Positions 1 to 64,000 of a DNA stretch of 64,000 bases are shown one piece after another. The stretch spans positions 806,001-870,000 of the forward strand of contig NZ_JABMLK010000002.1 of assembly GCF_013394855.1 (NCBI RefSeq). Reading direction: 5' to 3'. The position numbers and the translations under genes were made by a program. The notes beneath the pieces were generated by a model, which saw only the letters and a list, made by a program, of their open reading frames with translations, did no database searches and was not told the origin of the DNA. Positions within the stretch are counted from its first letter, which is position 1. Every line of letters starts with the position of its first letter. This stretch comes from Limnobaculum xujianqingii. Lineage in GTDB: Bacteria; Pseudomonadota; Gammaproteobacteria; Enterobacterales; Enterobacteriaceae.

Positions 1-1
1 T

Positions 2-913
2 TGTGGATCAAGCGTACTACCGCGGCGTGATATCTTTCGGGGAAAGGATTACTTGCCTATTTCTCTGATGCAGTTTTCTCGCGGTTGTCGTTTTGCCTGT
101 CAGTTTTGCGCGGTAACTCAATATTTTGGACGTAAGCATTACTTAAGAAAAATTGATGATGTAGTGCGGGAAATAGAACAGCAGGAACGCAAATTTATCT
201 TCTTTGTGGATGATAATATCGCTTCAGATCAACCAGCCCTGATAGAACTCTGTCATGCGCTCACGCCTTTAAAAGTAAACTGGATTAGCCAGGCCAGTTT
301 AGATGTCACTAAGAACCGTCAACTGATGTCTCTGATGCAAAAAAGCGGCTGTTGGGGAAATGTGATGGGTTTTGAATCCATCAATCCATTGAGCCTAAAG
401 GATGCCAGAAAATCACCTAACATGCGGAACTTCTCGCATTATACTGATGAGATTGCAGTACTACGGGATCACGGCATGCAGACCTGGGCTGCTTTTACGC
501 TGGGTTACGACCACGATACTCTGGAAAGCATTGAACAAACGGTGGAGTTTGCATTGAAAAACCGTTTTGCGTTTGCTGCATACAATATTCTGATGCCTTA
601 TCCCAATACCCCACTTTATACTCAGCTCGAACAGCAGGGCAGGTTACTTTACGATCAGAAGTGGTGGCTGCATCCTGAGTATCGTTTTAACCAGGCAGCG
701 TTCAATCCTAAATTAATGACGGCAGAACAACTGACAAATGCTTGCCATCAGGCCCGCAGCCAGTTTAATAGCTTACCCTCAATTATCCGACGCTTTTCCG
801 ATATCAGAATGACTCTGCAGTCTTTATCAAGAATGGCTTCATTCTGGCGTTATACGCTACTATTCCATAAAGAGGTGCATAAAAAGCACCAGATGAGATT
901 TGGCCTGAAGTAA
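2..913 (+). CDS. B12-binding-type radical SAM protein, 5' end outside window
   Basis: The reading frame is open to the left window edge, so the gene is truncated here and its true start, with any N-terminal cobalamin-binding domain, lies outside. The radical SAM cluster motif CRFACQFC (CX3CX2C) sits near the start of the visible part, preceded by FRGKDYLPISLMQFSRG. It is followed by GFESINPLSLKDARK and a C-terminal domain, as in cobalamin-dependent radical SAM enzymes that often modify lipids or other poorly activated substrates. The next genes on the same strand encode a PAP2 phosphatase and a secreted protein, and a convergent fatty acid desaturase follows. A lipid substrate is therefore plausible but is inference. 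The family assignment is firm; the substrate is unknown. Confidence 0.8.
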   Translation, partial: CGSSVLPRRDIFRGKDYLPISLMQFSRGCRFACQFCAVTQYFGRKHYLRKIDDVVREIEQQERKFIFFVDDNIASDQPALIELCHALTPLKVNWISQASLDVTKNRQLMSLMQKSGCWGNVMGFESINPLSLKDARKSPNMRNFSHYTDEIAVLRDHGMQTWAAFTLGYDHDTLESIEQTVEFALKNRFAFAAYNILMPYPNTPLYTQLEQQGRLLYDQKWWLHPEYRFNQAAFNPKLMTAEQLTNACHQARSQFNSLPSIIRRFSDIRMTLQSLSRMASFWRYTLLFHKEVHKKHQMRFGLK

Positions 914-984
914 CAAGTAATTCAGGTTATTTAGCCGGGAGTTATGAGACTATAACGCTATGATTATTTATTCGATTTAGATAA

Positions 985-1632
985 ATGGAATTACCCCTGG
1001 AACCTTTTACCAAACGCCTGAAGACGTATTTAATTTACTCTTGTTGGGTAGGCGTGTTCTTTTTTGGGCTGTATCCCACCATAAACTGGTTTACCAGTAC
1101 GCGTAGCGATTTTTTTGCACTGTATATGCAGGCAGAACTGGCAATTCCCTTTATTCCTGCTTTTGTCTGGTTTTATCTCTCAATGTACCTGGTGTTTATG
1201 CTGCCGGTATTTTTCCTGAACTCCCCTGAGCTAAAGCGATTATCCAGTGAACTTATTCTGGTAACTATTGCTGGTGCGATAATTTTTTTGTTGTTTCCTG
1301 CACAGTTAGGATTTACCCGTCAGCTACCGGAGAGTGGCCTTTATCGGGGGATATTTGAATATATTTTTGCATTAGATAAACCTCATAATCTGGTGCCCTC
1401 ACTCCATGTGGCCTATTCTGTCACTATTGTTCTGGCAATCGTACGGAATAGCCGATCTCTGGTTCGTTATGGTCTGATAATTTGGCTATCAGGTTTAATA
1501 CTTTCTACGCTATTTACCCATCAACATCATCTGTTGGATGTTTTCTCGGGTGGACTGCTGTCGTTTTTCATTTATCAACTTATGGACAGACGTTATGAAA
1601 AAATTACTGATTCTTGTCGTGATGCTGTTTAG
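985..1632 (+). CDS. PAP2-family membrane phosphatase/phosphotransferase
   Basis: A 215-residue membrane protein with about five to six hydrophobic segments. The motifs PSLHVAYS and HQHHLLDVFSGG correspond to the conserved Ser-His and His-Asp signature segments of the PAP2 superfamily. The form resembles the Aur1/inositol-phosphotransferase-like branch rather than classical PgpB. Such enzymes hydrolyse or transfer lipid phosphate groups at the membrane. The gene starts 71 bases after the radical SAM gene and overlaps the next gene by 38 bases, which suggests co-transcription. The actual lipid substrate cannot be told from sequence. Confidence 0.75.
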   Translation: MELPLEPFTKRLKTYLIYSCWVGVFFFGLYPTINWFTSTRSDFFALYMQAELAIPFIPAFVWFYLSMYLVFMLPVFFLNSPELKRLSSELILVTIAGAIIFLLFPAQLGFTRQLPESGLYRGIFEYIFALDKPHNLVPSLHVAYSVTIVLAIVRNSRSLVRYGLIIWLSGLILSTLFTHQHHLLDVFSGGLLSFFIYQLMDRRYEKITDSCRDAV

Positions 1633-2182
1633 CATTAATGTACAAGCAGAAGAGCAGGACAAAGTTATTCATGATGAGCTACGTCAAACGTTAAAAACGG
1701 TGACCGATGCCATTAACAGCGGTGAATATGAAAAGATGCTTCCGGTATTGAGTAAAGAGATTAAAGCTACACCGATTACTCAGGAATTTATCAATGGACA
1801 GCAGCAGGTTGTACCCTATTTTCATAAGTGGTTTGGCCCTGAACGTTTTTTAAAGAAGTTAAATATTACGTTTGTGCCTGATGTTGTTACGGAGCTATCA
1901 CCGGATAAAACCTGGGGTGTGGTTTATGGAACCGGTATAGAGAAATATAGCCTGAGCGATGGGCGTAGCTATGATTTTCATACCCGTTGGACAGCTACTC
2001 TGGTAGTAGAAGATGGGCGTTGGAAGATAAAAGCCATCCATATTGGTACTGATTTTATGGATAATCCTCTGTTAAATGAAGCCCGCGACACCATCATGAA
2101 AAGTGCGATTGGTGGTGCCGTAGGCGGGATATTATTGGGGGTATTATTTGGTTTCTTTGTTTTCCGGAAAAAGAAACGCTAA
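1595..2182 (+). CDS. exported SnoaL/NTF2-like protein with C-terminal membrane anchor
   Basis: The chosen start gives a 195-residue protein with a clear signal peptide (MKKLLILVVMLFSINVQA, then EE). The longer frame starting at 1538 lies wholly inside the PAP2 gene and lacks a signal peptide. The middle region, ending in RWTATLVVEDGRWKIKAIHIG, has the layout of SnoaL/NTF2-like folds. The C-terminus has a glycine-rich membrane segment (about residues 168-190) and ends in RKKKR, which is an anchor with a cytoplasmic basic tail. The gene overlaps the PAP2 gene by 38 bases and overlaps the convergent desaturase gene tail to tail by 39 bases. No catalytic function can be assigned. Confidence 0.65.
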   Translation: MKKLLILVVMLFSINVQAEEQDKVIHDELRQTLKTVTDAINSGEYEKMLPVLSKEIKATPITQEFINGQQQVVPYFHKWFGPERFLKKLNITFVPDVVTELSPDKTWGVVYGTGIEKYSLSDGRSYDFHTRWTATLVVEDGRWKIKAIHIGTDFMDNPLLNEARDTIMKSAIGGAVGGILLGVLFGFFVFRKKKR

Positions 2183-3073
2183 GTCTGCCGGGGCACCCAT
2201 CGGTGGTGCCGGGCGAATACCTTTCCACAGGCTAAAATAGACGCGCCAGAAACTGGGTTGTTGTGCCTGATGGTCAACTAACGAGGGTAGTTGATACCAC
2301 GGGGCCTCCGGTTTCTGGTGGTGGGCCAGATGATAATGGTAATTTAGCGCAAGCCAGCGTGAAACAGGTAGTACCTTTAAATTCCAGGCCCCATTTTTGA
2401 CATCTCTGCTACTCCAGGCGTGGTCAACGTACTGTAATGCTGACCAGTGAAGGGCAAAAGCAATTTGGCAGGCGAGATAGCCAAGCCAGTTTAAATCTAA
2501 CAGCCAAAACAGTAGCACCTGATAGCCAAACGACATGGCAATTTCATACCACACCCGAAACGCAGGTAATTTAACCAGTTCTGCAACCTGGGGGCCAAAG
2601 CCTAATACCGGCGCTATCTTATGAACGAACAGGTTTGAACGGTAGAATCCGCAGGCGAACAGGTATATGACGTTGCCTAATACCACGAAAAACCAATAAA
2701 AACCTAACAGGTTTCCCATATAAAGCCAGGTACTACGTAGCCATTTTGACTGTTGAGGCAGGTAATAGTCATATAGTTCTTCATCAGTTCTGTTACGGCG
2801 GTGATGGTCAAGATGAGCCTGTTGCTGTAATAAAAAAGAGGTGGGGAAAGCCCAACTGGCGATGGTACCAATAATACGATTTCCTCGTTCGGATTTGGCT
2901 GCGACACCATGCACAGCCTCATGCATCACGGCAAATGGCATATTATTGATGAGTGAGAAAAACCAAATGGCGGCAATTGCCCAATACCATTGGCTATGAC
3001 TGGCAATCCATAGACAAGCAGCCGAAATGGCTAACGATATCAGTAATAAGCTAAAATTTAAGGCAAATCTCAT
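2144..3073 (-). CDS. membrane fatty acid desaturase
   Basis: This 309-residue protein carries the histidine boxes of the membrane fatty acid desaturase superfamily: HEAVHG (about residue 51), HLDHH (about 87) and HYHLAHH (about 247). They sit between hydrophobic segments and would bind the di-iron centre that introduces a double bond or hydroxyl group into an acyl chain. It is convergent with the SnoaL-like gene and their 3' ends overlap. With the PAP2 and radical SAM genes it suggests a lipid-modification locus. Whether it acts on phospholipid acyl chains or on a special lipid is unknown. Confidence 0.8.
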   Translation of the reverse strand: MRFALNFSLLLISLAISAACLWIASHSQWYWAIAAIWFFSLINNMPFAVMHEAVHGVAAKSERGNRIIGTIASWAFPTSFLLQQQAHLDHHRRNRTDEELYDYYLPQQSKWLRSTWLYMGNLLGFYWFFVVLGNVIYLFACGFYRSNLFVHKIAPVLGFGPQVAELVKLPAFRVWYEIAMSFGYQVLLFWLLDLNWLGYLACQIAFALHWSALQYVDHAWSSRDVKNGAWNLKVLPVSRWLALNYHYHLAHHQKPEAPWYQLPSLVDHQAQQPSFWRVYFSLWKGIRPAPPMGAPADLAFLFPENKETK

Positions 3074-3193
3074 CCGGTGTGATCCAATCCATATTTAACT
3101 ATTGGCGGATGATATCGAATATTGGGAGAAATCATCAGGGGATTGATCATAAAAAAAGTAAATATCAACGGGAATAATATCTGTCAGCAATAA

Positions 3194-4873
3194 TTACTCT
3201 GTTGGTACTTCAATCTGTGGCGCATAGGTAACCACTCGATCTTTTCCGGTTGTTTTAGCATGGTACAGTGCTTTATCTGCGCGATTAATCGCATGATTAA
3301 TGCTGGAGCGATCGGCAAGTTCGGTAGTACCAATACTGATAGTGAAATAGACTTTTTCTTTTTCTGATTCAGGAACAATAACCGAGAGATAGCGGGTTTT
3401 CTTACATAGCCGTTCAAGGGTTTTTTGCGCCTGCTGATTATCACAATCGTACAGTAAGATGGCGAACTCCTCTCCACCATAGCGGCAAAACAAATCTTCT
3501 TTTCTAAAAAAAGCTTTCAGCAGTCGGGAGAATTTCATTAATACTTCATCTCCACAGCTATGACCAAAGCGATCGTTAATACGCTTAAAGTTATCAATAT
3601 CTATCAAGGCCAGAGATGCTTTGTATTGCTGTTCTGCGGGTAAATATCGAATAGCATCCAGAAATGCCCGACGGTTAGAGATACCGGTGAGATAATCAGT
3701 GGTGGCACTTAGCTGTAGCTTGCGGATTAACTCTTTATTGCGATTTTCCAGTCGATACTTTTCTATCTGAATTTTTTTCAGTTTAGTCAGTGATTGAATA
3801 ATGGATTCCAGCTCAAAACTAAAGCGGCTTTGATTTTCATTAAAATTAATATTCAGGTCATTATTGGAAAGCTGTGTAACGGCTTTCTGAACCAGTGTAA
3901 ATGCACCACTAAGTTTAAAGATCATGACTGAAATAGGCAGAATGGCAAACAGAAAGAAGATCGCCAGAAAGCACACTATGCTATAGATTTTGATTCTGGA
4001 CAGGTAAATTTGATTAGCCGATATTTCAATGGCCTCGCTCAGTAATATTTTATTTAAGGCTGAAAGATGGTCTTTTGCCTGAAAATAGGAGTGATTAACC
4101 CGTTGCAACCCAATATCATTACTATCAGTATGATCAAAATTATTGTAAATAAGATGGTTTATTTTAATGGTGTCATGGCTGAAAACTTCGCTGACTAAGG
4201 CGTCAATTTCTTCACTCTTATTGCTGTGCTTAAGATAATTTTTCTGTATCGAGACCAGCCGGCTCTCTGTTTCATCAATCGCACCCAGCAGTTTGATGGC
4301 TTTAATTGCCGAAGATTCATCCATGCTGTGAGATACCTCAATATCGATCAGTTGATCGATAAGCTCGGTAAAAAAACTATATAACTGAGTGGTTAATCTG
4401 ACGCCTTCAATGGCAATCATAAACTCAGCCGAATGGTTTTGAATCTGAATAATCTGATATTCAATAATCGATTCCAGTCGATTAAAAGAGTAAGAGCTGG
4501 CAAAGCGTTTATCTTTTCTTATTTCTTCCGATAACCGGTTAACTTCTAAAGCTGCATATTTATCGTGAGGGAATTCATTTTTTTTAGGTTCTTGTTCAGT
4601 GAATTCGAGCAGATTATTAATTGCTGTATTAACCGGGTGATAATTTATCGGGCCGGCAATTTGATAAAAAGAGGCCATTTTTGATGTCTGGTGTTCATCG
4701 TAAATACGTTCACCGGCTATCAATAATAGCTGGAGATATTTAATTTTATTTTGTTCTTTGATGTTAGCTCGAAGGTCGGATAAATCACCGCTAATGGTAG
4801 AAACGAAAAGAATACTCAGTGATGTAATTATGAATAAGATAATAAAAATAAAGAAATTTCTAATTTTCATCAT
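3194..4873 (-). CDS. membrane-bound diguanylate cyclase (GGDEF)
   Basis: A 559-residue protein with an N-terminal membrane segment (residues 6-26), a large, mostly helical extracytoplasmic region, a second membrane segment (about 297-319), a HAMP-like linker and a C-terminal GGDEF domain. The active-site motif is GGEEF (466-470), as in functional cyclases. An RxxD inhibitory site (R457-D460) lies five residues upstream, so the enzyme is probably feedback-inhibited by c-di-GMP. No EAL domain follows. Product: c-di-GMP from two GTP. The sensory region is not recognisable, so the signal is unknown. Two ATG codons lie in tandem at the start. Confidence 0.88.
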   Translation of the reverse strand: MMKIRNFFIFIILFIITSLSILFVSTISGDLSDLRANIKEQNKIKYLQLLLIAGERIYDEHQTSKMASFYQIAGPINYHPVNTAINNLLEFTEQEPKKNEFPHDKYAALEVNRLSEEIRKDKRFASSYSFNRLESIIEYQIIQIQNHSAEFMIAIEGVRLTTQLYSFFTELIDQLIDIEVSHSMDESSAIKAIKLLGAIDETESRLVSIQKNYLKHSNKSEEIDALVSEVFSHDTIKINHLIYNNFDHTDSNDIGLQRVNHSYFQAKDHLSALNKILLSEAIEISANQIYLSRIKIYSIVCFLAIFFLFAILPISVMIFKLSGAFTLVQKAVTQLSNNDLNINFNENQSRFSFELESIIQSLTKLKKIQIEKYRLENRNKELIRKLQLSATTDYLTGISNRRAFLDAIRYLPAEQQYKASLALIDIDNFKRINDRFGHSCGDEVLMKFSRLLKAFFRKEDLFCRYGGEEFAILLYDCDNQQAQKTLERLCKKTRYLSVIVPESEKEKVYFTISIGTTELADRSSINHAINRADKALYHAKTTGKDRVVTYAPQIEVPTE

Positions 4874-4956
4874 TAAGGTTCCGTATGAAACTCACAACCT
4901 CAATGTCATGATAACTAATTGATTCCATTTTAGCATAGTTTAACAGCGAGGCAATT

Positions 4957-5030
4957 TGCCTGCCGTTACTGAATTATCGCCAGATAAAGGCACGATTGTG
5001 ATTTATCAACAATACTTTACCGGTAGCTGG
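4957..5030 (+). pseudogene. possible relic of a second SnoaL-like gene copy
   Basis: About 70 bases here resemble part of the SnoaL-like gene at roughly 1876-1940. Translation gives VTELSPDK followed by IVIY, against VTELSPDK followed by GVVY in the intact gene. The DNA matches with silent differences, and an ACCGGTA match follows after a small indel. There is no start codon context, signal peptide or C-terminus. It looks like a decayed duplicate, but the match was found by eye and could be shorter than it appears. Confidence 0.35.
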
Positions 5031-5103
5031 CTGGCATCGTTAAACCAAAAATGCATTTTCCGGCTACAGAATAAATCCATTTTTACAGTATCAGGTAATC
5101 ACA

Positions 5104-5490
5104 ATGAAAAAATCTATTTTGGTCTCGTTATTCTTGTTCTTCATATGGGGAGCGGTTATTGCAGCAGAACCGGTTAGCCATAGTGTGCATCAGCAAGTAA
5201 GTGCAATGGACAATAGTTCTCTGACTCCGGCAGGCAAAGAGTATGCCGCCGCCATGAGCATGATGCATGAGCCAATGATGGCTGCGATCAGGGAGTCTGA
5301 TCCAGACGTAGCATTTGTGAAGGGAATGATTCCCCATCATCAGGGAGCGATTGAAATGGCCCGTATTGAGCTGAAATACGGTAAAAATCCTGAAATTCGT
5401 AAACTGGCGGAAGCGGTGACTAAAGCTCAGGAAGGAGAGATCGAGATGATGAATCGTTGGTTGGCAGAGCATAATAAAAGCGTTAAATAA
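5104..5490 (+). CDS. DUF305 periplasmic protein (CopM-like, ferritin-like fold)
   Basis: A 128-residue protein with a signal peptide (about residues 1-21, ending AAE). The C-terminal half has the DUF305 pattern: DVAFVKGMIPHHQGAIEMA, then a methionine/glutamate-rich helix ending NRWLAEHNKS. It is rich in Met and His (MSMMHEPMM). Members of this family, such as cyanobacterial CopM, bind copper in the periplasm or outside the cell. A metal-related role is likely here, and the neighbour is an iron exporter of MbfA type. I see no CueR-type operator upstream. The start is fixed by the signal peptide. Confidence 0.8.
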   Translation: MKKSILVSLFLFFIWGAVIAAEPVSHSVHQQVSAMDNSSLTPAGKEYAAAMSMMHEPMMAAIRESDPDVAFVKGMIPHHQGAIEMARIELKYGKNPEIRKLAEAVTKAQEGEIEMMNRWLAEHNKSVK

Positions 5491-5498
5491 TGATAAGA

Positions 5499-5539
5499 AT
5501 AACCATAACGCGGCCTGTTTTGGGCATCGTTATGGTTAT
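5499..5539. terminator. hairpin between convergent genes
   Basis: A 12-base inverted repeat (5499-5510 paired with 5528-5539) lies between the DUF305 gene and the convergent mbfA-type gene, with a 17-base loop that can extend the stem by a few pairs. There is no strong T-run, so it could serve either strand as a weak bidirectional terminator. Confidence 0.5.
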
Positions 5540-5554
5540 CTCAAAATGAAAAAG

Positions 5555-6511
5555 TTACGAACTACCAATAACCAGTCCGGTGGCGAAAACCAGCAATCCA
5601 CCTACAACTACCTGAAAAGCAGCCTGTAGAAACGGCGTATCCATATAACGATTGCGGATCCAGGAGATAGCCGCCAGTTCGAATATCACCACCACGCCTG
5701 AAACGATCATTGCCGTCCAAAAGTCACTAATCAGGAAGGGAAGGGTATGTCCCAGTCCTCCGAGCGTTGTCATAACCCCACAGGAAGCACCACGTAACCA
5801 TGGATTTCCCCGTCCGGTTAATGAACCATTGTCTGAAACTGCTTCAGCAAATGCCATAGAAATGCCTGCACCAAGGGATGCGGCTAAGCCAACCAGAAAG
5901 GCCTGCCAACTGTCTTTGGTTGCCAGCGCTGCTGCAAATACCGGTGCCAACGTAGAAACTGAACCATCCATTAAGCCGGCCAGCGAAGGCTGCACAATCT
6001 GAAGTACAAACAGGCGATGGGCAGACTTATTCTCTTTTTCCTGCACTTTCGGATTAATTAGCTGCTTTTCCAGCTGTTCTGCCCGCAACTGATGGCGGTG
6101 CTCTTCTGCTGCAAGATCGTCTAACAGCTGACGAACGGCAGCATCCGTAGTTCTGAGAGCAGCCTGATAGTAGAAGTTCTGGGTTTCTATCTCCATCACT
6201 TCTGACTGTTTTCTGACTTTATCAATACTTAATGGACGGCTAAGCCAGATAGGTTTGCGTTCAACAAAGCCCTTTACATCCTGTCGACGAATTAAGGGAA
6301 TGTGGTTACCAAACTTTTCCTGATACAGCTTAATTAAACGGTGGCGGTGTCCATTTTCTTCCAGAGACATAAGCTCGAAAATTTTTGCCGAATCGGGGTA
6401 GGTTTCCCGTAATCCTTCTGCAAATTCGTTATATATCTTGTGATCTTCTTCTTCTAACGAGATGGCCAGAGCCAGAATTTCCTTTTCTGAAAGCTCGGAG
6501 AAATTCTTCAT
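5555..6511 (-). CDS. mbfA: MbfA-type ferritin-like/VIT1 iron exporter
   Basis: A 318-residue fusion. The N-terminal half (about 1-150) is a rubrerythrin/ferritin-like domain with ExxH-type helices (SLEEEDHKIYNEF, SLEENGHRH, EVMEIETQNFYY, LAAEEHRHQ). The C-terminal half is a VIT1/CCC1-type membrane domain with several membrane segments (QPSLAGLMDGSVSTLAPVF, SMAFAEAVSDNG). This matches membrane-bound ferritin A, described in Bradyrhizobium and Agrobacterium as an inner-membrane iron exporter that protects against iron and peroxide stress. No clear Fur or Irr site is visible upstream. The gene stands alone between a hairpin and the acrB terminator. Confidence 0.85.
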   Translation of the reverse strand: MKNFSELSEKEILALAISLEEEDHKIYNEFAEGLRETYPDSAKIFELMSLEENGHRHRLIKLYQEKFGNHIPLIRRQDVKGFVERKPIWLSRPLSIDKVRKQSEVMEIETQNFYYQAALRTTDAAVRQLLDDLAAEEHRHQLRAEQLEKQLINPKVQEKENKSAHRLFVLQIVQPSLAGLMDGSVSTLAPVFAAALATKDSWQAFLVGLAASLGAGISMAFAEAVSDNGSLTGRGNPWLRGASCGVMTTLGGLGHTLPFLISDFWTAMIVSGVVVIFELAAISWIRNRYMDTPFLQAAFQVVVGGLLVFATGLVIGSS

Positions 6512-6573
6512 GATGCCTCCGGAAATTTACCTGATGTGTAGCTAAGATATTAATCCCTTATTTGTACGATGTA

Positions 6574-6600
6574 AAAAACAGGGGCCGCAATTGCGGCCCC
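6574..6600 (-). terminator. rho-independent terminator of acrAB
   Basis: A perfect 20-base palindrome at 6581-6600 (GGGGCCGCAA and its complement) is followed, on the minus strand, by TGTTTTTT. It lies 27 bases beyond the acrB stop codon. This is a textbook intrinsic terminator for the acrAB operon. Confidence 0.9.
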
Positions 6601-6626
6601 TGAGGAGAAGTTAATTCAATCTTAAC

Positions 6627-9600
6627 TTAGGATTTATGTTCAACTGCATGTGAATGCTCGATATCTTCACCGCGCTTACTAAAGCGGCGACGCACTACCA
6701 CAAAGAACACCGGTACGAAGAAGATTGCCAGTATAGTCGCACTGACCATACCACCCAGAACCCCGGTACCTACCGCGTTCTGAGAGCCGGAGCCCGCACC
6801 GGAACTGATTGCCAGAGGTAGAACCCCGAGCATAAAGGCTAAAGAAGTCATCAGAATTGGACGTAAACGCATACGTACCGCATCCAGAGTTGCTTCTATT
6901 AAACCCTTACCTTCTTTATCCATCAGGTCTTTGGCGAACTCTACAATCAATATGGCGTTCTTCGCCGAGAGTCCGACGGTGGTTAACAAGCCTACAATAA
7001 AGTAAACGTCGTTCTCCATACCGCGTAAGGTAGTTGCCACCAGAGCACCGATAACCCCAAGTGGAACAACCAGCATAACTGAGAACGGAATCGACCAGCT
7101 CTCATACAGAGCAGCCAGACACAGGAATACCACAATCAGTGAAATGGCATACAGTGATGGTGCCTGGTTACCTGACAGACGTTCCTGATAGGACATACCG
7201 GTCCAGTCATAACCGATACCAACCGGCAACTGGGACGCTAAGTCTTCCATCAGTTTCATGGCATCGCCACTACTCTTGCCTGGTGCCGCTTCACCCAGAA
7301 TTTCCATGGAAGGTAAACCGTTATAACGTTCCAGACGTGGAGAACCATACTGCCAGTGTGCGCTGGAGAAGGCAGAAAGAGGAACCATCTGACCATTTGT
7401 ACCGCGCACAAACCAGTTATCAATATCCTTTGGCACCATACGGAATGGTGCGTCAGCCTGTACGTAAACTTTCTTCACACGACCACGATCGATAAAGTCG
7501 TTTACGTAAGATCCACCCAGAGCGGTTGACAGAGTTTGGTTGATATCACTAATGGATACGCCCAATGCCTGTGCTTTTTCCTGATCGATAGTCAGTTTAA
7601 ACTGAGGCGTATCTTCCAGACCGTTTGGACGAACCCCAACCAACATATCAGGATGTTTAGCGATCATGCCTAATAGCTGATTACGTGCTTCAGTTAATTT
7701 TTCATGTCCTAAACCTGCCTGGTCAATCAACTGGAAGTCAAAACCAGAAGCGGTACCCAATTCGACAATAGCCGGAAGGTTAAAAGCAAACACCATACCA
7801 TCTTTAATCTGAGAGAATGCTTTGGATGCCCGACCTACAATGGCTGACACTTTATTATCAGCGCCCGGGCGTTCATCCCATTCTTTCAGTTTAATAAATG
7901 CCAGACCGGTATTCTGACCTTGTCCGCTGAAACCGAAGCCACCAACGGTAAATACCGAAACAACGTTGTCTTTCTCGTTGGTAATAAAGTAGTCGCTAAC
8001 TTCATCCAGAATTTTTTGGGTTCTTTCCTGAGTTGCGCCCTGAGGCAATTGAACTGCCGCCAGGAATACACCCTGATCTTCTTCTGGTAAGAAAGAAGAG
8101 GGGAGGCGAATAAACAGTAATGCCATACCCACAACAAGAACCAGATAGATCAGAATATAACGACCAGTACTACCCAGAATGTTAGAGACACTATTGGTAT
8201 AGTGGTGGGTATTCTTCTCAAACATATTGTTGAACCAACCAAAGAACCCGGTAGTAGCGCCATGGCTACCTTTTGCTACCGGCTTCAGAATGGTGGCACA
8301 CAACGCTGGGGTCAGAATCATCGCTACCAATACCGACAGCACCATCGCCGAAACAATTGTAATCGAGAACTGACGGTAAATCGCACCGGTAGAGCCGCCG
8401 AAGAAGGCCATTGGTACGAATACTGCCGACAGCACCAGAGCAATACCTACCAGAGCTCCCTGAATCTGCCCCATGGATTTCCGAGTGGCTTCTTTTGGTG
8501 GTAAGCCTTCTTCCACCATGATCCGTTCAACGTTTTCTACTACCACGATGGCGTCATCAACCAACAGGCCGATGGCGAGCACCATGGCGAACATCGTCAG
8601 GGTGTTTATCGAATAACCAAATGCTGACAGTACCGCGAAGGTTCCTAATAACACCACTGGTACTGCCATGGTAGGGATCAGGGTCGCACGCAGGTTCTGC
8701 AGGAACAGGTACATTACGATAAATACCAGTAGAATTGCTTCTACCAGCGTTTTGATTACTTCGTTAATAGAGATCTTAACGAATGGTGTTGTATCGTACG
8801 GATAAACGATTTTCAGGCCAGCAGGGAAGTATCTTTCCAGCGCGGTTAATTCAGCTTTAACCGCCGCTGCTGTGTCCAGTGCGTTAGCACCGGTCGCCAG
8901 CTTAATACCCAGACCAGATGCTGGTTTGCCATCGAAACGTGCGACCACGTTATAGCTTTCACCACCTAACTCAATCGTTGCCACATCTTTCAGACGAACC
9001 TGTGAACCATCGGTATTAATCTTTAACAGAATCTGACCGAATTGCTCCGGGGTTTGTAAACGAGTCTGCACGATAATAGATGAGTTCAGTTGCTGGCCTT
9101 TTACTGGTGGTGTACCACCTAACTGACCTGCAGCAATCTGGTTGTTCTGAACTTTAATGGCGTTATTAACGTCAAGTGGTGTCAACGAATAGTTATTCAG
9201 CTTATTAGGATCTAACCAAACGCGCATTGCGTATTGTGAACCAAACAGCTGTATGTCCCCAACGCCGTTGGTACGGCTGAGAGGATCTTTAACGTTAGAA
9301 CCCACATAGTCAGCGATATCTTCCTGACTCATGGAGCCATCTTCAGAGATAAAACCGGCAACCATTAAGAAGCTACTGGTGGCCTTTTTAACGCTGATCC
9401 CCATTTGCTGTACTTCTTGCGGTAACAGTGGTGTCGCCAGTTGCAGTTTATTCTGAACCTGTACCTGAGCGATATCTGGATCCGCTTTAGAGTCAAACGT
9501 TAGGGTGATAGAGGCGTTACCGGCCGAATCACTGGTGGAGGACATATACATCAGGTTATCGATACCATTCATATTCTGTTCGATAACCTGTGTGACAGAG

Positions 9601-9776
9601 TCCTGTACTGTTTGCGCATCGGCACCCGGATAAGATGCAGATATAGAAACAGCCGGTGGTGCAATCGTAGGATATTGCGATACCGGTAGTTGGACTAACG
9701 CCAGAGCCCCCGCCAACATAATGATTATGGCGATTACCCAGGCAAATATAGGGCGATCAATAAAAAATTTAGCCAT
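6627..9776 (-). CDS. acrB: AcrB, RND multidrug efflux transporter
   Basis: At 1049 residues it has the same length as E. coli AcrB. It starts [17 protein letters not shown], has the paired aspartates of membrane helix 4 ([13 protein letters not shown]) and the proton-relay lysine region [13 protein letters not shown], and contains two large periplasmic loops. It is the inner-membrane trimeric proton/drug antiporter of the AcrAB-TolC pump and exports dyes, detergents, bile salts and antibiotics. It lies 19 bases downstream of acrA on the same strand and ends at a strong terminator. Assignment is secure. tolC is not in the window. Confidence 0.97.
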
Positions 9777-9795
9777 CTGCTACACTCAATCTCGT

Positions 9796-10977
9796 TTATG
9801 ATTTCGCTGCTGGTGCGTTTGGTGCATCATCTTTCGATTTTTCTGCATACTCTTTAGCACTGACAGATGCGCCTGGTCTGATCTTCTGTAGGCCCGTTAC
9901 AATCACACGATCGCCAGGCTCAAGGCCTTGGGTTACCAGCCAGTCAGCGCCAATAGCCTGACCGGTAGTAATAACGCGTGATTCAACTTTTTCCTCTTTG
10001 TCGATAACCAGCGTTGTGGCTTCACCACGTTGGTTACGAGTGATTCCCTGTTGAGGAACCAGCATCGCGTTAGGTTTTACCCCTTCGTCAACACGAGCAC
10101 GAACAAACATGCCTGGAAGTAGTTGATTGTTTGGGTTCGGGAAAACAGCACGCATGGTAATAGAGCCAGTGGTTTCATCAACAGTGACGTCTTCAAACTC
10201 CAGAGTGCCTTTTTCCTTATAGACGCTACCGTTATCAAAAACCAGACTTACCGCTGCTTTGCTTTCCTTTTTCAGTGAACCGTCAGCCAGCTCTTGCTTC
10301 ATACGCAAGAAATCATTGCTGGATTGGGTGACATCAACATAAATAGGGTCTAGCTGTTGTACGGTTGCCAGAGCATTTGCCTGATTTGCATTAACCAATG
10401 CACCTTCGGTGACGCTGGATTTGCCAATCAAACCGCTGATAGGGGACATCACCTTAGTGTATTCCAGGTTGATGCGGGCGGTTTCCACTGCAGCTTTTGC
10501 TGCCTGTACGCTGGCTTCGCCCTGACGTGCATTAGCTACGGCAGTATCGTAGTCCTGGCGGCTAACAAAGTTATTTTTCAGCAGTGGTTGATAGCGTTTC
10601 ACCGTTAAACGTGTCAGGGTCGCGTTAGCTTCTGCTTTAGCCAGATCGGCAACGGCACTGTTATAAGTCGCCTGATAGGTTGCCGGATCGATTTGATAAA
10701 GAGAATCGCTCTCTTTGATCATGCTGCCTTCAGTAAACTGACGTTTAAGTATAATTCCGCTTACCTGAGGGCGTACTTCTGCAATACGGAAAGCAGATGT
10801 TCGACCAGGAAGCTCAGTAGTGATATTGATTGGTTGTGTTTTTACCTTTACAAATTCAACTTCTGGAGCTGCGTGTTGGGCGCCCGCGTCGGATTTATTA
10901 TCGCATCCTACGAGTACTAAACCGCTTGAAAGCATTAGCACCGCTGCCAGAGGCATCACCCCTCTGTTTCTACTCAT
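9796..10977 (-). CDS. acrA: AcrA, periplasmic membrane-fusion lipoprotein
   Basis: A 393-residue protein with a lipoprotein signal (lipobox LVGC, Cys at residue 25). It then shows the membrane-fusion order of beta-barrel, lipoyl and coiled-coil hairpin segments: the lipoyl halves include RQFTEGSMIKESDSLYQID and SPISGLIGKSSVTEG, flanking a helical hairpin of about 70 residues. It bridges AcrB and TolC. It is the first gene of acrAB and is divergent from acrR, with the AcrR operator and promoter in between. Confidence 0.97.
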   Translation of the reverse strand: MSRNRGVMPLAAVLMLSSGLVLVGCDNKSDAGAQHAAPEVEFVKVKTQPINITTELPGRTSAFRIAEVRPQVSGIILKRQFTEGSMIKESDSLYQIDPATYQATYNSAVADLAKAEANATLTRLTVKRYQPLLKNNFVSRQDYDTAVANARQGEASVQAAKAAVETARINLEYTKVMSPISGLIGKSSVTEGALVNANQANALATVQQLDPIYVDVTQSSNDFLRMKQELADGSLKKESKAAVSLVFDNGSVYKEKGTLEFEDVTVDETTGSITMRAVFPNPNNQLLPGMFVRARVDEGVKPNAMLVPQQGITRNQRGEATTLVIDKEEKVESRVITTGQAIGADWLVTQGLEPGDRVIVTGLQKIRPGASVSAKEYAEKSKDDAPNAPAAKS

Positions 10978-11067
10978 AGATCAACCTCAACTCAATATTT
11001 CAATATCAGTTACCGTTATAGTTAAACTCAGGTAACCACACGGTTATTCTCAAAAATTTAGTGTGCT

Positions 11068-11096
11068 ATAATACAAACATTCATGTATGTATGTAA
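11068..11096 (-). promoter_or_regulatory. acrAB promoter
   Basis: On the minus strand, -35 TTACAT (11096-11091), a 17-base spacer and -10 TATTAT (11073-11068) lie where the E. coli acrAB promoter does. Their spacer is the AcrR operator. The expected transcript start is near 11061, leaving about 85 bases before the acrA start codon. Confidence 0.7.
11072..11095. promoter_or_regulatory. AcrR operator
   Basis: This 24-base imperfect inverted repeat (TACAAACATT, CATG, TATGTATGTA) differs from my memory of the E. coli AcrR operator at only four positions. It covers the acrAB promoter spacer in the acrA-acrR intergenic region and also touches a TATAAT (11067-11072) that may serve acrR. AcrR binding here would repress both operons. 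Confidence 0.8.
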
Positions 11097-11134
11097 GTAA
11101 TTACACAACACACCGCACATAAAGCATAAAAATT

Positions 11135-11776
11135 ATGGGCCGCAAAACTAAGCAACAATCCCTGGAAACCCGTCAGCATATTCTTGATGCCGCCATGCAG
11201 GAATTTGCCCGGCGGGGAGTATCCAGTACATCGCTGAATGATATAGCCCTGGCGGCAGGAGTGACGCGGGGTGCTATTTACTGGCATTTCAAAAATAAGG
11301 TCGATATTTTCAATGCAATGTGGACTCAAATAGAGTCTAGCATTGATGACGTAGTGCTGCGATACAGAAATGAATTTCCCTCTGAACCGCTGTTAGCATT
11401 ACGTCATACACTTATTTTTGTTCTCCAGGCGACTGTAACGGATCCTCGCAGAAGAACTTTACTGGGTATATTATTTCATAAGTGTGAGTTTGTCGGAGAA
11501 TTGCTCTCATTACAACAAATTCATCAATCTTTATACCTTGAAAATTATGAAAGAATTGAGAAAGATCTGCGATTGTGCGTTCAGCATAAACAATTGGATG
11601 AACAGCTGGATATCAGCCTTGCAGCCATCACTTTACGGGCATATATTTGTGGTCTGATTGAGAACTGGCTTTTTATGCCGGAATCTTATTCATTAGAACA
11701 GGAAGCCCCACGGCTAGTAGATGCTTTTATTGACTTAATGAAACATAGCCCCTCGTTAAAGAAAGAGTGTTTTTAG
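11135..11776 (+). CDS. acrR: AcrR, TetR-family repressor of acrAB
   Basis: A 213-residue TetR-family protein. The N-terminal helix-turn-helix contains GVTRGAIYWHFKNK, nearly identical to E. coli AcrR, and the start MGRKTKQQSLETRQHILD aligns with it. The C-terminal ligand domain keeps the HKCEFVGE region. It represses acrAB and its own gene until drug ligands bind. It is divergent from acrA with the operator in between. In E. coli, mscK follows acrR; here ychN follows. Confidence 0.96.
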   Translation: MGRKTKQQSLETRQHILDAAMQEFARRGVSSTSLNDIALAAGVTRGAIYWHFKNKVDIFNAMWTQIESSIDDVVLRYRNEFPSEPLLALRHTLIFVLQATVTDPRRRTLLGILFHKCEFVGELLSLQQIHQSLYLENYERIEKDLRLCVQHKQLDEQLDISLAAITLRAYICGLIENWLFMPESYSLEQEAPRLVDAFIDLMKHSPSLKKECF

Positions 11777-11813
11777 CCTCAGGGTGAGTTTATCCCATCA
11801 CAGGAAATAACAG

Positions 11814-12167
11814 ATGCAACGTATACTGGTTATCGCTAATGGCGCGCCTTATGGCAGCGAACTCTTATTTAATGCTTTACGCCTGTCTATCGCTATTCGC
11901 GAGCAGTCGCCAGATTGTGAATTAAAACTATTCCTGATGTCAGACGCGGTTAGCGCCGGAATTCGCGGTCAGAAACCTCATGAAGGTTATAATCTTCAGC
12001 AAATGCTGGAGATCCTGACGGCTCAAAACGTCGAAGTGAAATTATGTAAAACTTGCACTGACGGTCGTGGTATCAGCCAGTTACCTCTGATTGAGGGGGT
12101 AGAGATAGGTACATTAGTCGAGCTGGCCCAGTGGACACTGGCAGCAGATAAAGTGCTGACATTCTGA
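11814..12167 (+). CDS. ychN: YchN, DsrE/F-like sulfur-relay family protein
   Basis: At 117 residues it is close to identical in pattern to E. coli YchN: it begins MQRILVIANGAPYGSE and ends VELAQWTLAADKVLTF. The CKTC motif (about residues 79-82) carries the conserved cysteines of this DsrE/DsrF-like hexameric family, whose members transfer or bind sulfane sulfur. YchN itself has no firmly established role. In E. coli this gene is elsewhere on the chromosome; here it follows acrR by 37 bases. Confidence 0.9.
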   Translation: MQRILVIANGAPYGSELLFNALRLSIAIREQSPDCELKLFLMSDAVSAGIRGQKPHEGYNLQQMLEILTAQNVEVKLCKTCTDGRGISQLPLIEGVEIGTLVELAQWTLAADKVLTF

Positions 12168-12201
12168 TGAGTGATATCATTTATCAGAACGGGTCTAATT
12201 A

Positions 12202-12738
12202 ATGACCCATTCCCGTTCTGTTTTTCGTTCTTCGCCAGTGGCATTCATCCTCTTACTATTGATGCTGGTAGGGATTTTGCCGTTGTTAAGTCAGGTACTG
12301 GCTTATTTTTGCCTGTTACTGATGGATTCCAGCGCCTGGTTTAGTCGTGACTTAGTACTGAGTGAAGGATTTACCATTAGCCGGGTAAGCCTGCTTCAAA
12401 TAACTCGCTGGTTTTGTCTGGCGGTTTTTTGTCTGGGATTATTGGCGATGGGGCATGTTTATGGCCGCTATATGCCTTTACCCCGGCAGCGGTTATGGCG
12501 TTATATTCTTTTTTTACTTTTTATTCTCTACGCACAGGTCGTTTGCACGCTGGTGTTATCGGCAGGCGGAGAACCGATTCTTGGTTACCAGCCCTATGAT
12601 TTTGCTTTGCTGGTCTGTTTTTCTTTTCATTGGGTAGCCCCTTACCTGAAAGAGCCGCAATGGTTGCCGGTGTTAATCATGCTAACTTACACTCTGTTTA
12701 GTGCGGGAGTATTTACTGCCCATCAGCAAAATAAGTAA
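12202..12738 (+). CDS. unrecognised inner-membrane protein
   Basis: A 178-residue protein with about five hydrophobic stretches (roughly residues 12-35, 66-85, 98-118, 128-145 and 152-170), short loops and no signal-peptide cleavage site. I do not recognise the family. It follows ychN by 34 bases on the same strand, at the place where E. coli has mscK, but it is far too short to be MscK. Possible roles include a small transporter subunit or an envelope protein; neither can be chosen from sequence. Confidence 0.6.
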   Translation: MTHSRSVFRSSPVAFILLLLMLVGILPLLSQVLAYFCLLLMDSSAWFSRDLVLSEGFTISRVSLLQITRWFCLAVFCLGLLAMGHVYGRYMPLPRQRLWRYILFLLFILYAQVVCTLVLSAGGEPILGYQPYDFALLVCFSFHWVAPYLKEPQWLPVLIMLTYTLFSAGVFTAHQQNK

Positions 12739-12749
12739 TACGGGCAATT

Positions 12750-12908
12750 TCAGTCATGCAGCTGTTCTTGTTCTGCTTTACGTAAAAAGTCCTGTTCAAC
12801 AATTTTCAGTGCAGCCAATACGGTTTTTGCATCAATTTGGTTGCTCTCCAGCAGATAAATAAGGTCGACAGCCAGCTTGACCTCTTCAGGAGCTTGTTCC
12901 AGTGACAT
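12750..12908 (-). CDS. ybaM: YbaM, DUF2496 small protein
   Basis: A 52-residue frame on the minus strand beginning [20 protein letters not shown] and ending EQEQLHD. It matches E. coli YbaM ([20 protein letters not shown]) nearly residue for residue at the N-terminus. The function is not known. In E. coli it sits next to priC in the same orientation; here the two are separated by a two-component system and a VWA protein gene. Its 3' end lies 12 bases past the stop of the convergent membrane protein gene. Confidence 0.9.
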
Positions 12909-12970
12909 CGATAAACGCCTCGGATAAGAGTTAATGGTGTTGCTATTGTAGCGACTTTTTCTACAGTCAG

Positions 12971-13654
12971 TTATTCCTGATATCGATAACCGGTACCGTG
13001 TATGGTTTTAATCAGTATGGGAGTAACCGGATCTAACTCAATAAGTTTACGCAACTTAGATACGTGCTGGTCGAGCGTGCGGCTGTTAGGCAAATGGTCA
13101 TATCCCCAGGCACAATCAAACAGCATATCGCGAGTGACAACTTGATTTTTGTGCTGCCACAGGCACATCAGAATTTTAATTTCACGCAGCGATAACTCAA
13201 TGATCTGTTGTCCGCGTTTGGCGCAGAGTTCTGCCGGAGATACCTGCAGATCGCCAAATTGAAACATTTGATCGGGTGAGTTTTGTTTGGCTTTCAGGCA
13301 GCGGCGAGCAATGGTTTTAATTCTGGCGCGTACTTCATGAATACCAAAAGGCTTATTAATATAATCATCAGCACCCAGTTCCAGACCCAATACTTTGTCG
13401 ATCTCCTCTCCTTTGGCAGAAAGAAAGACGATTGGCGTATGTTCATCACTTTTTCTGATTTCTTTGCACACCGAGTAGCCATCCAGCTCTGGCATCATAA
13501 TATCCAGAATAATGAAGTCAGGTTGCTCTTGTTGATATTTCATTAATGCAACTTTACCGTTTTCAGCGGTAATAATGCTGTAGCCTTCGCGGGAGAGCAT
13601 ATCGCTCAATCCATTGCGAATATGAACGTCGTCTTCAGCAATTAAAATTTTCAT
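12971..13654 (-). CDS. OmpR-family response regulator
   Basis: A 227-residue protein with a receiver domain (acidic pocket EDD at 7-9, phospho-acceptor D51 in [14 protein letters not shown], switch and lysine region INKPFG) and a C-terminal OmpR/PhoB winged helix ([21 protein letters not shown], ending [13 protein letters not shown]). Its gene lies 34 bases downstream of the sensor kinase gene on the same strand, so the two form a cognate pair. It is not one of the standard E. coli systems as far as I can tell. The linked VWA gene is a likely target, by position only. Confidence 0.92.
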
Positions 13655-13688
13655 GGTTATTTATCCGTATTATGTTGCCCGTTGCTTT

Positions 13689-15185
13689 TCAGGTACGCGG
13701 AATACATAAAGTAAATTCCAGTCCGCTATCACAATTTTCAGCTATCAGGGTGCCAGACAAGCTCTGAGCCAACTGAAGTGCGATCGTCAGGCCAATACCG
13801 GTTCCGGTAACCCCTTCGGTAATCTCTGATTTCACTCGATAGAACGGCTGGAAGATATGTTTCAGCTCTTTGTCAGACAGGCCTTTGCCATAATCCCGCA
13901 CGCGGATATAAATACTTTCATCATCCTGGCTGGCACTGAGCTGGACTTTCTTGCCTTCGGCGGCATACTTTTCCGCATTGCTAAGCAGATTGCTGATGAT
14001 TTGCGTGATCCGGTCAATATCGCTGTGGGTATTCAGGTGTCCTTCAACCGTCAAGGCCAGATGAATTCCTTTTGCCTCAAATACTGGCGTGAAGATAGTA
14101 TGAATTTGTGCCAGTAACTGGTTGATATCCACCGGCTGTAGATTGATTTTCGGTGATTTGGTAAACGTCAGCACATTTTGGATCAGGCGTGACAGGCGTC
14201 GGCTTTCACTGATGATCACTTCCAGATAGTGAGTATTTTGACTATCTTCTTCCTGCTCCATCTCTTTAAGCATTTCTGCGTACAATGTGATATTGGTGAG
14301 CGGAGTTTTAAGTTCGTGGGATACTTGACTGACAAAACTAACCTGTTGACTGGCCAGACGGGTTGCCCGGTTAAATTCACGATACAGCGATAACGCAATA
14401 GCACCTACCGCCAGAATGGCGATAGCTAACAGACCAATGGTGAAATAATAGAGTGAGTAGTTACTGTTGTTACTGGCGTAATAGTCAATCTTCCAGGCAT
14501 GAAGCGGGAAGGGCAGTGCCTGATTATAAGTTGGCTGTTTGGTTTTATCATAAGCACGGGTCAGTGACTGATACAGCACCTGACCGTTATCGGAGATCAC
14601 CAGACTGTCTGGCTCATAGTTGAAATCGATGCTGGAAACGATATCTGACAGCAATTTTACATAGGACAGTTTAAACCCGATAGTTCGGTCGTTGAGGCTA
14701 TGCCAGTAAATCAGTACCGGTTGTTGTTGCTCTTGCATCACATACCAGCCGGAATCAGGTCGTTTATCGTCAGACTGATGCTGTTTAGCGATAAGAATGG
14801 CCGGATCCTGAATAATCGGTGTGATTAGCTCAATAAAACGGGATTCTTTTTGATTTAGCGGGTTGTAGGCATCCGGAAATACCAGTTTGTTATGTTCCAA
14901 TACAAACAGTGCTTCAATATCACTATCCTGAGCAATCAGCGTATTGAGCGACAGTGGGTCCAGTTTCAGGTAGGCCAGAATGGCACTAAAGCGAATTTGT
15001 TTTTGTCCCAACTGCTGCAAAATGAAATCCTGAGTTTGCGCTACCCGGGTTTTCGCCAGTTGTTGGGTTTGGTATTCATTTAAGGTACTTTCCTGTGACA
15101 GAGTACGGTATCCAAAATAGCCAATCAGTCCAATAATCAGGACAGTGACGACCATAAACAGATAAAGAAACTTTTTAGATTTCAT
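13689..15185 (-). CDS. sensor histidine kinase
   Basis: A 498-residue protein. Membrane segments at about 7-25 and 244-266 flank a periplasmic sensor region of about 215 residues. The HisKA domain has the phospho-acceptor H290 (SQVSHELKTPLTNI), followed by an HATPase domain with N, G1 and G2 boxes (ISNLLSNAEKYA, VRDYGKGLSD, GVTGTGIGLTIA). The signal is unknown. It is co-directional with its response regulator and downstream of the VWA gene, separated from that gene by a repeat-bearing gap of 330 bases. Confidence 0.92.
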   Translation of the reverse strand: MKSKKFLYLFMVVTVLIIGLIGYFGYRTLSQESTLNEYQTQQLAKTRVAQTQDFILQQLGQKQIRFSAILAYLKLDPLSLNTLIAQDSDIEALFVLEHNKLVFPDAYNPLNQKESRFIELITPIIQDPAILIAKQHQSDDKRPDSGWYVMQEQQQPVLIYWHSLNDRTIGFKLSYVKLLSDIVSSIDFNYEPDSLVISDNGQVLYQSLTRAYDKTKQPTYNQALPFPLHAWKIDYYASNNSNYSLYYFTIGLLAIAILAVGAIALSLYREFNRATRLASQQVSFVSQVSHELKTPLTNITLYAEMLKEMEQEEDSQNTHYLEVIISESRRLSRLIQNVLTFTKSPKINLQPVDINQLLAQIHTIFTPVFEAKGIHLALTVEGHLNTHSDIDRITQIISNLLSNAEKYAAEGKKVQLSASQDDESIYIRVRDYGKGLSDKELKHIFQPFYRVKSEITEGVTGTGIGLTIALQLAQSLSGTLIAENCDSGLEFTLCIPRT

Positions 15186-15212
15186 TCCATACCCAATTAT
15201 TTAATTGATAAA

Positions 15213-15239
15213 CCTGAGATTAGATTACCTAATCTCAGG
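15213..15239. repeat. 11-bp-stem hairpin, first of a near-identical pair
   Basis: Stem 15213-15223 pairs with 15229-15239 around the loop ATTAC. The inner 21 bases (15216-15236) recur exactly at 15478-15498, so the two hairpins bracket the intervening family A repeat. Confidence 0.75.
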
Positions 15240-15272
15240 CTGCTGATAAACCAAATAAATTAGCACCTACTC

Positions 15273-15430
15273 ATATTCCGACCGTAAAAACAAAGTGCTT
15301 ATATCTGCATCGGTAATGGTCGGTAAACCATCGGTACTTAGCTGTGGAGTGCGTCGGGCCTAAGCTGCCTACGGGCACTTCGTTGGCTTACGCCAAGTCG
15401 ACCCCCACGGCACCTTCTCCCTCCGATTGA
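15273..15430 (+). repeat. intergenic repeat family A, copy 1
   Basis: About 158 bases that share blocks with 49950-50140 and the complement of 63604-63771. They include a stem CCGACC/GGTCGG (15278-15283 with 15318-15323) around the loop block AAGTGCTTATAT, then GGGCACTTCGTTGGCTTACG and CCAAGTCGACCCCCACG. It lies in the gap between the VWA and sensor kinase genes and points against both of them. Together with its flanking hairpins it fills this 330-base gap, and I see no gene in it. Confidence 0.85.
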
Positions 15431-15475
15431 CTATCTTAAGGTACAAAACTCAACCAACAGACTTTGTAATCAATT

Positions 15476-15498
15476 GGAGATTAGATTACCTAATCTCC
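15476..15498 (-). terminator. hairpin after the VWA gene, second of the pair
   Basis: Stem 15476-15484 pairs with 15490-15498 around ATTAC, starting 18 bases beyond the VWA stop codon. Its core is identical to the hairpin at 15216-15236. There is no T-run, so the terminator role is tentative. Confidence 0.5.
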
Positions 15499-15515
15499 GG
15501 TGAAAAAAGTGTTAC

Positions 15516-16859
15516 TTAGTTTTTAGATTGCTGTTTTTGTGTCTTATAGGTGCTCTCTTTCATACTCTTACGGGAAACTGCTTCAGACTTGCTATCTAAA
15601 TCTTCAGATAGCTTTTTATTCTCAACCGCACCTCCGCTGGCTTTAGCTCTGGCTGACGGGCTGCTGACAGAACTGGATAATGCGTCCAGAGTAGAGGCGT
15701 TTTGTTGAATAATTCTGTTAGCTTCGTCTTTTTTGCCTTCATCCAGTAATTTAATCGCTTTCTCATTTTCAAGGTTGGCTTTTTGAATTGCCGAGTCAAC
15801 CACGATCTCTTCCTGAACCGCTTGCTTCACTGCCTGTTCTGATTTGCTGTAAGCAATATCGATACGGTTTTCCAGATTATCTTTTTTGCTGGTTTGTAAG
15901 TTGTCGTAGCTGATAACCACATCGGCTAATGGCTTCTTCTCATTCTCTTTGCCTTTAGGCGGAATAACTTCTAGCAGGACATATTTTTCCTGATTGGAGT
16001 ACAGCTGGTTCATTTTGACCGTAACGTTATTGCCTTTAATATCACCTTCACGGCCCAGTAGACGAACTGGTTTAACGCCGTCTTGCAGACGAATGGTGAC
16101 AGTCACTTCCTGAGCAACAACCGACATGACATCTTTAAATTCACGCACAAATGCAGCTTCCAGATCGGCCGATTTCTCAACAAAAGCATGGTTGCCATCA
16201 CTATAGCTGGCCAGAGCGGTCATCAGATCTTCGTTATAGCTGGCTCCTAAACCAATGGTAGTAACGGCGATACCTTGTTTAGCCGCAACAATACCTAAGT
16301 CCGCCAGCTCTTTGGTGCTGCTTGGCCCTACGTTAGCCTGACCATCAGACAGCAGAATAATACGGTTTACCTGATCTTTTTTATGGAACTTGTTAACTTC
16401 TTTAATGCCTTTGCTGACGCCGGCAAACAGGGCTGTCCAACCCTGAGGGGTGATTTTGTCATTAATGGTTTTAATCAGCTTTTGCTTGTTATTGGCTTTG
16501 GTAGCTGGGATAACCACATGGGCATCGTTGTCATAGGCAATAATTGAAATGATGTCATCATCTTTTAGCATATTGATTGCCAGTATTGCGGCTTCACGTG
16601 CTTTTTCGATGCGATCGCCGGACATAGACGTAGAGCGGTCAATAACCAATGCCAGATTGATTGGGGTGCGTCTGTCGGTGTCTTGTTTGGTACCCGTCAG
16701 TGAAATCTTCAGATAGTTATGCTCCTGTGAGCCTTCCAGAATAATGGGGGACGACAGTTCACTTTTGGTTATGACATAAGGCGTTGGGGTAATCGATGTG
16801 GCAAAAGCCGAACCGGATAAAAGGGCCAGGGCAGAAAACAGATACTTTATATTCATCAC
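15516..16859 (-). CDS. periplasmic von Willebrand factor A (VWA) domain protein
   Basis: A 447-residue protein with a signal peptide (residues 1-20, ending AFA). Its VWA domain has an intact metal-ion-dependent adhesion site: D74-x-S76-x-S78 in DRSTSMSG, T142 in GWTALFAG and D172 in LLSDGQANVG. A beta-rich domain follows, then a charged helical tail (from about residue 335) and a low-complexity Ser/Lys C-terminus. It has no membrane anchor, so it is predicted to be periplasmic or released. It is co-directional with priC upstream and with the two-component genes downstream. The ligand is unknown. Confidence 0.85.
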   Translation of the reverse strand: MMNIKYLFSALALLSGSAFATSITPTPYVITKSELSSPIILEGSQEHNYLKISLTGTKQDTDRRTPINLALVIDRSTSMSGDRIEKAREAAILAINMLKDDDIISIIAYDNDAHVVIPATKANNKQKLIKTINDKITPQGWTALFAGVSKGIKEVNKFHKKDQVNRIILLSDGQANVGPSSTKELADLGIVAAKQGIAVTTIGLGASYNEDLMTALASYSDGNHAFVEKSADLEAAFVREFKDVMSVVAQEVTVTIRLQDGVKPVRLLGREGDIKGNNVTVKMNQLYSNQEKYVLLEVIPPKGKENEKKPLADVVISYDNLQTSKKDNLENRIDIAYSKSEQAVKQAVQEEIVVDSAIQKANLENEKAIKLLDEGKKDEANRIIQQNASTLDALSSSVSSPSARAKASGGAVENKKLSEDLDSKSEAVSRKSMKESTYKTQKQQSKN

Positions 16860-16968
16860 ATAACTCCTGTAATTGGTGGTGTTCCGTCATTATTGGTGAA
16901 TTAATTTTTGAGTTGTGTGTTTAATGCATAAGAATGTAACAAATTGTAACTTACGCCTGAAGGCGCAA

Positions 16969-17511
16969 TTACAAACCTGATTCCCGACGTTCAATCTGTT
17001 TTTCAATTCGTTTAAGAGCCTGCCGACAACGCATCAAACGACCTTCCAGCGCAGCCAGCTCTTTTTGAATTTGCTGCTGAGCCTGTAAAGTAGTTTGCTG
17101 AATAAGCTGGCTTTCTTTGTCTCTCAACATCTCTTGCAGACGCCGCTCATAGTCCTGATGCTGGGCCAGGGTTTGGTAAATATCGCTGTTGGTTTTTATC
17201 GCCGTAGTATTGCTTTTACGTAGATTGAGGGTTGCCAGTTCACGCTGAAGTGCAGTGATTTGCGCCACGATCCGCTCGGCCAGAAAGGCCACCTGTTCCA
17301 GACGATTTTTATCCACTTCCTGTTTTAGCTGCTGCAAATTTTTCTCTACTTCAGTCAGGTAGTGGCTCAGACGTGAGTCGCGCTGGTTAAAAAGCTGGTC
17401 GTCAAAACGGGGAGGCATCACGCCAGAGGCCGGGGCATCAGCTATGGCCTGAGCCAGTTGCTGTACCTGATGCTGTAAAGCCTGTAATAAAGCGCCGGTG
17501 TTCATAGGCAT
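16969..17511 (-). CDS. priC: PriC, primosomal replication protein N''
   Basis: A 180-residue, mostly helical protein. The blocks ARFDxxLF-like (PPRFDDQLFNQR), VAFLAERIVAQITAL, HQDYERRLQEML and LMRCRQALKRIEKQIER align with E. coli PriC. It takes part in PriA-independent loading of DnaB at stalled forks by remodelling SSB-coated DNA. It keeps the E. coli place upstream of ybaN and apt but is separated from ybaM by about 4 kb of inserted genes. The N-terminus is less conserved, so the start could be at residue 1 or 3. Confidence 0.88.
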   Translation of the reverse strand: MPMNTGALLQALQHQVQQLAQAIADAPASGVMPPRFDDQLFNQRDSRLSHYLTEVEKNLQQLKQEVDKNRLEQVAFLAERIVAQITALQRELATLNLRKSNTTAIKTNSDIYQTLAQHQDYERRLQEMLRDKESQLIQQTTLQAQQQIQKELAALEGRLMRCRQALKRIEKQIERRESGL

Positions 17512-17642
17512 CCCTGATTGGTGTAAGGTGGCAATAATGTTCAGACGATAGTTTTTGCCGGAGATCGTGATGACATCTTATATCAGCGGGCGTTTGAATA
17601 AAAATGGGATAGAGAACTTGGCTGAAATTGCACCGATTGTGC

Positions 17643-17661
17643 GAGAATGACTATCATTACG
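17643..17661 (+). promoter_or_regulatory. candidate Fur box upstream of ybaN
   Basis: GAGAATGACTATCATTACG matches the 19-base Fur consensus at about 14 positions. It lies 60 bases before the ybaN start codon. It was found by eye only, so iron control of ybaN is a hypothesis. Confidence 0.5.
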
Positions 17662-17720
17662 TTGGGGTGAGGGCTATTTTTGATTAGACTAGCTTCAGGG
17701 TTTTCATAACGGGCGGAATT

Positions 17721-18101
17721 ATGTATCGATGGTTTCTTCTCTGCCTTGGCTGGCTGGCGATGGGGTTAGCCTGTCTTGGCGTTATATTACCAGTGTTACC
17801 AACAACTCCCTTTTTACTGTTGGCGGCCTGGTGTTTTGCCCGTTCGTCACCACGTTTTCATGACTGGTTATTGTATCGTTCATGGTTTGGCCCTTATCTA
17901 CGCCACTGGCAGACCTATCGCGGGTTACCTCCGGGAGCGAAGAGTAAAGCGATTTTGTTGATCGTTATTACGTTTGCAGTGTCATTATGGCTGATCTCAT
18001 TGCTGTGGGTTAGAGTGCTGTTACTGGCAATTTTGCTGGTGTTGCTAATATTTATGTTGAGATTGCCGGTTATTGATCCATTGCAGCAAAAAAGTGATTA
18101 A
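17721..18101 (+). CDS. ybaN: YbaN, DUF454 inner-membrane protein
   Basis: A 126-residue protein with three to four membrane segments. The DUF454 signature is clear: LACLGVILPVLPTTPFLLLAAWCFARSSPRFHDWLL, shown here by its parts GVILPVLPTTPFLLL and CFARSSPRF. It keeps its E. coli position between priC and apt. The molecular function is not known. A possible Fur site lies upstream. Confidence 0.92.
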   Translation: MYRWFLLCLGWLAMGLACLGVILPVLPTTPFLLLAAWCFARSSPRFHDWLLYRSWFGPYLRHWQTYRGLPPGAKSKAILLIVITFAVSLWLISLLWVRVLLLAILLVLLIFMLRLPVIDPLQQKSD

Positions 18102-18253
18102 TTCCTTTATTGTGACAACTACCAGTTGCATTTCCTGCGTGCTTTGCATAGATTTGAGCGTTTTTCGCCGCTGTCCCCGCGTTTATTGATGGAAAAATAG
18201 ACCCCGACACCGGCGTTATGGAATAGAACCGTTAGTTAACCGGGTATATATTT

Positions 18254-18805
18254 ATGACGACGACAGAACAGCAGCTAACGCTGATCAAAGATAGCATTAT
18301 GACTATCCCTGACTATCCAAAAGCAGGAATCCTTTTCCGTGACATTACTACGTTACTGGAAAACCCGGCTGCTTTTGCCGCAACCATTCAGATGATGGTT
18401 GATCACTATAAAGATAAAGGTATTACCAAGATTGTGGGTACCGAAGCCCGTGGTTTTCTGTTTGGTGCTCCGGTAGCCTTAGCATTAGGTGTTGGTTTCG
18501 TTCCGGTACGTAAAAAGGGCAAACTGCCTCGCGAAACGCTGCAAGAAACCTATGATTTAGAATACGGCACCGACGTGCTGGAAATTCATACCAGCAGCAT
18601 TCAGCCAAATGATAAAGTGCTGATGATTGATGATTTGCTGGCAACCGGCGGCACTATTAGCGCTACGGTAAAACTGATTCGCCGTTTAGGTGGTGAAGTA
18701 AGCGATGCGGCTTTTGTTATTGAATTACCTGAGCTGGGTGGCCGGGCACGTTTAACCGCTCAGAACGTTGAAAGTTATAGCCTTGTCTCGTTTGACGGTC
18801 ATTAA
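18254..18805 (+). CDS. apt: adenine phosphoribosyltransferase
   Basis: At 183 residues it has the same length as E. coli Apt. It has the PRPP-binding motif [14 protein letters not shown] (about 122-135) and the flexible-loop and base-binding segments [13 protein letters not shown] and [13 protein letters not shown]. It converts adenine and PRPP to AMP and pyrophosphate (purine salvage). It lies upstream of dnaX as in E. coli. Confidence 0.97.
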
Positions 18806-18881
18806 TCCAGAACAAACGTCGTCGCGAATCATCGGCTGTGGTAAGATGTTTCACCTATTTTAATCGACTTTTCTGGTACCA

Positions 18882-20915
18882 ATGAGCTATCAAGTTCTGG
18901 CCCGTAAATGGCGCCCACAAAGCTTTGCAGATGTTGTCGGTCAGGAACACGTTCTGACCGCCATTTCTAATGGTTTGTCCTTAGGACGAATCCATCATGC
19001 TTATCTTTTTTCTGGCACCCGTGGCGTAGGCAAAACTTCGATAGCTCGTCTGTTGGCGAAAGGTCTGAATTGCGAAAGCGGTATTACCGCCACTCCCTGT
19101 GGTAAATGTGGTAATTGCCGTGAAATCGAAGAAGGGCGCTTTGTCGATCTGTTAGAGATTGACGCCGCTTCGCGTACTAAAGTTGAAGATACCCGCGAAT
19201 TACTGGATAACGTTCAATACGCGCCAGCGCGTGGTCGTTTCAAAGTCTATTTGATCGATGAAGTTCATATGCTCTCCCGTCACAGCTTTAACGCACTGCT
19301 GAAAACGCTGGAAGAGCCGCCAGAGCACGTCAAATTTCTGCTGGCAACTACCGATCCGCAAAAACTACCGGTAACCATTCTCTCCCGTTGCTTACAGTTT
19401 CATCTGAAAGCACTGGATGTGGAGCAGATAAAAGGTCAGTTAGATAAAATTCTTCAGGCTGAACACATTCAGTCCGAACCCAGAGCTCTGCAACTGTTAG
19501 CCCGTGCAGCGGAAGGCAGTATGCGTGATGCTCTCAGCCTGACGGATCAGGCAATTGCCATGGGTGATGGCGTCGTTGCTACCGAATCCGTTAGCATGAT
19601 GCTGGGTACACTGGATGATGAACATTCGCTGGCGCTGGTTGAAGCATTAAATCAGGCGGATGGCGAAAAATTGATGTCATTAGTGACTCAGATTGCGGCC
19701 AAAGGCGTCGACTGGGAAACTCTGCTGGTGGATATGCTGGCCTTGTTACATCAGGTAGCCATGGTACAGTTATTGCCTTCTGCGCTAGATCCGCTACAGC
19801 AAAATGAACAGCGGATGCGTGAGTTAGCACGGCAAATGGCTCCGCAAGATCTACAGCTCTACTATCAGACCCTATTAGTGGGTCGTAAAGAATTAGCCTA
19901 TGCGCCAGATCGGCGAATGGGCGTTGAAATGACGCTGTTGCGGGCACTGGCTTTTCACCCTAAAGCGGTGATAAAAGTGCCAGAAACAGTAGCGCAAAAT
20001 ACCAGCGCGCCTGCATCTCCGGTTTCCCGACCGACTGTACCAGCTTATGAACCGCGCCACGAATCACAAAGCGTACCTGTTTATACCCCTCGTGATATGC
20101 CTACTTCTGCTACATCAGAACCGCCTGCAACAGTAACGACTGTGCCTGTAGCGCAAACGTCAGCTCCGGATCCGCAAGAGGATCAGATCGCGGCAGGTTT
20201 GTCAGAAACTACTGCACAGATGTTACAGGCTCGCAATCAACTGCGACGAAATCAGGGGAACCCCGAGTCAAAAAAGGGTGAACCGGCGGCACCATCAAAA
20301 GTGAAGCCGGGATCTTCGGTGCTGGAACGTCTCGCTTCGGCAACCGAAAAGGGGGCTGTCGCCCGTAGTAAAGCGCCGTCATCAGCTCCGACCAAAAAAG
20401 ATAGTTATCGTTGGAAAGCGCAAAACGATTTTGAAGCGGTTAATGAGCCGGTGGCAACACCAAAAGCTTTGCGTTCCGCCCTGGAACATGAGAAAACCCC
20501 TGAACTTTCGGCTAAGCTGGCGCAGGAGTCATTAACCAGAGATCCATGGGCGGCAGAGATAAATCAAATGCCGTTGCCTAAACTGGTTCAACAACTGGCA
20601 TTGAACGCCTTTAAACAACAGCTGTCTGAGAATGAAGTCTGTCTGCATTTGCGACCTTCTCAGCGTCATTTGAATTCGGAGTCTGCTCAGCAGGTATTAG
20701 CTCAGGCTATCAGTCAATTAGCCGGACATCCGGTTACGCTGACCATTGTTGAAGATGAAGATATGACGGTTAAAACGCCGCTGGAATGGCGTCAGGCTAT
20801 TTATGAAGAGAAATTAACTCAGGCTCGGGAATCAATAGCCGCAGATCAGCATATACAGACGCTGTGCCGCTATTTTGAAGCCGAGCTGGATGAAGACAGT
20901 ATTCGACCCGTATAA
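18882..20915 (+). CDS. dnaX: DNA polymerase III subunits tau and gamma
   Basis: A 677-residue tau protein. The AAA+ clamp-loader domain has Walker A SGTRGVGKTSIAR, a four-cysteine zinc module (CESGITATPCGKCGNC), DEVHMLSRHSFNALLKTLEEPP and the sensor-1 LLATTDPQKLP. A proline/threonine-rich linker leads to the C-terminal domain that binds DnaB and the polymerase alpha subunit. A programmed -1 frameshift inside the gene (see the separate entry) would give the shorter gamma product of 466 residues. It is followed by ybaB-recR. Confidence 0.97.
   Translation: MSYQVLARKWRPQSFADVVGQEHVLTAISNGLSLGRIHHAYLFSGTRGVGKTSIARLLAKGLNCESGITATPCGKCGNCREIEEGRFVDLLEIDAASRTKVEDTRELLDNVQYAPARGRFKVYLIDEVHMLSRHSFNALLKTLEEPPEHVKFLLATTDPQKLPVTILSRCLQFHLKALDVEQIKGQLDKILQAEHIQSEPRALQLLARAAEGSMRDALSLTDQAIAMGDGVVATESVSMMLGTLDDEHSLALVEALNQADGEKLMSLVTQIAAKGVDWETLLVDMLALLHQVAMVQLLPSALDPLQQNEQRMRELARQMAPQDLQLYYQTLLVGRKELAYAPDRRMGVEMTLLRALAFHPKAVIKVPETVAQNTSAPASPVSRPTVPAYEPRHESQSVPVYTPRDMPTSATSEPPATVTTVPVAQTSAPDPQEDQIAAGLSETTAQMLQARNQLRRNQGNPESKKGEPAAPSKVKPGSSVLERLASATEKGAVARSKAPSSAPTKKDSYRWKAQNDFEAVNEPVATPKALRSALEHEKTPELSAKLAQESLTRDPWAAEINQMPLPKLVQQLALNAFKQQLSENEVCLHLRPSQRHLNSESAQQVLAQAISQLAGHPVTLTIVEDEDMTVKTPLEWRQAIYEEKLTQARESIAADQHIQTLCRYFEAELDEDSIRPV
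20254..20310 (+). other. dnaX: programmed -1 frameshift site for gamma
   Basis: The slippery heptamer A AAA AAG is at 20270-20276 in the zero frame TCA AAA AAG. A Shine-Dalgarno-like AGGGGAA lies ten bases upstream (20254-20260), and a stem CCGGC/GCCGG (20283-20287 with 20306-20310) lies downstream. After slipping, the ribosome reads GGG and then TGA (20279-20281), ending gamma at residue 466. All three elements match the E. coli arrangement. Confidence 0.88.
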
Positions 20916-20981
20916 CCGATCGCCGTGAGCATAGCGAACGACGATGATTGATTTTTACCCATAGCAAAGAGAGAGATAACC

Positions 20982-21311
20982 ATGTTTGGTAAAGGCGGCC
21001 TTGGCAATATAATGAAGCAAGCTCAGCAGATGCAAGAGAAGATGCAGCAGATGCAGGAAGAGATTGCAAAGATGGAAGTTACCGGTGAGTCTGGTGCAGG
21101 TATGGTTAAAGTCACCGTAAATGGCGCTCATAACTGCCGTCGCGTGGAGATCGATCCAAGCCTGATGGAAGATGATAAAGAGATGCTGGAAGACTTGATT
21201 GCTGCCGCATTTAACGATGCAGCTCGTCGTGTTGAAGAGACACAAAAAGAGAAAATGGCTCAGGTTTCTGGCGGTATGCAATTACCCCCTGGCTTTAAGA
21301 TGCCGTTCTGA
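20982..21311 (+). CDS. ybaB: YbaB/EbfC nucleoid-associated protein
   Basis: A 109-residue protein beginning [20 protein letters not shown], with a long N-terminal helix and the conserved block [19 protein letters not shown]. Family members form DNA-binding dimers associated with the nucleoid. The gene lies between dnaX and recR. Its stop codon overlaps the recR start by one base, so translation is probably coupled. Confidence 0.95.
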
Positions 21312-21916
21312 TGCAAACCAGTCCACTGTTAGAATCTTTGATGGAAGCCCTGCGCTGTTTACCCGGCGTAGGGCCGAAGTCTGCACAACGTATGGCTTTT
21401 CAACTTTTGCAGCGCGAACGCAGCGGCGGTATGCGTTTAGCTCAATCCCTGACCCGAGCCATGTCTGAAATTGGTCATTGCCGGGACTGCCGTACTTTCA
21501 CGGAAGAAGAAGTTTGTACTATTTGCAGTAATCAACGCCGTCAAAATAGCGGCCAAATCTGTGTGGTGGAAAGCCCAGCAGATATTCACGCCATTGAGCA
21601 AACCGGTCAGTTTGCTGGTCGATACTTTGTGTTGATGGGGCATCTTTCTCCACTGGATGGTATTGGTCCGAATGATATTGGCCTTGATCGTCTGGAAGAA
21701 CGTCTGGCATCAGAAAAAATTAATGAAGTGATTCTGGCGACTAACCCAACGGTGGAAGGTGACGCGACCGCTAACTTTATCGCTGAGATGTGCGGTATGT
21801 ATGGCGTGATGGCCAGCCGTATTGCCCATGGGGTACCGGTGGGTGGTGAGTTAGAGATGGTGGATGGCACCACACTTTCGCATTCGCTGGCGGGAAGGCA
21901 GCAGATTAAGTTTTAG
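21311..21916 (+). CDS. recR: RecR recombination mediator
   Basis: A 201-residue protein with an N-terminal helix-hairpin-helix ([18 protein letters not shown]), a C4 zinc module (C57/C60 in CRDC and C69/C72 in CTIC), and a Toprim domain ([33 protein letters not shown]). It acts with RecF/RecO to load RecA on gapped DNA. It ends directly at a family B intergenic repeat. Confidence 0.96.
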
Positions 21917-21917
21917 A

Positions 21918-22194
21918 TTTAGCTCTGAGATAGTTTCGTCCACCATTAGTCCTGTGCCTGAATCAGCGCTTGTGCGGGTGGCCGAGCAAGAGGCGCTATG
22001 GCGAGCGCCTCCTGCACCTCCGCGCCTTCGCACACGAATCCAGGTCGCCTGATGGCGACTGCCTTCCTTCTTCATTCGGGCTTACGCACCGGCGCAGAGC
22101 CGCTCCTTACGTCGCTGCGCCTCGACTGACATCCATGTCAGTCGTGCTACCCTCATTCAGTCGTCAGCTGAATTCCAGTGCTCCTGAAGGTCAA
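21918..22194 (+). repeat. intergenic repeat family B, copy 1
   Basis: 277 bases that align along most of their length with 60110-60461. Shared blocks include AGTTTCGTCCAC, GGCTTACGCACCGGCGCAGA and CAGTCGTGCTACCCTC. Hairpins: 21991-21997 with 22004-22010 (sequence unlike copy 2 at the same place), 22044-22049 with 22054-22059, and 22124-22132 with 22135-22143. It starts one base after the recR stop codon. The rest of the 495-base gap up to htpG (22195-22411) holds only the htpG promoter and leader. Open frames inside the repeat are not credible genes. Confidence 0.88.
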
Positions 22195-22311
22195 AAGCTT
22201 AAAATCAAAAGACTAAGGTCAAAATATTAAAGGCGGAGGGACAAAAGCAGCTTCGTTGTTGTTACTTTAGCCGCGGTTATTATGTTTTTTCACCAATAAT
22301 CTCATCATTCT

Positions 22312-22340
22312 CTTGAAAAACCTCACTATGATCCCCATCT
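22312..22340 (+). promoter_or_regulatory. sigma-32 heat-shock promoter of htpG
   Basis: CTTGAAA (22312-22318), a 14-base spacer and CCCCATCT (22333-22340) match the sigma-32 consensus exactly. It lies about 70 bases upstream of the htpG start codon, as expected for this heat-shock gene. Confidence 0.92.
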
Positions 22341-22411
22341 GTTAACCATTCCCATAGAGTCCAGGGCATGTAGAAATCTGCCTGAGTAAAACCAAGTAAT
22401 TGAGGTAAGTA

Positions 22412-24295
22412 ATGAGCATGAAAAGTCAGGAAACCAGAGGGTTTCAGTCAGAAGTTAAGCAGTTACTGCATTTGATGATCCACTCTCTCTACTCCAATAA
22501 AGAGATCTTTTTACGTGAATTGATATCGAACGCCTCCGATGCGGCAGATAAATTACGTTTTCGTGCGCTTTCTAATTCGGATTTATATGAAGGTAACGGC
22601 GAGCTTTGCGTGCGGGTGTCAGTTGATAAAGAGAAACGTACTCTGACGCTGAGTGATAACGGTATCGGTATGACCCGGGATGAAGTGATTGATAACCTGG
22701 GTACCATCGCTAAATCAGGAACTAAAGCGTTTCTGGAGTCGATGGGTAGCGATCAGGCAAAAGACAGTCAATTGATTGGTCAGTTTGGGGTTGGTTTCTA
22801 CTCGGCTTTTATTGTTGCGGATAAAGTAACTGTTCGTACTCGTGCGGCGGGTGCAGCAGAAGATCAGGGCGTTTTCTGGGAATCTGCAGGCGAAGGTGAA
22901 TACACCATTACTGATATCAGCAAAGCCGATCGCGGTACTGAAATTACTCTGCATCTGCGTGAAGGTGAGGATGAGTTTCTCGATGACTGGCGCGTGCGTT
23001 CCATTATCAGTAAGTATTCCGATCACATTGCTTTACCGGTAGAAATTCAGACTACTGAAGAGAAAGAGGGTGAAGAGCCAGTTGTTACCTGGGAAAAAAT
23101 TAATAAAGCTCAGGCACTGTGGACCCGCAATAAATCAGAAGTGACTGACGAAGAGTACAACGAATTCTACAAGCATGTTTCCCATGACTTTAGCGATCCG
23201 CTAGCCTGGAGCCACAATCGGGTAGAAGGTAAGCAAGAGTATACCAGCCTGCTGTATATTCCTTCTCAGGCTCCGTGGGACTTATGGAATCGTGACCATA
23301 AACACGGTCTGAAACTGTATGTACAACGCGTATTCATTATGGATGACGCCGAACAGTTTATGCCGAACTATTTGCGCTTTGTTCGCGGCTTGATTGACTC
23401 TAATGACTTACCGTTAAACGTATCTCGTGAGATTTTGCAAGACAATCGTATTACTCAAAGCCTGCGCAGTGCCTGTACTAAGCGAGTTCTGCAAATGCTG
23501 GAAAAACTGGCTAAGAATGATGCTGACAAATATCAGCAGTTCTGGCAGCAGTTTGGCCTGGTGTTGAAAGAAGGCCCGGCAGAAGATGGCGCTAATATTG
23601 AGACCATTGCCAGCCTGTTGCGTTTTGCCTCTACTCATAGTGACAGCGATGCGCAGACCGTTTCTCTGGCTGATTACATCGGTCGTATGCAGGAAGGTCA
23701 GGAGAAGATTTACTACATTACCGCGGATAGTTACGCAGCGGCGAAAAACAGCCCACATCTGGAACTGTTCCGTAAGAAAGGCATTGAAGTTCTGCTGTTA
23801 TCCGATCGCATTGATGAGTGGATGATGAGCTATCTGACCGAGTTTGATGGTAAATCTTTCCAGTCGGTTAGCAAAGCTGATGAAGCACTGGATAAACTGG
23901 CGGATGCGGAAACCGAAGAGCAGAAAGAGGCTGAAAAAGCGCTGGAACCTTTTGTTGACCGTACCAAAACGCTGTTAGGCGATCGGGTAAAAGAAGTTCG
24001 TCTGACTCATCGCTTAACCGATACTCCGGCTGTGGTGACGACTGATGCTGATGAAATGTCGACTCAAATGGCTAAATTGTTTGCCGCCGCAGGTCAGAAA
24101 GCGCCAGAAGTTAAATATATCTTTGAACTGAATCCGGACCATGCATTAGTTAAGCGCGCATCAGAAGTTACCGATGACGCAACGTTCGGCGAGTGGATTG
24201 AATTACTGTTAGATCAAGCGCTACTGGCAGAGAAGGGCAGTCTGGACGATCCAAACAGCTTTATCCGTCGTATGAACCAACTACTGTTGAAGTAA
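22412..24295 (+). CDS. htpG: HtpG, Hsp90-family chaperone
   Basis: A 627-residue protein with an N-terminal GHKL ATPase domain ([30 protein letters not shown]), then middle and C-terminal dimerisation domains as in E. coli HtpG. The start at 22412 is preferred because GAGG lies six bases upstream; E. coli numbering would begin at the second Met (22418). It is a cytoplasmic ATP-dependent chaperone that cooperates with DnaK. The upstream sigma-32 promoter and a downstream intrinsic terminator mark it as a single-gene heat-shock unit. Confidence 0.97.
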
Positions 24296-24320
24296 TGATG
24301 ACAGAACGTTAGCAGTACAA

Positions 24321-24356
24321 AACAGGCCGATAGTCCATGTCGGCCTGTTATTTTTT
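24321..24356 (+). terminator. rho-independent terminator of htpG
   Basis: A 10-bp stem (AACAGGCCGA at 24321-24330 with 24340-24349) is followed by A and six Ts (24351-24356), 26 bases past the htpG stop codon. Confidence 0.92.
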
Positions 24357-24549
24357 ACTCATTTGAAAACCATACGGGCAATAAAACCGGTAAGAAATTC
24401 AAAAATAGTATATTTATTTCAGTAAGTTAATATGTGTTTTTGTTTGTCAGGGCCTTTATCTCTGCGCAATCTGCCTCTTGAGCATCCTGACGTAGGGTGA
24501 TAAGGTTCGCTGGTTTTCCATAATTTATATATAAAAGCTAAAATTCTAG

Positions 24550-25206
<657 letters not shown>

Positions 25207-25225
25207 TTCCTGAATGATTTGAAGA

Positions 25226-25251
25226 ACAAAGGCGACTCAGGTCGCCTTTGT
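25226..25251 (+). terminator. rho-independent terminator of adk
   Basis: An 11-bp stem (ACAAAGGCGAC at 25226-25236 with 25241-25251) around TCAG, 19 bases past the adk stop. The stem ends in TTTGT and T-rich sequence follows. Confidence 0.85.
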
Positions 25252-25296
25252 TGTATATTAAACTGGATGTGTGTCAGATAATTTAAGGATAAATTA

Positions 25297-25542
25297 ATGG
25301 CTCAATATATTCGTCTGCTGATCGTTGTCGTATTGTTAGCCGGTACCAGCGCATGCAGTTCCGATTCTGAAGACGGACTAACGGAAGCGTTACCCGAGGT
25401 GTCGTCTTGTGTATCCCCTGAAGAAGATGATAGTACCGCTGACTGCGTTAATTATGCTGATCCGAATGAACGTTATAGTAGTGATTCTGTTGGGGTACAG
25501 GATGCGGTGGCAGATGCTGCAGTAGCTGATGCCGTCAATTAA
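25297..25542 (+). CDS. small acidic lipoprotein, function unknown
   Basis: An 81-residue protein with a lipoprotein-type signal (LLAGTSAC, Cys about residue 21) followed by Ser/Asp. The mature part is acidic, has two further cysteines (CVSPEEDDSTADC) and ends in an Ala/Val/Asp repeat (DAVADAAVADAVN). The lipobox is somewhat unusual (TSAC). It is not in the E. coli adk-hemH interval. I do not recognise it. The signal and good spacing after the adk terminator make it likely to be real. Confidence 0.6.
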   Translation: MAQYIRLLIVVVLLAGTSACSSDSEDGLTEALPEVSSCVSPEEDDSTADCVNYADPNERYSSDSVGVQDAVADAAVADAVN

Positions 25543-25656
25543 ATTAACCTCAGACTATCGCAACGGGTGTCATAATCAATCAAAACAGGACAGCAAGTCG
25601 TTGAGCGAGCCAGTATAATCTTAACTATTCGCTGCTAACCATTATCCCAGGAAATT

Positions 25657-26661
25657 ATGTCATCAGAATTCATAACAGATCGCACTAATTCCCCGCTGAA
25701 TCAGCCTAAAACAGGCATATTACTGGTTAATTTGGGTACGCCTGATGCGCCAACTGCTGCGGCGGTAAAACGATATCTAACCCAATTTTTACAGGATCGC
25801 CGGGTTGTCGATCTTAATCCACTGATATGGTCGTTGATACTGAAGGGTATCATTCTGCCGCGTCGGGCTCCCAGAGTGGCGAAACTCTATCGTGAAGTAT
25901 GGATGGAGGAAGGTTCCCCACTATTGGTTTACAGCCAACGCCAGCATCGAGCATTGGCCGCTCGTTTACCACAGGTGCCGGTAGAGCTGGCAATGACCTA
26001 TGGCTCTCCTTCCGTTAAGCAGGCTCTCGACCGACTCCAAAGCCAAAATATCAAGCGGCTGGTGGTCTTACCGCTCTATCCACAATACTCCAGTTCAACA
26101 ACAGCAGCTGCCTGGGATGCGCTTTCAGCCGAATTGGCTAATCGTCGTGACCTGCCAGAAATTTCGTTTATTCGTGATTACGCTGAACATCCTTTATATA
26201 TTGCGGCATTAGCGCGTTCTATTCAGATGTCGTTCGAACTTTATGGCAAACCAGATTTGCTGTTGTTCTCTTATCACGGCATTCCACAGCGCTATGCGGA
26301 TGAAGGTGATGATTATCCTCGACGCTGCGAAGCGACGACTGCTGCTGTTGTTACGGCTCTGGGACTGAAGCCTTCACAGTACAAAATGACTTATCAATCG
26401 CGCTTTGGTCGTGAAGTCTGGTTAAAACCCTATACCGACAAAACCATGCGGTTGCTACCTTCGCAGGGCGTTAAATCCATACAGGTAATTTGCCCGGGCT
26501 TTGCGTCGGACTGTCTGGAAACCATTGAAGAGATTGAACAACAGAACAGGGCTTTCTTTCTGGAAAATGGAGGAGAGAGCTATCACTATATTCCTGCATT
26601 GAATGATAGTGCTGACCATATCGATTTATTTGAGGCCTTGGTTACTGAACGCCGATTGTAG
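25657..26661 (+). CDS. hemH: ferrochelatase
   Basis: A 334-residue protein. It has the catalytic histidine segment [12 protein letters not shown] (about 207-218), the metal-path glutamate segment [15 protein letters not shown], and the N-terminal [13 protein letters not shown]. It inserts Fe(II) into protoporphyrin IX, the last step of haem synthesis, at the inner membrane face. It follows adk (with the small lipoprotein gene between) as in the E. coli order and is convergent with ybaL. Confidence 0.96.
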
Positions 26662-26671
26662 CTAATGGTGT

Positions 26672-26715
26672 ATAAAATAAAGGCCAGTGCGTGCCAAACG
26701 GCAGGTCACTGGCCT
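26672..26715. terminator. terminator between convergent hemH and ybaL
   Basis: A 9-bp stem, AGGCCAGTG (26681-26689) with CACTGGCCT (26707-26715). On the minus strand it is followed by TTATTTTAT, so it ends ybaL transcripts well; for hemH it is weaker. Confidence 0.75.
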
Positions 26716-26733
26716 GATAGTCATGGTAGAAGA

Positions 26734-28434
26734 TTAGATCGGGCAGCCTTCCATAATGGTATCTTTTTTACTTTCTCTGTCCTGCTTTAGCTCATCAAGC
26801 ATGCCTTGCGCAATTTCACGCTCACCCATAATCACATGGTTTGCACCACGCTCCGAAATGTATTCCACTTCGTCATCATAATGGGCGCGGGCAATAATCA
26901 TCAGGTCAGGGCGTTGAGAACGGGCATAAGCCACAATCTCACCAGCCTCATAACCATTAGGCGTGGTCACCAGCAGACAGCTGGCGCAGTCCAGTCGTGC
27001 CAGTGTCATAATTTCATGATTACCGGCATTACCCAATACGGTACTGATATCCCGCTCCCGCAAAATTTCTACTCGTGACAGCGAATTCTCAACCACCACT
27101 AATGGAATATCTTTATCGTGCAGGCGCTCGCAAAGAATATTACCAACCCGGCCATAACCAACCAGAATCACATGATTACACATATCCACCGGAACCTGTG
27201 CCACTTCTTCTTCCACCACTTCTTCAATAATTTGATCTTCAATGGTTTCAGTTTTCGCCAGATATTTCCCAATCAGGTTAAACACCAGTGGGTTAAGCAG
27301 AATAGAAAGAATTGCACCGGCCAGAATTAAACTCTGACCATCTTTGTTCAGAACCCCTAACGCAACCCCCATACTTGCCAGAATAAAGGCAAATTCCCCA
27401 ATTTGCGCCAGACTGGCAGAAATGGTCAGCGCGGTACGTTTTGAATGGCCAAACATACGTACAATCAGGAAAGCAGCGATAGATTTACCCAGTACGATAA
27501 TCACTAATGTACCGAGTACGGCTAATGGTTGATAGATGAGCGTCATTGGCTCAAACAGCATACCGACGGAAACGAAGAACAGTACCGCAAACGCATCGCG
27601 TAACGGCAGGGTGTTTTGTGCAGCCCGGTGGCTCAGCTCAGATTCGTTAAGCACCATACCGGCAAAGAACGCGCCAAGGGCAAACGAAGCACCAAACAGC
27701 TGTACAGAGCCGTAGGCGATTCCCATAGCGATAGCCAGAACTGAAAGGGTAAACAGCTCGTTAGAGCCGGTACCGGCGCTTTTTGCCAGTAACCATGGCA
27801 CTACCCGACGGCCCACGACTATCATCAGTACGATAAAGGCAATCACTTTACCAAGGGTTATGCCCAAAGAAATGGCCAGGTTGGTAAAGTCACTGTGTCC
27901 TTGCTGCATAATGCCAGTGATTGCGGGTAATAATACCAGCGCCAGCACCATGGCTAAATCTTCTACAATCAGCCAGCCAATTGCTATTTTCCCCCGCTGG
28001 CTTTCAATCAGTTGTCTCTCTTCGAGCGCTCGTAATAGCACCACGGTACTGGCGGTAGAGAGACAAAGCCCAAACACGATACCCGTCATCATATCCCAGC
28101 CTAATCCATAAGCCAGGCCCATACCGAGTAGTGTTGCGACGGCTATTTGCACAATAGCGCCAGGAATGGCGATCTTTTTAACTGAAAGAAGGTCTTTGAG
28201 CGAGAAGTGCAAACCTACACCAAACATCAGCAGGATAACGCCAACTTCGGCTAACTGATGGGCTAGGGCTTCATCAGCGACAAATCCTGGAGTGTGTTTA
28301 CCTGCGACAATCCCTGCAATCAGATACCCTACCAGAGGGGAAATTCGCAGACGATTAGCAATGAGGCCGAAAATAAAGGCCAGTACCAGGCCTCCGGCAA
28401 TGGTGGTAATGAGTGGTGTAGAATGATCCATCAA
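26734..28434 (-). CDS. ybaL: YbaL, KefC-like CPA2 cation/proton antiporter
   Basis: A 566-residue protein. Twelve or so membrane segments of a CPA2 (Na+/H+ exchanger) domain occupy about residues 1-390. A cytosolic RCK/TrkA-N Rossmann domain follows (VILVGYGRVGNILCERL, about 418-434, with NAGNHEIMTLARLDCASC). This matches E. coli YbaL, a predicted potassium or cation efflux protein related to KefB/KefC whose substrate is not settled. It holds the E. coli position between hemH and fsr. Confidence 0.93.
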   Translation of the reverse strand: MMDHSTPLITTIAGGLVLAFIFGLIANRLRISPLVGYLIAGIVAGKHTPGFVADEALAHQLAEVGVILLMFGVGLHFSLKDLLSVKKIAIPGAIVQIAVATLLGMGLAYGLGWDMMTGIVFGLCLSTASTVVLLRALEERQLIESQRGKIAIGWLIVEDLAMVLALVLLPAITGIMQQGHSDFTNLAISLGITLGKVIAFIVLMIVVGRRVVPWLLAKSAGTGSNELFTLSVLAIAMGIAYGSVQLFGASFALGAFFAGMVLNESELSHRAAQNTLPLRDAFAVLFFVSVGMLFEPMTLIYQPLAVLGTLVIIVLGKSIAAFLIVRMFGHSKRTALTISASLAQIGEFAFILASMGVALGVLNKDGQSLILAGAILSILLNPLVFNLIGKYLAKTETIEDQIIEEVVEEEVAQVPVDMCNHVILVGYGRVGNILCERLHDKDIPLVVVENSLSRVEILRERDISTVLGNAGNHEIMTLARLDCASCLLVTTPNGYEAGEIVAYARSQRPDLMIIARAHYDDEVEYISERGANHVIMGEREIAQGMLDELKQDRESKKDTIMEGCPI

Positions 28435-28609
28435 CGCTCCTTTTTGTTGTGGGGGAAAAGGGGACGTTTTAATTTTATGGTATTTATCGTACTTTTGCTT
28501 GGGAATATTTGCTATTTATGAAAAAAAGTATCAATTAATTACTGAATCGATTAAAGAGAGGCGTTTATACAATATTGAACCATTATCATCATGCTCCATA
28601 AGGTTTTTC

Positions 28610-28638
28610 CCTGCGCAGAAAAATTTTTTCTACGCAGG
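28610..28638 (-). terminator. hairpin downstream of fsr
   Basis: A 29-base inverted repeat with a single interruption (28610-28623 against 28624-28638) begins 15 bases after the fsr stop codon. The A/T-rich centre and lack of a following T-run make its efficiency uncertain. The rest of the 218-base ybaL-fsr gap shows nothing else. Confidence 0.55.
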
Positions 28639-28652
28639 AGTCAGCCAGATTA

Positions 28653-29870
28653 CTACACCTTATGCTCAATATTTGGTAACAGAGCGGTCAAAATACCCAG
28701 CAGAGGAAGGAAAGCACATATATGGTATACCGTCTCGATGCTGGTCTGGTCAGCTACATATCCTAGTGCTGCGGCTCCCAGACCTCCCATGCCAAAAGAG
28801 AGGCCGAAGAATAAACCGGAAACCATACCTATTTTCCCCGGAATCAGCTCTTGTGCATACACTAAAATGGCGGAAAAGGCAGAAGCCATGACCAGACCAA
28901 TAATCACGGTCAAAATGCCGGTCCAGTAGAGTGATGCATAGGGTAAAATGAGGGTGAATGGCGCTGCACCAAGGATAGAGGCCCAAATAACATATTTACG
29001 CCCAATCTTATCACCAACAGGCCCGCCAATGATGGTTCCGGCGGCAATAGCAAATAAGAAAACAAACAAATGTATCTGAGCATTTTGCAGAGTAACGCCA
29101 AATTTATGCATCAGATAAAAGGTGTAATAACTACTTATGCTGGCCAGATAGAAATATTTTGAGAAAATCAGTGAAAGTAGAATAAACAGCGAAAAGGCAA
29201 TGGTGCTATTGGGCAGTTTCTGTGCAGTTGACGGTCGTAATGGTTTTCCGCCATTACTGCGTTGCTGAGCCTGATACCAGCGACCGATTTGTAATAACAC
29301 CACAATAGCCAGTAAAGGCGCGATAGCGAACCAGGTTAATGTGCCTTTGCCATATGGGGCAATAAATGCTGCCGCCAGTAGAGGCCCCAGCGACGCGCCA
29401 AAATTGCCTCCAACCTGAAAGATCGACTGCGCCATGCCGTGGCGACCACCGGAAGCCATGCGGGCAACCCGCGATGATTCAGGGTGGAACACTGAAGAAC
29501 CTGTACCAACCAGCGCAGCAGCTAATAAAACCATATGAAAGTTTGAGGCATAAGCCAGCAATATCAGGCCAACCAGGGTAAATGCCATTCCCACCGGCAG
29601 TGAGAAAGGTTTAGGGTGTTTATCAGTATAGAGCCCGATTAACGGCTGTAATAATGAAGCGGTTAATTGGTAGGTCAGTGTAATTAAGCCTATCTGACCA
29701 AATGACAGTGAAAACTCCCCTTGTAGCATCGGGTAGATAGCAACAATCAGCGATTGCGTCATGTCATTAAGCAAATGGGAAACGCTGATAGCGCCTAATA
29801 TGCGAAATGATGTCTTGCGTGAATTATCCACTGCGGGTGGCAATGTATCGGTACTGGTTTGATTTGTCAT
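28653..29870 (-). CDS. fsr: Fsr, MFS efflux transporter (fosmidomycin resistance)
   Basis: The chosen start (MTNQTSTD) gives 405 residues, matching E. coli Fsr. A 19-residue longer frame has no counterpart there. The signature segments ISVSHLLNDMTQSLIVAIYP, GTGSSVFHPESSRVARMA and AQSIFQVGGNFGASLGPLL are near-identical to Fsr. Twelve membrane segments. It exports fosmidomycin in E. coli; the natural substrate is unknown. ushA, which lies next to fsr in E. coli, is absent here. Confidence 0.93.
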   Translation of the reverse strand: MTNQTSTDTLPPAVDNSRKTSFRILGAISVSHLLNDMTQSLIVAIYPMLQGEFSLSFGQIGLITLTYQLTASLLQPLIGLYTDKHPKPFSLPVGMAFTLVGLILLAYASNFHMVLLAAALVGTGSSVFHPESSRVARMASGGRHGMAQSIFQVGGNFGASLGPLLAAAFIAPYGKGTLTWFAIAPLLAIVVLLQIGRWYQAQQRSNGGKPLRPSTAQKLPNSTIAFSLFILLSLIFSKYFYLASISSYYTFYLMHKFGVTLQNAQIHLFVFLFAIAAGTIIGGPVGDKIGRKYVIWASILGAAPFTLILPYASLYWTGILTVIIGLVMASAFSAILVYAQELIPGKIGMVSGLFFGLSFGMGGLGAAALGYVADQTSIETVYHICAFLPLLGILTALLPNIEHKV

Positions 29871-29920
29871 GGTATTCGTTACTTTTGCTAAAGATGCCCT
29901 GGAACATAGCCCTAACCCAA

Positions 29921-29964
29921 AGCACAACCGATAAAGCCCAAAGCTGGACTTTATCGGTTGTGCT
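29921..29964 (-). terminator. long hairpin downstream of ybaK
   Basis: A perfect 16-bp stem (29921-29936 with 29949-29964) with a 12-base loop lies between ybaK and fsr. No T-run follows on the minus strand, so it may act as a processing or stability hairpin rather than an intrinsic terminator. Its symmetry creates look-alike open frames on both strands that are not genes. Confidence 0.55.
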
Positions 29965-30052
29965 TATGTTAAATGGGTGTGAAGCCAGTATAGCGTGGTG
30001 GCGGTGAGCAATAAAAGCGTTATTGTGTGCTAAATAGCCATGTTGCCGAGGA

Positions 30053-30535
30053 CTAACGACCTTCGGCTGCAATAGGGGCGAAAGTGGCAGAGGTCAAATG
30101 ACACAGGTCTGCTGGTGCCAGTTCAATATCTAACCCACGTTTTCCACCAGAGATATACATGGTAGGAAACGCTTCTGCTCCCGCATCGATAACAGTAGGC
30201 AGTCTTTTCTTCTGCCCCAGTGGACTGATACCACCAATCAGATAGCCGGTAACTCGCTGGGCCTGCATCGGGTCGGCCATTTCTACTTTTTTAGCCGACA
30301 GCGCTTTGGCCATTTTCTTCAAATCCAGCATACCGGAGACTGGTACCACCGCTACGGCTAACTGTTTGATGTCACCATTTATGCTGACTAACAGGGTTTT
30401 GTACACGCGTTTAGCATCCAGACCCAATTTATTTACCGCTTCATCACCAAAATTGGTTTCGTTAGGGTCGTGATCGTAAGGATGCAGTGTATGACTTACT
30501 TTTTGTTTTTTTAACAAATCAACGGCGGGTGTCAT
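30053..30535 (-). CDS. ybaK: YbaK, Cys-tRNA(Pro)/Cys-tRNA(Cys) deacylase
   Basis: A 160-residue protein of the YbaK/ProX editing family. It starts [23 protein letters not shown] and has [12 protein letters not shown] with the conserved lysine and [17 protein letters not shown]. It hydrolyses Cys-tRNA(Pro) mis-made by prolyl-tRNA synthetase. It lies between fsr and ybaP as in E. coli, minus ushA. Confidence 0.95.
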
Positions 30536-30581
30536 AGAAAATACCTTTCAAGCTAACTATCAGTAAAATCAAAATAATGGG

Positions 30582-31418
30582 TTAAATTTGAGTGGCATTA
30601 TCATAACTTGTAACGCCAGCATTTTCTTTTAATAGCTGTAGCAAATTATGTTCACCAAACAGGTGTAAGGCTCCAACCACCACCACATATTTTCCTTTCG
30701 GCAAAGCCAATAGTTGCCGTTCCCACTGGCGATTACGATCGGCAACCATCAAATCGTAAAGATCGCCGCTCATACCATAGGGTAAGCTAAGGGGCGTATT
30801 GCTGGGATGTTGATTTAACCACCAGCCAACCATGATTTGCATCAGCTGTTCGTTATCCTGCCAGTGAGTCAGTGAATCCTGCAATAAGGGCATACCATTA
30901 TTGGGAAGCTGTTCTAAAAGGTCGAGCTGCTTTTGGGCGCCTTCCAGTTCAATAATCGGGATATCATGCTGGTTTGCCAGCTGTATTACCTGATAGTCAA
31001 TACCATACTCACCTTGAAGGCCAAACTGTTGAGCCTGGGTATTTTGTAATACCAGTGCTGCCTGCCAACCTGATTCCGTGGCGATATGCTTAATGTCGAG
31101 TTTTAGCTGCTGGCTGATTTTAGTCAGTTCCAGATACTCTGGCTCACTTAGCCGTTCAGAGAGATGGGGATAATCGCTACGGCCGTTAAAATTAACCGGT
31201 TTGGAGATATCGACTTCAACAATTATTCCATCAGCCTGTTTTAACTGTTTCATCAGGGAGGCAGGGAGGGGAGACATATCTTTAGTTCCCATATGAATAC
31301 TCCCTACCAGATGCAGTTGGCTACCGTTGGGCATCGCCATATCATAAGCCGGATAAGCACAGGCCAGCGGCGGCGCTAAACCCAAAATAATAGCCAGTTT
31401 TCGCAAAGTTTTAATCAT
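30582..31418 (-). CDS. ybaP: YbaP, TraB/GumN family protein
   Basis: The ATG at 31418 gives 278 residues and has GAGAG seven bases upstream. A TTG four codons earlier is less likely. The conserved blocks LHLVGSIHMGTKDMSPLP, GEYGIDYQVIQLA, IIELEGAQKQ and VVVVGALHLFGEHNLL match E. coli YbaP and the TraB family (paired GxxH and ExxE motifs). Family members are thought to be metal-dependent hydrolases, but the role of YbaP is unknown. The N-terminus could be a signal peptide (ending ACAYPAY). Confidence 0.9.
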   Translation of the reverse strand: MIKTLRKLAIILGLAPPLACAYPAYDMAMPNGSQLHLVGSIHMGTKDMSPLPASLMKQLKQADGIIVEVDISKPVNFNGRSDYPHLSERLSEPEYLELTKISQQLKLDIKHIATESGWQAALVLQNTQAQQFGLQGEYGIDYQVIQLANQHDIPIIELEGAQKQLDLLEQLPNNGMPLLQDSLTHWQDNEQLMQIMVGWWLNQHPSNTPLSLPYGMSGDLYDLMVADRNRQWERQLLALPKGKYVVVVGALHLFGEHNLLQLLKENAGVTSYDNATQI

Positions 31419-31745
31419 TAGCACTCTCAAACAGGAATGACATAAGTTTATTAAGCATTAGCTTTGGAGGTTAATCAACAACAGGGTGATATTTCTTGTT
31501 TTTCCTGCTGAATAGCCTTGTCAGGTAAAATTAGAAGCGTTGGTTTTATCTGATGTATCTAAAATAATTCAGGGTAAGTTCGGAGTAATCGCCTCTGTTA
31601 CTGGCTGCGAGTTACGTCTGGTTAGCCTTTACGGAATGGGTTACTCTCTGAGTCAGATAAATAACGATACTATTAATAGAATCAGCTTTGGTAGTGGAAG
31701 ATATAGCCCAATGCATTCAACGGTAAATAATAAAAACGGGTACTC
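31419..31745 (+). other. ybaP-dgaR divergent intergenic region
   Basis: 327 bases between the divergent ybaP and dgaR starts. I see no RNA gene or strong palindrome. A 69-codon TTG-initiated frame (31540-31749) overlaps the dgaR start by four bases (ATGA), but it lacks a good ribosome site and resembles nothing I know, so I do not call it. Promoters for both genes must lie here. Confidence 0.5.
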
Positions 31746-34562
31746 ATGAAACGTAAAGATGCAGTTTGCCAGGAGTTAGAACGACTGACGCTTACTCTGA
31801 AGCGCGAGGCTTTGGGTGGTACGGTGGGATTTGATGCGGACACTATCGGTTTTAATCTTGGGCTGGCCCGAAATTCAGTCAGTAAAGAGCTAAACCAGCT
31901 CTGTACTGAAAAAAGAGTGATTAAAATTAAATCCCGACCGGTACTGTTCTTGCATCTGGCGGTGATTGAGAAACTGCTGAATATTAGTTTTAGTCATGAT
32001 GCACTATTGGAAGTCAGAACCTTAGCGGAACTGCTGCCAATAGCGGAAGAAGAAAACTCAACGGATACCGATCCTTTCCATTCATTAATTGGTTATGACC
32101 GTAGTTTGAGACTGGCGGTAGAAAAAGGCAAAGCGGCAGTGCTTTATCCGGGAGGGTTACATGTGCTGCTTACCGGACCTTCTGGTGTAGGTAAAACTTT
32201 TTTTGCTGAAATCATGCATCAGTTTGCTGCTGGTCAATTAACTCATTCGACGGTTCCTCTGGTCTATTTCAACTGTGCTGAATACGCCAATAACCCGGAA
32301 TTACTCTCTTCCCATTTGTTTGGTCATAAACAAGGGGCATTTACCGGCGCCAGTGAAAATAAACGAGGATTGATAGAGCAGGCTGACGGTGGTTTTTTGC
32401 TGTTGGATGAAGTGCACCGTTTGCCCTATGAAGGGCAAGAAAAACTATTCTCCATTTTGGATAAAGGGGAATATCGTCCGTTGGGGTCAAGTGAGAAGGC
32501 CCGTTCTATAAGCGTTCGGTTAATTTGTGCTACTACAGAAAGCGCCGATTCAACGCTATTACGTACTTTCTTGCGTCGAATTCAGGTGACGATTGCCATT
32601 CCTGCGCTACGAGATCGTTCGCTGGAGGAACAGGTTGAAATCATCATTGGCTTTATTCAACTTGAAAGTCGAAAAATTGACAGAACCATTCGTCTTGATA
32701 AGGGATTATTGCTGTATCTGCTGGAGAAACCGTTGGCAGGTAATATCGGTCAGCTAAAAAGCGATATCCAATTTTTGTGCGCTCAGGCCTGGGCAAGTGG
32801 CATGGGATCTCCACAACAGCATCCAATACTGATTCTGGATAAACGCCTGACCGATAGCCATGTTTCTGCTAACGCCAGCAGCCGGTTACTGGTTGATGGG
32901 TTATTTGGTCAGAAAGAATTTATTGATATCAACGCCCAACCATTCGCTCAACTAAAGCAGCATCTGATTGCGCTGAGTTCTGAGCAGGATAGCGATCTGT
33001 TTTATACCTATCTGACACGTGAGTATGTCAATTTACGCAATAGCAATGTGCCGCCACAAGAAACGCTATCCATTCTGAAAAATAAGTTACGTACTATTTT
33101 TGAGTATGGGCTTTACAGCCATAATGCCGGGGATGCGGACGAACGCTATTACGGTGGTCAGATTGAGCAGAGAATTGCGCTACTTACCGGCTGTATTGAA
33201 CAGGTTCTGGGTTTTCCATTGCCGCAGAATATGGTCGGGCATCTGCGTAAACACTTTCTGGCGCTTCTCTCCTATGTTCAAAAAGGGCTGATCCCGAATC
33301 TTTATTCTAATAGCCTGATTTTGGATTACTGCAAAGATGAGTATGAAAATGCCACTCAGCTATGCCAGAAGATTAATGAAATTTTCCATATTCAGTGCCC
33401 ATCAACTGAAATCGTCTATTTATGCCTGTTCTTAAAAGAGTGCCGTAGTTTTCGTCAACGTAAAGATGTTAATCCGGACTGTGGTGTGATGCTGATCGGT
33501 CATGGCTCCACCACGGCAAGCAGTATGGCGAACTATGTGAACCGGGTACTGGAGCGAGAACTGTTTACCGCTATCGATATGCCATTTGAACAATCGGTTC
33601 ATGACACTCTGGAATTGTTGATTAATGAGGTGCGTGAAAAACATTACCAGCGATTGGTGTTGATTGTTGATATTGGTTCTCTGGTTCATTTTGCCAGTAC
33701 GGTGAATAAACTGTTTCATATCGATGTATTGCTGATTCAAAACATTACGCTGTCATCATTGCTGGAAATAGGTTTGGACTTAACTTATGAAACCAGTGAG
33801 TTTGAGCCGTTAATGGCTCTGATGAACAGTAAAGGCATTCCTTTTCATCTGTGCGATCGGCATGAGGAAGAGAGCGGAAAAGTACTGGTTATCTCCTGTA
33901 TTACCGGTATGGGTACCGCAGTGAAAATCAAAAAGGTGCTGGAAGAAAGCTTTGGCACGTTAATGTCAGATGATACCAAACTGATTGTGGTTGATTATAA
34001 CGAGGTTCGTAGTCTGGAACGATTGCGTAATGCCATTGGTGGCAATGAGCGTTTAGTAGGTATTGTGGGTACTTTCCAGCCAGGATTGCCTGATATACCT
34101 TTTATCTCGCTGGAAGAGCTGTTCTCTGAACAGGGGCCTGAGTTAGTGCTGAGTTTACTGACTCCGGATTTGAATAGTGCAGAGCGCCAGTTAGAAGTTG
34201 AACGTAGTTCAATGCGTTTTATCAGTGCCCTGACGCTGGAAAGTATTATCAACCATATTTCTGTGCTGAATCCTCAACGAATTTTGCAGGAAATGGAAGG
34301 CGTATTGCATTTAATTTGCCGTACACAGGATATCCATCCAACCCGTCAGGTGACACTTCGTTTCCTCATCCATTGCTGTTGTATGGTTGAGCGTATCGTT
34401 TTAAGCCATAAACCGTTACAGATCGCATTGGATGCCGAGCAGGATTTAGACCAACAGGCGTTTTCTGTCATCAAGAATGCTTTTTTACCCATAGAACAGG
34501 CATATTCCATTCGCCTTTCTGACGCCGAATACTTTTATATCTACGAGCTGCTTTACCGCTAA
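31746..34562 (+). CDS. dgaR: DgaR, LevR-type sigma-54 activator
   Basis: A 938-residue protein. Order: N-terminal winged-helix-like region (1-65), AAA+ sigma-54 interaction domain with Walker A GPSGVGKT (144-151), GAFTGA (197-202) and Walker B GGFLLLDE, a PTS regulation domain, an EIIA-Man-like domain (CGVMLIGHGSTTASS), an EIIB-like domain (VLVISCITGMGTAVKIKK) and a second PTS regulation domain at the C-terminus. This is the layout of LevR and of Salmonella DgaR. It should activate the adjacent dga operon from a sigma-54 promoter in response to PTS phosphorylation and substrate. Confidence 0.88.
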   Translation: MKRKDAVCQELERLTLTLKREALGGTVGFDADTIGFNLGLARNSVSKELNQLCTEKRVIKIKSRPVLFLHLAVIEKLLNISFSHDALLEVRTLAELLPIAEEENSTDTDPFHSLIGYDRSLRLAVEKGKAAVLYPGGLHVLLTGPSGVGKTFFAEIMHQFAAGQLTHSTVPLVYFNCAEYANNPELLSSHLFGHKQGAFTGASENKRGLIEQADGGFLLLDEVHRLPYEGQEKLFSILDKGEYRPLGSSEKARSISVRLICATTESADSTLLRTFLRRIQVTIAIPALRDRSLEEQVEIIIGFIQLESRKIDRTIRLDKGLLLYLLEKPLAGNIGQLKSDIQFLCAQAWASGMGSPQQHPILILDKRLTDSHVSANASSRLLVDGLFGQKEFIDINAQPFAQLKQHLIALSSEQDSDLFYTYLTREYVNLRNSNVPPQETLSILKNKLRTIFEYGLYSHNAGDADERYYGGQIEQRIALLTGCIEQVLGFPLPQNMVGHLRKHFLALLSYVQKGLIPNLYSNSLILDYCKDEYENATQLCQKINEIFHIQCPSTEIVYLCLFLKECRSFRQRKDVNPDCGVMLIGHGSTTASSMANYVNRVLERELFTAIDMPFEQSVHDTLELLINEVREKHYQRLVLIVDIGSLVHFASTVNKLFHIDVLLIQNITLSSLLEIGLDLTYETSEFEPLMALMNSKGIPFHLCDRHEEESGKVLVISCITGMGTAVKIKKVLEESFGTLMSDDTKLIVVDYNEVRSLERLRNAIGGNERLVGIVGTFQPGLPDIPFISLEELFSEQGPELVLSLLTPDLNSAERQLEVERSSMRFISALTLESIINHISVLNPQRILQEMEGVLHLICRTQDIHPTRQVTLRFLIHCCCMVERIVLSHKPLQIALDAEQDLDQQAFSVIKNAFLPIEQAYSIRLSDAEYFYIYELLYR

Positions 34563-34572
34563 CCCTTCTGTA

Positions 34573-34592
34573 GCGGGGATTTAATGCCCCGC
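34573..34592 (+). terminator. weak hairpin after dgaR
   Basis: Stem GCGGGG (34573-34578) with CCCCGC (34587-34592), 11 bases after the dgaR stop. No T-run follows, so termination is uncertain. Confidence 0.4.
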
Positions 34593-34624
34593 ACCTCCAT
34601 GATGATCCCTGACGTGCCACAAAG

Positions 34625-34641
34625 CTGGCACGTCAATTGCT
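34625..34641 (+). promoter_or_regulatory. sigma-54 promoter of dgaABCDEF
   Basis: CTGGCACGTCAATTGCT matches the sigma-54 consensus TGGCAC-N5-TTGCW exactly, 59 bases before the dgaA start. A 9-bp inverted repeat, GACGTGCCA (34611-34619) with TGGCACGTC (34626-34634), overlaps the -24 element and could bind a regulator or be coincidental. Confidence 0.92.
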
Positions 34642-34699
34642 ATATCCAGAGTAATACTAAATTTAGCAATTTATTTTCAGGGAAAATCAGGAGGTTCTT

Positions 34700-35116
34700 T
34701 TGTCTTTAACACCACAAATTTTACTGCTTACTCACGGTGGCTGGGGAGCGCAACTACGTGAAAGCGTTCGCATGGTGATCGGTGAAACCGACGGTGTGTT
34801 TGATATCGCTTTAATGCCGGTTGATACCCTTGATGAGTTTTATCAAAAAGTTAAGCAACAGGTTTCTGTTATGCCTGCGGGCTCAGTGATTCTGACGGAC
34901 TTTATTGGTGGAACCACCTCCAATGTCGCTGCCCGTCTGAGTGCAGACTACCAAATTGGCGTGATCTCTGGCTTGAACGCCACGTTACTGCTAGCGGCTA
35001 TTGATTTACGCGATCGGGGCGCACTCACTGACTCTATTGATGAGTTAGTCGAGTTAGGTCAGAAGAGCTGTATTGACGTCGTTAAGCATATTAAATCAAT
35101 AACATCAGAGGAATAA
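34700..35116 (+). CDS. dgaA: PTS mannose-family EIIA component (DgaA)
   Basis: A 138-residue EIIA of the mannose family with the phosphorylated histidine in LLLTHGGWG (His 12) and FIGGTTSNVAAR. The start codon is TTG, supported by a perfect AGGAGG five bases upstream (34689-34694). It passes phosphate from HPr to EIIB. It is the first gene of a six-gene operon that matches the Salmonella D-glucosaminate operon in order. The sugar specificity is inferred from the downstream enzymes. Confidence 0.88.
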   Translation: MSLTPQILLLTHGGWGAQLRESVRMVIGETDGVFDIALMPVDTLDEFYQKVKQQVSVMPAGSVILTDFIGGTTSNVAARLSADYQIGVISGLNATLLLAAIDLRDRGALTDSIDELVELGQKSCIDVVKHIKSITSEE

Positions 35117-35120
35117 CATC

Positions 35121-35606
35121 ATGGCTAAAATCGTACTGTGCAGAATTGATAGCCGCCTTATCCACGGACAGGTCGTTACTAAATGGGTTGGACAATCTCA
35201 GGCTAATCGTATTGCCGTTGTCAGCGATGAGCTGGATGCCGATCCTTTCATGAAAAGTATTTATTTAATGGCTGCGCCTCCTAATGTGAAAGTGGATTGT
35301 TATAGCAACCAAAGCTTTGCAGCAGCCTGGAATGAAAATCAACTGGGTGTGGGCAACGTGCTGGTGTTGTTCCCGAATCTGGCATCAGTACAAAAAGCGG
35401 TAATCGATGGTTTTAACGTTACCGGCATTCAGGTTGGCGGATTAGGTGGTGGGCCAAACCGCAAAGCGGTATTCCAGAATATTACGCTGGATGAAGCCGA
35501 TGTCATCGTGTTACGTGACCTGCAACAACGTGGCGTGAACGTTATTTTCCAAACTATTCCTGAGGACAAACCTCAGGCGTTGGAAGATGTATTAAAAAAA
35601 TTCTGA
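35121..35606 (+). CDS. dgaB: PTS mannose-family EIIB component (DgaB)
   Basis: A 161-residue EIIB of the mannose/sorbose family. The N-terminal block IVLCRIDSRLIHGQVVTKWV holds the phosphorylated histidine (RLIHGQ), and NVLVLFPNLASVQKAV and VGGLGGGPNRK follow. It accepts phosphate from DgaA and phosphorylates the incoming sugar acid bound to the DgaC/DgaD membrane complex. Only four bases separate it from dgaA. Confidence 0.9.
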   Translation: MAKIVLCRIDSRLIHGQVVTKWVGQSQANRIAVVSDELDADPFMKSIYLMAAPPNVKVDCYSNQSFAAAWNENQLGVGNVLVLFPNLASVQKAVIDGFNVTGIQVGGLGGGPNRKAVFQNITLDEADVIVLRDLQQRGVNVIFQTIPEDKPQALEDVLKKF

Positions 35607-35692
35607 CTCCACGATAGCCAAAGTAACAGAGGTTGCCGCTAACGCTGATGCAACTTCAAACAATAAAAATAGAACATCTTAGGAGTAACACT

Positions 35693-36439
35693 ATGGATAA
35701 CTTAACTGTTGCCATCTGTATGGGACTGTACTACTGGTTTGCCCGTTTGCGTTTGGGGTACACCTTATCGGGCATGTTAATTCAGCCTATTGCGATTGCC
35801 GTATTTGTTGGTTTGTTACTGGGCGATATGAAAACTGCGATGATTATTGGCGCAGGAATGCAATTGGTTTATCTGGGCGTAACCTCCACTCCCGGTGGTA
35901 ATGTGCCATCAGATCCGGCATTAGCTGCCTGTATCGCTTTACCGATTGCGGTTAAAGCCGGCATGGACCCTAATCTGGCCATCGCACTGGCAATACCGTT
36001 TGGGGTGATCGGCGTGTTTATTGACCAGCTACGTCGTACGTTGAACGCTATCTGGGTTCATATGGCGGATAAGTATGCTGAACAGGCAAATATGCGCGGC
36101 ATCATGATGTGTGCATTCTTGTATCCGGCGTTGCTGGGATTAGTCATTCGCTTCCCGGTCGTGTTTGCCGCCAACTATTTTGGTCAGGGCGTAGTCGAAA
36201 AATTCCTGGCATTAATGCCTCACTGGTTAACCCATTCCTTTGAAATCATGGGCGGCATCCTGCCAGCACTTGGTTTTGCTATCACCATTATGGTTATCGG
36301 TAAAAAGAGTTTACTGCCGTACTTTATTGCAGGTTTCTTCGCCGTTATTTACTTAAAGGTCGACATCATGGCTATGGCGATTTTCGGTACCTGCGCGGCG
36401 TTCTTAGTAAAAAACATGGCGAAGAGTGAAGGAGCATAA
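35693..36439 (+). CDS. dgaC: PTS mannose-family EIIC component (DgaC)
   Basis: A 248-residue membrane protein. The ATG at 35693 has AGGAG seven bases upstream, so a 20-codon longer frame is not used. It shows the EIIC-Man pattern (GMQLVYLGVTSTPGGNVPSD) and about six to eight membrane segments. With DgaD it forms the translocation unit. The spacing to dgaB is 86 bases, longer than elsewhere in the operon. Confidence 0.9.
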   Translation: MDNLTVAICMGLYYWFARLRLGYTLSGMLIQPIAIAVFVGLLLGDMKTAMIIGAGMQLVYLGVTSTPGGNVPSDPALAACIALPIAVKAGMDPNLAIALAIPFGVIGVFIDQLRRTLNAIWVHMADKYAEQANMRGIMMCAFLYPALLGLVIRFPVVFAANYFGQGVVEKFLALMPHWLTHSFEIMGGILPALGFAITIMVIGKKSLLPYFIAGFFAVIYLKVDIMAMAIFGTCAAFLVKNMAKSEGA

Positions 36440-36441
36440 TC

Positions 36442-37308
36442 ATGAGCACCACAGATAACGCAATGATGGATCATGAGCTGGTTGAAAGAGCTCGTCAGAC
36501 GAATGTACTGACCAAAAGAGATATCACTAAAGCCTGGTTTCTTTACTGGCTGGGGGCTGAGGTTTCTAACTCGTATGAACGTCTGCAAAGCCTGATTTTC
36601 TGCGCCTCCATGACGCCGATTATTAAAAAACTGTACCCACAAAAAGAAGAGCAGGTTGATGCCCTTAAACGCCACCTGAATTTCTTTAACAGTGAACAGA
36701 CCTTTGGTGCCGTGATTCAGGGCGTTGCCATTGCAATGGAAGAACAAAAAACCCGTGGTGAAGCCATTACCGACTCTTCTATTACCGGTATTAAAACAGG
36801 TCTGATGGGACCATTAGCAGGTATTGGTGACTCAATCGTATGGGCAGCTATTATGCCATTGCTGATTGCTATCTTTATTCCTTTTGCCGCAAGCGGTAGC
36901 GCATGGGGCGGTATTATGCCGGTAGTACTGTATACCGGTATTACACTGGCAATTAGTTATGGTTTAGCACACAAAGGCTACACCCTGGGGCGTGAGTCAA
37001 TAATTAGCTTACTGCAGGGGGGGAACATCAAAGAACTGATTTACGGGGCCAACGTACTGGGCCTGATAATGATGGGTGCCTTGTCTGCCAGCTACGTTAA
37101 GATCACCACACCATTGAAAATCAGTGCCCTGGAAGGCTCGGAAATTGTCGTTCAGCAGATTCTGGACTCGATTGCTCCCGGTCTGTTACCTCTGGCGGCG
37201 GTATTCTCTATTTATCTGTTCTTACTGAAGAAAGGTCCTCGCTATACCACTATTTTATTCTCGGTAGTGATACTTAGCCTGTTCTGTTCTTTGACTGGCC
37301 TGCTATAA
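36442..37308 (+). CDS. dgaD: PTS mannose-family EIID component (DgaD)
   Basis: A 288-residue EIID. The long N-terminal part ends with AGIGDSIVWAAIMPLLIAIF, the family signature is GLMGPLAGIGDS, and membrane segments lie near the C-terminus. It is the partner of DgaC. It begins two bases after the dgaC stop and is followed ten bases on by the ammonia-lyase gene. Confidence 0.92.
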   Translation: MSTTDNAMMDHELVERARQTNVLTKRDITKAWFLYWLGAEVSNSYERLQSLIFCASMTPIIKKLYPQKEEQVDALKRHLNFFNSEQTFGAVIQGVAIAMEEQKTRGEAITDSSITGIKTGLMGPLAGIGDSIVWAAIMPLLIAIFIPFAASGSAWGGIMPVVLYTGITLAISYGLAHKGYTLGRESIISLLQGGNIKELIYGANVLGLIMMGALSASYVKITTPLKISALEGSEIVVQQILDSIAPGLLPLAAVFSIYLFLLKKGPRYTTILFSVVILSLFCSLTGLL

Positions 37309-37318
37309 GGAAATCTGG

Positions 37319-38443
37319 ATGAATATCTACCAACGACTGGGGTTGAAGCGAGTGATCAATGCCAGCGGGAAGATGACGATTCTTGGTGTCTCCTCCGTTG
37401 CGGCGGAGGTGATGCAAGCCACCGCCGAAGCCGCAGCTTCGTTTGTTGAAATTGATGAACTGGTCGATCGCGTCGGCCAGTTAATATCGCAACATACCGG
37501 AGCAGAAGACAGTTATGTCACTTCATGTGCGTCAGCAGGAATCGCTATTGCCGTTGCCGCTGCGGTTACCCGTGGGGAACCCGACTTGGTTGCTCAACTT
37601 CCTGACAGTCAGGGATTGGCTAACCAAATCGTTATGCTACGTGGACACAATATCGACTATGGTGCTCCGATTACCACCGCGATTCGCCTGGGTGGCGGTA
37701 AAGTGATTGAGGTAGGGCAAAGTAATCTGTCTTATCGCTGGCAGTTAGAAAAAGCCATCAGTTCCGATACCGCCGCTTTGCTATACGTCAAATCTCATCA
37801 TTGTGTACAAAAAGGGATGGTAGCGCTGAAAGACTTCGTCGAGGTTGCTCAAAACCACCATCTCCCATTGATTGTTGATGCAGCCGCAGAAGAAGATTTA
37901 CGCGCCTATGTAGCTGCGGGTGCCAGCATGGTGATTTACAGTGGCGCTAAAGCACTGGATGCACCTACTTCAGGATTTATTACCGGGCAGGAGCAATGGA
38001 TTCGCCACTGCAAAGCTCAACATAACGGTATTGCCCGTGCCATGAAGGTCGGCAAGGAAAATATGGTCGGACTGGTGATGGCAATGGAACGTTATCAGAC
38101 TCATCAACCTGACTGGGCGCAGCAATTGCCCGAGCTTAAGCAGGTTGCACAAAAGATATCTGCTATTGCTGGCTTTCAGGCAGATATTGAACAGGATGAA
38201 GCCGGGCGTGCTATTTATCGCATTCGGGTAAAAGTCGACGCCTCCCAACTGGGGCTAAATGCTGTAGAGGTTGAAGAACTGCTGCGTACGGGAGAAGTTG
38301 CCATTTATACCCGTCACTATTTTCTTCACCAGGGAGTATTCAGTTTTGATCCACGTGGATTAAAAAATGATGATTTCGCCCTGATTGTGGCTCGTTTGCA
38401 GGAAATATCTCAATTATCCGGAGCTCAGCATGCAGCAAATTAA
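37319..38443 (+). CDS. dgaE: D-glucosaminate-6-phosphate ammonia-lyase (DgaE)
   Basis: A 374-residue PLP-dependent enzyme of the SelA-like aminotransferase fold. The PLP lysine lies in VIYSGAKALDAPTSG (Lys about residue 210), with the aspartate in LPLIVDAAAEEDL. In Salmonella, DgaE converts D-glucosaminate 6-phosphate to 2-keto-3-deoxygluconate 6-phosphate and ammonia. It overlaps dgaF by 14 bases. The operon context supports this over the related selenocysteine synthase. Confidence 0.88.
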   Translation: MNIYQRLGLKRVINASGKMTILGVSSVAAEVMQATAEAAASFVEIDELVDRVGQLISQHTGAEDSYVTSCASAGIAIAVAAAVTRGEPDLVAQLPDSQGLANQIVMLRGHNIDYGAPITTAIRLGGGKVIEVGQSNLSYRWQLEKAISSDTAALLYVKSHHCVQKGMVALKDFVEVAQNHHLPLIVDAAAEEDLRAYVAAGASMVIYSGAKALDAPTSGFITGQEQWIRHCKAQHNGIARAMKVGKENMVGLVMAMERYQTHQPDWAQQLPELKQVAQKISAIAGFQADIEQDEAGRAIYRIRVKVDASQLGLNAVEVEELLRTGEVAIYTRHYFLHQGVFSFDPRGLKNDDFALIVARLQEISQLSGAQHAAN

Positions 38444-39182
38444 TTTTTATCAGCAACGGGTTGCCCTTAATGTGCTGGCTAAAGATGTGGCAAATGCGGT
38501 TGATGTGTATCGGGCTGCGGAAGGTCATGCCGTAGTGGGAATTATTTCCGCACAGTTCAATACGGTTGAAGAGGGAGTTGCGGAAGTAAAACGATGGATG
38601 GAACAAGTGCCTGCTATTTCCGTTGGTTTGGGTGCCGGGTCAGCACAGCAGTTTTATAAAGCCGCGATGATTGCAGCGCAAACTGCTCCAGCTCACGTTA
38701 ATCAAACCTTTACCGGCTGTGGTTTTGCTGCGGGTGCACTGGCTGCGCGTGGTGTAACCAATACTCGTATTAATGCATTAATTTCGCCTACAGGTACACC
38801 AGGGAGCGTGATTATTTCTACTGGTGTGCATAGCAGTCAGGGATTACCCGCCATTGTCAGTTGTGATACGGCAGTAAAAATGATTCAGGATCTTGGTGGT
38901 CACGCGGCGAAATTCTTCCCGATGGGAGGGATGAAGTCATTACCAGAGCTCAAAGCACTGGCTGAAAGCTGTGTACGTAACGGTATGACGATGATTGAAC
39001 CTACGGGGGGCATTGACCTGAACAACTTTCGTCCAATTCTTGAAACTTGCCTTGAAGCTGGCGTTGAGCAAGTTATGCCGCATATCTACAGTTCAATTAT
39101 TGATGCTGATAGTGGTAACACGCGTATACCAGATATGGTGAAGTTACTGGATATAGTGAAATCCGTCATGAAGTCGTTTTGA
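38430..39182 (+). CDS. dgaF: 2-keto-3-deoxy-6-phosphogluconate aldolase (DgaF)
   Basis: A 250-residue protein. The ATG at 38430 (MQQINFYQQRVALNVL) has GGAG six bases upstream; a longer frame lies within dgaE. It is the DgaF-type KDPG aldolase, with the segments GHAVVGIISAQFNTVEEGV, VKMIQDLGGHAAKFFPMGGM (lysine in AAKFFPMGG) and MIEPTGGIDLNNF. It splits KDPG into pyruvate and glyceraldehyde 3-phosphate and completes the pathway. Confidence 0.88.
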   Translation: MQQINFYQQRVALNVLAKDVANAVDVYRAAEGHAVVGIISAQFNTVEEGVAEVKRWMEQVPAISVGLGAGSAQQFYKAAMIAAQTAPAHVNQTFTGCGFAAGALAARGVTNTRINALISPTGTPGSVIISTGVHSSQGLPAIVSCDTAVKMIQDLGGHAAKFFPMGGMKSLPELKALAESCVRNGMTMIEPTGGIDLNNFRPILETCLEAGVEQVMPHIYSSIIDADSGNTRIPDMVKLLDIVKSVMKSF

Positions 39183-39208
39183 CCGCATTGGGTAATATGT
39201 TGAATCAG

Positions 39209-39251
39209 CCGGTCATTAAAATTGCTGATTATCAGTAGCTTTAATGACCGG
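39209..39251 (+). terminator. hairpin ending the dga operon
   Basis: A 12-bp stem (39209-39220 with 39240-39251) with a second small stem in its loop lies 27 bases past dgaF and between convergent dgaF and copA. There is no T-run on the plus strand. Confidence 0.6.
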
Positions 39252-39306
39252 AACTGAGTTTTAGACTAATTCGTTTTCGGCTTAGGTATTCAGCCATCCA
39301 CGATGA

Positions 39307-42033
39307 TTATTTTTTAGGCTTAAACCGCAACAAACGGTTGGCATTGCCCACTACAGTAATAGACGATAACGCCATGGCTGCACCGGCCACCACCGGACTG
39401 AGTAACGCACCGGTCAATGGATAAAGCACACCCGCTGCAATCGGAATACCCAGAGAGTTGTAAATAAAGGCACCCAACAGGTTCTGCTTCATATTGCGTA
39501 ATGTCGCTTTAGATAATTCCAGCGCATCGGCAACGCCGCTCAGGCTATGGCGCATCAGGGTGATAGCAGCGGTTTCAATGGCAATATCGCTGCCGCCTCC
39601 CATGGCAATACCCACATCGGCACAGGCCAGTGCCGGCGCATCATTAATGCCATCACCTACCATGGCAACTTTATGTCCTGCCTGCTGTAGCTGTTTAATG
39701 GCATCGGCTTTACCATCAGGTAATACGCCAGCGATAACTTTATCAATGCCAGCTTCTTTAGCGATGGCATTGGCAGTAACATGATTATCTCCGGTTAGCA
39801 TCACCAGTTGATAACCCTGTTGATGTAAGCGCTGCAATGCCTGAATGCTGTCGTTTCTTAATGGATCGCGAATGGCGAACACGGCGACTAATATGCCGTT
39901 TGCTGCCAGCAATACCGGTGTTGCCCCTCGTTCTGCTTCAGTGCGGATAGCTTCAGTTGCGGCGCTGATATCGACTTGCTGTTCTGTCATCAACCGATCG
40001 TTACCCAGCAGTAACACAGCCTCACCAACGGACCCACTAACCCCTAAACCTCGCAGAGTGCGAAATTCACTGACCTGCGGCAAACTTATTGCTTCAGCTT
40101 TAGTGATGATCGCGTGAGCTAATGGATGGCTGGCACCTTGTTCTAAGGCTGCTGCCCATTCCAGTACCTGAGCTTCAGTTGCCTGATTAAAGGTATGAAT
40201 GGCGGTAACCTGTGGTTTACCTTCGGTTAGCGTACCGGTTTTATCAAAAATCACCGTATCAACGGCACTGGCCTGTTGCAGCGCATCGGCATCACGTACC
40301 AGTACTCCTAATTCAGCGGCACGACCAACGCCGGAGATAATCGACATTGGCGTAGCCAGACCCAGCGCACAAGGGCAGGCGATAATCAGTACCGTGGTAA
40401 CAATCACCAGGGTATACACCAGCTGTGGTTGCGGCCCAACCAGATACCAAATCAGTCCGCTGATTAATGCGATAGCAACCACTACCGGTACAAATACCGC
40501 GGAGATACGGTCAGCCATACGGCCGATTTCTGGCTTACTGCTCTGAGCCTGACGCACCAGCTTAATAATACGAGCCAGCGTGGTTTGGTTACCGATAGCA
40601 CCTGCACGGAACAGGGCACTACCATCCTGAACCACAGTACCTGCATGAACGCGATCCTGTGCTGATTTCTGCTGTGGCATGGCTTCACCGGTCAACATAG
40701 CTTCATCCAGCCAGATCTCGCCCTGTATCACTTCGCCATCCACCGGAACCCGATCGCCAGTGGTCAGTCGAATTGACATGCCCACCTGAACTTCAGACAG
40801 CGGGATGACTTTTTCACCCTGTTCGGTAACCACTTTGGCGGTTGGTGGTGTCAGATCCAGCAATCGTTCCAGCGCTTTTGACGAGCGTTGTCTTGCCCGC
40901 TGTTCCAGCGCATGGCCTAAATTGATCAGACCGATAATCATAGCGCTGGCTTCAAAGTAGATATGCCGGGCAGCCATTGGAAAAATCTGTGGCCAGATAG
41001 CAACGCTGATGGAGTAAATCCAGGCGGCACCAGTACCCAATGCAATCAGGGTATCCATAGTGGCGCTGCGGTTCATCAGGCTACGCCAGGCATTCACATA
41101 GAAATGCCCTCCGGCAGCAATTATCACTGCCAGCGTGATCAGTCCGGTCACAATCCAGTAAGGTTGGTTATCAGCCGTCACCATCATGGTGCCACCAAAA
41201 ACGCCCCACAGCATAAGTGGAACACCTAATGCCAGCGCCAGTGCGGATTGCCAACGGTATTTACGAATGCTTTTTTGTGAAGTTTCGTGCTGACGGGCGC
41301 GGCGTTGATCTTCATCCTGAATGATCTCCGCACCATAACCCGCTTTTTGTACTGCATTGATCAGCTCAGCTTGCTGTGGTTGACCAAACACCATGGCGCT
41401 GCGCTCTGCCAGATTGACCCGAGCCTGTTCAACGCCGGGAACACTTTCCAGCGCTTTCTGAACTTTGTTAACACAACTGGCGCAGCTCATACCGCTAAGC
41501 AGTAGCTGCACGCTATCATCATTATCGTCTGGCACTATCGTTGGTAATGCGTCTGCCGGATGGCTGTTCTCCGCCGCTGTCATTGGCTCCGGCTTTTCTG
41601 ATACTGACAGCGGCTCAGTTTTTGGGTGAGCGGTACCGGTACTCAGGCTGGCTTCATAGCCAGCTTGTTTAACGGCTTCGATTAATACCGAAGGTTCCGC
41701 ACTACCGTAAATCTCGGCTTTATCTAAAGTTACATCCGCCGCCAGTACACCATCAACGGCTTCCAGCGCTTTGGTGGTTGCGCCGGTGCAGTGACCACAT
41801 GAGAGGCCTGACAGATCTAACGTCACGTCTGGTTTGGCAGTCTCAGCCTGATAGCCAGCCTGCTCAACCGCAGCAATTAACTCAGCGTCAGACAGTTCAC
41901 TGACTACTTTAGCCTGAGTAACATTCACATCGCTGGACTGTACACCGGGCAGGGCATCCAGTGCTTTTTTAACTCTGCCGGCACAACCCATGCAGGACAA
42001 ACCGGTCAGTTGCAGAATAGTAGTGTGTTGCAT
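39307..42033 (-). CDS. copA: CopA, Cu(I)-exporting P1B-type ATPase with three HMA domains
   Basis: A 908-residue protein. Three N-terminal heavy-metal-associated domains carry CxxC pairs at 14/17, 79/82 and 184/187; E. coli CopA has two. Eight membrane segments follow, with the Cu(I) path motif C553-P-C555, the phosphorylation site D597 in DKTGTL and the hinge GDGINDAP. It pumps Cu(I) out of the cytoplasm. A CueR-type promoter lies upstream. The gene following on the chromosome (HEAT-like protein) is divergent from it, while cueR is about 18 kb away. Confidence 0.95.
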
Positions 42034-42096
42034 AATAGACTCCTGATTACTTGCTCAGATTTTTCTACCGTAATTGGCTTTTCTTAGCTGTAATGA

Positions 42097-42127
42097 AGTT
42101 TAAACCTTCCAGCAACGGGAAGGTCAA
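42097..42127 (-). promoter_or_regulatory. CueR-controlled copA promoter
   Basis: On the minus strand, -35 TTGACC (42127-42122), a 19-base spacer and -10 TAAACT (42102-42097). The spacer carries the inverted repeat ACCTTCC-N7-GGAAGGT (42104-42124). The overlong 19-base spacer is typical of MerR-family promoters, and the sequence is nearly that of the E. coli copA promoter. Confidence 0.93.
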
Positions 42128-42273
42128 GGGTTGTTTTAAATCTGTTGTGATTAAAATTCCGGAATGATTTTTTAGCCGTATACAACCCAGGCAGAATAAG
42201 TACACTGAGTACCAGGTAGGGGTAAACGATGATAAAGCGTCCCCGGACAGGCTAATAGTGATAAGGATATTTG

Positions 42274-45200
42274 ATGAATACCGCTAATATTTTGAAAGCG
42301 TTAGAAAAGCTCGATCATGATCAACGTTGGAAATATATGATTGAGCTGGGGAAAAAGGCTAAAAATTATCTAACGCTATCTCAGTCATTAACTTCCCTTT
42401 CTGTTTCTGATGTTCACTATCACCGGGTGATAGCTCTGATGTCGGCTCACGGTTCTCACGATCGTGCCATGATAGCCAGAGCGCTTGAGGATGCTTCCAA
42501 CTTACACTTATCCTCCGCCATTACTTTAGCCGCTCAACACTTAGATGCTGACCAGATAGTGGATTTGGTTCCCGGACTATCAAAAAAGCGCCGCCATTTG
42601 ATGTTTATGGCGTTATTACGCGTCAGAAGAACAGAGGTTAACGATCGTTTGTATAACCTGTTGGGTATTCATGAGAAACGTCAGCTTATCTCTTATACTT
42701 CTGAAACCTTTGTTCGCAGTCTGGATGCTTCACATTTTGACGGACTGGATTCATCACAGTGGGCGCGTTTAGCCTCGCGTTTTCCTTCTCTGACACAGCA
42801 GCTATTATCGGAACGTCTGAGTTCAACCCTTGAACCTTCGTGGTTATTGCAATCTTCGGTGACATACGTCTTGCATCGAATGTTTCGTTTTTCTCCAGAT
42901 ACCGGTCTGATATTACTGAAACAGGCCATGACACGCATGGAGCCACGACGCTTGCCCTTTAGCCTTTATGCTAAGCGGTTTGCTTCAGACATATCTACGC
43001 TGGTGCTGGCTAATCAGGGTTCGCTAAGCGTCACTTTTCCGCTCAATGCGTTAAAGCGTTTAGACAACGGTACATTGTGCCAACTAGCTCAGGCCGGTAC
43101 GCTGACAAATCTGAGTCATGTATTTGCGAAGTTACTGCCTGAGCAGCGTATGGCGCTCTATGCGTCAGTGGGTGAGGCATGGCGAGATGCCAACGGAGCC
43201 TTGCCATTAAGCTATGTTAAAGCGTTATCCGAAAATCAGCGTGAAGCGGAAGCAAAACACGTATTTTCCTTGCCGCTGCTGGCTTCTCAACCTCTGTTAC
43301 GTCTGCCTTATCTTGGGGTGTTATCTTTTCCTCAGGCTCTGGTGCTGGCGGAACCTTATCTGTCTCAGCCGGAAGGTGACTTGCGGGCAGCTGCAGTGAA
43401 ATCATTGGTAGAAGGGGGGCGCTATCATTCGGATCGGCTTGGTGCCATTCTGGATTTCTGTTTAAAACGTGAAAACGAGCAGGACCCGGTACGATTAGCC
43501 ATGATCGATGCGCTGGCCAGCCTGCCACCATCCCGCTGGTCATCTGCTCATCTTACGCAGCTTAAGGGCATTATTGATGCCGCTCTGCGTGCCCGTGACT
43601 GTTCTTTCCAGAGCATGGCCGAAGCTGCCCGTCTTCTGATGAGCATGGTTGTCTATCAGACGGACTTCGTGGTAGCGGAGCTGCCGGGGTTGGTAGAACG
43701 TATGGGGCGGCTTAACACCTTATCGTTGGAATCACGCATGACAGATGCGCAAATGATTCGATTGGCTCCGGTGTTAATTCCTTTGATGAAGGTATGGATA
43801 GCGCGTAATCATCACGAGCTGGCGCTGGGGTTAATATCTTGTTTTGGGCGACGGGCTAAGGCAGTACCTGAGTTTGCTCAGATGATGATAAAAATGACCT
43901 CCGATCAACGAGGCCATGTGGCTCGATCCGGACTGAATAGTTTGATCCGAATGGAGTTTAAGCCGCAGGTTGCAGAACTTATCCCGGCGTTAATTAAACA
44001 GGATGAAGGCTGGATTCAAGTCAGAGAAGTGGCTGAATACTTGCATCGTTATCGCCAGAGTTTATTAACGCCATTTTTAACTTATCGCGTTTATAAAGGG
44101 CGTTTTAGTTCTGGTTCAACGGCAACCATCCCCGGGTTCTATAATGGCTTTGCCCGCTGGACCGAGAGCCAACAGCAGCAATACGCTAAAGCTTTGCAGG
44201 GAATTATTAACAGCAGTAAACGCAATGCCTGGGAGCTGTATCAGGTGGTTAATCAGTTAGCAGCAATGCCATCCATTGATTTATCACCTTTGATTAAACT
44301 TGCGGATGTAAGAACCAGCGATGCTGCCTTACGGGATAAATCCCTTGAGGCATTAGGGCGTGCAGATGCTGGTCGCGGTGTGGCTGCATTGCTTGATGCA
44401 TTAGACGATGCTCGTGCCCGGGTTGCTATTTATGCTTTGCGGCGTTCATTGCTCAATATGCCAGGCCGACAGGCATTAAACCTGTTGAGCGCGGTAACCA
44501 GTACTAAGATTACTGTAGTAAAAGAGGTTATCCGCCTGGCGGGTGAATTTGAAGGCGAAGAAACCTATACTTTTCTTCGTCGCTTTGCCAGAACAGAAAA
44601 CTTGCATCCTGATGTTGAGATCGCTCTGCTACGCGCTTTCTGGGGATATCTCAATCATGATGAAGTCTGGGCAGATTTTCATGCCGCAGCGCGTAATCCG
44701 CGGGCTGCACTGGCTCGAAGTACTATTCGTATACCTCAGGAAGGACTTTCAGTTAAGGGCCAACAGCAATTAGCCATACAGATGATGCTGCTACTTGGAC
44801 ATACGGATGCTCAGGTTCAGCGTGAAACACTGGAACGTCTGGTGTTTATGCCGTTAGGATTCCCTGATACAGGGCTACGCAATGCATTAATTCCTCTGCT
44901 GGAAAATATCGACCCATCAATTTGTCAGCTTGTCGCGCAGGCTTTGCTGGCAATGTATGCCAGTGATAACGATGCTGAACTGGTGAATACCTTTGCCGGA
45001 GTGACTCAGGCGCAGTCGCTGGTGGCGATTGTCAGTGCATATGCGCAAAGAAAACAGATTAATTCATATGGTTTAGCCTGGTCAGCTCAGCAGTTAGGGG
45101 AGCGATTGTTAGCCCGCCGCTGGCAGCCAGGGCAGGCAATACGGCTGGCCATAATGATGCTTAATCCTTCTGTCAGTCTGGCTTTTATTCAGCAGATTCA

Positions 45201-45504
45201 ACAGTCTGAGTTGTTGCATCCCGGAGCGGTAGAAGCCGGTTTAACCACGCTGAGAAAGATGGCGATAGCCAATACCCGACGGGAGTTAGAACTGATTGAG
45301 TTTGCATTGCGGTCAGCTTCTGATACGGGATTGCGTCGCCTTGGGTTAGGATTATTGTGTGAATTAGCCGATAAATATGGCTGGAATAAAGCGCTGCGGG
45401 AGTCTCTTCAGGGCTACCGGATTGACCCATCTCTGTGGATATCCGATGTGGCCGAGCTGATTATTCCACCACCAACACTGCCTGAGGCTGAAAGTATAAA
45501 TTGA
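42274..45504 (+). CDS. large HEAT-like helical repeat protein, function unknown
   Basis: A 1076-residue cytoplasmic-type protein with no signal peptide, membrane segment or catalytic motif that I recognise. It is almost wholly helical, and HEAT-like pairs are clearest in two stretches: DLRAAAVKSLVEGG...PVRLAMIDALASL (about 380-415) and ALRDKSLEALGRAD...ARVAIYALRRSL (about 690-730). The ATG at 42274 has AAGGA six bases upstream and is preferred to the TTG just before it. It is divergent from copA and followed by a hairpin and cysJ. HEAT arrays usually act as protein-binding scaffolds; the partner is unknown. Confidence 0.7.
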   Translation: MNTANILKALEKLDHDQRWKYMIELGKKAKNYLTLSQSLTSLSVSDVHYHRVIALMSAHGSHDRAMIARALEDASNLHLSSAITLAAQHLDADQIVDLVPGLSKKRRHLMFMALLRVRRTEVNDRLYNLLGIHEKRQLISYTSETFVRSLDASHFDGLDSSQWARLASRFPSLTQQLLSERLSSTLEPSWLLQSSVTYVLHRMFRFSPDTGLILLKQAMTRMEPRRLPFSLYAKRFASDISTLVLANQGSLSVTFPLNALKRLDNGTLCQLAQAGTLTNLSHVFAKLLPEQRMALYASVGEAWRDANGALPLSYVKALSENQREAEAKHVFSLPLLASQPLLRLPYLGVLSFPQALVLAEPYLSQPEGDLRAAAVKSLVEGGRYHSDRLGAILDFCLKRENEQDPVRLAMIDALASLPPSRWSSAHLTQLKGIIDAALRARDCSFQSMAEAARLLMSMVVYQTDFVVAELPGLVERMGRLNTLSLESRMTDAQMIRLAPVLIPLMKVWIARNHHELALGLISCFGRRAKAVPEFAQMMIKMTSDQRGHVARSGLNSLIRMEFKPQVAELIPALIKQDEGWIQVREVAEYLHRYRQSLLTPFLTYRVYKGRFSSGSTATIPGFYNGFARWTESQQQQYAKALQGIINSSKRNAWELYQVVNQLAAMPSIDLSPLIKLADVRTSDAALRDKSLEALGRADAGRGVAALLDALDDARARVAIYALRRSLLNMPGRQALNLLSAVTSTKITVVKEVIRLAGEFEGEETYTFLRRFARTENLHPDVEIALLRAFWGYLNHDEVWADFHAAARNPRAALARSTIRIPQEGLSVKGQQQLAIQMMLLLGHTDAQVQRETLERLVFMPLGFPDTGLRNALIPLLENIDPSICQLVAQALLAMYASDNDAELVNTFAGVTQAQSLVAIVSAYAQRKQINSYGLAWSAQQLGERLLARRWQPGQAIRLAIMMLNPSVSLAFIQQIQQSELLHPGAVEAGLTTLRKMAIANTRRELELIEFALRSASDTGLRRLGLGLLCELADKYGWNKALRESLQGYRIDPSLWISDVAELIIPPPTLPEAESIN

Positions 45505-45532
45505 TACGGTTAACCATCAGATAAGTTACTAA

Positions 45533-45566
45533 TAGCGCCATTGGATTAAGATATCCAGTGGCGCTA
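45533..45566 (+). terminator. hairpin after the HEAT-like gene
   Basis: A 13-bp stem with one G-T pair (45533-45545 with 45554-45566) lies 28 bases past the stop codon, separating this gene from cysJ. No T-run follows directly. The cysJ promoter must lie in the next 100 bases; I could not identify a CysB site by eye. Confidence 0.6.
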
Positions 45567-45672
45567 CCTCCCCATATGCCTTTTTATTATTTGTTATGTC
45601 TATCCATTCTTTAATCTAATGAAACCAGCGGGATACTCTTAGACAGAATAATTCTAAAGGATCCGCATACCC

Positions 45673-47478
45673 ATGTCAGATAAGGCTTTACCTGTCCCGG
45701 TTTTACCGTTGTCACAGGAACAATTAGAACGGTTGAAGACTGCTACTTCCGGCTTGACGCCAGTACAGCTTGCCTGGGTATCAGGCTATTTGTGGGGATT
45801 AACCGATCGGGAGATCAATACGCTTACTGCGGCAATACCGTCATCAACCTCTGCTGCTACAGCTCGTCCGGTCACGATTTTATCCGCCTCGCAAACCGGT
45901 AATGCACGCCGACTGGCAACCCAGTTGCGTGACGATCTTAGCCATGCCGGATTATTTGCAACCTTAGTGAATGCCGGTGAGTATAAGTTTAAGCAGATCG
46001 ATCAGGAACGGCAGCTTATTGTGGTGGCCTCAACTCAGGGAGAAGGTGATGCGCCGGAAGAGGCGATTGCATTGTATAAATACCTGTTTTCCAAAAAGGC
46101 TCCGGCGTTGAGTCAGACGCAGTTTGCGGTTTTTGGTCTGGGGGATACTTCTTATGAAAACTTCTGTCAGACCGGTAAAGATTTTGACCGTCGTCTGGAA
46201 GAGCTGGGAGCTAAACGCTTGCTGGCGCGAGTGGATGCAGATGTTGATTATCAATCGCTGGCTGAGCAATGGCGCCATCAGATTGTTGAACGCCTAAAGG
46301 CCGAAGTGCCTGCTTCGCTGCCGTCATCCGCTGCCCATACGCAGGGTATCAGTGAAAACCACAGTAAATACACCAAACAACAGCCGCTGATCGCCTCGTT
46401 ATCGGTTAATCAAAAGATTACTTCACGGAGTTCCGATCGCGATGTGCGCCATATAGAAATTGATTTGGGTGACTCAGGGCTAAGTTATCAGCCAGGGGAT
46501 GCGTTAGGCGTCTGGTTTCAGAATGATGCTGAATTAATTGAAGTTTTACTGTCAGAGCTGAGCATTGACGGTGATACTCAGGTTGAAGTTCAGGGCAAGC
46601 CACAACCGCTGAAAGACGCGCTCAAATATCACTATGAGCTGACACAAAATACTACCGCCATTGTAGAGTTTTATGCCAATTACAGTGGCGACTCACGTTT
46701 GGTTGAGTTGTTAACGAATAAAGCCCGACTACAAGAATATGCCCATAACACACCAATTGTAGATATGGTTCGCCATGCGCCTTCATCAATGGATGCTCAG
46801 ACTTTGTTAACTATGCTGCGTCCTATTACTCCACGCCTTTACTCTATTGCTTCATCACAGGAAGAAGTTGGCAGTGAAGCTCATCTCACCGTTGGTGTGG
46901 TGCGCTATAACGTGGATGGAAATTCTCGTACCGGAGGCGCATCGGGTTATCTGGCAGATCGTCTGGAAGAAGAGGGCGATATTGCGGTGTTCATTGAACA
47001 CAACGATAACTTCAGATTGCCAGACGATCCTTCTACCCCAGTGGTTATGATTGGGCCAGGAACCGGTATCGCACCGTTTCGTGCTTTTATGCAACAGCGT
47101 GAAGCGACCGGAGCAGAAGGCAAAAACTGGCTATTTTTTGGTAATCCTCATTTTACTTCTGATTTCCTCTATCAGGTGGAATGGCAGCGCTATGTAAAAA
47201 GCGGCTTGCTAAACCGTATTGATTTAGCCTGGTCAAGAGATCAACAACATAAAGTGTATGTACAAGATAAGCTGCGGGAAAACGGCAGCGAACTGTGGCA
47301 ATGGATTCAGGATGGCGCCCATCTGTATGTCTGTGGTGATGCCAATCGCATGGCAAAAGATGTGGAACGTGCATTACTGGACGTTGTGTCAACGCACGGG
47401 GCTATGGACCCTGAGCAGGCCGACGAGTTTTTAAGCGAACTGCGTATCGATAAACGCTATCAGCGAGATGTTTACTAA
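45673..47478 (+). CDS. cysJ: sulfite reductase flavoprotein subunit (CysJ)
   Basis: A 601-residue protein. It has an N-terminal flavodoxin-like FMN domain ([29 protein letters not shown]), a connecting and FAD domain ([18 protein letters not shown]), and an NADPH-binding C-terminus ([31 protein letters not shown]). It transfers electrons from NADPH to CysI for reduction of sulfite to sulfide. It heads cysJIH and its stop overlaps the cysI start by one base. Confidence 0.97.
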
Positions 47479-49175
47479 TGAGCAATGATTCAGAGATTAA
47501 ACTGTCTGACAACGAGCGGCTAAAACGTGAGAGTAATTTTTTACGTGGAACCATTGCCGATGATTTGAAAGATGGCCTCACCGGCGGATTTCGCGGTGAC
47601 AACTTTCAGCTGATCCGTTTTCACGGTATGTATCAGCAAGACGATCGTGACTTACGCGCAGAGCGAGCGGAACAGAAGCTGGAACCACTATTAAATGTGA
47701 TGCTGCGTTGCCGCCTGCCGGGGGGGATTATTACTCCTCAGCAGTGGTTGGGTATCGACCGCTTTGCCGCTGAAGATACGCTGTACGGCAGTATTCGCCT
47801 GACGACACGGCAAACTTTCCAGTTTCATGGCGTCCTGAAAAATGATATCAAACCAATGCATCAATTGTTGCATCGGTTAGGTATGGACTCCATTGCCACG
47901 GCCGGTGACGTCAACCGCAATGTGTTATGTACCTCTAATCCCGTTGAGTCGGAACTGCATCAGCAGGCATACGAGTGGGCAAAGAAAATTTCTGAACACT
48001 TACTGCCAAAAACTCGCGCCTATGCTGAAATCTGGCTGGATGGGGAAAAGCTGGAAACTACCGACGTAGAACCGATTCTCGGTGCGACTTATTTGCCGCG
48101 TAAATTTAAAACCAGCATAGTGATTCCACCGGATAATGATGTGGATCTGCATGCTAACGATCTTAACTTTGTTGCCATTGGTGAGAATGGTCAGTTGGTC
48201 GGTTTTAACGTACTGGTAGGTGGTGGTTTGGCGATGACACACGGGGATAAACTGACTTATCCGCGTAAGGCCTCCGAGTTTGGTTATATCTCGTTAGAAC
48301 ATACTTTGGCGATTGCGGAAGCTGTGGTGACCACCCAGCGCGATTGGGGCAACCGTTCTGAACGTAAAAATGCCAAGACCAAATATACTCTGGAGCGGGT
48401 GGGTGTTGATGCCTTTAAGCAAGAGGTAGAGAAACGGGCCGGGGTGAGTTTTGCTCCTGTTGTTCCTTATCATTTCACTCGCCGTGGCGATCGAATTGGT
48501 TGGGTAGAGGGTATTGATAAACAGTGGCACTTAACGCTGTTTATCGAAAATGGTCGTCTGCTGGATTATCCCGGTAAGTCGCTAAAAACAGGCATGGCTG
48601 AAATTGCCAAAATCCATAAAGGGGATTTTCGCCTGACTGCCAATCAAAATCTGATTGTGGCGGGAGTTGCTGCTAAAGATAAAGCCAAAGTAGAGAAACT
48701 GGCTCGCCAACATGGATTAATTAATGATGGAGTATCGGAGCAGCGCAAAAATTCTATGGCCTGCGTTTCGTTTCCGACTTGTCCGTTGGCGATGGCTGAA
48801 GCAGAACGTTTCCTGCCAGATTTTATTACTCAGGTAGAGCAGGTAATGGAAAAGCATCAGTTGCCTGATGAACACATTATTCTGCGAGTGACCGGCTGCC
48901 CTAACGGCTGCGGACGGGCAATGCTGGCAGAAGTCGGGCTGGTGGGCAAAGCGCCGGATCGTTATAACCTGCATATTGGCGGCAATCGTGAAGGTACGCG
49001 GATTCCGCGTATGTATCGTGAAAATATTACTTCAGCACAAATACTGTCTGAGCTGGATGGTTTGATTGGCCGTTGGGCCAGCGATCGTCAGGAGCAGGAA
49101 GGGTTTGGCGATTATGTTATCCGCGCCGGAATTATCAAACCGGTGGTTGATTCGGCTCGTGATTTCTACGATTAA
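47478..49175 (+). CDS. cysI: sulfite reductase hemoprotein subunit (CysI)
   Basis: A 565-residue siroheme and 4Fe-4S protein. The cluster/siroheme cysteines lie in [18 protein letters not shown] and [17 protein letters not shown], and siroheme-binding arginines lie in [15 protein letters not shown]. It catalyses the six-electron reduction of sulfite to sulfide. Siroheme would come from the cysG gene 3 kb downstream. It starts on the last base of the cysJ stop codon. Confidence 0.97.
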
Positions 49176-49184
49176 GGAGACATT

Positions 49185-49919
49185 ATGTCGCACCTGAATT
49201 TAGCCCGGTTAAATCAGCTAACGGCAGATGAGCAGAAAGCTGAACTGGCGGAGGTGAACCGCCAGTTAGAATCGCTATCTGCTGCCCGGCGTGTTGCATG
49301 GGCGCTGGAGAATTTGCCAGAAAACAAAGTGCTTTCTTCCAGCTTTGGTATTCAGGCGGCGGTTTGTCTTCATTTAGTGACCCGACAGCAGCCAGAAATA
49401 CCGGTGATTCTGACGGATACCGGTTATCTGTTTCCTGAAACTTATCAGTTTATCGATAGCCTGACGGAGCAGCTTAAGCTTAACTTGCAGGTTTATCGTT
49501 CTCCTTATTCTCCTGTCTGGCAGGAGAGCCGCTACGGCAAGTTATGGGAGCAGGGTGTTGAAGGCATTGAGCGTTATAACCAGCTAAATAAAGTTGAGCC
49601 AATGAATCGGGCGTTAGCGGAATTACAGGCACAAACCTGGTTTGCTGGTTTGCGTCGTGAGCAATCCAGCTCCCGGGCTCAATTACCGGTACTCGCTATT
49701 CAGCGTGGGGTATTCAAATTTTTACCGATTATTGATTGGGATAATCGTCAGATTTATCAATATTTGACGGATAACGGTTTGAATTATCATCCTTTATGGG
49801 AGCAGGGCTATTTATCGGTGGGGGATACTCATACCACTCGTAAATGGGAGCCTGGTATGAGTGAGGAGGAGACGCGGTTTTTTGGGTTGAAGCGGGAGTG
49901 TGGGTTGCATGAGGGGTGA
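49185..49919 (+). CDS. cysH: PAPS reductase (CysH)
   Basis: A 244-residue protein with an N-type ATP-pyrophosphatase fold ([15 protein letters not shown]) and the C-terminal catalytic cysteine in KRECGLHEG. It uses thioredoxin to reduce PAPS to sulfite and PAP. The lack of the two extra CC pairs makes it a PAPS (enterobacterial) rather than APS type. It follows cysI by nine bases and ends 30 bases before a family A repeat. Confidence 0.96.
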
Positions 49920-49949
49920 TGACCAAGAACTGGTGAATCTCATTTATCG

Positions 49950-50330
49950 AATTCAGAGGACATTCCGGTCGTAAAATCTGAAGTGCTTATATAGGATTTG
50001 TGCTCGACCGGAAGACCGTCTGTACTTGAAATCGGAGTGCGTTGGGCCTGGCCGGGCTACGGGCACTTCGTTAGCTTACGCCAAGTCGACCCCCACGCCC
50101 GTCCCTCCCAACGATTGGCACTGCTAACAGACAGATAGAGCACTCCGTTGGCTTACGTAAAGTTGACCTTCACGCCGTCCCTCCCGACAATTGGCACTGC
50201 TAACAGACAGATAAAGCACTTAGTTGGCTTACGCCAAGTTGACCTCCACGCCGTCCCTCCCAACGATTGGTATTGCTGACAGATAGGGCACTTCGTTGGT
50301 GTGCATCAAGTTGATTCCCTTGGTATTTTT
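49950..50330 (+). repeat. intergenic repeat family A, copy 2, with tandem array
   Basis: The first 190 bases match the other family A copies: stem CCGGTCG/CGACCGG (49965-49971 with 50005-50011) around AAGTGCTTATAT, then GGGCACTTCG...GTCGACCCCCACG. From 50063 a unit beginning GCACT(T/C) and running through CCCTCCCAACGATTGGCACT is repeated with spacings of 77, 76 and 72 bases (starts at 50063, 50140, 50216 and 50288), the last copy partial. The units have diverged by a few percent or more. No gene is visible; the remainder of the 615-base gap (50331-50534) is AT-rich leader for ccdA. Confidence 0.88.
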
Positions 50331-50534
50331 ATTGCGTATTGCTTCGCAACTTAATGATATGTGAATGGATTGCGTCAGGCTGTTTGGATAGCATTGATGG
50401 CAGTTAATGGAATGGTTTAATAATCAATTCATTGATTGTGTTATCGGGGTTATAGATAAGCAGGGTTCTTTACATCCCAGTGTTAATCGGTCAATATATG
50501 TGCCGATAGCACGTGTTTATTACAGGGGTGAAAA

Positions 50535-50777
50535 ATGATAAAGACCCATGCAAAAATAACTAAAAAGACGGTCAGTGTGACGTTGGATCCAATCTTGTAT
50601 CAAAAGGCTCGCGATATGGGTATTAATTTCTCAGCAGTATTGACTCAGGCTATTGAGGTGCAGTTGCAGGCAGCATCGGTTGCTCAATGGAAGCATGAAA
50701 ACCAACAGGCGATGGAAGAGCTGAACCGGATTAGTGAAGAGGGTGGTTTACTTTCCGATGAGTATCGGGCGTTTTAA
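50535..50777 (+). CDS. ccdA: CcdA-type antitoxin
   Basis: An 80-residue protein. It has an N-terminal ribbon-helix-helix region (KKTVSVTLDPILYQKARDMGINFSAVL, in parts KKTVSVTLDP and KARDMGINFS) and a C-terminal acidic tail typical of CcdA (ENQQAMEELNRISEEGGLLSDEYRAF). It would repress its own operon and neutralise CcdB. Its stop codon overlaps the ccdB start by one base. It is a chromosomal copy located between cysH and cysG, probably acquired. Confidence 0.92.
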   Translation: MIKTHAKITKKTVSVTLDPILYQKARDMGINFSAVLTQAIEVQLQAASVAQWKHENQQAMEELNRISEEGGLLSDEYRAF

Positions 50778-51088
50778 TGGTGCAATATACCGTCTATCGT
50801 AATACGGGTAATAACAAGGATTACCCGTACTTATTGAATGTACAAAGTCATCTGATTGATGCGTTAACCACGCGCTTGGTGATTCCTCTTTTCCCTCGTA
50901 GTCGGTTTAAGGGGAAGGTGCCTCAACATCTGTGTCCGATATTAACCATTGGGGAGGCTGAGTATCTTTTGATGACTCATGAAATGGCCAGCGTGCGTCA
51001 AAGTATGCTGGGTGACGAAGTATGTCAGGCCCAGCATTATCGTGAGGTGATTAAAGCTGCCATTGATTTTATGATTGATGGGTTTTAG
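50777..51088 (+). CDS. ccdB: CcdB-type gyrase-poison toxin
   Basis: A 103-residue protein with the CcdB layout: TVYRNTGNNKDYPYLLNVQS, RLVIPLFP, LLMTHEMASV and the C-terminal helix AAIDFMIDGF. F-plasmid CcdB ends in Trp-Gly-Ile, residues needed to poison DNA gyrase. Here the end is Asp-Gly-Phe, as I recall is also the case in chromosomal O157-type CcdB except for the last residue. Activity is therefore likely but unproven. Its 3' end overlaps the convergent hydrolase gene by 20 bases. Confidence 0.9.
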   Translation: MVQYTVYRNTGNNKDYPYLLNVQSHLIDALTTRLVIPLFPRSRFKGKVPQHLCPILTIGEAEYLLMTHEMASVRQSMLGDEVCQAQHYREVIKAAIDFMIDGF

Positions 51089-51986
51089 TGCCATCAGCAG
51101 ATATTAAATACTTCCTGAACCAGGCCAGGGTTCTTTCCCAGGCAAGTTCTGCTGCATCTTTGTCATAGCGTGGCGTTGAGTCATTGTGAAAACCATGATT
51201 AACGCCGGGATAAATATAGGCTTCATAAGTTTTATGATTGGCTTTCAGTGCAGCTTCATAAGCTGGCCAGCCTTCATTAATGCGGGAGTCTAACTCCGCA
51301 TAGTGCAACAATATTGGCGCTTTGATGTGCGGTACATCTTCCGTTTTGGCCTGTCGGCCATAGAACGGAACCGCAGCTGCCAGTTCCGGATAGGCCACTG
51401 CGGCAGCATTAGCCACACCTCCACCGTAGCAGAAACCGGTCATACCTACTTTTCCTGTTGTTGCATCGTGATGCATTAAAAACTCAATGGCGGCAAAGAA
51501 GTCATTCATTAATTTTGTGGGATCGACCTGCTGCTGTAACTCACGTCCTTTATCATCGTTTCCGGGGTAGCCGCCTACTGAGCTTAACCCATCCGGAGCT
51601 AGTGCTATGAATCCTGCTTTTGCCAGTCGTCGTGCTACATCTTCAATATAGGGATTGAGTCCACGATTTTCGTGTACCACAACTACTCCGGGTACTTTAC
51701 CGCTGGCTTTCGCCGGACGGACGAAATAACCCCGAACGCTGCCGTGCCCCAACGGTGATGGATATTGGATATATTCAGCGATAATCTCAGGATCGGTAAA
51801 CTCCACCTGTTGTGCATAACTGTAGTCGGGCATCAGCAATGACCCTAATGCAGCTGCCGATACGCCCCCTACCACCATCTTAGTCGCCAGATCGAGGAAC
51901 TCACGTTTACTGATGCGCCCATGTACATAGAAATCAAAATACTCAAGTAGTGCAGGGGGAAAATCTTTTGCGGTGAGACGAGTCAT
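51069..51986 (-). CDS. yghX: dienelactone hydrolase family protein (YghX-like)
   Basis: The ATG at 51986 (MTRLTAKDFPPALLEYFDFY) gives 305 residues and matches the start of E. coli YghX; a 40-codon longer frame is unlikely. An N-terminal export-like segment (ISKREFLDLATKMVVGG...YSYAQ) precedes an alpha/beta hydrolase domain with the cysteine nucleophile in GFCYGGG and the histidine in GVNHGFHND. Dienelactone hydrolases cleave lactone rings; the substrate here is unknown. The Lys-Arg pair in SKREFL could be a weak Tat signal. It stands alone, divergent from cysG. Confidence 0.85.
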   Translation of the reverse strand: MTRLTAKDFPPALLEYFDFYVHGRISKREFLDLATKMVVGGVSAAALGSLLMPDYSYAQQVEFTDPEIIAEYIQYPSPLGHGSVRGYFVRPAKASGKVPGVVVVHENRGLNPYIEDVARRLAKAGFIALAPDGLSSVGGYPGNDDKGRELQQQVDPTKLMNDFFAAIEFLMHHDATTGKVGMTGFCYGGGVANAAAVAYPELAAAVPFYGRQAKTEDVPHIKAPILLHYAELDSRINEGWPAYEAALKANHKTYEAYIYPGVNHGFHNDSTPRYDKDAAELAWERTLAWFRKYLISADGTKTHQS

Positions 51987-52178
51987 ATACTGGCTCCATG
52001 TTTGATAGTATTTGGTAAGTATAAATAATGGTCTGTTATTGGCTGTTTTGTAAACATAAGGTCCAATAATCTTTTCCCTATTCCATTCAGCTATATCAAA
52101 TTCCATTTGGTGATTTCATTCGTTAGCAACGACTCTCTATAGTCAGGTTATTGTTTTGTTAAGAACCTGAAGGTCATT

Positions 52179-53615
52179 GTGGATTATTTACCCCTGTTTG
52201 CCGATTTGAAACACCGTCCGGTACTGGTTGTTGGCGGTGGTGAAATTGCTGCCCGTAAAATTGGCCTGTTATTAAGTGCCGGAGCGGAAGTGTTTGTGGT
52301 GGCTAAAGCGCTTGGTGCTGAGGTAAATAAACTGTATCAGGAAAAGGCGTTGCACTGGCTGGCTCAAGAGTTTGACACCCATCAGTTAGACGACATTTTT
52401 TTAGTGGTGGCTGCAACCAATGACAGCACGTTGAATGCCAGAGTATTTCAGGCGGCTAATCAGCGCCGTCGTTTAATTAATGTGGTGGACGATCCTGCGC
52501 GTTGCTCATTCATTTTTCCTTCAATTATTGACCGCTCACCGTTGGTCGTTGCGATTTCTTCTGGTGGTAAAGCACCGGTATTAGCCCGTTTGTTACGGGA
52601 GAAGCTGGAGGCGTTATTACCCGCCAGTCTCGGTCAGGTTGCTGATATAGCCGGTAACTGGCGTACCAGGGTTAAACAACAACTTCATTCATTAAGTGAA
52701 CGCCGTCACTTCTGGGAACGTCTGTTTGATGGTCGCTTTGCTTCGCTGATAGCGGCAAATCGAGTCGAAGAGGCAGAGGTTGAGCTTGAACAACAGCTCT
52801 ACCATCCCGCGTCAACAGCAGGTGATGTTACCTTGGTTGGCGCTGGTCCCGGAGATCCAGGGCTACTGACATTAAATGGGTTACGAGCCATTCAACAGGC
52901 CGATGTGGTACTGCATGATGCGCTGGTTACGCCAGATATACTGGAACTGGTACGTCGTGATGCCACGCTAATTAGCGTAGGAAAGCGTGCCGGAGCGCAT
53001 TCAGTACAACAGGAAGAAACCAATCAATTACTGGTTGAATTAGCCCGACAGGGTAAACGCGTTGTACGCCTGAAAGGTGGCGATCCCTTTATTTTTGGTC
53101 GGGGGGGTGAAGAACTGGAAGTACTGGTAAATGCAGGAATTCCCTATCAGGTTGTTCCGGGTATTACTGCTGCTGCGGGAGCGGCAGCTTATGCGGGAAT
53201 TCCTCTGACTCATCGCGATTATGCTCAGAGTATTACGTTTATTACCGGGCACTGTAAGCCTGAATCTGACGGTCTTAACTGGTCTCAATTGGCTCAGGGT
53301 CACCAAACACTGGCAATTTATATGGGAACGGTAAAAGCCAGCGATATCCAACAACAGCTGATAAATCATGGTCGTTCAGCGTCTACTCCGGTGGCAGTCA
53401 TTAGCCGGGGAACACGCAGCGATCAGAAAGTACTAACCGGCACGCTCTCACAGCTGCATGAGCTGGCCCGTGAAGCACCAACTCCCGCATTGCTGGTGAT
53501 TGGTGAGGTTGCGGCACTGCATCAGCGGCTGAACTGGTTCGGTGAATCTGCTCAACCATCATTAACATCACAGAATAGTCCGGCGCAGTGGCAGTCGGTA
53601 GTCAATCTGGCCTGA
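52179..53615 (+). CDS. cysG: siroheme synthase (CysG)
   Basis: A 478-residue fusion. The N-terminal precorrin-2 dehydrogenase/ferrochelatase has a Rossmann motif ([15 protein letters not shown]) and [14 protein letters not shown]. The C-terminal uroporphyrinogen-III methyltransferase has [32 protein letters not shown] and [12 protein letters not shown]. It makes the siroheme that CysI needs. The start is GTG ([10 protein letters not shown], aligned with MDHLPIF in E. coli). It lies 32 bases ahead of cysD and is probably part of a cysGDNC unit. Confidence 0.96.
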
Positions 53616-53647
53616 TGGCCTTCAGACAGAGAATTGAGGTATTGAAC

Positions 53648-54556
53648 GTGGACCAAAAACGACTGACTCACTTACGCCAACTGGAAGCAGAAAGCATTCA
53701 TATTATTCGGGAAGTGGCTGCTGAATTTGCTAATCCGGTCATGCTTTATTCCATTGGAAAAGATTCATCGGTAATGCTGCATCTGGCGCGTAAAGCCTTT
53801 TTTCCCGGTAACTTGCCGTTTCCTTTACTGCATGTGGATACCGGCTGGAAATTTCAGGAGATGTATCAGTTCCGCGATCGCACGGCCAAAGCTTATGGCT
53901 GCGATCTGCTGGTGCATAAAAATCCGGAAGGAGTAGCCATGGGAATTAACCCCTTTGTGCACGGTAGTGCGAAGCATACCGATATTATGAAAACCGAAGG
54001 GTTGAAACAGGCGCTGAATAAGTATGGTTTTGATGCCGCCTTTGGCGGTGCCCGTCGCGATGAAGAGAAATCCCGGGCCAAAGAGCGTATTTATTCGTTC
54101 CGCGATCGTTTCCATCGCTGGGACCCTAAGAATCAGCGCCCTGAACTGTGGCATAACTACAACGGGCAGATTAACAAGGGAGAGAGCATTCGTGTATTCC
54201 CGCTCTCTAACTGGACTGAACTGGATATCTGGCAATACATCTTTCTGGAAAATATAGAGATTGTTCCTCTGTATCTGGCAAAACCTCGGCCGATTCTGGA
54301 ACGTGACGGCATGCTGATGATGATTGATGACAACCGCATTAACCTGCAACCGGGGGAGGTGATTGTCAAACGTAAAGTCCGTTTCAGAACTCTGGGATGC
54401 TGGCCGCTAACCGGAGCGGTTGAGTCCGAAGCGGAAACCCTACCGGAAATTATTGAAGAAATGCTGGTATCAACCACCAGTGAACGTCAGGGGCGGGTTA
54501 TCGATCGGGATCAGTCAGGCTCGATGGAATTGAAGAAACGTCAGGGTTATTTCTGA
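53648..54556 (+). CDS. cysD: sulfate adenylyltransferase small subunit (CysD)
   Basis: A 302-residue protein starting at GTG 53648 ([20 protein letters not shown]), with GAGG plus T seven bases upstream; a 20-codon longer frame overlaps cysG and has no homologue. The ATP-pyrophosphatase motif [13 protein letters not shown] and [17 protein letters not shown] match E. coli CysD almost exactly. With CysN it makes APS from sulfate and ATP, driven by GTP. Confidence 0.97.
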
Positions 54557-54563
54557 GGAATAG

Positions 54564-56027
54564 ATGATGAGTGAAGTAATTAATCAGCCTGTTAACGTGA
54601 ATGAGGCTATTGCCAGACAAATCGCGGAACAGGGCGGCGTTGAAGCTTATCTTCACGCTCAGCAAAATAAGAGCCTGTTACGTTTTCTTACCTGCGGCAG
54701 TGTTGATGATGGTAAAAGTACCCTGATTGGACGATTACTGCATGATACCCGCCAGATTTATCAGGATCAGCTTACAACACTGCATAATGACAGCAAACGT
54801 ATCGGTACTGCCGGTGAAAAACTGGATTTGGCACTGTTGGTCGATGGCTTACAGGCAGAACGCGAACAGGGCATCACCATTGATGTGGCCTATCGCTATT
54901 TTTCCACTGAAAAACGTAAATTCATTATTGCCGATACTCCAGGGCATGAACAATACACGCGTAACATGGCAACCGGGGCATCCACCTGTGATGTCGCCAT
55001 TTTGCTAATTGATGCACGTAAAGGCGTTCTGGATCAGACGCGTCGCCATAGCTTTATTGCTACGCTACTGGGGATTCGTCATCTGGTGGTGGCGATAAAT
55101 AAGATGGATTTGGTGGAATATCAACAGTCGGTTTTTGAGCAAATACGTACCGATTACCTGACGTTTGCGAATCAACTTCCGCAGCAAACGGATATTAAGT
55201 TCGTACCGCTCTCCGCTCTGGATGGGGACAACGTCGCCAGTGTGGGAACTAATATGCCATGGTATTCCGGCGCTACATTGCTGGAGATTTTGGAAACGGT
55301 AAATGTGGTGGCAGAACAGCAGCAGAAGCCACTGCGTTTTCCGGTTCAGTATGTTAATCGGCCTAATCTGGATTTTCGCGGCTACGCGGGTACCTTGTCT
55401 TCTGGCGTGATTGAAACCGGGCAGGCAATTAAAGTGCTACCTTCCGGGGTAACCAGTCGGATTAAATCCATCGTTACTTTTGACGGTGAGCTGCAAAAAG
55501 CCTGGCCGGGAGAGGCAATAACTCTGGTGCTGGAAGATGAGATTGATATCAGCCGGGGGGATCTGCTGGTGGCAGCAGAAGATAACAGTTTACAACCGGC
55601 TACCGGAGCTACGCTGGACGTGGTTTGGATGGCGGAGCAGCCACTGCAGGCTGGTCAGAGTTACGATATCAAAGTTTCCGGTAAAAAGAGCAGAGTACGT
55701 ATAGAGCGTATTGTGCATCAACGGGATATCAATTCTCTGGAACAGCGTCCATCAGAGAGCTTGCCTCTGAATGGTATTGGTGTGGTTGAAGTGCTCTTTG
55801 ATGAACCGCTGTTGTTTGATAGCTATCAGACCAATCAGGAGACTGGGAGCTTTATCTTTATCGATAGATTAACCAACGTAACCGTAGGTGCCGGCCTGGT
55901 TCAGAAAACCGACACCGCCCAAAAACAGCAGACAAACTTTAACAGTGAATTTGAACAGGAGCTGTTCGCCCTGATTCGTCGTTATTATCCTCACTGGGAT
56001 ATCAATGGAACCACGAACAAAGGGTGA
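54564..56027 (+). CDS. cysN: sulfate adenylyltransferase GTPase subunit (CysN)
   Basis: A 487-residue EF-Tu-like GTPase. It has G1 [18 protein letters not shown]3 [12 protein letters not shown] and G4 NKMDLV, followed by two beta-barrel domains. Its GTP hydrolysis drives APS synthesis by CysD. It is not fused to CysC, which is a separate gene six bases downstream. Confidence 0.97.
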
Positions 56028-56033
56028 TGGCAG

Positions 56034-56630
56034 ATGGAAAATAATATTGTCTGGCATGCTCATCCGGTTACCCGGATTGAGCGGGAACGGATGAATGAAC
56101 ATGGTGCCGTCGTGGTTTGGCTCACCGGGCTATCAGGCTCCGGTAAGTCTTCTATTGCCGGTGCACTGGAGCAGGCGCTACATCATCTTAATGTTCATAC
56201 CTATTTGCTGGATGGGGATAATGTACGCCACGGTCTTTGTCAGGATTTAAGCTTTTCCGATCGGGATCGGAAAGAGAATATCCGTCGGGTGGGGGAAGTA
56301 TCCGGCCTGATGATGGATGCCGGATTAGTGGTGATTACGGCTTTTATCTCCCCTTATCGTGATGACCGCGAGAGCGTCTCTTTACGGTTACCGGCAGGGC
56401 ACTTTATTGAAGTGTTTGTTGATACGCCGATTGAGATTTGTGAACAGCGCGATCCGAAAGGGCTGTATAAAAAAGCCAGAAAAGGAGAGATCGCTCAGTT
56501 TACCGGTGTTGATTTACCCTATGAAGCACCGCTAAAACCAGATGTGCATTTGGATGGTCAGCGGCCAGTAGAAGAGCTGGTTGTTCAGCTTATTGGTTAT
56601 CTGAAAGGGCGAGGAATTATTCAAAGCTAA
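56034..56630 (+). CDS. cysC: adenylylsulfate kinase (CysC)
   Basis: A 198-residue protein with the P-loop [35 protein letters not shown] and the active-site serine region [10 protein letters not shown]. It phosphorylates APS to PAPS, the substrate of CysH. It is the last gene of cysGDNC, followed by a strong hairpin. Confidence 0.97.
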
Positions 56631-56650
56631 ATTCTTTGTTTTTTGATAGA

Positions 56651-56692
56651 AAACAAGGCCAGTATGGGTTCTGATTCATACTGGCCTTGTTT
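56651..56692 (+). terminator. terminator of cysGDNC
   Basis: A perfect 16-bp stem (56651-56666 with 56677-56692) around a 10-base loop, 20 bases past the cysC stop codon. The descending arm ends in TTGTTT, which serves as a short T-rich tail. Confidence 0.8.
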
Positions 56693-56828
56693 GCTGATAA
56701 CCTGATAATTCAGCCCCCGCCAAAACTTCATTATCTTTTTAGGCCTGTATATGCTATTCCCTTCAAGCTATTGATTCTGTATTTTAGATCTCATCCATCA
56801 GCGTATCCCCCGCTAATTAAGGAATATC

Positions 56829-57617
56829 ATGAAAGACTGGAATCCTGACCTCTACTTGCAGTTTGAAGCAGAAAGAACACGTCCTGCAGCAGAACTTCTG
56901 TCACGTATTTTTCATCCGGAAGCAAAACATATTAGCGATCTCGGCTGTGGGCCAGGGAACAGTACTGAATTACTCTATCAGGCCTATCCAAGGGCGAATG
57001 TGATCGGTGTGGATAGCTCTGAAAGTATGCTGATACAGGCTAAACAGCGCCTACCAGCCTGCCATTTTCAACTGGCCAATATGAGTACCTGGCGACCGGA
57101 TATCCCTCAGGATATTATTTACGCTAACGCATCATTGCAGTGGGTACCGGATCATGATGAATTGCTTCCCCATTTATTGCAGCAGCTTTCCGATCGTGGC
57201 GTTCTGGCCTTTCAGGTGCCGGATAACCTGGAGCAGCCTTCCCATGCATTAATGCGTAAAGTGGCAATGGAGGGAGTCTGGTGGGAGAAATACAATGAGC
57301 AGGTATTTAAACGCAGCCCGCTATTGAGCACGGAAGGATACTACGACTTGCTGGCTGGTCATGGCTATCAGGTTGATATCTGGCGTACTACCTTTTATCA
57401 CGTATTGCCATCGGTCTCTTCCATTGTTGAGTGGGTGAAATCAACCGGGCTTCGCCCGTTTCTTTCGCCTCTGAATGAGATGGAACAACAGCTGTTTTTA
57501 CTACAGTATCAGGCAGAGCTGGAGAAGGTGTTTACATCCCGTCAGGATGGGCATGTTTTGTTGCCTTTCCCAAGGCTGTTTGTCATCGCCAGTAAAAAGC
57601 GGTCGGTGATACATTAA
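56829..57617 (+). CDS. tam: trans-aconitate 2-methyltransferase
   Basis: A 262-residue SAM-dependent methyltransferase. The start MKDWNPDLYLQFEAERTRPA, the SAM motif DLGCGPGNSTELL and NASLQWVPDHDELLP match the Tam family. It methylates trans-aconitate, an inhibitor by-product of the citrate cycle, to its monomethyl ester. It stands alone between the cys operon and the convergent sbp gene. Confidence 0.92.
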   Translation: MKDWNPDLYLQFEAERTRPAAELLSRIFHPEAKHISDLGCGPGNSTELLYQAYPRANVIGVDSSESMLIQAKQRLPACHFQLANMSTWRPDIPQDIIYANASLQWVPDHDELLPHLLQQLSDRGVLAFQVPDNLEQPSHALMRKVAMEGVWWEKYNEQVFKRSPLLSTEGYYDLLAGHGYQVDIWRTTFYHVLPSVSSIVEWVKSTGLRPFLSPLNEMEQQLFLLQYQAELEKVFTSRQDGHVLLPFPRLFVIASKKRSVIH

Positions 57618-57629
57618 TTAAATAGTTAA

Positions 57630-57660
57630 TCGCCTGAGGCAAAACAAATACCTCAGGCGA
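57630..57660. terminator. bidirectional terminator between tam and sbp
   Basis: A 10-bp stem, TCGCCTGAGG (57630-57639) with CCTCAGGCGA (57651-57660), between convergent genes. Short AT-rich flanks on both sides; no long T-run. Confidence 0.7.
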
Positions 57661-57666
57661 TAATGA

Positions 57667-58656
57667 TTAGCGCTTGCTGATTTGATCGAAAATACCATCC
57701 GTTGAAAAATGTTCTTTTTGTGCTTTTTGCCAGCCGCCAAAAATCTGGTCAACGGTAAACAGGCTTAACTGTGGGAAGTTAGCAGAGAATTGCTTCAGTA
57801 CTTCCGGATCCCGTGGTCGATAGTAGTTTTTAGCGGCAATAGTCTGACCTTCTTTAGTGTAGAGATACTTCAGATAGGCTTCTGAGACTTCACGAGTGCC
57901 ATTTTTATCCACCACGCTGTCTACCACGGCAACCGTTGGCTCAGCCAGAATAGAGACGCTTGGCGTGACGATTTCAAACTGATCTTTGCCTAACTGCTCA
58001 ATGGCCAGTAGCGCTTCATTTTCCCAGGCAATCAAGACATCACCAATACCGCGTTCAACGAAAGTAGTAGTAGAGCCGCGAGCACCGGTATCCAGTACCT
58101 GAACATTGCTATACAGCGCTTTAACGAATTCCTGTGCTTTAGCCCGATCGTTATTATTATGCTTCAGTGCATAACCCCAGGCAGCCAGATAGTTCCAGCG
58201 AGCACCGCCGGAAGTTTTAGGATTTGGTGTAACTACATTCAGGCCTGGTTTAATTAAATCGTTCCAGTCATGTATTTGTTTTGGATTTCCTTTACGTACC
58301 AGGAAAACGATGGTTGAAGTATAGGGAGCGGAGTTATCCGGTAAATGGGTGAGCCAGCTCTTATTTAATTTGCCATGTTCTGCAATAGCATCAACATCAT
58401 AGGCCAGTGCCAGAGTCACTACATCGGCTGAGATACCGTTAATCACGGACGATGCCTGTTTACCTGAACCACCATGGGATTGCTTAATCGTTACCGTATC
58501 GCCTGTTTTATCTTTCCAGTAGGTAGAGAAAGCTTGATTGTACTGCTGGTATAGCTCTCTGGTAGGATCGTAAGAGACATTAAGCAGATGTATATCTTTT
58601 GCAGATACGCCTGTCGCAGTAAGAAAAAGCAGTATGCCGATATTCCAGTTACGCAT
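57667..58656 (-). CDS. sbp: periplasmic sulfate-binding protein (Sbp)
   Basis: The start at 58656 ([11 protein letters not shown]) gives 329 residues with a signal peptide ending VSA. The mature start [17 protein letters not shown] and the segments [16 protein letters not shown] and NYYRPRD match E. coli Sbp rather than CysP. It delivers sulfate to a CysTWA-type ABC importer that is not in this window. It lies next to the sulfate-activation operon, so a shared role is clear. Confidence 0.93.
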
Positions 58657-58831
58657 GGGTGGTTGCCTCATTAAGTGGTTAGGTAATTGACGTATTGAGA
58701 CTGCCAGAAAATGTAATTAGACAATAAAGAATAAAAAGATACTTTTTATAACAATAAGGAATATCTCATTTATTTACTTTTAGCCTACGGGGTAGCATGG
58801 TAGTGACCATGACAAATTGGGGGTGGGATGA

Positions 58832-59215
58832 ATGAAAGGATTTCTGCGTATATTACGCTATCTGGTTTTGGTGATAGCGGTGGTTGCAATATTTTTTACC
58901 TGGCAATGGTATTCATTGAAGAAAGAAGCTGAAGCGGCGTTCAACCATAATCCAGTGATTGAGCAATATTTAGGCAAAGTCAGCGTTGAAAAAATGGGCT
59001 TAAGCGTATTTGCAGCCCAGTGTCCTAGCGGCTGTGAGCATTACCTGATGAAGTTACGCGGTGAAAAGGGCAATGCGATGGCAGTATCGGATTTATCTAA
59101 AGGAAGTGAAGAGCTTTCTTATGCCATTTTGTGCCTGTCCAGCGGTGAGAATATTGCGCTAACTAAGGATGCGGAGCTGATTGTGGCAAATGGACGTGAG
59201 TCAGCCTGCCAATAA
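58832..59215 (+). CDS. small membrane-anchored protein, possibly Coa1/Tim21-like
   Basis: A 127-residue protein with one N-terminal membrane segment (about 8-25) and a periplasmic domain of about 100 residues. The segment NPVIEQYLGKVSVEKMG, then CPSGCEHYLMKLRGEKGNA, recalls the Coa1/Tim21-like fold found in some bacterial proteins, but the match is faint. It contains four cysteines (at about 64, 68, 110 and 126). It lies upstream of the LprI-family gene on the same strand. Confidence 0.55.
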   Translation: MKGFLRILRYLVLVIAVVAIFFTWQWYSLKKEAEAAFNHNPVIEQYLGKVSVEKMGLSVFAAQCPSGCEHYLMKLRGEKGNAMAVSDLSKGSEELSYAILCLSSGENIALTKDAELIVANGRESACQ

Positions 59216-59257
59216 GCAATACTGACTGGAAAAACATAAGTTAACTGAATAGAAATA

Positions 59258-59662
59258 ATGAAGAATAAACAATGGTTATATGCGGTGGTGTTTTCAGTTT
59301 TTAGCCTGAATGCTTATGCTGAACTGGATTGTAAAAATGCCAGAAATACACTGGAAATTAATGCTTGCGCCGAGCAAGAGCAACAAATAGTAGAAAAAAA
59401 GCTGAATCAAACTTATCAAGCGGTGATGCAGATGATGAGTCAGCCCGATTTGCCGAGTATGTCTTTTGCTGCGGTGAAGAAAGATTTGCTGGAGAGCCAG
59501 AGAGCATGGATAACGTTCCGCAAAAAAGATTGTGATGCGCTTTATGATTTCTATATAGACGGTTCAATTCGCAATGTGGTGTATATCTCCTGTATGAAAA
59601 AGCATGCTGAAAGGCGAATTGATGATTTAGATCGTTATCTTACCGGCTCCACTCTGAAGTAA
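59258..59662 (+). CDS. LprI-family (DUF1311) exported protein
   Basis: A 134-residue protein with a signal peptide (ending NAYAE). Its mature part has the DUF1311 cysteine and helix pattern: LDCKNARNTLEINACAEQE, LLESQRAWITFRKKDCDAL and an ending SCMKKHAERRIDDLDRYL. Mycobacterial LprI of this family inhibits lysozyme. In Gram-negative bacteria the function is mostly untested. It lies 42 bases after the previous small gene and 23 before cueR. Confidence 0.8.
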   Translation: MKNKQWLYAVVFSVFSLNAYAELDCKNARNTLEINACAEQEQQIVEKKLNQTYQAVMQMMSQPDLPSMSFAAVKKDLLESQRAWITFRKKDCDALYDFYIDGSIRNVVYISCMKKHAERRIDDLDRYLTGSTLK

Positions 59663-59685
59663 CGAATTGATAAGCGAGTGATGTT

Positions 59686-60096
59686 ATGAATATCAGTCAG
59701 GTTGCAGAAAAAACGGGTTTAAGCAGCAAGGCGATTCGTTTTTATGAAGAGAAAGGGTTGATCACTGCGCCCAATCGCTCACTGAATGGCTACCGAACGT
59801 ATAATTTGCGCAATATTGAGGAACTGACGTTATTGCGTCAGGCCCGGCTGGTGGGATTTACTCTGGAGGAGTGCAAAGAGCTGCTGGCACTATTCCATAA
59901 TGCCGATCGCCGTAGTGCAGATGTGAAAGCGCGCACGCTGGAAAAAGTCGCTGATATTGATAACCATATTGCTGAGTTGACGCAGATGCGGGAGCGATTG
60001 ATGGAGTTAGTTGAGCTTTGTCCGGGGGATAATGGGGCGGATTGCCCGATTATTGATAGTTTTACAGGGTGTTGTAAGCAGGGTAAGGAAGAGTAG
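59686..60096 (+). CDS. cueR: CueR, copper-responsive MerR-family regulator
   Basis: A 136-residue protein starting [25 protein letters not shown], nearly identical to E. coli CueR. The Cu(I)-binding cysteines flank the metal loop CPGDNGADC (about 112-120), and the C-terminus has CCKQ. It activates copA and cueO when Cu(I) binds. The copA promoter at 42097-42127 has its operator, but the gene itself is about 18 kb from copA. It is followed by a family B repeat. Confidence 0.96.
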
Positions 60097-60109
60097 TTTA
60101 AAAACAAAA

Positions 60110-60461
60110 TTTAGCCTTGAGCCAGTTTCGTCCACTATAAGTGCAGTGTACGAATAAGCTATTGCGCAAGTGGCCGAGTTAAGGGGGTTAGCGAACCCCC
60201 TTAACAATCCCGCGCTTTCGCCCCCAAATTCAGGTCGCCGTAGGCGACTTCCCTCCGCCTTCATTCGGGCTTACGCACCGGCGCAGAGCCGGAATACTCG
60301 CCTCATCCATGAGGCTCGGCCCTTTGGGCCAGCACTTCGTGCTGTTCAAAATTGCTCCTGCAATTTTGTCCGGCGTCGCTGCACCTCGACTGGCCTCCAT
60401 GCCAGTCGTGCTACCCTCGTTCAGTTGTCGGCTGAATTTCAGTGCTCAATGGGCAGGTCAA
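60110..60461 (+). repeat. intergenic repeat family B, copy 2, with extra hairpins
   Basis: 352 bases aligned with 21918-22194. The variable hairpin is here an 11-bp stem (60179-60189 with 60194-60204). Conserved stems: 60234-60239 with 60243-60248, and 60388-60394 with 60401-60407. A segment at about 60292-60373 absent from copy 1 holds four consecutive hairpins: 60300-60315, 60318-60330, 60331-60343 and 60347-60368. The copy lies between convergent cueR and ybbJ, starting 14 bases after cueR and filling this gap of 386 bases. Frames inside are artefacts. Confidence 0.88.
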
Positions 60462-60482
60462 GGGCCAGATAAATAGCAAAAG

Positions 60483-60950
60483 CTAATGACTCTGGTTATC
60501 TTTGGCTGCTTCAACAATCAGTATGATGCTTTCTACCGCGATGATACGAATTTCTGTTCCCTGCGGCAGGTCTTCTGAACAGCGAACAGGCCAGCTGCCG
60601 TCTGCCAGGTTGATTCGGCCTGCGCCGTTAATAATCGGGGAACTCAATACCATCTTCCGGCCAATTAACAGTTTGTCTGGCTGATTCAGGTGTTGATTTT
60701 CACTGACTGTTCGGGTTTTTAGCCAGTACCACCAGATAATCGCTGTCACCATGGTCAGGATGGCGAAGTTAACCCATTGCCAGCTCCAGTCCATTGGAAC
60801 TATCCAGGTTACTGCACCAATAATAATCGCAGATACGCCACTCCAGAGCAGATAACCATAGGTTCCCAGCAACTCAGCGGCCAGCAGCAGGCCACCGAAT
60901 ATTAACCAGAAACGGTATGGGTAAGCAGCCATGTCCTGAATAATATCCAT
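60483..60950 (-). CDS. ybbJ: YbbJ, NfeD-family membrane protein
   Basis: A 155-residue protein with membrane segments in the first 80 residues (WLIFGGLLLAAELLG, AIIIGAVTWIVP and WVNFAILTMVTAII) and a C-terminal NfeD-type OB-fold (LIGRKMVLSSPIINGAGRI, GSWPVRCSEDLPQGTEIRII). NfeD1b proteins pair with SPFH proteins. Its start codon overlaps the qmcA stop by one base. The function is thought to be membrane quality control or microdomain organisation. Confidence 0.93.
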   Translation of the reverse strand: MDIIQDMAAYPYRFWLIFGGLLLAAELLGTYGYLLWSGVSAIIIGAVTWIVPMDWSWQWVNFAILTMVTAIIWWYWLKTRTVSENQHLNQPDKLLIGRKMVLSSPIINGAGRINLADGSWPVRCSEDLPQGTEIRIIAVESIILIVEAAKDNQSH

Positions 60951-61879
60951 TATTTTTTCGGCTCGCCTTTAAGTAACTCAGTGATACCGGCAATACTTCC
61001 CAGCAGGTTGCCAGCTTCTAATGGCATCATCACCACTTTGCTGTTGTCCGCAGAACCAATAGATTGCAGTGCATCGGTATATTTCTGCGCCACGAAATAG
61101 TTGATTGCCTGAATGTTACCGTCGGAAATAGCATCAGAGACCATTTGGGTCGCTTTTGCTTCGGCTTCTGCAGCACGTTCACGAGCTTCCGCCTGTAGAA
61201 ATGCGGCCTGTCTTTCACCTTCAGCTTTCAAAATTTCAGACTGCTTTTGACCTTCAGCGCGCAGAATGGCTGCCTGACGAATACCTTCCGCTTCCAGAAT
61301 ATCAGCACGCTTATTACGTTCGGCTTTCATTTGGGCGTTCATAGCAGCAATCAGTTCTGCTGGTGGGCGAATGTCGCGAATTTCAATACGGGTGATTTTG
61401 ATACCCCATTGGTTAGTGGCTTCATCAACCACCTGCAATAATCGGGTATTAATATGGTCGCGCTGGGAGAGCATTTCATCCAATTCCATGGAGCCCAGAA
61501 CAGTACGGATATTGGTCATGGTCAGATTGAGAATGGCTGCTTCAAGATTACTGACCTGATAGGCGGCCAGTGCAGAGTCTCTAACCTGGATAAAGCAAAC
61601 GGCATCAATAGTTACGTTGGCGTTATCTTTGGAGATAATCTCCTGAGAGGGGACATCCAGCACTTGTTCCATCACGTTAATTTTACGACCTACCCGATCC
61701 ATAAATGGAATAATCAGGTTCAGGCCCGGCATTAACGTTTTGGTATAGCGACCAAAGCGTTCTATCGTCCATTGATAGCCCTGTGGCACCACTTTAATGC
61801 CGGCAAACAGCACAAATAGAACTAACAATACCAGAATGGCAATCACAATGGCTGAAGCGTTAGGCAACATAATATCCAT
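60950..61879 (-). CDS. qmcA: QmcA, SPFH/stomatin-family membrane protein
   Basis: A 309-residue protein with an N-terminal membrane anchor (about 9-29), an SPFH/band-7 domain ([20 protein letters not shown] in parts [32 protein letters not shown]) and a long Ala/Glu coiled coil ([20 protein letters not shown]). In E. coli, QmcA with YbbJ supports inner-membrane protein quality control alongside FtsH. AAGGA seven bases upstream supports the start at 61879 over a Met three residues later. Confidence 0.95.
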
Positions 61880-62320
61880 CCTATAATCCTTTAAAGTTTG
61901 TATAAGTTAAGTCTACGCGAAAATTAGTATTAGGGAAGTCGGAATGCGTTAGGGAAGAGCTGTTGGGCTAAGATTATTTCTGAAGGTTTTTATAAAAATA
62001 GTCATAAATAATGATGTGAATAAATTTTTTCAACCATGAATGAAAATATTTATATCAAAATTATTCGTATTGGTTATAATCAGAAGGTTTGACTACACCT
62101 CTTCAAAAATCAATAAATTTGTTTTGTTTTCTATCGCCTTTGGTCGTTAAACCAATAGGTGCTCCTATTCCTGCGCCCAAAAAATGAGGCGAGAGGGTAG
62201 TGAGAGGGCTAAATACAAATGGCTTAGCCTAAACAACTCATTGATTAATTTAAAGTCAGGGTAGGAAAACGTCCAAATAGTAATAACTGATGACGATATA
62301 ATTAAAAGGCGGAATTAACA
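61880..62320 (+). other. qmcA-MFS divergent intergenic region
   Basis: 441 bases, AT-rich between about 61985 and 62130. A TATAAT at 62075-62080 could be a -10 element, but no good -35 stands out. The start region near 62307-62312 has AGGCGG ahead of the MFS gene. No repeat, hairpin or gene is visible. The E. coli genes ybbL and ybbM that lie between qmcA and cnoX are missing. Confidence 0.5.
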
Positions 62321-63574
62321 GTGACCAACGAAGTGATTAACCTGACAGAAAGCCAAAAAGTGCCGGTTGTCGAAGAGGCAAAAAGAAGAAAATATGCCTA
62401 TAAAGCGGTTATCGCTTCTACTGTCGGTTATGCGATGGATGGATTTGATTTACTCATTCTTGGTTTTATTCTCAATGCAGAAGCGCTGGGCTTAGGGTTA
62501 ACTACCAGTGAGGCCGGATCGTTGGTCACCTGGACGCTAATCGGCGCGGTAATTGGTGGTCTGGTATTCGGTGTTTTGAGCGATTATTACGGTCGGGTAA
62601 AGGTACTTACCTGGTCAATCGTTTTATTTGCTGGTTTCACCGGAATGTGCGCTTTGGCACAAGGATACTGGGATTTACTGATTTATCGTACCATCGCGGG
62701 TATAGGCTTAGGCGGTGAGTTTGGTATCGGTATGGCGCTGGCTGCTGAAGCATGTCGACCCAATGAGCGGGCGCGTATGTCTTCATATGTAGGTATCGGA
62801 TGGCAGGCAGGTGTTCTGGCGGCAGCACTGTTAACTCCGCTGTTACTACCGGTCATTGGCTGGCGCGGAATGTTTGCAATTGGAGTGATTCCGGCACTAG
62901 CCTCTTTCGTTATTCGCCACTACATTGGTGAACCAGAAATCTTTGTTAAAAAGAGCAAAGAAAAACGTAAAGGAAATCCATTTAAAGCGCTGGTCTCCGA
63001 TCGCGAAACCATCAAAGCCAGCATAGGTATTTCGATTCTTACCTCAGTTCAAAACTTTGGCTACTACGGCATCATGATTTGGATGCCATCTTACCTGAGC
63101 CAGCAGTTTAACTACTCCTTAACCAAATCAGCCATGTGGACCGCCGTAACCGTAGTAGGTATGGCTTTCGGTATCTGGCTGTTTGGTCAACTGGCTGACC
63201 GTTATGGCCGACGCCCGATATTTCTTATCTATCAGGTTGGTGCAGCACTGATGGTATTAGCCTATTCACAGCTAACCGACCCGTTTAGCCTGTTGATTGG
63301 TGGCGCAGTAATGGGAATGTTCGTTAACGGCATGATGGGAGGATATGGCGCATTGATATCAGAAGTCTACCCAACTGAAGCCAGAGCAACTGCACAAAAC
63401 GTCCTGTTCAACATCGGACGCGGCATCGGCGGCCTGGGACCACTGGTAGTCGGATTGATAGTCTCCCTTTACTCCTTCCAGACAGCCATTGCACTACTGG
63501 CTTCACTATACGTACTGGACATCCTTGCCACACTATTCCTGATCCCAGAAAAAGCCGGCAAACCGTTGGAGTAA
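62321..63574 (+). CDS. MFS transporter (aromatic acid/sialic acid-type symporter)
   Basis: A 417-residue protein with 12 predicted membrane segments. MFS motifs: GYAMDGFDLLILGFI in helix 1, LSDYYGRVK in loop 2-3, GIGLGGEFGIGMALAAE in helix 4-5, and LADRYGRRPIF in loop 8-9. This is the layout of AAHS/sialic-acid-type proton symporters that import organic acids. The start is GTG with AGGCGG eight bases upstream. No catabolic genes adjoin, so the substrate is open. It sits where E. coli has ybbLM. Confidence 0.85.
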   Translation: MTNEVINLTESQKVPVVEEAKRRKYAYKAVIASTVGYAMDGFDLLILGFILNAEALGLGLTTSEAGSLVTWTLIGAVIGGLVFGVLSDYYGRVKVLTWSIVLFAGFTGMCALAQGYWDLLIYRTIAGIGLGGEFGIGMALAAEACRPNERARMSSYVGIGWQAGVLAAALLTPLLLPVIGWRGMFAIGVIPALASFVIRHYIGEPEIFVKKSKEKRKGNPFKALVSDRETIKASIGISILTSVQNFGYYGIMIWMPSYLSQQFNYSLTKSAMWTAVTVVGMAFGIWLFGQLADRYGRRPIFLIYQVGAALMVLAYSQLTDPFSLLIGGAVMGMFVNGMMGGYGALISEVYPTEARATAQNVLFNIGRGIGGLGPLVVGLIVSLYSFQTAIALLASLYVLDILATLFLIPEKAGKPLE

Positions 63575-63603
63575 TTTTGGTCACGAATTGGATCTTTGCA
63601 AAG

Positions 63604-63771
63604 GCCAATTGTCGGGAGAGGGTGCCGTGGGGGTCGACTTGGCGTAAGCCAACGAAGTGCCCGTAGGCAGCCTAGGCCCGACACACTCCAGACGCCAGTA
63701 CAAATGGTCTTCCGGCCGGGCACAAAGTCTATATAAGCACTTTACCATTACGGCCGGAATATCCTCTGAAT
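63604..63771 (-). repeat. intergenic repeat family A, copy 3
   Basis: About 168 bases on the minus strand match copies at 15273 and 49950. The stem is CCGGCCG/CGGCCGG (63751-63757 with 63712-63718), with loop block AAGTGCTTATAT, then GGGCACTTCGTTGGCTTACG and CCAAGTCGACCCCCACG. It lies between the convergent MFS and cnoX genes and starts 25 bases after the cnoX stop, in the cnoX direction. Confidence 0.87.
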
Positions 63772-63796
63772 CTAATTAAATTCAATCTAACCAACA

Positions 63797-64000
63797 TCAA
63801 TACAACAACGAATACAACCGACGCCTAAACTTCGCCGCCAGTGCATCACCGGTTCCCAGCGCCGCCAGAATATCCAACATGGTTTTCTTAGCGCTACCGT
63901 CTGCCGCATCCAGCGAATGAGTCAAATGTTTCATCAGCAGAATTAATGCTTCTTCATTACGTCCAACGGTATGCAACTGCAACGCTAATTGAACTGCCAG
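63797..64000 (-). CDS. cnoX: CnoX (YbbN) chaperedoxin, C-terminal part only
   Basis: The frame is open to the right window edge, so only the last 67 residues or so are visible. They match the TPR-like C-terminus of E. coli CnoX/Ybb[38 protein letters not shown] and the end LYSLLY. CnoX is a thioredoxin-like holdase that works with GroEL and DnaK. It keeps its E. coli place beyond qmcA, but an MFS gene replaces ybbLM. Confidence 0.92.

What the first reader, a model, noticed from the sequence alone, without database searches (positions are those of the whole stretch)
21918..60461. Family B intergenic repeats with covarying hairpins
Copies at 21918-22194 and 60110-60461 share long blocks, but at the same site carry different hairpins that both fold (AGGCGCT/AGCGCCT in copy 1; an 11-bp stem with TTAAGGGGGTT in copy 2). 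In a second stem, copy 1 has GACTGAC pairing with GTCAGTC while copy 2 has GACTGGC pairing with GCCAGTC, an A-T to G-C paired change. Preserved pairing with changed sequence argues for selection on folded RNA. I do not recognise this family.
Basis: partly seen in the sequence, partly recalled or inferred. Interest (0 to 1): 0.72.

Follow-up and report, generated by a model that had tools for sequence, protein, structure and literature searches.

The report
Scattered CsrB-clan-like structured RNA repeats
Two of several dozen scattered copies of a folded non-coding repeat lie in this bacterial DNA; the fold is real, is related to a known RNA whose job is unproven but which is suspected of binding the regulator CsrA, and in a sister genus it has moved around like a small transposon.

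Summary
The two copies belong to a dispersed intergenic family: 44 blastn matches in the host genome, 33-53 in each of three other genomes of the genus. In 129 distinct full copies the stems covary strongly, with several Watson-Crick types at single pairs.

The folded strand is most likely the MINUS strand. Its three-way-junction core matches Rfam TwoAYGGAY (RF01731), in the CsrB clan CL00106: at least six other copies in this genome exceed the curated cut-off, window copy 1 scores just below (39.3 versus 43), copy 2 gave no match. A helix with tandem G·A mismatches recurs, and the P7 loop reads ANGGAN in 118 of 129 copies while its stem changes, the pattern of a CsrA/RsmE site.

A covariance model finds the fold in 26 of 149 sampled genomes of the family. 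In Pragia, copies carry IS4-type 18-bp inverted repeats, three with 11-14-bp target duplications: a MITE. Exact ends are absent in this genus.

CsrA binding, transcription and mobility here are inferred. No promoter-like site was found at either copy and total GGA is not enriched. New variant of a known kind.

The parts
21918..22194 (-). Copy 1 of the element between recR and htpG (both +); given on the proposed RNA strand
   Evidence: gene names from annotated relatives
21935..21986 (-). P1: TTCGTCCAC / GTGGCCGAG with a conserved 1x1 mismatch; loop of about 34 nt
   Evidence: pair 21942/21979 is AT in 80, GC in 40 of 127 copies
21986..22015 (-).
   Evidence: 92% Watson-Crick over its 12 pairs
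22044..22059 (-). P4 hairpin
22063..22167 (-). P5: irregular long helix; on the minus strand Watson-Crick pairs alternate with tandem G.A/A.G mismatches
   Evidence: e.g. 22064/22166 CG 64, TA 50; mismatches read from the alignment
22071..22149 (-). Match to Rfam TwoAYGGAY RNA, model 43-128, 39.3 bits (gathering 43)
22040..22176 (-). Match to model R1, 154.8 bits
   Evidence: this copy is one of the 39 that built R1
22091..22121 (-). P6 hairpin, GGA in the apical loop
22123..22144 (-).
22157..22171 (-). P8: short TCAG/CTGA hairpin that competes with part of P5
22184..22225 (+). Tail: AAGGTCAAAAG-type degenerate short repeats
60109..60461 (-).
60179..60204 (-). P2 hairpin of copy 2 (TTAAGGGGGTT stem)
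60290..60373 (-). Extra four-hairpin module in the P6 loop; two of its loops read ATGGAT and AGGA on the minus strand
60387..60408 (-). P7 hairpin of copy 2, loop ATGGAG (ANGGAN)
60230..60440 (-). Match to model R1, 129.4 bits

Best explanation
The two copies are members of a dispersed family of structured elements, folded as the minus strand, whose three-way-junction core is related to TwoAYGGAY RNA of the CsrB clan. SHOWN: many copies per genome; a conserved multi-helix fold; the Rfam cut-off passed by some copies of the same genome; a conserved ANGGAN loop in P7 and GGA in P6; IS4-type inverted repeats and, at three copies, target duplications in Pragia. INFERRED: copies were spread as IS4-driven MITEs or by an older route in this lineage, settled mostly downstream of genes, and are transcribed by read-through in the 3' regions of converging or neighbouring genes (no promoter-like site of their own was found at the two window copies); the loops then offer CsrA sites, so the transcripts act as CsrA decoys or place host mRNAs under Csr control. 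My estimates: conserved single-strand fold 0.97; kinship with TwoAYGGAY 0.85; minus strand 0.8; RNA rather than ssDNA 0.7; CsrA binding 0.4.
For: Covariation: own lineage and Pragia; across genera. TwoAYGGAY: G000 has 9 matches at E<=0.001, 5 over the cut-off, and a sixth copy over it, L014; CsrB and TwoAYGGAY share clan CL00106. P7 loop ANGGAN in 118 of 129 copies, C before it in 127 and G after it in 125, N positions free. P6: GGA in 97 of 107 copies without the module. P2 and P4 loops: GGA in 0 of 129. Across genera P7 and P6 loops have GGA in 24 of 24 rows of A2 (23 distinct). Passages read: SELEX consensus RUACARGGAUGU and RsmE ANGGAN hexaloop (PMC7652899); CsrA proposal and tandem GA for TwoAYGGAY (PMC4333381). 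Strand: on minus G.U 50 versus A.C 8 in A1, 26 versus 3 in A2. MITE ends and duplications in Pragia.
Against: No expression data; no sigma-70-like promoter on either strand at either copy (0 found, 0.5 expected). Copy 1 is below the TwoAYGGAY cut-off and copy 2 did not match; 6 of 14 genomes searched, Pragia and G048 among them, have no TwoAYGGAY match at E<=0.001 although R1 finds the fold there. The P6 loop is usually CGGGA, not AYGGAY. Total GGA per copy (7.29) is hardly above mononucleotide shuffles (6.70, mean z 0.29). P7 has nine pairs, most SELEX hairpins four or fewer (passage). CsrB is over its cut-off in 8 of 8 genomes, so no decoy is missing. Orientation relative to flanking genes is not conserved. 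My hand-chosen plus-strand pairs give GT 204 versus AC 167 before dropping the fixed T.G pair 21935/21986, 77 versus 167 after.
Confidence: 0.5

Rival explanations
1. A selfish or neutral mobile repeat. The stems are kept because the element must fold as single-stranded DNA or RNA during its own copying, or because unfolded copies harm the host. GGA loops are a structural habit, not a CsrA site.
For: MITE features in Pragia; copies replaced and inverted at shared sites; single hairpins inverted in place (P7 in L086, P6 in L096, P2 in L009); tail-to-tail inverted pairs in G050 and G128; no promoter-like site.
Against: The loop bases A.GGA. are kept while stems turn over; G.U-type pairs and tandem G.A point to one strand, not to a cruciform.
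Confidence: 0.27
2. A 3'-end element: it ends or protects transcripts of converging genes from either side, by structure alone.
For: Convergent pairs at 18 of 30 loci in G000 and 15 of 28 in G003, against 8 of 53 neighbouring pairs in the window, or 5 of 31 with a gap of 60 or more. At the copy-2 site Pragia has only a short hairpin.
Against: ORF-based gene calls are rough. No intrinsic-terminator-like site lies in either copy; the one hit near copy 1 (22430-22445) is inside the start of htpG. Loop conservation is then unexplained. Avoidance of promoters alone would give the same distribution.
Confidence: 0.15
3. The paired changes come from gene conversion, hairpin swapping and hairpin inversion among copies, without selection on folding.
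For: Orthologous copies differ by whole-stem swaps, e.g. L055 and L081 in P7; hairpins invert in place.
Against: Swaps spread existing paired stems but do not create them; the fold and loops persist in genera whose copies blastn did not match.
Confidence: 0.05

Closest known systems
TwoAYGGAY RNA (Rfam RF01731, clan CL00106)
   Same: Three-way junction with two GGA-loop hairpins, tandem G.A helix, same strand; several copies pass the curated cut-off.
   Different: Longer element (model of 266 nt, with P1, P2, P4 and tails); second loop mostly CGGGA; dozens of dispersed copies; mobile-element ends in Pragia. The passages I saw on TwoAYGGAY do not speak of dispersed repeats.
CsrB/CsrC-type CsrA-binding sRNAs (RF00018)
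   Same: GGA in hairpin loops (PMC7652899, passages); same Rfam clan.
   Different: In this genome RF00018 has one match over its cut-off and one weaker, elsewhere; here many short copies without a shown promoter.
ERIC and other enterobacterial MITEs/intergenic repeats
   Same: Intergenic, multi-copy, strongly folding, sometimes at 3' ends (review PMC10969869, passages seen).
   Different: Different length (ERIC 127 bp, abstract seen); covarying multi-helix fold with conserved loops; IS4-type ends only in Pragia.
IS4-family insertion sequences
   Same: Same kind of 18-bp terminal sequence as the Pragia copies; G048 DNA with that end is about 86% identical over 310 bases to E. coli elements annotated IS4-like (best rows).
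   Different: No transposase in the element; 0 exact ends in the four genomes of this genus.

Membership tests
TwoAYGGAY RNA RF01731 | Score at or above the gathering threshold (43 bits) | tested here: inconclusive
   Window: no match at gathering; copy 1 39.3 bits, copy 2 none. Same genome: 5 other copies over the cut-off and a sixth (L014, 44.5).
TwoAYGGAY RNA RF01731 | First hairpin with AYGGAY-type loop | tested here: met
   P7 ANGGAN in 118 of 129 copies; ATGGAT in copy 1, ATGGAG in copy 2.
TwoAYGGAY RNA RF01731 | Second hairpin with AYGGAY loop | tested here: not met
   P6 loop mostly CGGGA or CTGGA; GGA kept in 97 of 107 module-free copies. So I claim kinship, not strict membership, for the window copies.
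TwoAYGGAY RNA RF01731 | Tandem G.A mismatches in a stem (PMC4333381 passage) | tested here: met
   P5 on the minus strand
CsrA-binding RNA | Binds CsrA | not testable with these tools
   Only motif agreement
MITE (IS4 type) | Terminal inverted repeats and target duplications | tested here: not met
   Met in Pragia (duplications of 11, 13, 14 bp read at three copies); not met in the window's genus (0 exact ends in 4 genomes; degenerate ends not searched).
CsrB sRNA | Match to RF00018 | tested here: not met
   RF00018 hits in G000 lie at C1:1874098 and C1:184120, not at element places.
ERIC | 127-bp consensus | not tested
   Length differs; no alignment was run.

The most novel reading that the evidence does not exclude
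A mobile element that carries CsrA decoy hairpins: dozens of copies, each with one or more CsrA-type loops, seeded by transposition at gene ends, so that a selfish repeat has become a distributed Csr regulatory layer across many Enterobacterales genera.
Probability: 0.28. Interest if true: 0.87.

Novelty: new variant of a known kind. Interest (0 to 1): 0.64.

Why it matters
TwoAYGGAY was reported in 2010 without a known function. Seeing its relative as the core of a high-copy, mobile, intergenic element gives dozens of natural copies, deletion forms and empty sites with which to test its role and the CsrA proposal. If right, transposition would be a way to spread regulatory RNA sites through a genome.

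Tried and rejected
Plain blastn to phages, plasmids and E. coli genomes with copy 1: no match. IS200/RAYT or integron mechanisms: considered, not tested. tRNA-derived (SINE-like) origin: considered from a GTGGCCGAG resemblance; ARAGORN found no tRNA in the window and that stretch covaries as P1 instead, so dropped. Site-specific inversion at fixed breakpoints: six inverted site pairs read by eye show no common breakpoint. Pure in-place inversion: 31 of 123 orthologous site pairs are inverted (rows are not independent), and of 51 directed inverted comparisons only 15 are best matches, against 115 of 167 for same-orientation ones; so three sites look like true inversions and the rest like replacement. 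GGA enrichment over composition: not found. A transposase beside IS4-type ends: three open frames from 30 loci were checked and were host genes. Promoter-like and terminator-like sites: none in either copy. Empty sites for L014, L024, L025: looked for in twelve stretches, not worked out further; L014 proved to have a counterpart in G003.

Rows dropped: one search used the 30 fetched G000 loci (of 37 places) and 28 of the 30 fetched G003 loci (L099 and L100, subfamily C, left out). One search kept 141 of 175 chained elements (partial copies, copies over 420 nt and copies with N dropped), 129 distinct. My first P6 count (119 of 129) included bases of the inserted module; one search replaces it.
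Full report
WHAT WAS CHECKED. The window is G000:C2:806001-870000 of a 4.76-Mb genome. An exact conserved pattern in the named species genomes hit Limnobaculum allomyrinae (28 of 30 stretches) and Pragia fontium (2 of 30). The genus of the window is therefore most likely Limnobaculum (inference), and G062 is Pragia: the element of L147 from G062 is identical to that of L069 from Pragia, flanks included. The two copies are at the stated places and carry the stated hairpins.

FAMILY SIZE. Copy 1 as a blastn query has 44 matches in its genome. Merging those under 500 bp apart by hand gives 37 places. The four genomes of the genus have 41, 53, 33 and 40 matches at E<=1e-6. Among 149 genomes of the wider family blastn found matches in 4, or 3 of 148 genera.

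FOLD. I aligned 129 distinct full copies. The strongest covarying column pairs fall in helices. Single pairs run through several Watson-Crick types, for example 22127/22140 with CG 62, AT 39, TA 13, GC 7, and 22096/22116 with AT 58, TA 53, GC 11. Some high-ranking column pairs are linked haplotype differences and not base pairs. On a 39-sequence MAFFT alignment of the P4-P8 part, 97.4% of cells pair, 19 of 31 pairs change on both sides, and 0 of 500 shuffles reach the score. On 23 distinct rows from several genera 28 of 31 pairs do so; that alignment was fitted to the model, so it leans towards the structure. Both window copies fold better than shuffles as minus-strand RNA, z -3.25 and -6.07.

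WHICH STRAND. Four observations favour the minus strand. First, in hand-chosen stems read on the plus strand, G.T and A.C mismatches number 204 and 167; without the fixed T.G pair at 21935/21986 they number 77 and 167, and without the fixed A.C position 21989/22012 as well, 77 and 124. A.C on plus is G.U on minus. Second, in alignment A1 on minus, G.U is 50 and A.C 8; in A2 26 and 3, though these structures were chosen with rules that allow G.U. Third, the irregular helix P5, which on plus has pyrimidine mismatches, has on minus a series of tandem G.A/A.G mismatches, and tandem GA is reported for a TwoAYGGAY stem (PMC4333381, passages). Fourth, the Rfam model matches the minus strand. The minus strand folds more stably in 113 of 133 copies, by 7.2 kcal/mol on average, but random pieces of the window differ with an s.d. 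of 13.6, so this alone is weak. None of this separates RNA from single-stranded DNA.

WHAT IT IS RELATED TO. Rfam found nothing in the window at gathering threshold. With permissive thresholds, TwoAYGGAY RNA (RF01731) matches the three-way junction of P5-end, P6 and P7: L024 49.4 bits and L014 44.5, over the cut-off of 43; copy 1 39.3; copy 2 (L029) none; in all 8 of 13 Limnobaculum-type loci scanned there without the subfamily C and Pragia ones or outside genera: L001, L002, L007, L010, L014, L018, L020 and L024 matched, while L005, L012, L022 and L029 did not (that is 8 of 12). A subfamily in G002 and G003 matches the full model at 48.6 and 47.6. Genome searches gave 9 matches in G000 at E<=0.001 with 5 over the cut-off; 8 of 14 genomes tried had a match and 7 had one over the cut-off; Pragia, G048 and four others had none; the 14 control genomes had none. 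That search missed L014, so its counts are lower bounds. CsrB carries the same clan label, CL00106. Weinberg and colleagues list TwoAYGGAY as probably an RNA, probably not cis-regulatory, from human gut, gamma-Proteobacteria and Clostridiales (PMC2864571, table passage seen); Rfam types it as cis-regulatory.

WIDER DISTRIBUTION. Model R1, built from 39 sequences of P4-P8, matches 26 of 149 genomes of the family, 25 of 148 genera, at E<=1e-4 and 19 of 295 genomes of the order, 9 of 100 genera, at E<=1e-5; both samples include the own genome. E-values of this model are rough. Of 13 outside loci printed and read by eye, several keep P1-, P2- and TTGACC-like parts too. blastn with one of them hits four Pantoea plasmids; the two opened lie between convergent genes.

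LOOPS AND THE CsrA IDEA. On minus, the P7 loop reads A-N-G-G-A-N in 118 of 129 copies; C precedes it in 127 and G follows in 125; the N positions and the stem vary. This is the hexaloop described for RsmE, and 44 of 55 SELEX ligands of CsrA had six-base loops (PMC7652899, passages). P6 has GGA in 97 of 107 module-free copies, mostly as CGGGA; P2 and P4 loops have it in 0 of 129. The extra module adds an ATGGAT-type hairpin in 16 of 22 module copies and an AGGA hairpin in 14 of 22, by fixed text patterns. Against: total GGA is 7.29 per copy versus 6.70 in shuffles, P7 is long for a CsrA site, CsrB is over its cut-off in 8 of 8 genomes, and no promoter-like site lies at either window copy. A CsrA role for TwoAYGGAY was already proposed in PMC4333381.

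MOBILITY. In Pragia the core is bounded in several copies by 18-bp inverted repeats such as TAATGCTTGTCAGTTAAG, and I read target duplications of 11, 13 and 14 bp at three copies, L141, L128 and L130. The end pattern occurs 12 times in G062, 18 times in G048 and 0 times in four Limnobaculum-type genomes. G048 DNA with this end is about 86% identical to E. coli elements annotated IS4-like. So Pragia copies are IS4-type MITEs. In the window's genus sites are old: 26 of the 30 fetched G000 loci have a copy at the orthologous site in another fetched genome, and copy 2 has one in G001. Yet 31 of 123 (non-independent) site pairs have the element inverted. Three sites look like true in-place inversion, the others like replacement by another copy. 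Tail-to-tail inverted pairs in G050 and G128 suggest one route: gain of an inverted partner and loss of the old copy. This is inference.

CONTEXT. By rough ORF calls, 18 of 30 loci in G000 and 15 of 28 in G003 lie between convergent genes, and 3 and 1 between divergent ones; the window background is 8 of 53 pairs convergent. At the copy-2 site G001 has an orthologous copy, G002 a shortened one, G003 a Family A repeat, and Pragia only a short hairpin.

PRINT. Searches for TwoAYGGAY (7 papers hold it, 5 listed), Limnobaculum with repeat (3), enterobacterial MITE terms (8), covariation with hairpin inversion (0), CsrA with repeats or sponge (1) and Pantoea or MITE repeats (31, of which 12 listed) gave no paper that by title and start of abstract describes this repeat. 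Only open-licence papers were searched, five were opened and only passages of them read, so this is weak evidence of novelty.

VERDICT. The covarying hairpins are real. The family is a high-copy, partly mobile relative of TwoAYGGAY RNA. Function remains unproven; CsrA binding is the best specific proposal.

Noticed in passing
window 15274-15435, 49960-50320, 63604-63770 (-): Family A repeats share a P1-like stem (TTCCGNCCG ... CGGNCGGAA) with Family B and one replaces it at the copy-2 site in G003; one window site has a tandem array of about 76-bp units.
   Followed up: partly
L004, L005, L012, L017, L022, L099, L117, L120 downstream of the element: Tails of copy-specific short tandem repeats, such as (GGGCAAA)n, (AAAAGAC)n, (GACCAAAA)n and AAGGTCAAAAG.
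   Followed up: partly
L068, L117, L099, L100, L060, L015: Tandem copies of the 5' half of the element before a full copy.
   Followed up: no
L149, L153, L156 (Pragia): Internal-deletion forms that keep both ends.
   Followed up: no
L097: A second four-hairpin module of different sequence sits in the P4 loop, as the usual one sits in P6.
   Followed up: no
L104/L118 and L109/L121 (G002): The same two-ORF insertion of about 1.2 kb interrupts the P4 loop of two copies; it looks IS3-type by eye, not HMM-tested.
   Followed up: no
L253 (G351): Elements about 1 kb apart lie near repeats that resemble CRISPR repeats (Rfam CRISPR-DR4, 28.9 bits, below its cut-off of 35) in a small-genome family of the order; the element scores 112 bits with R1.
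   Followed up: partly
G050 and G128: Copies often come as inverted pairs joined at their tails, within a few hundred bases.
   Followed up: no
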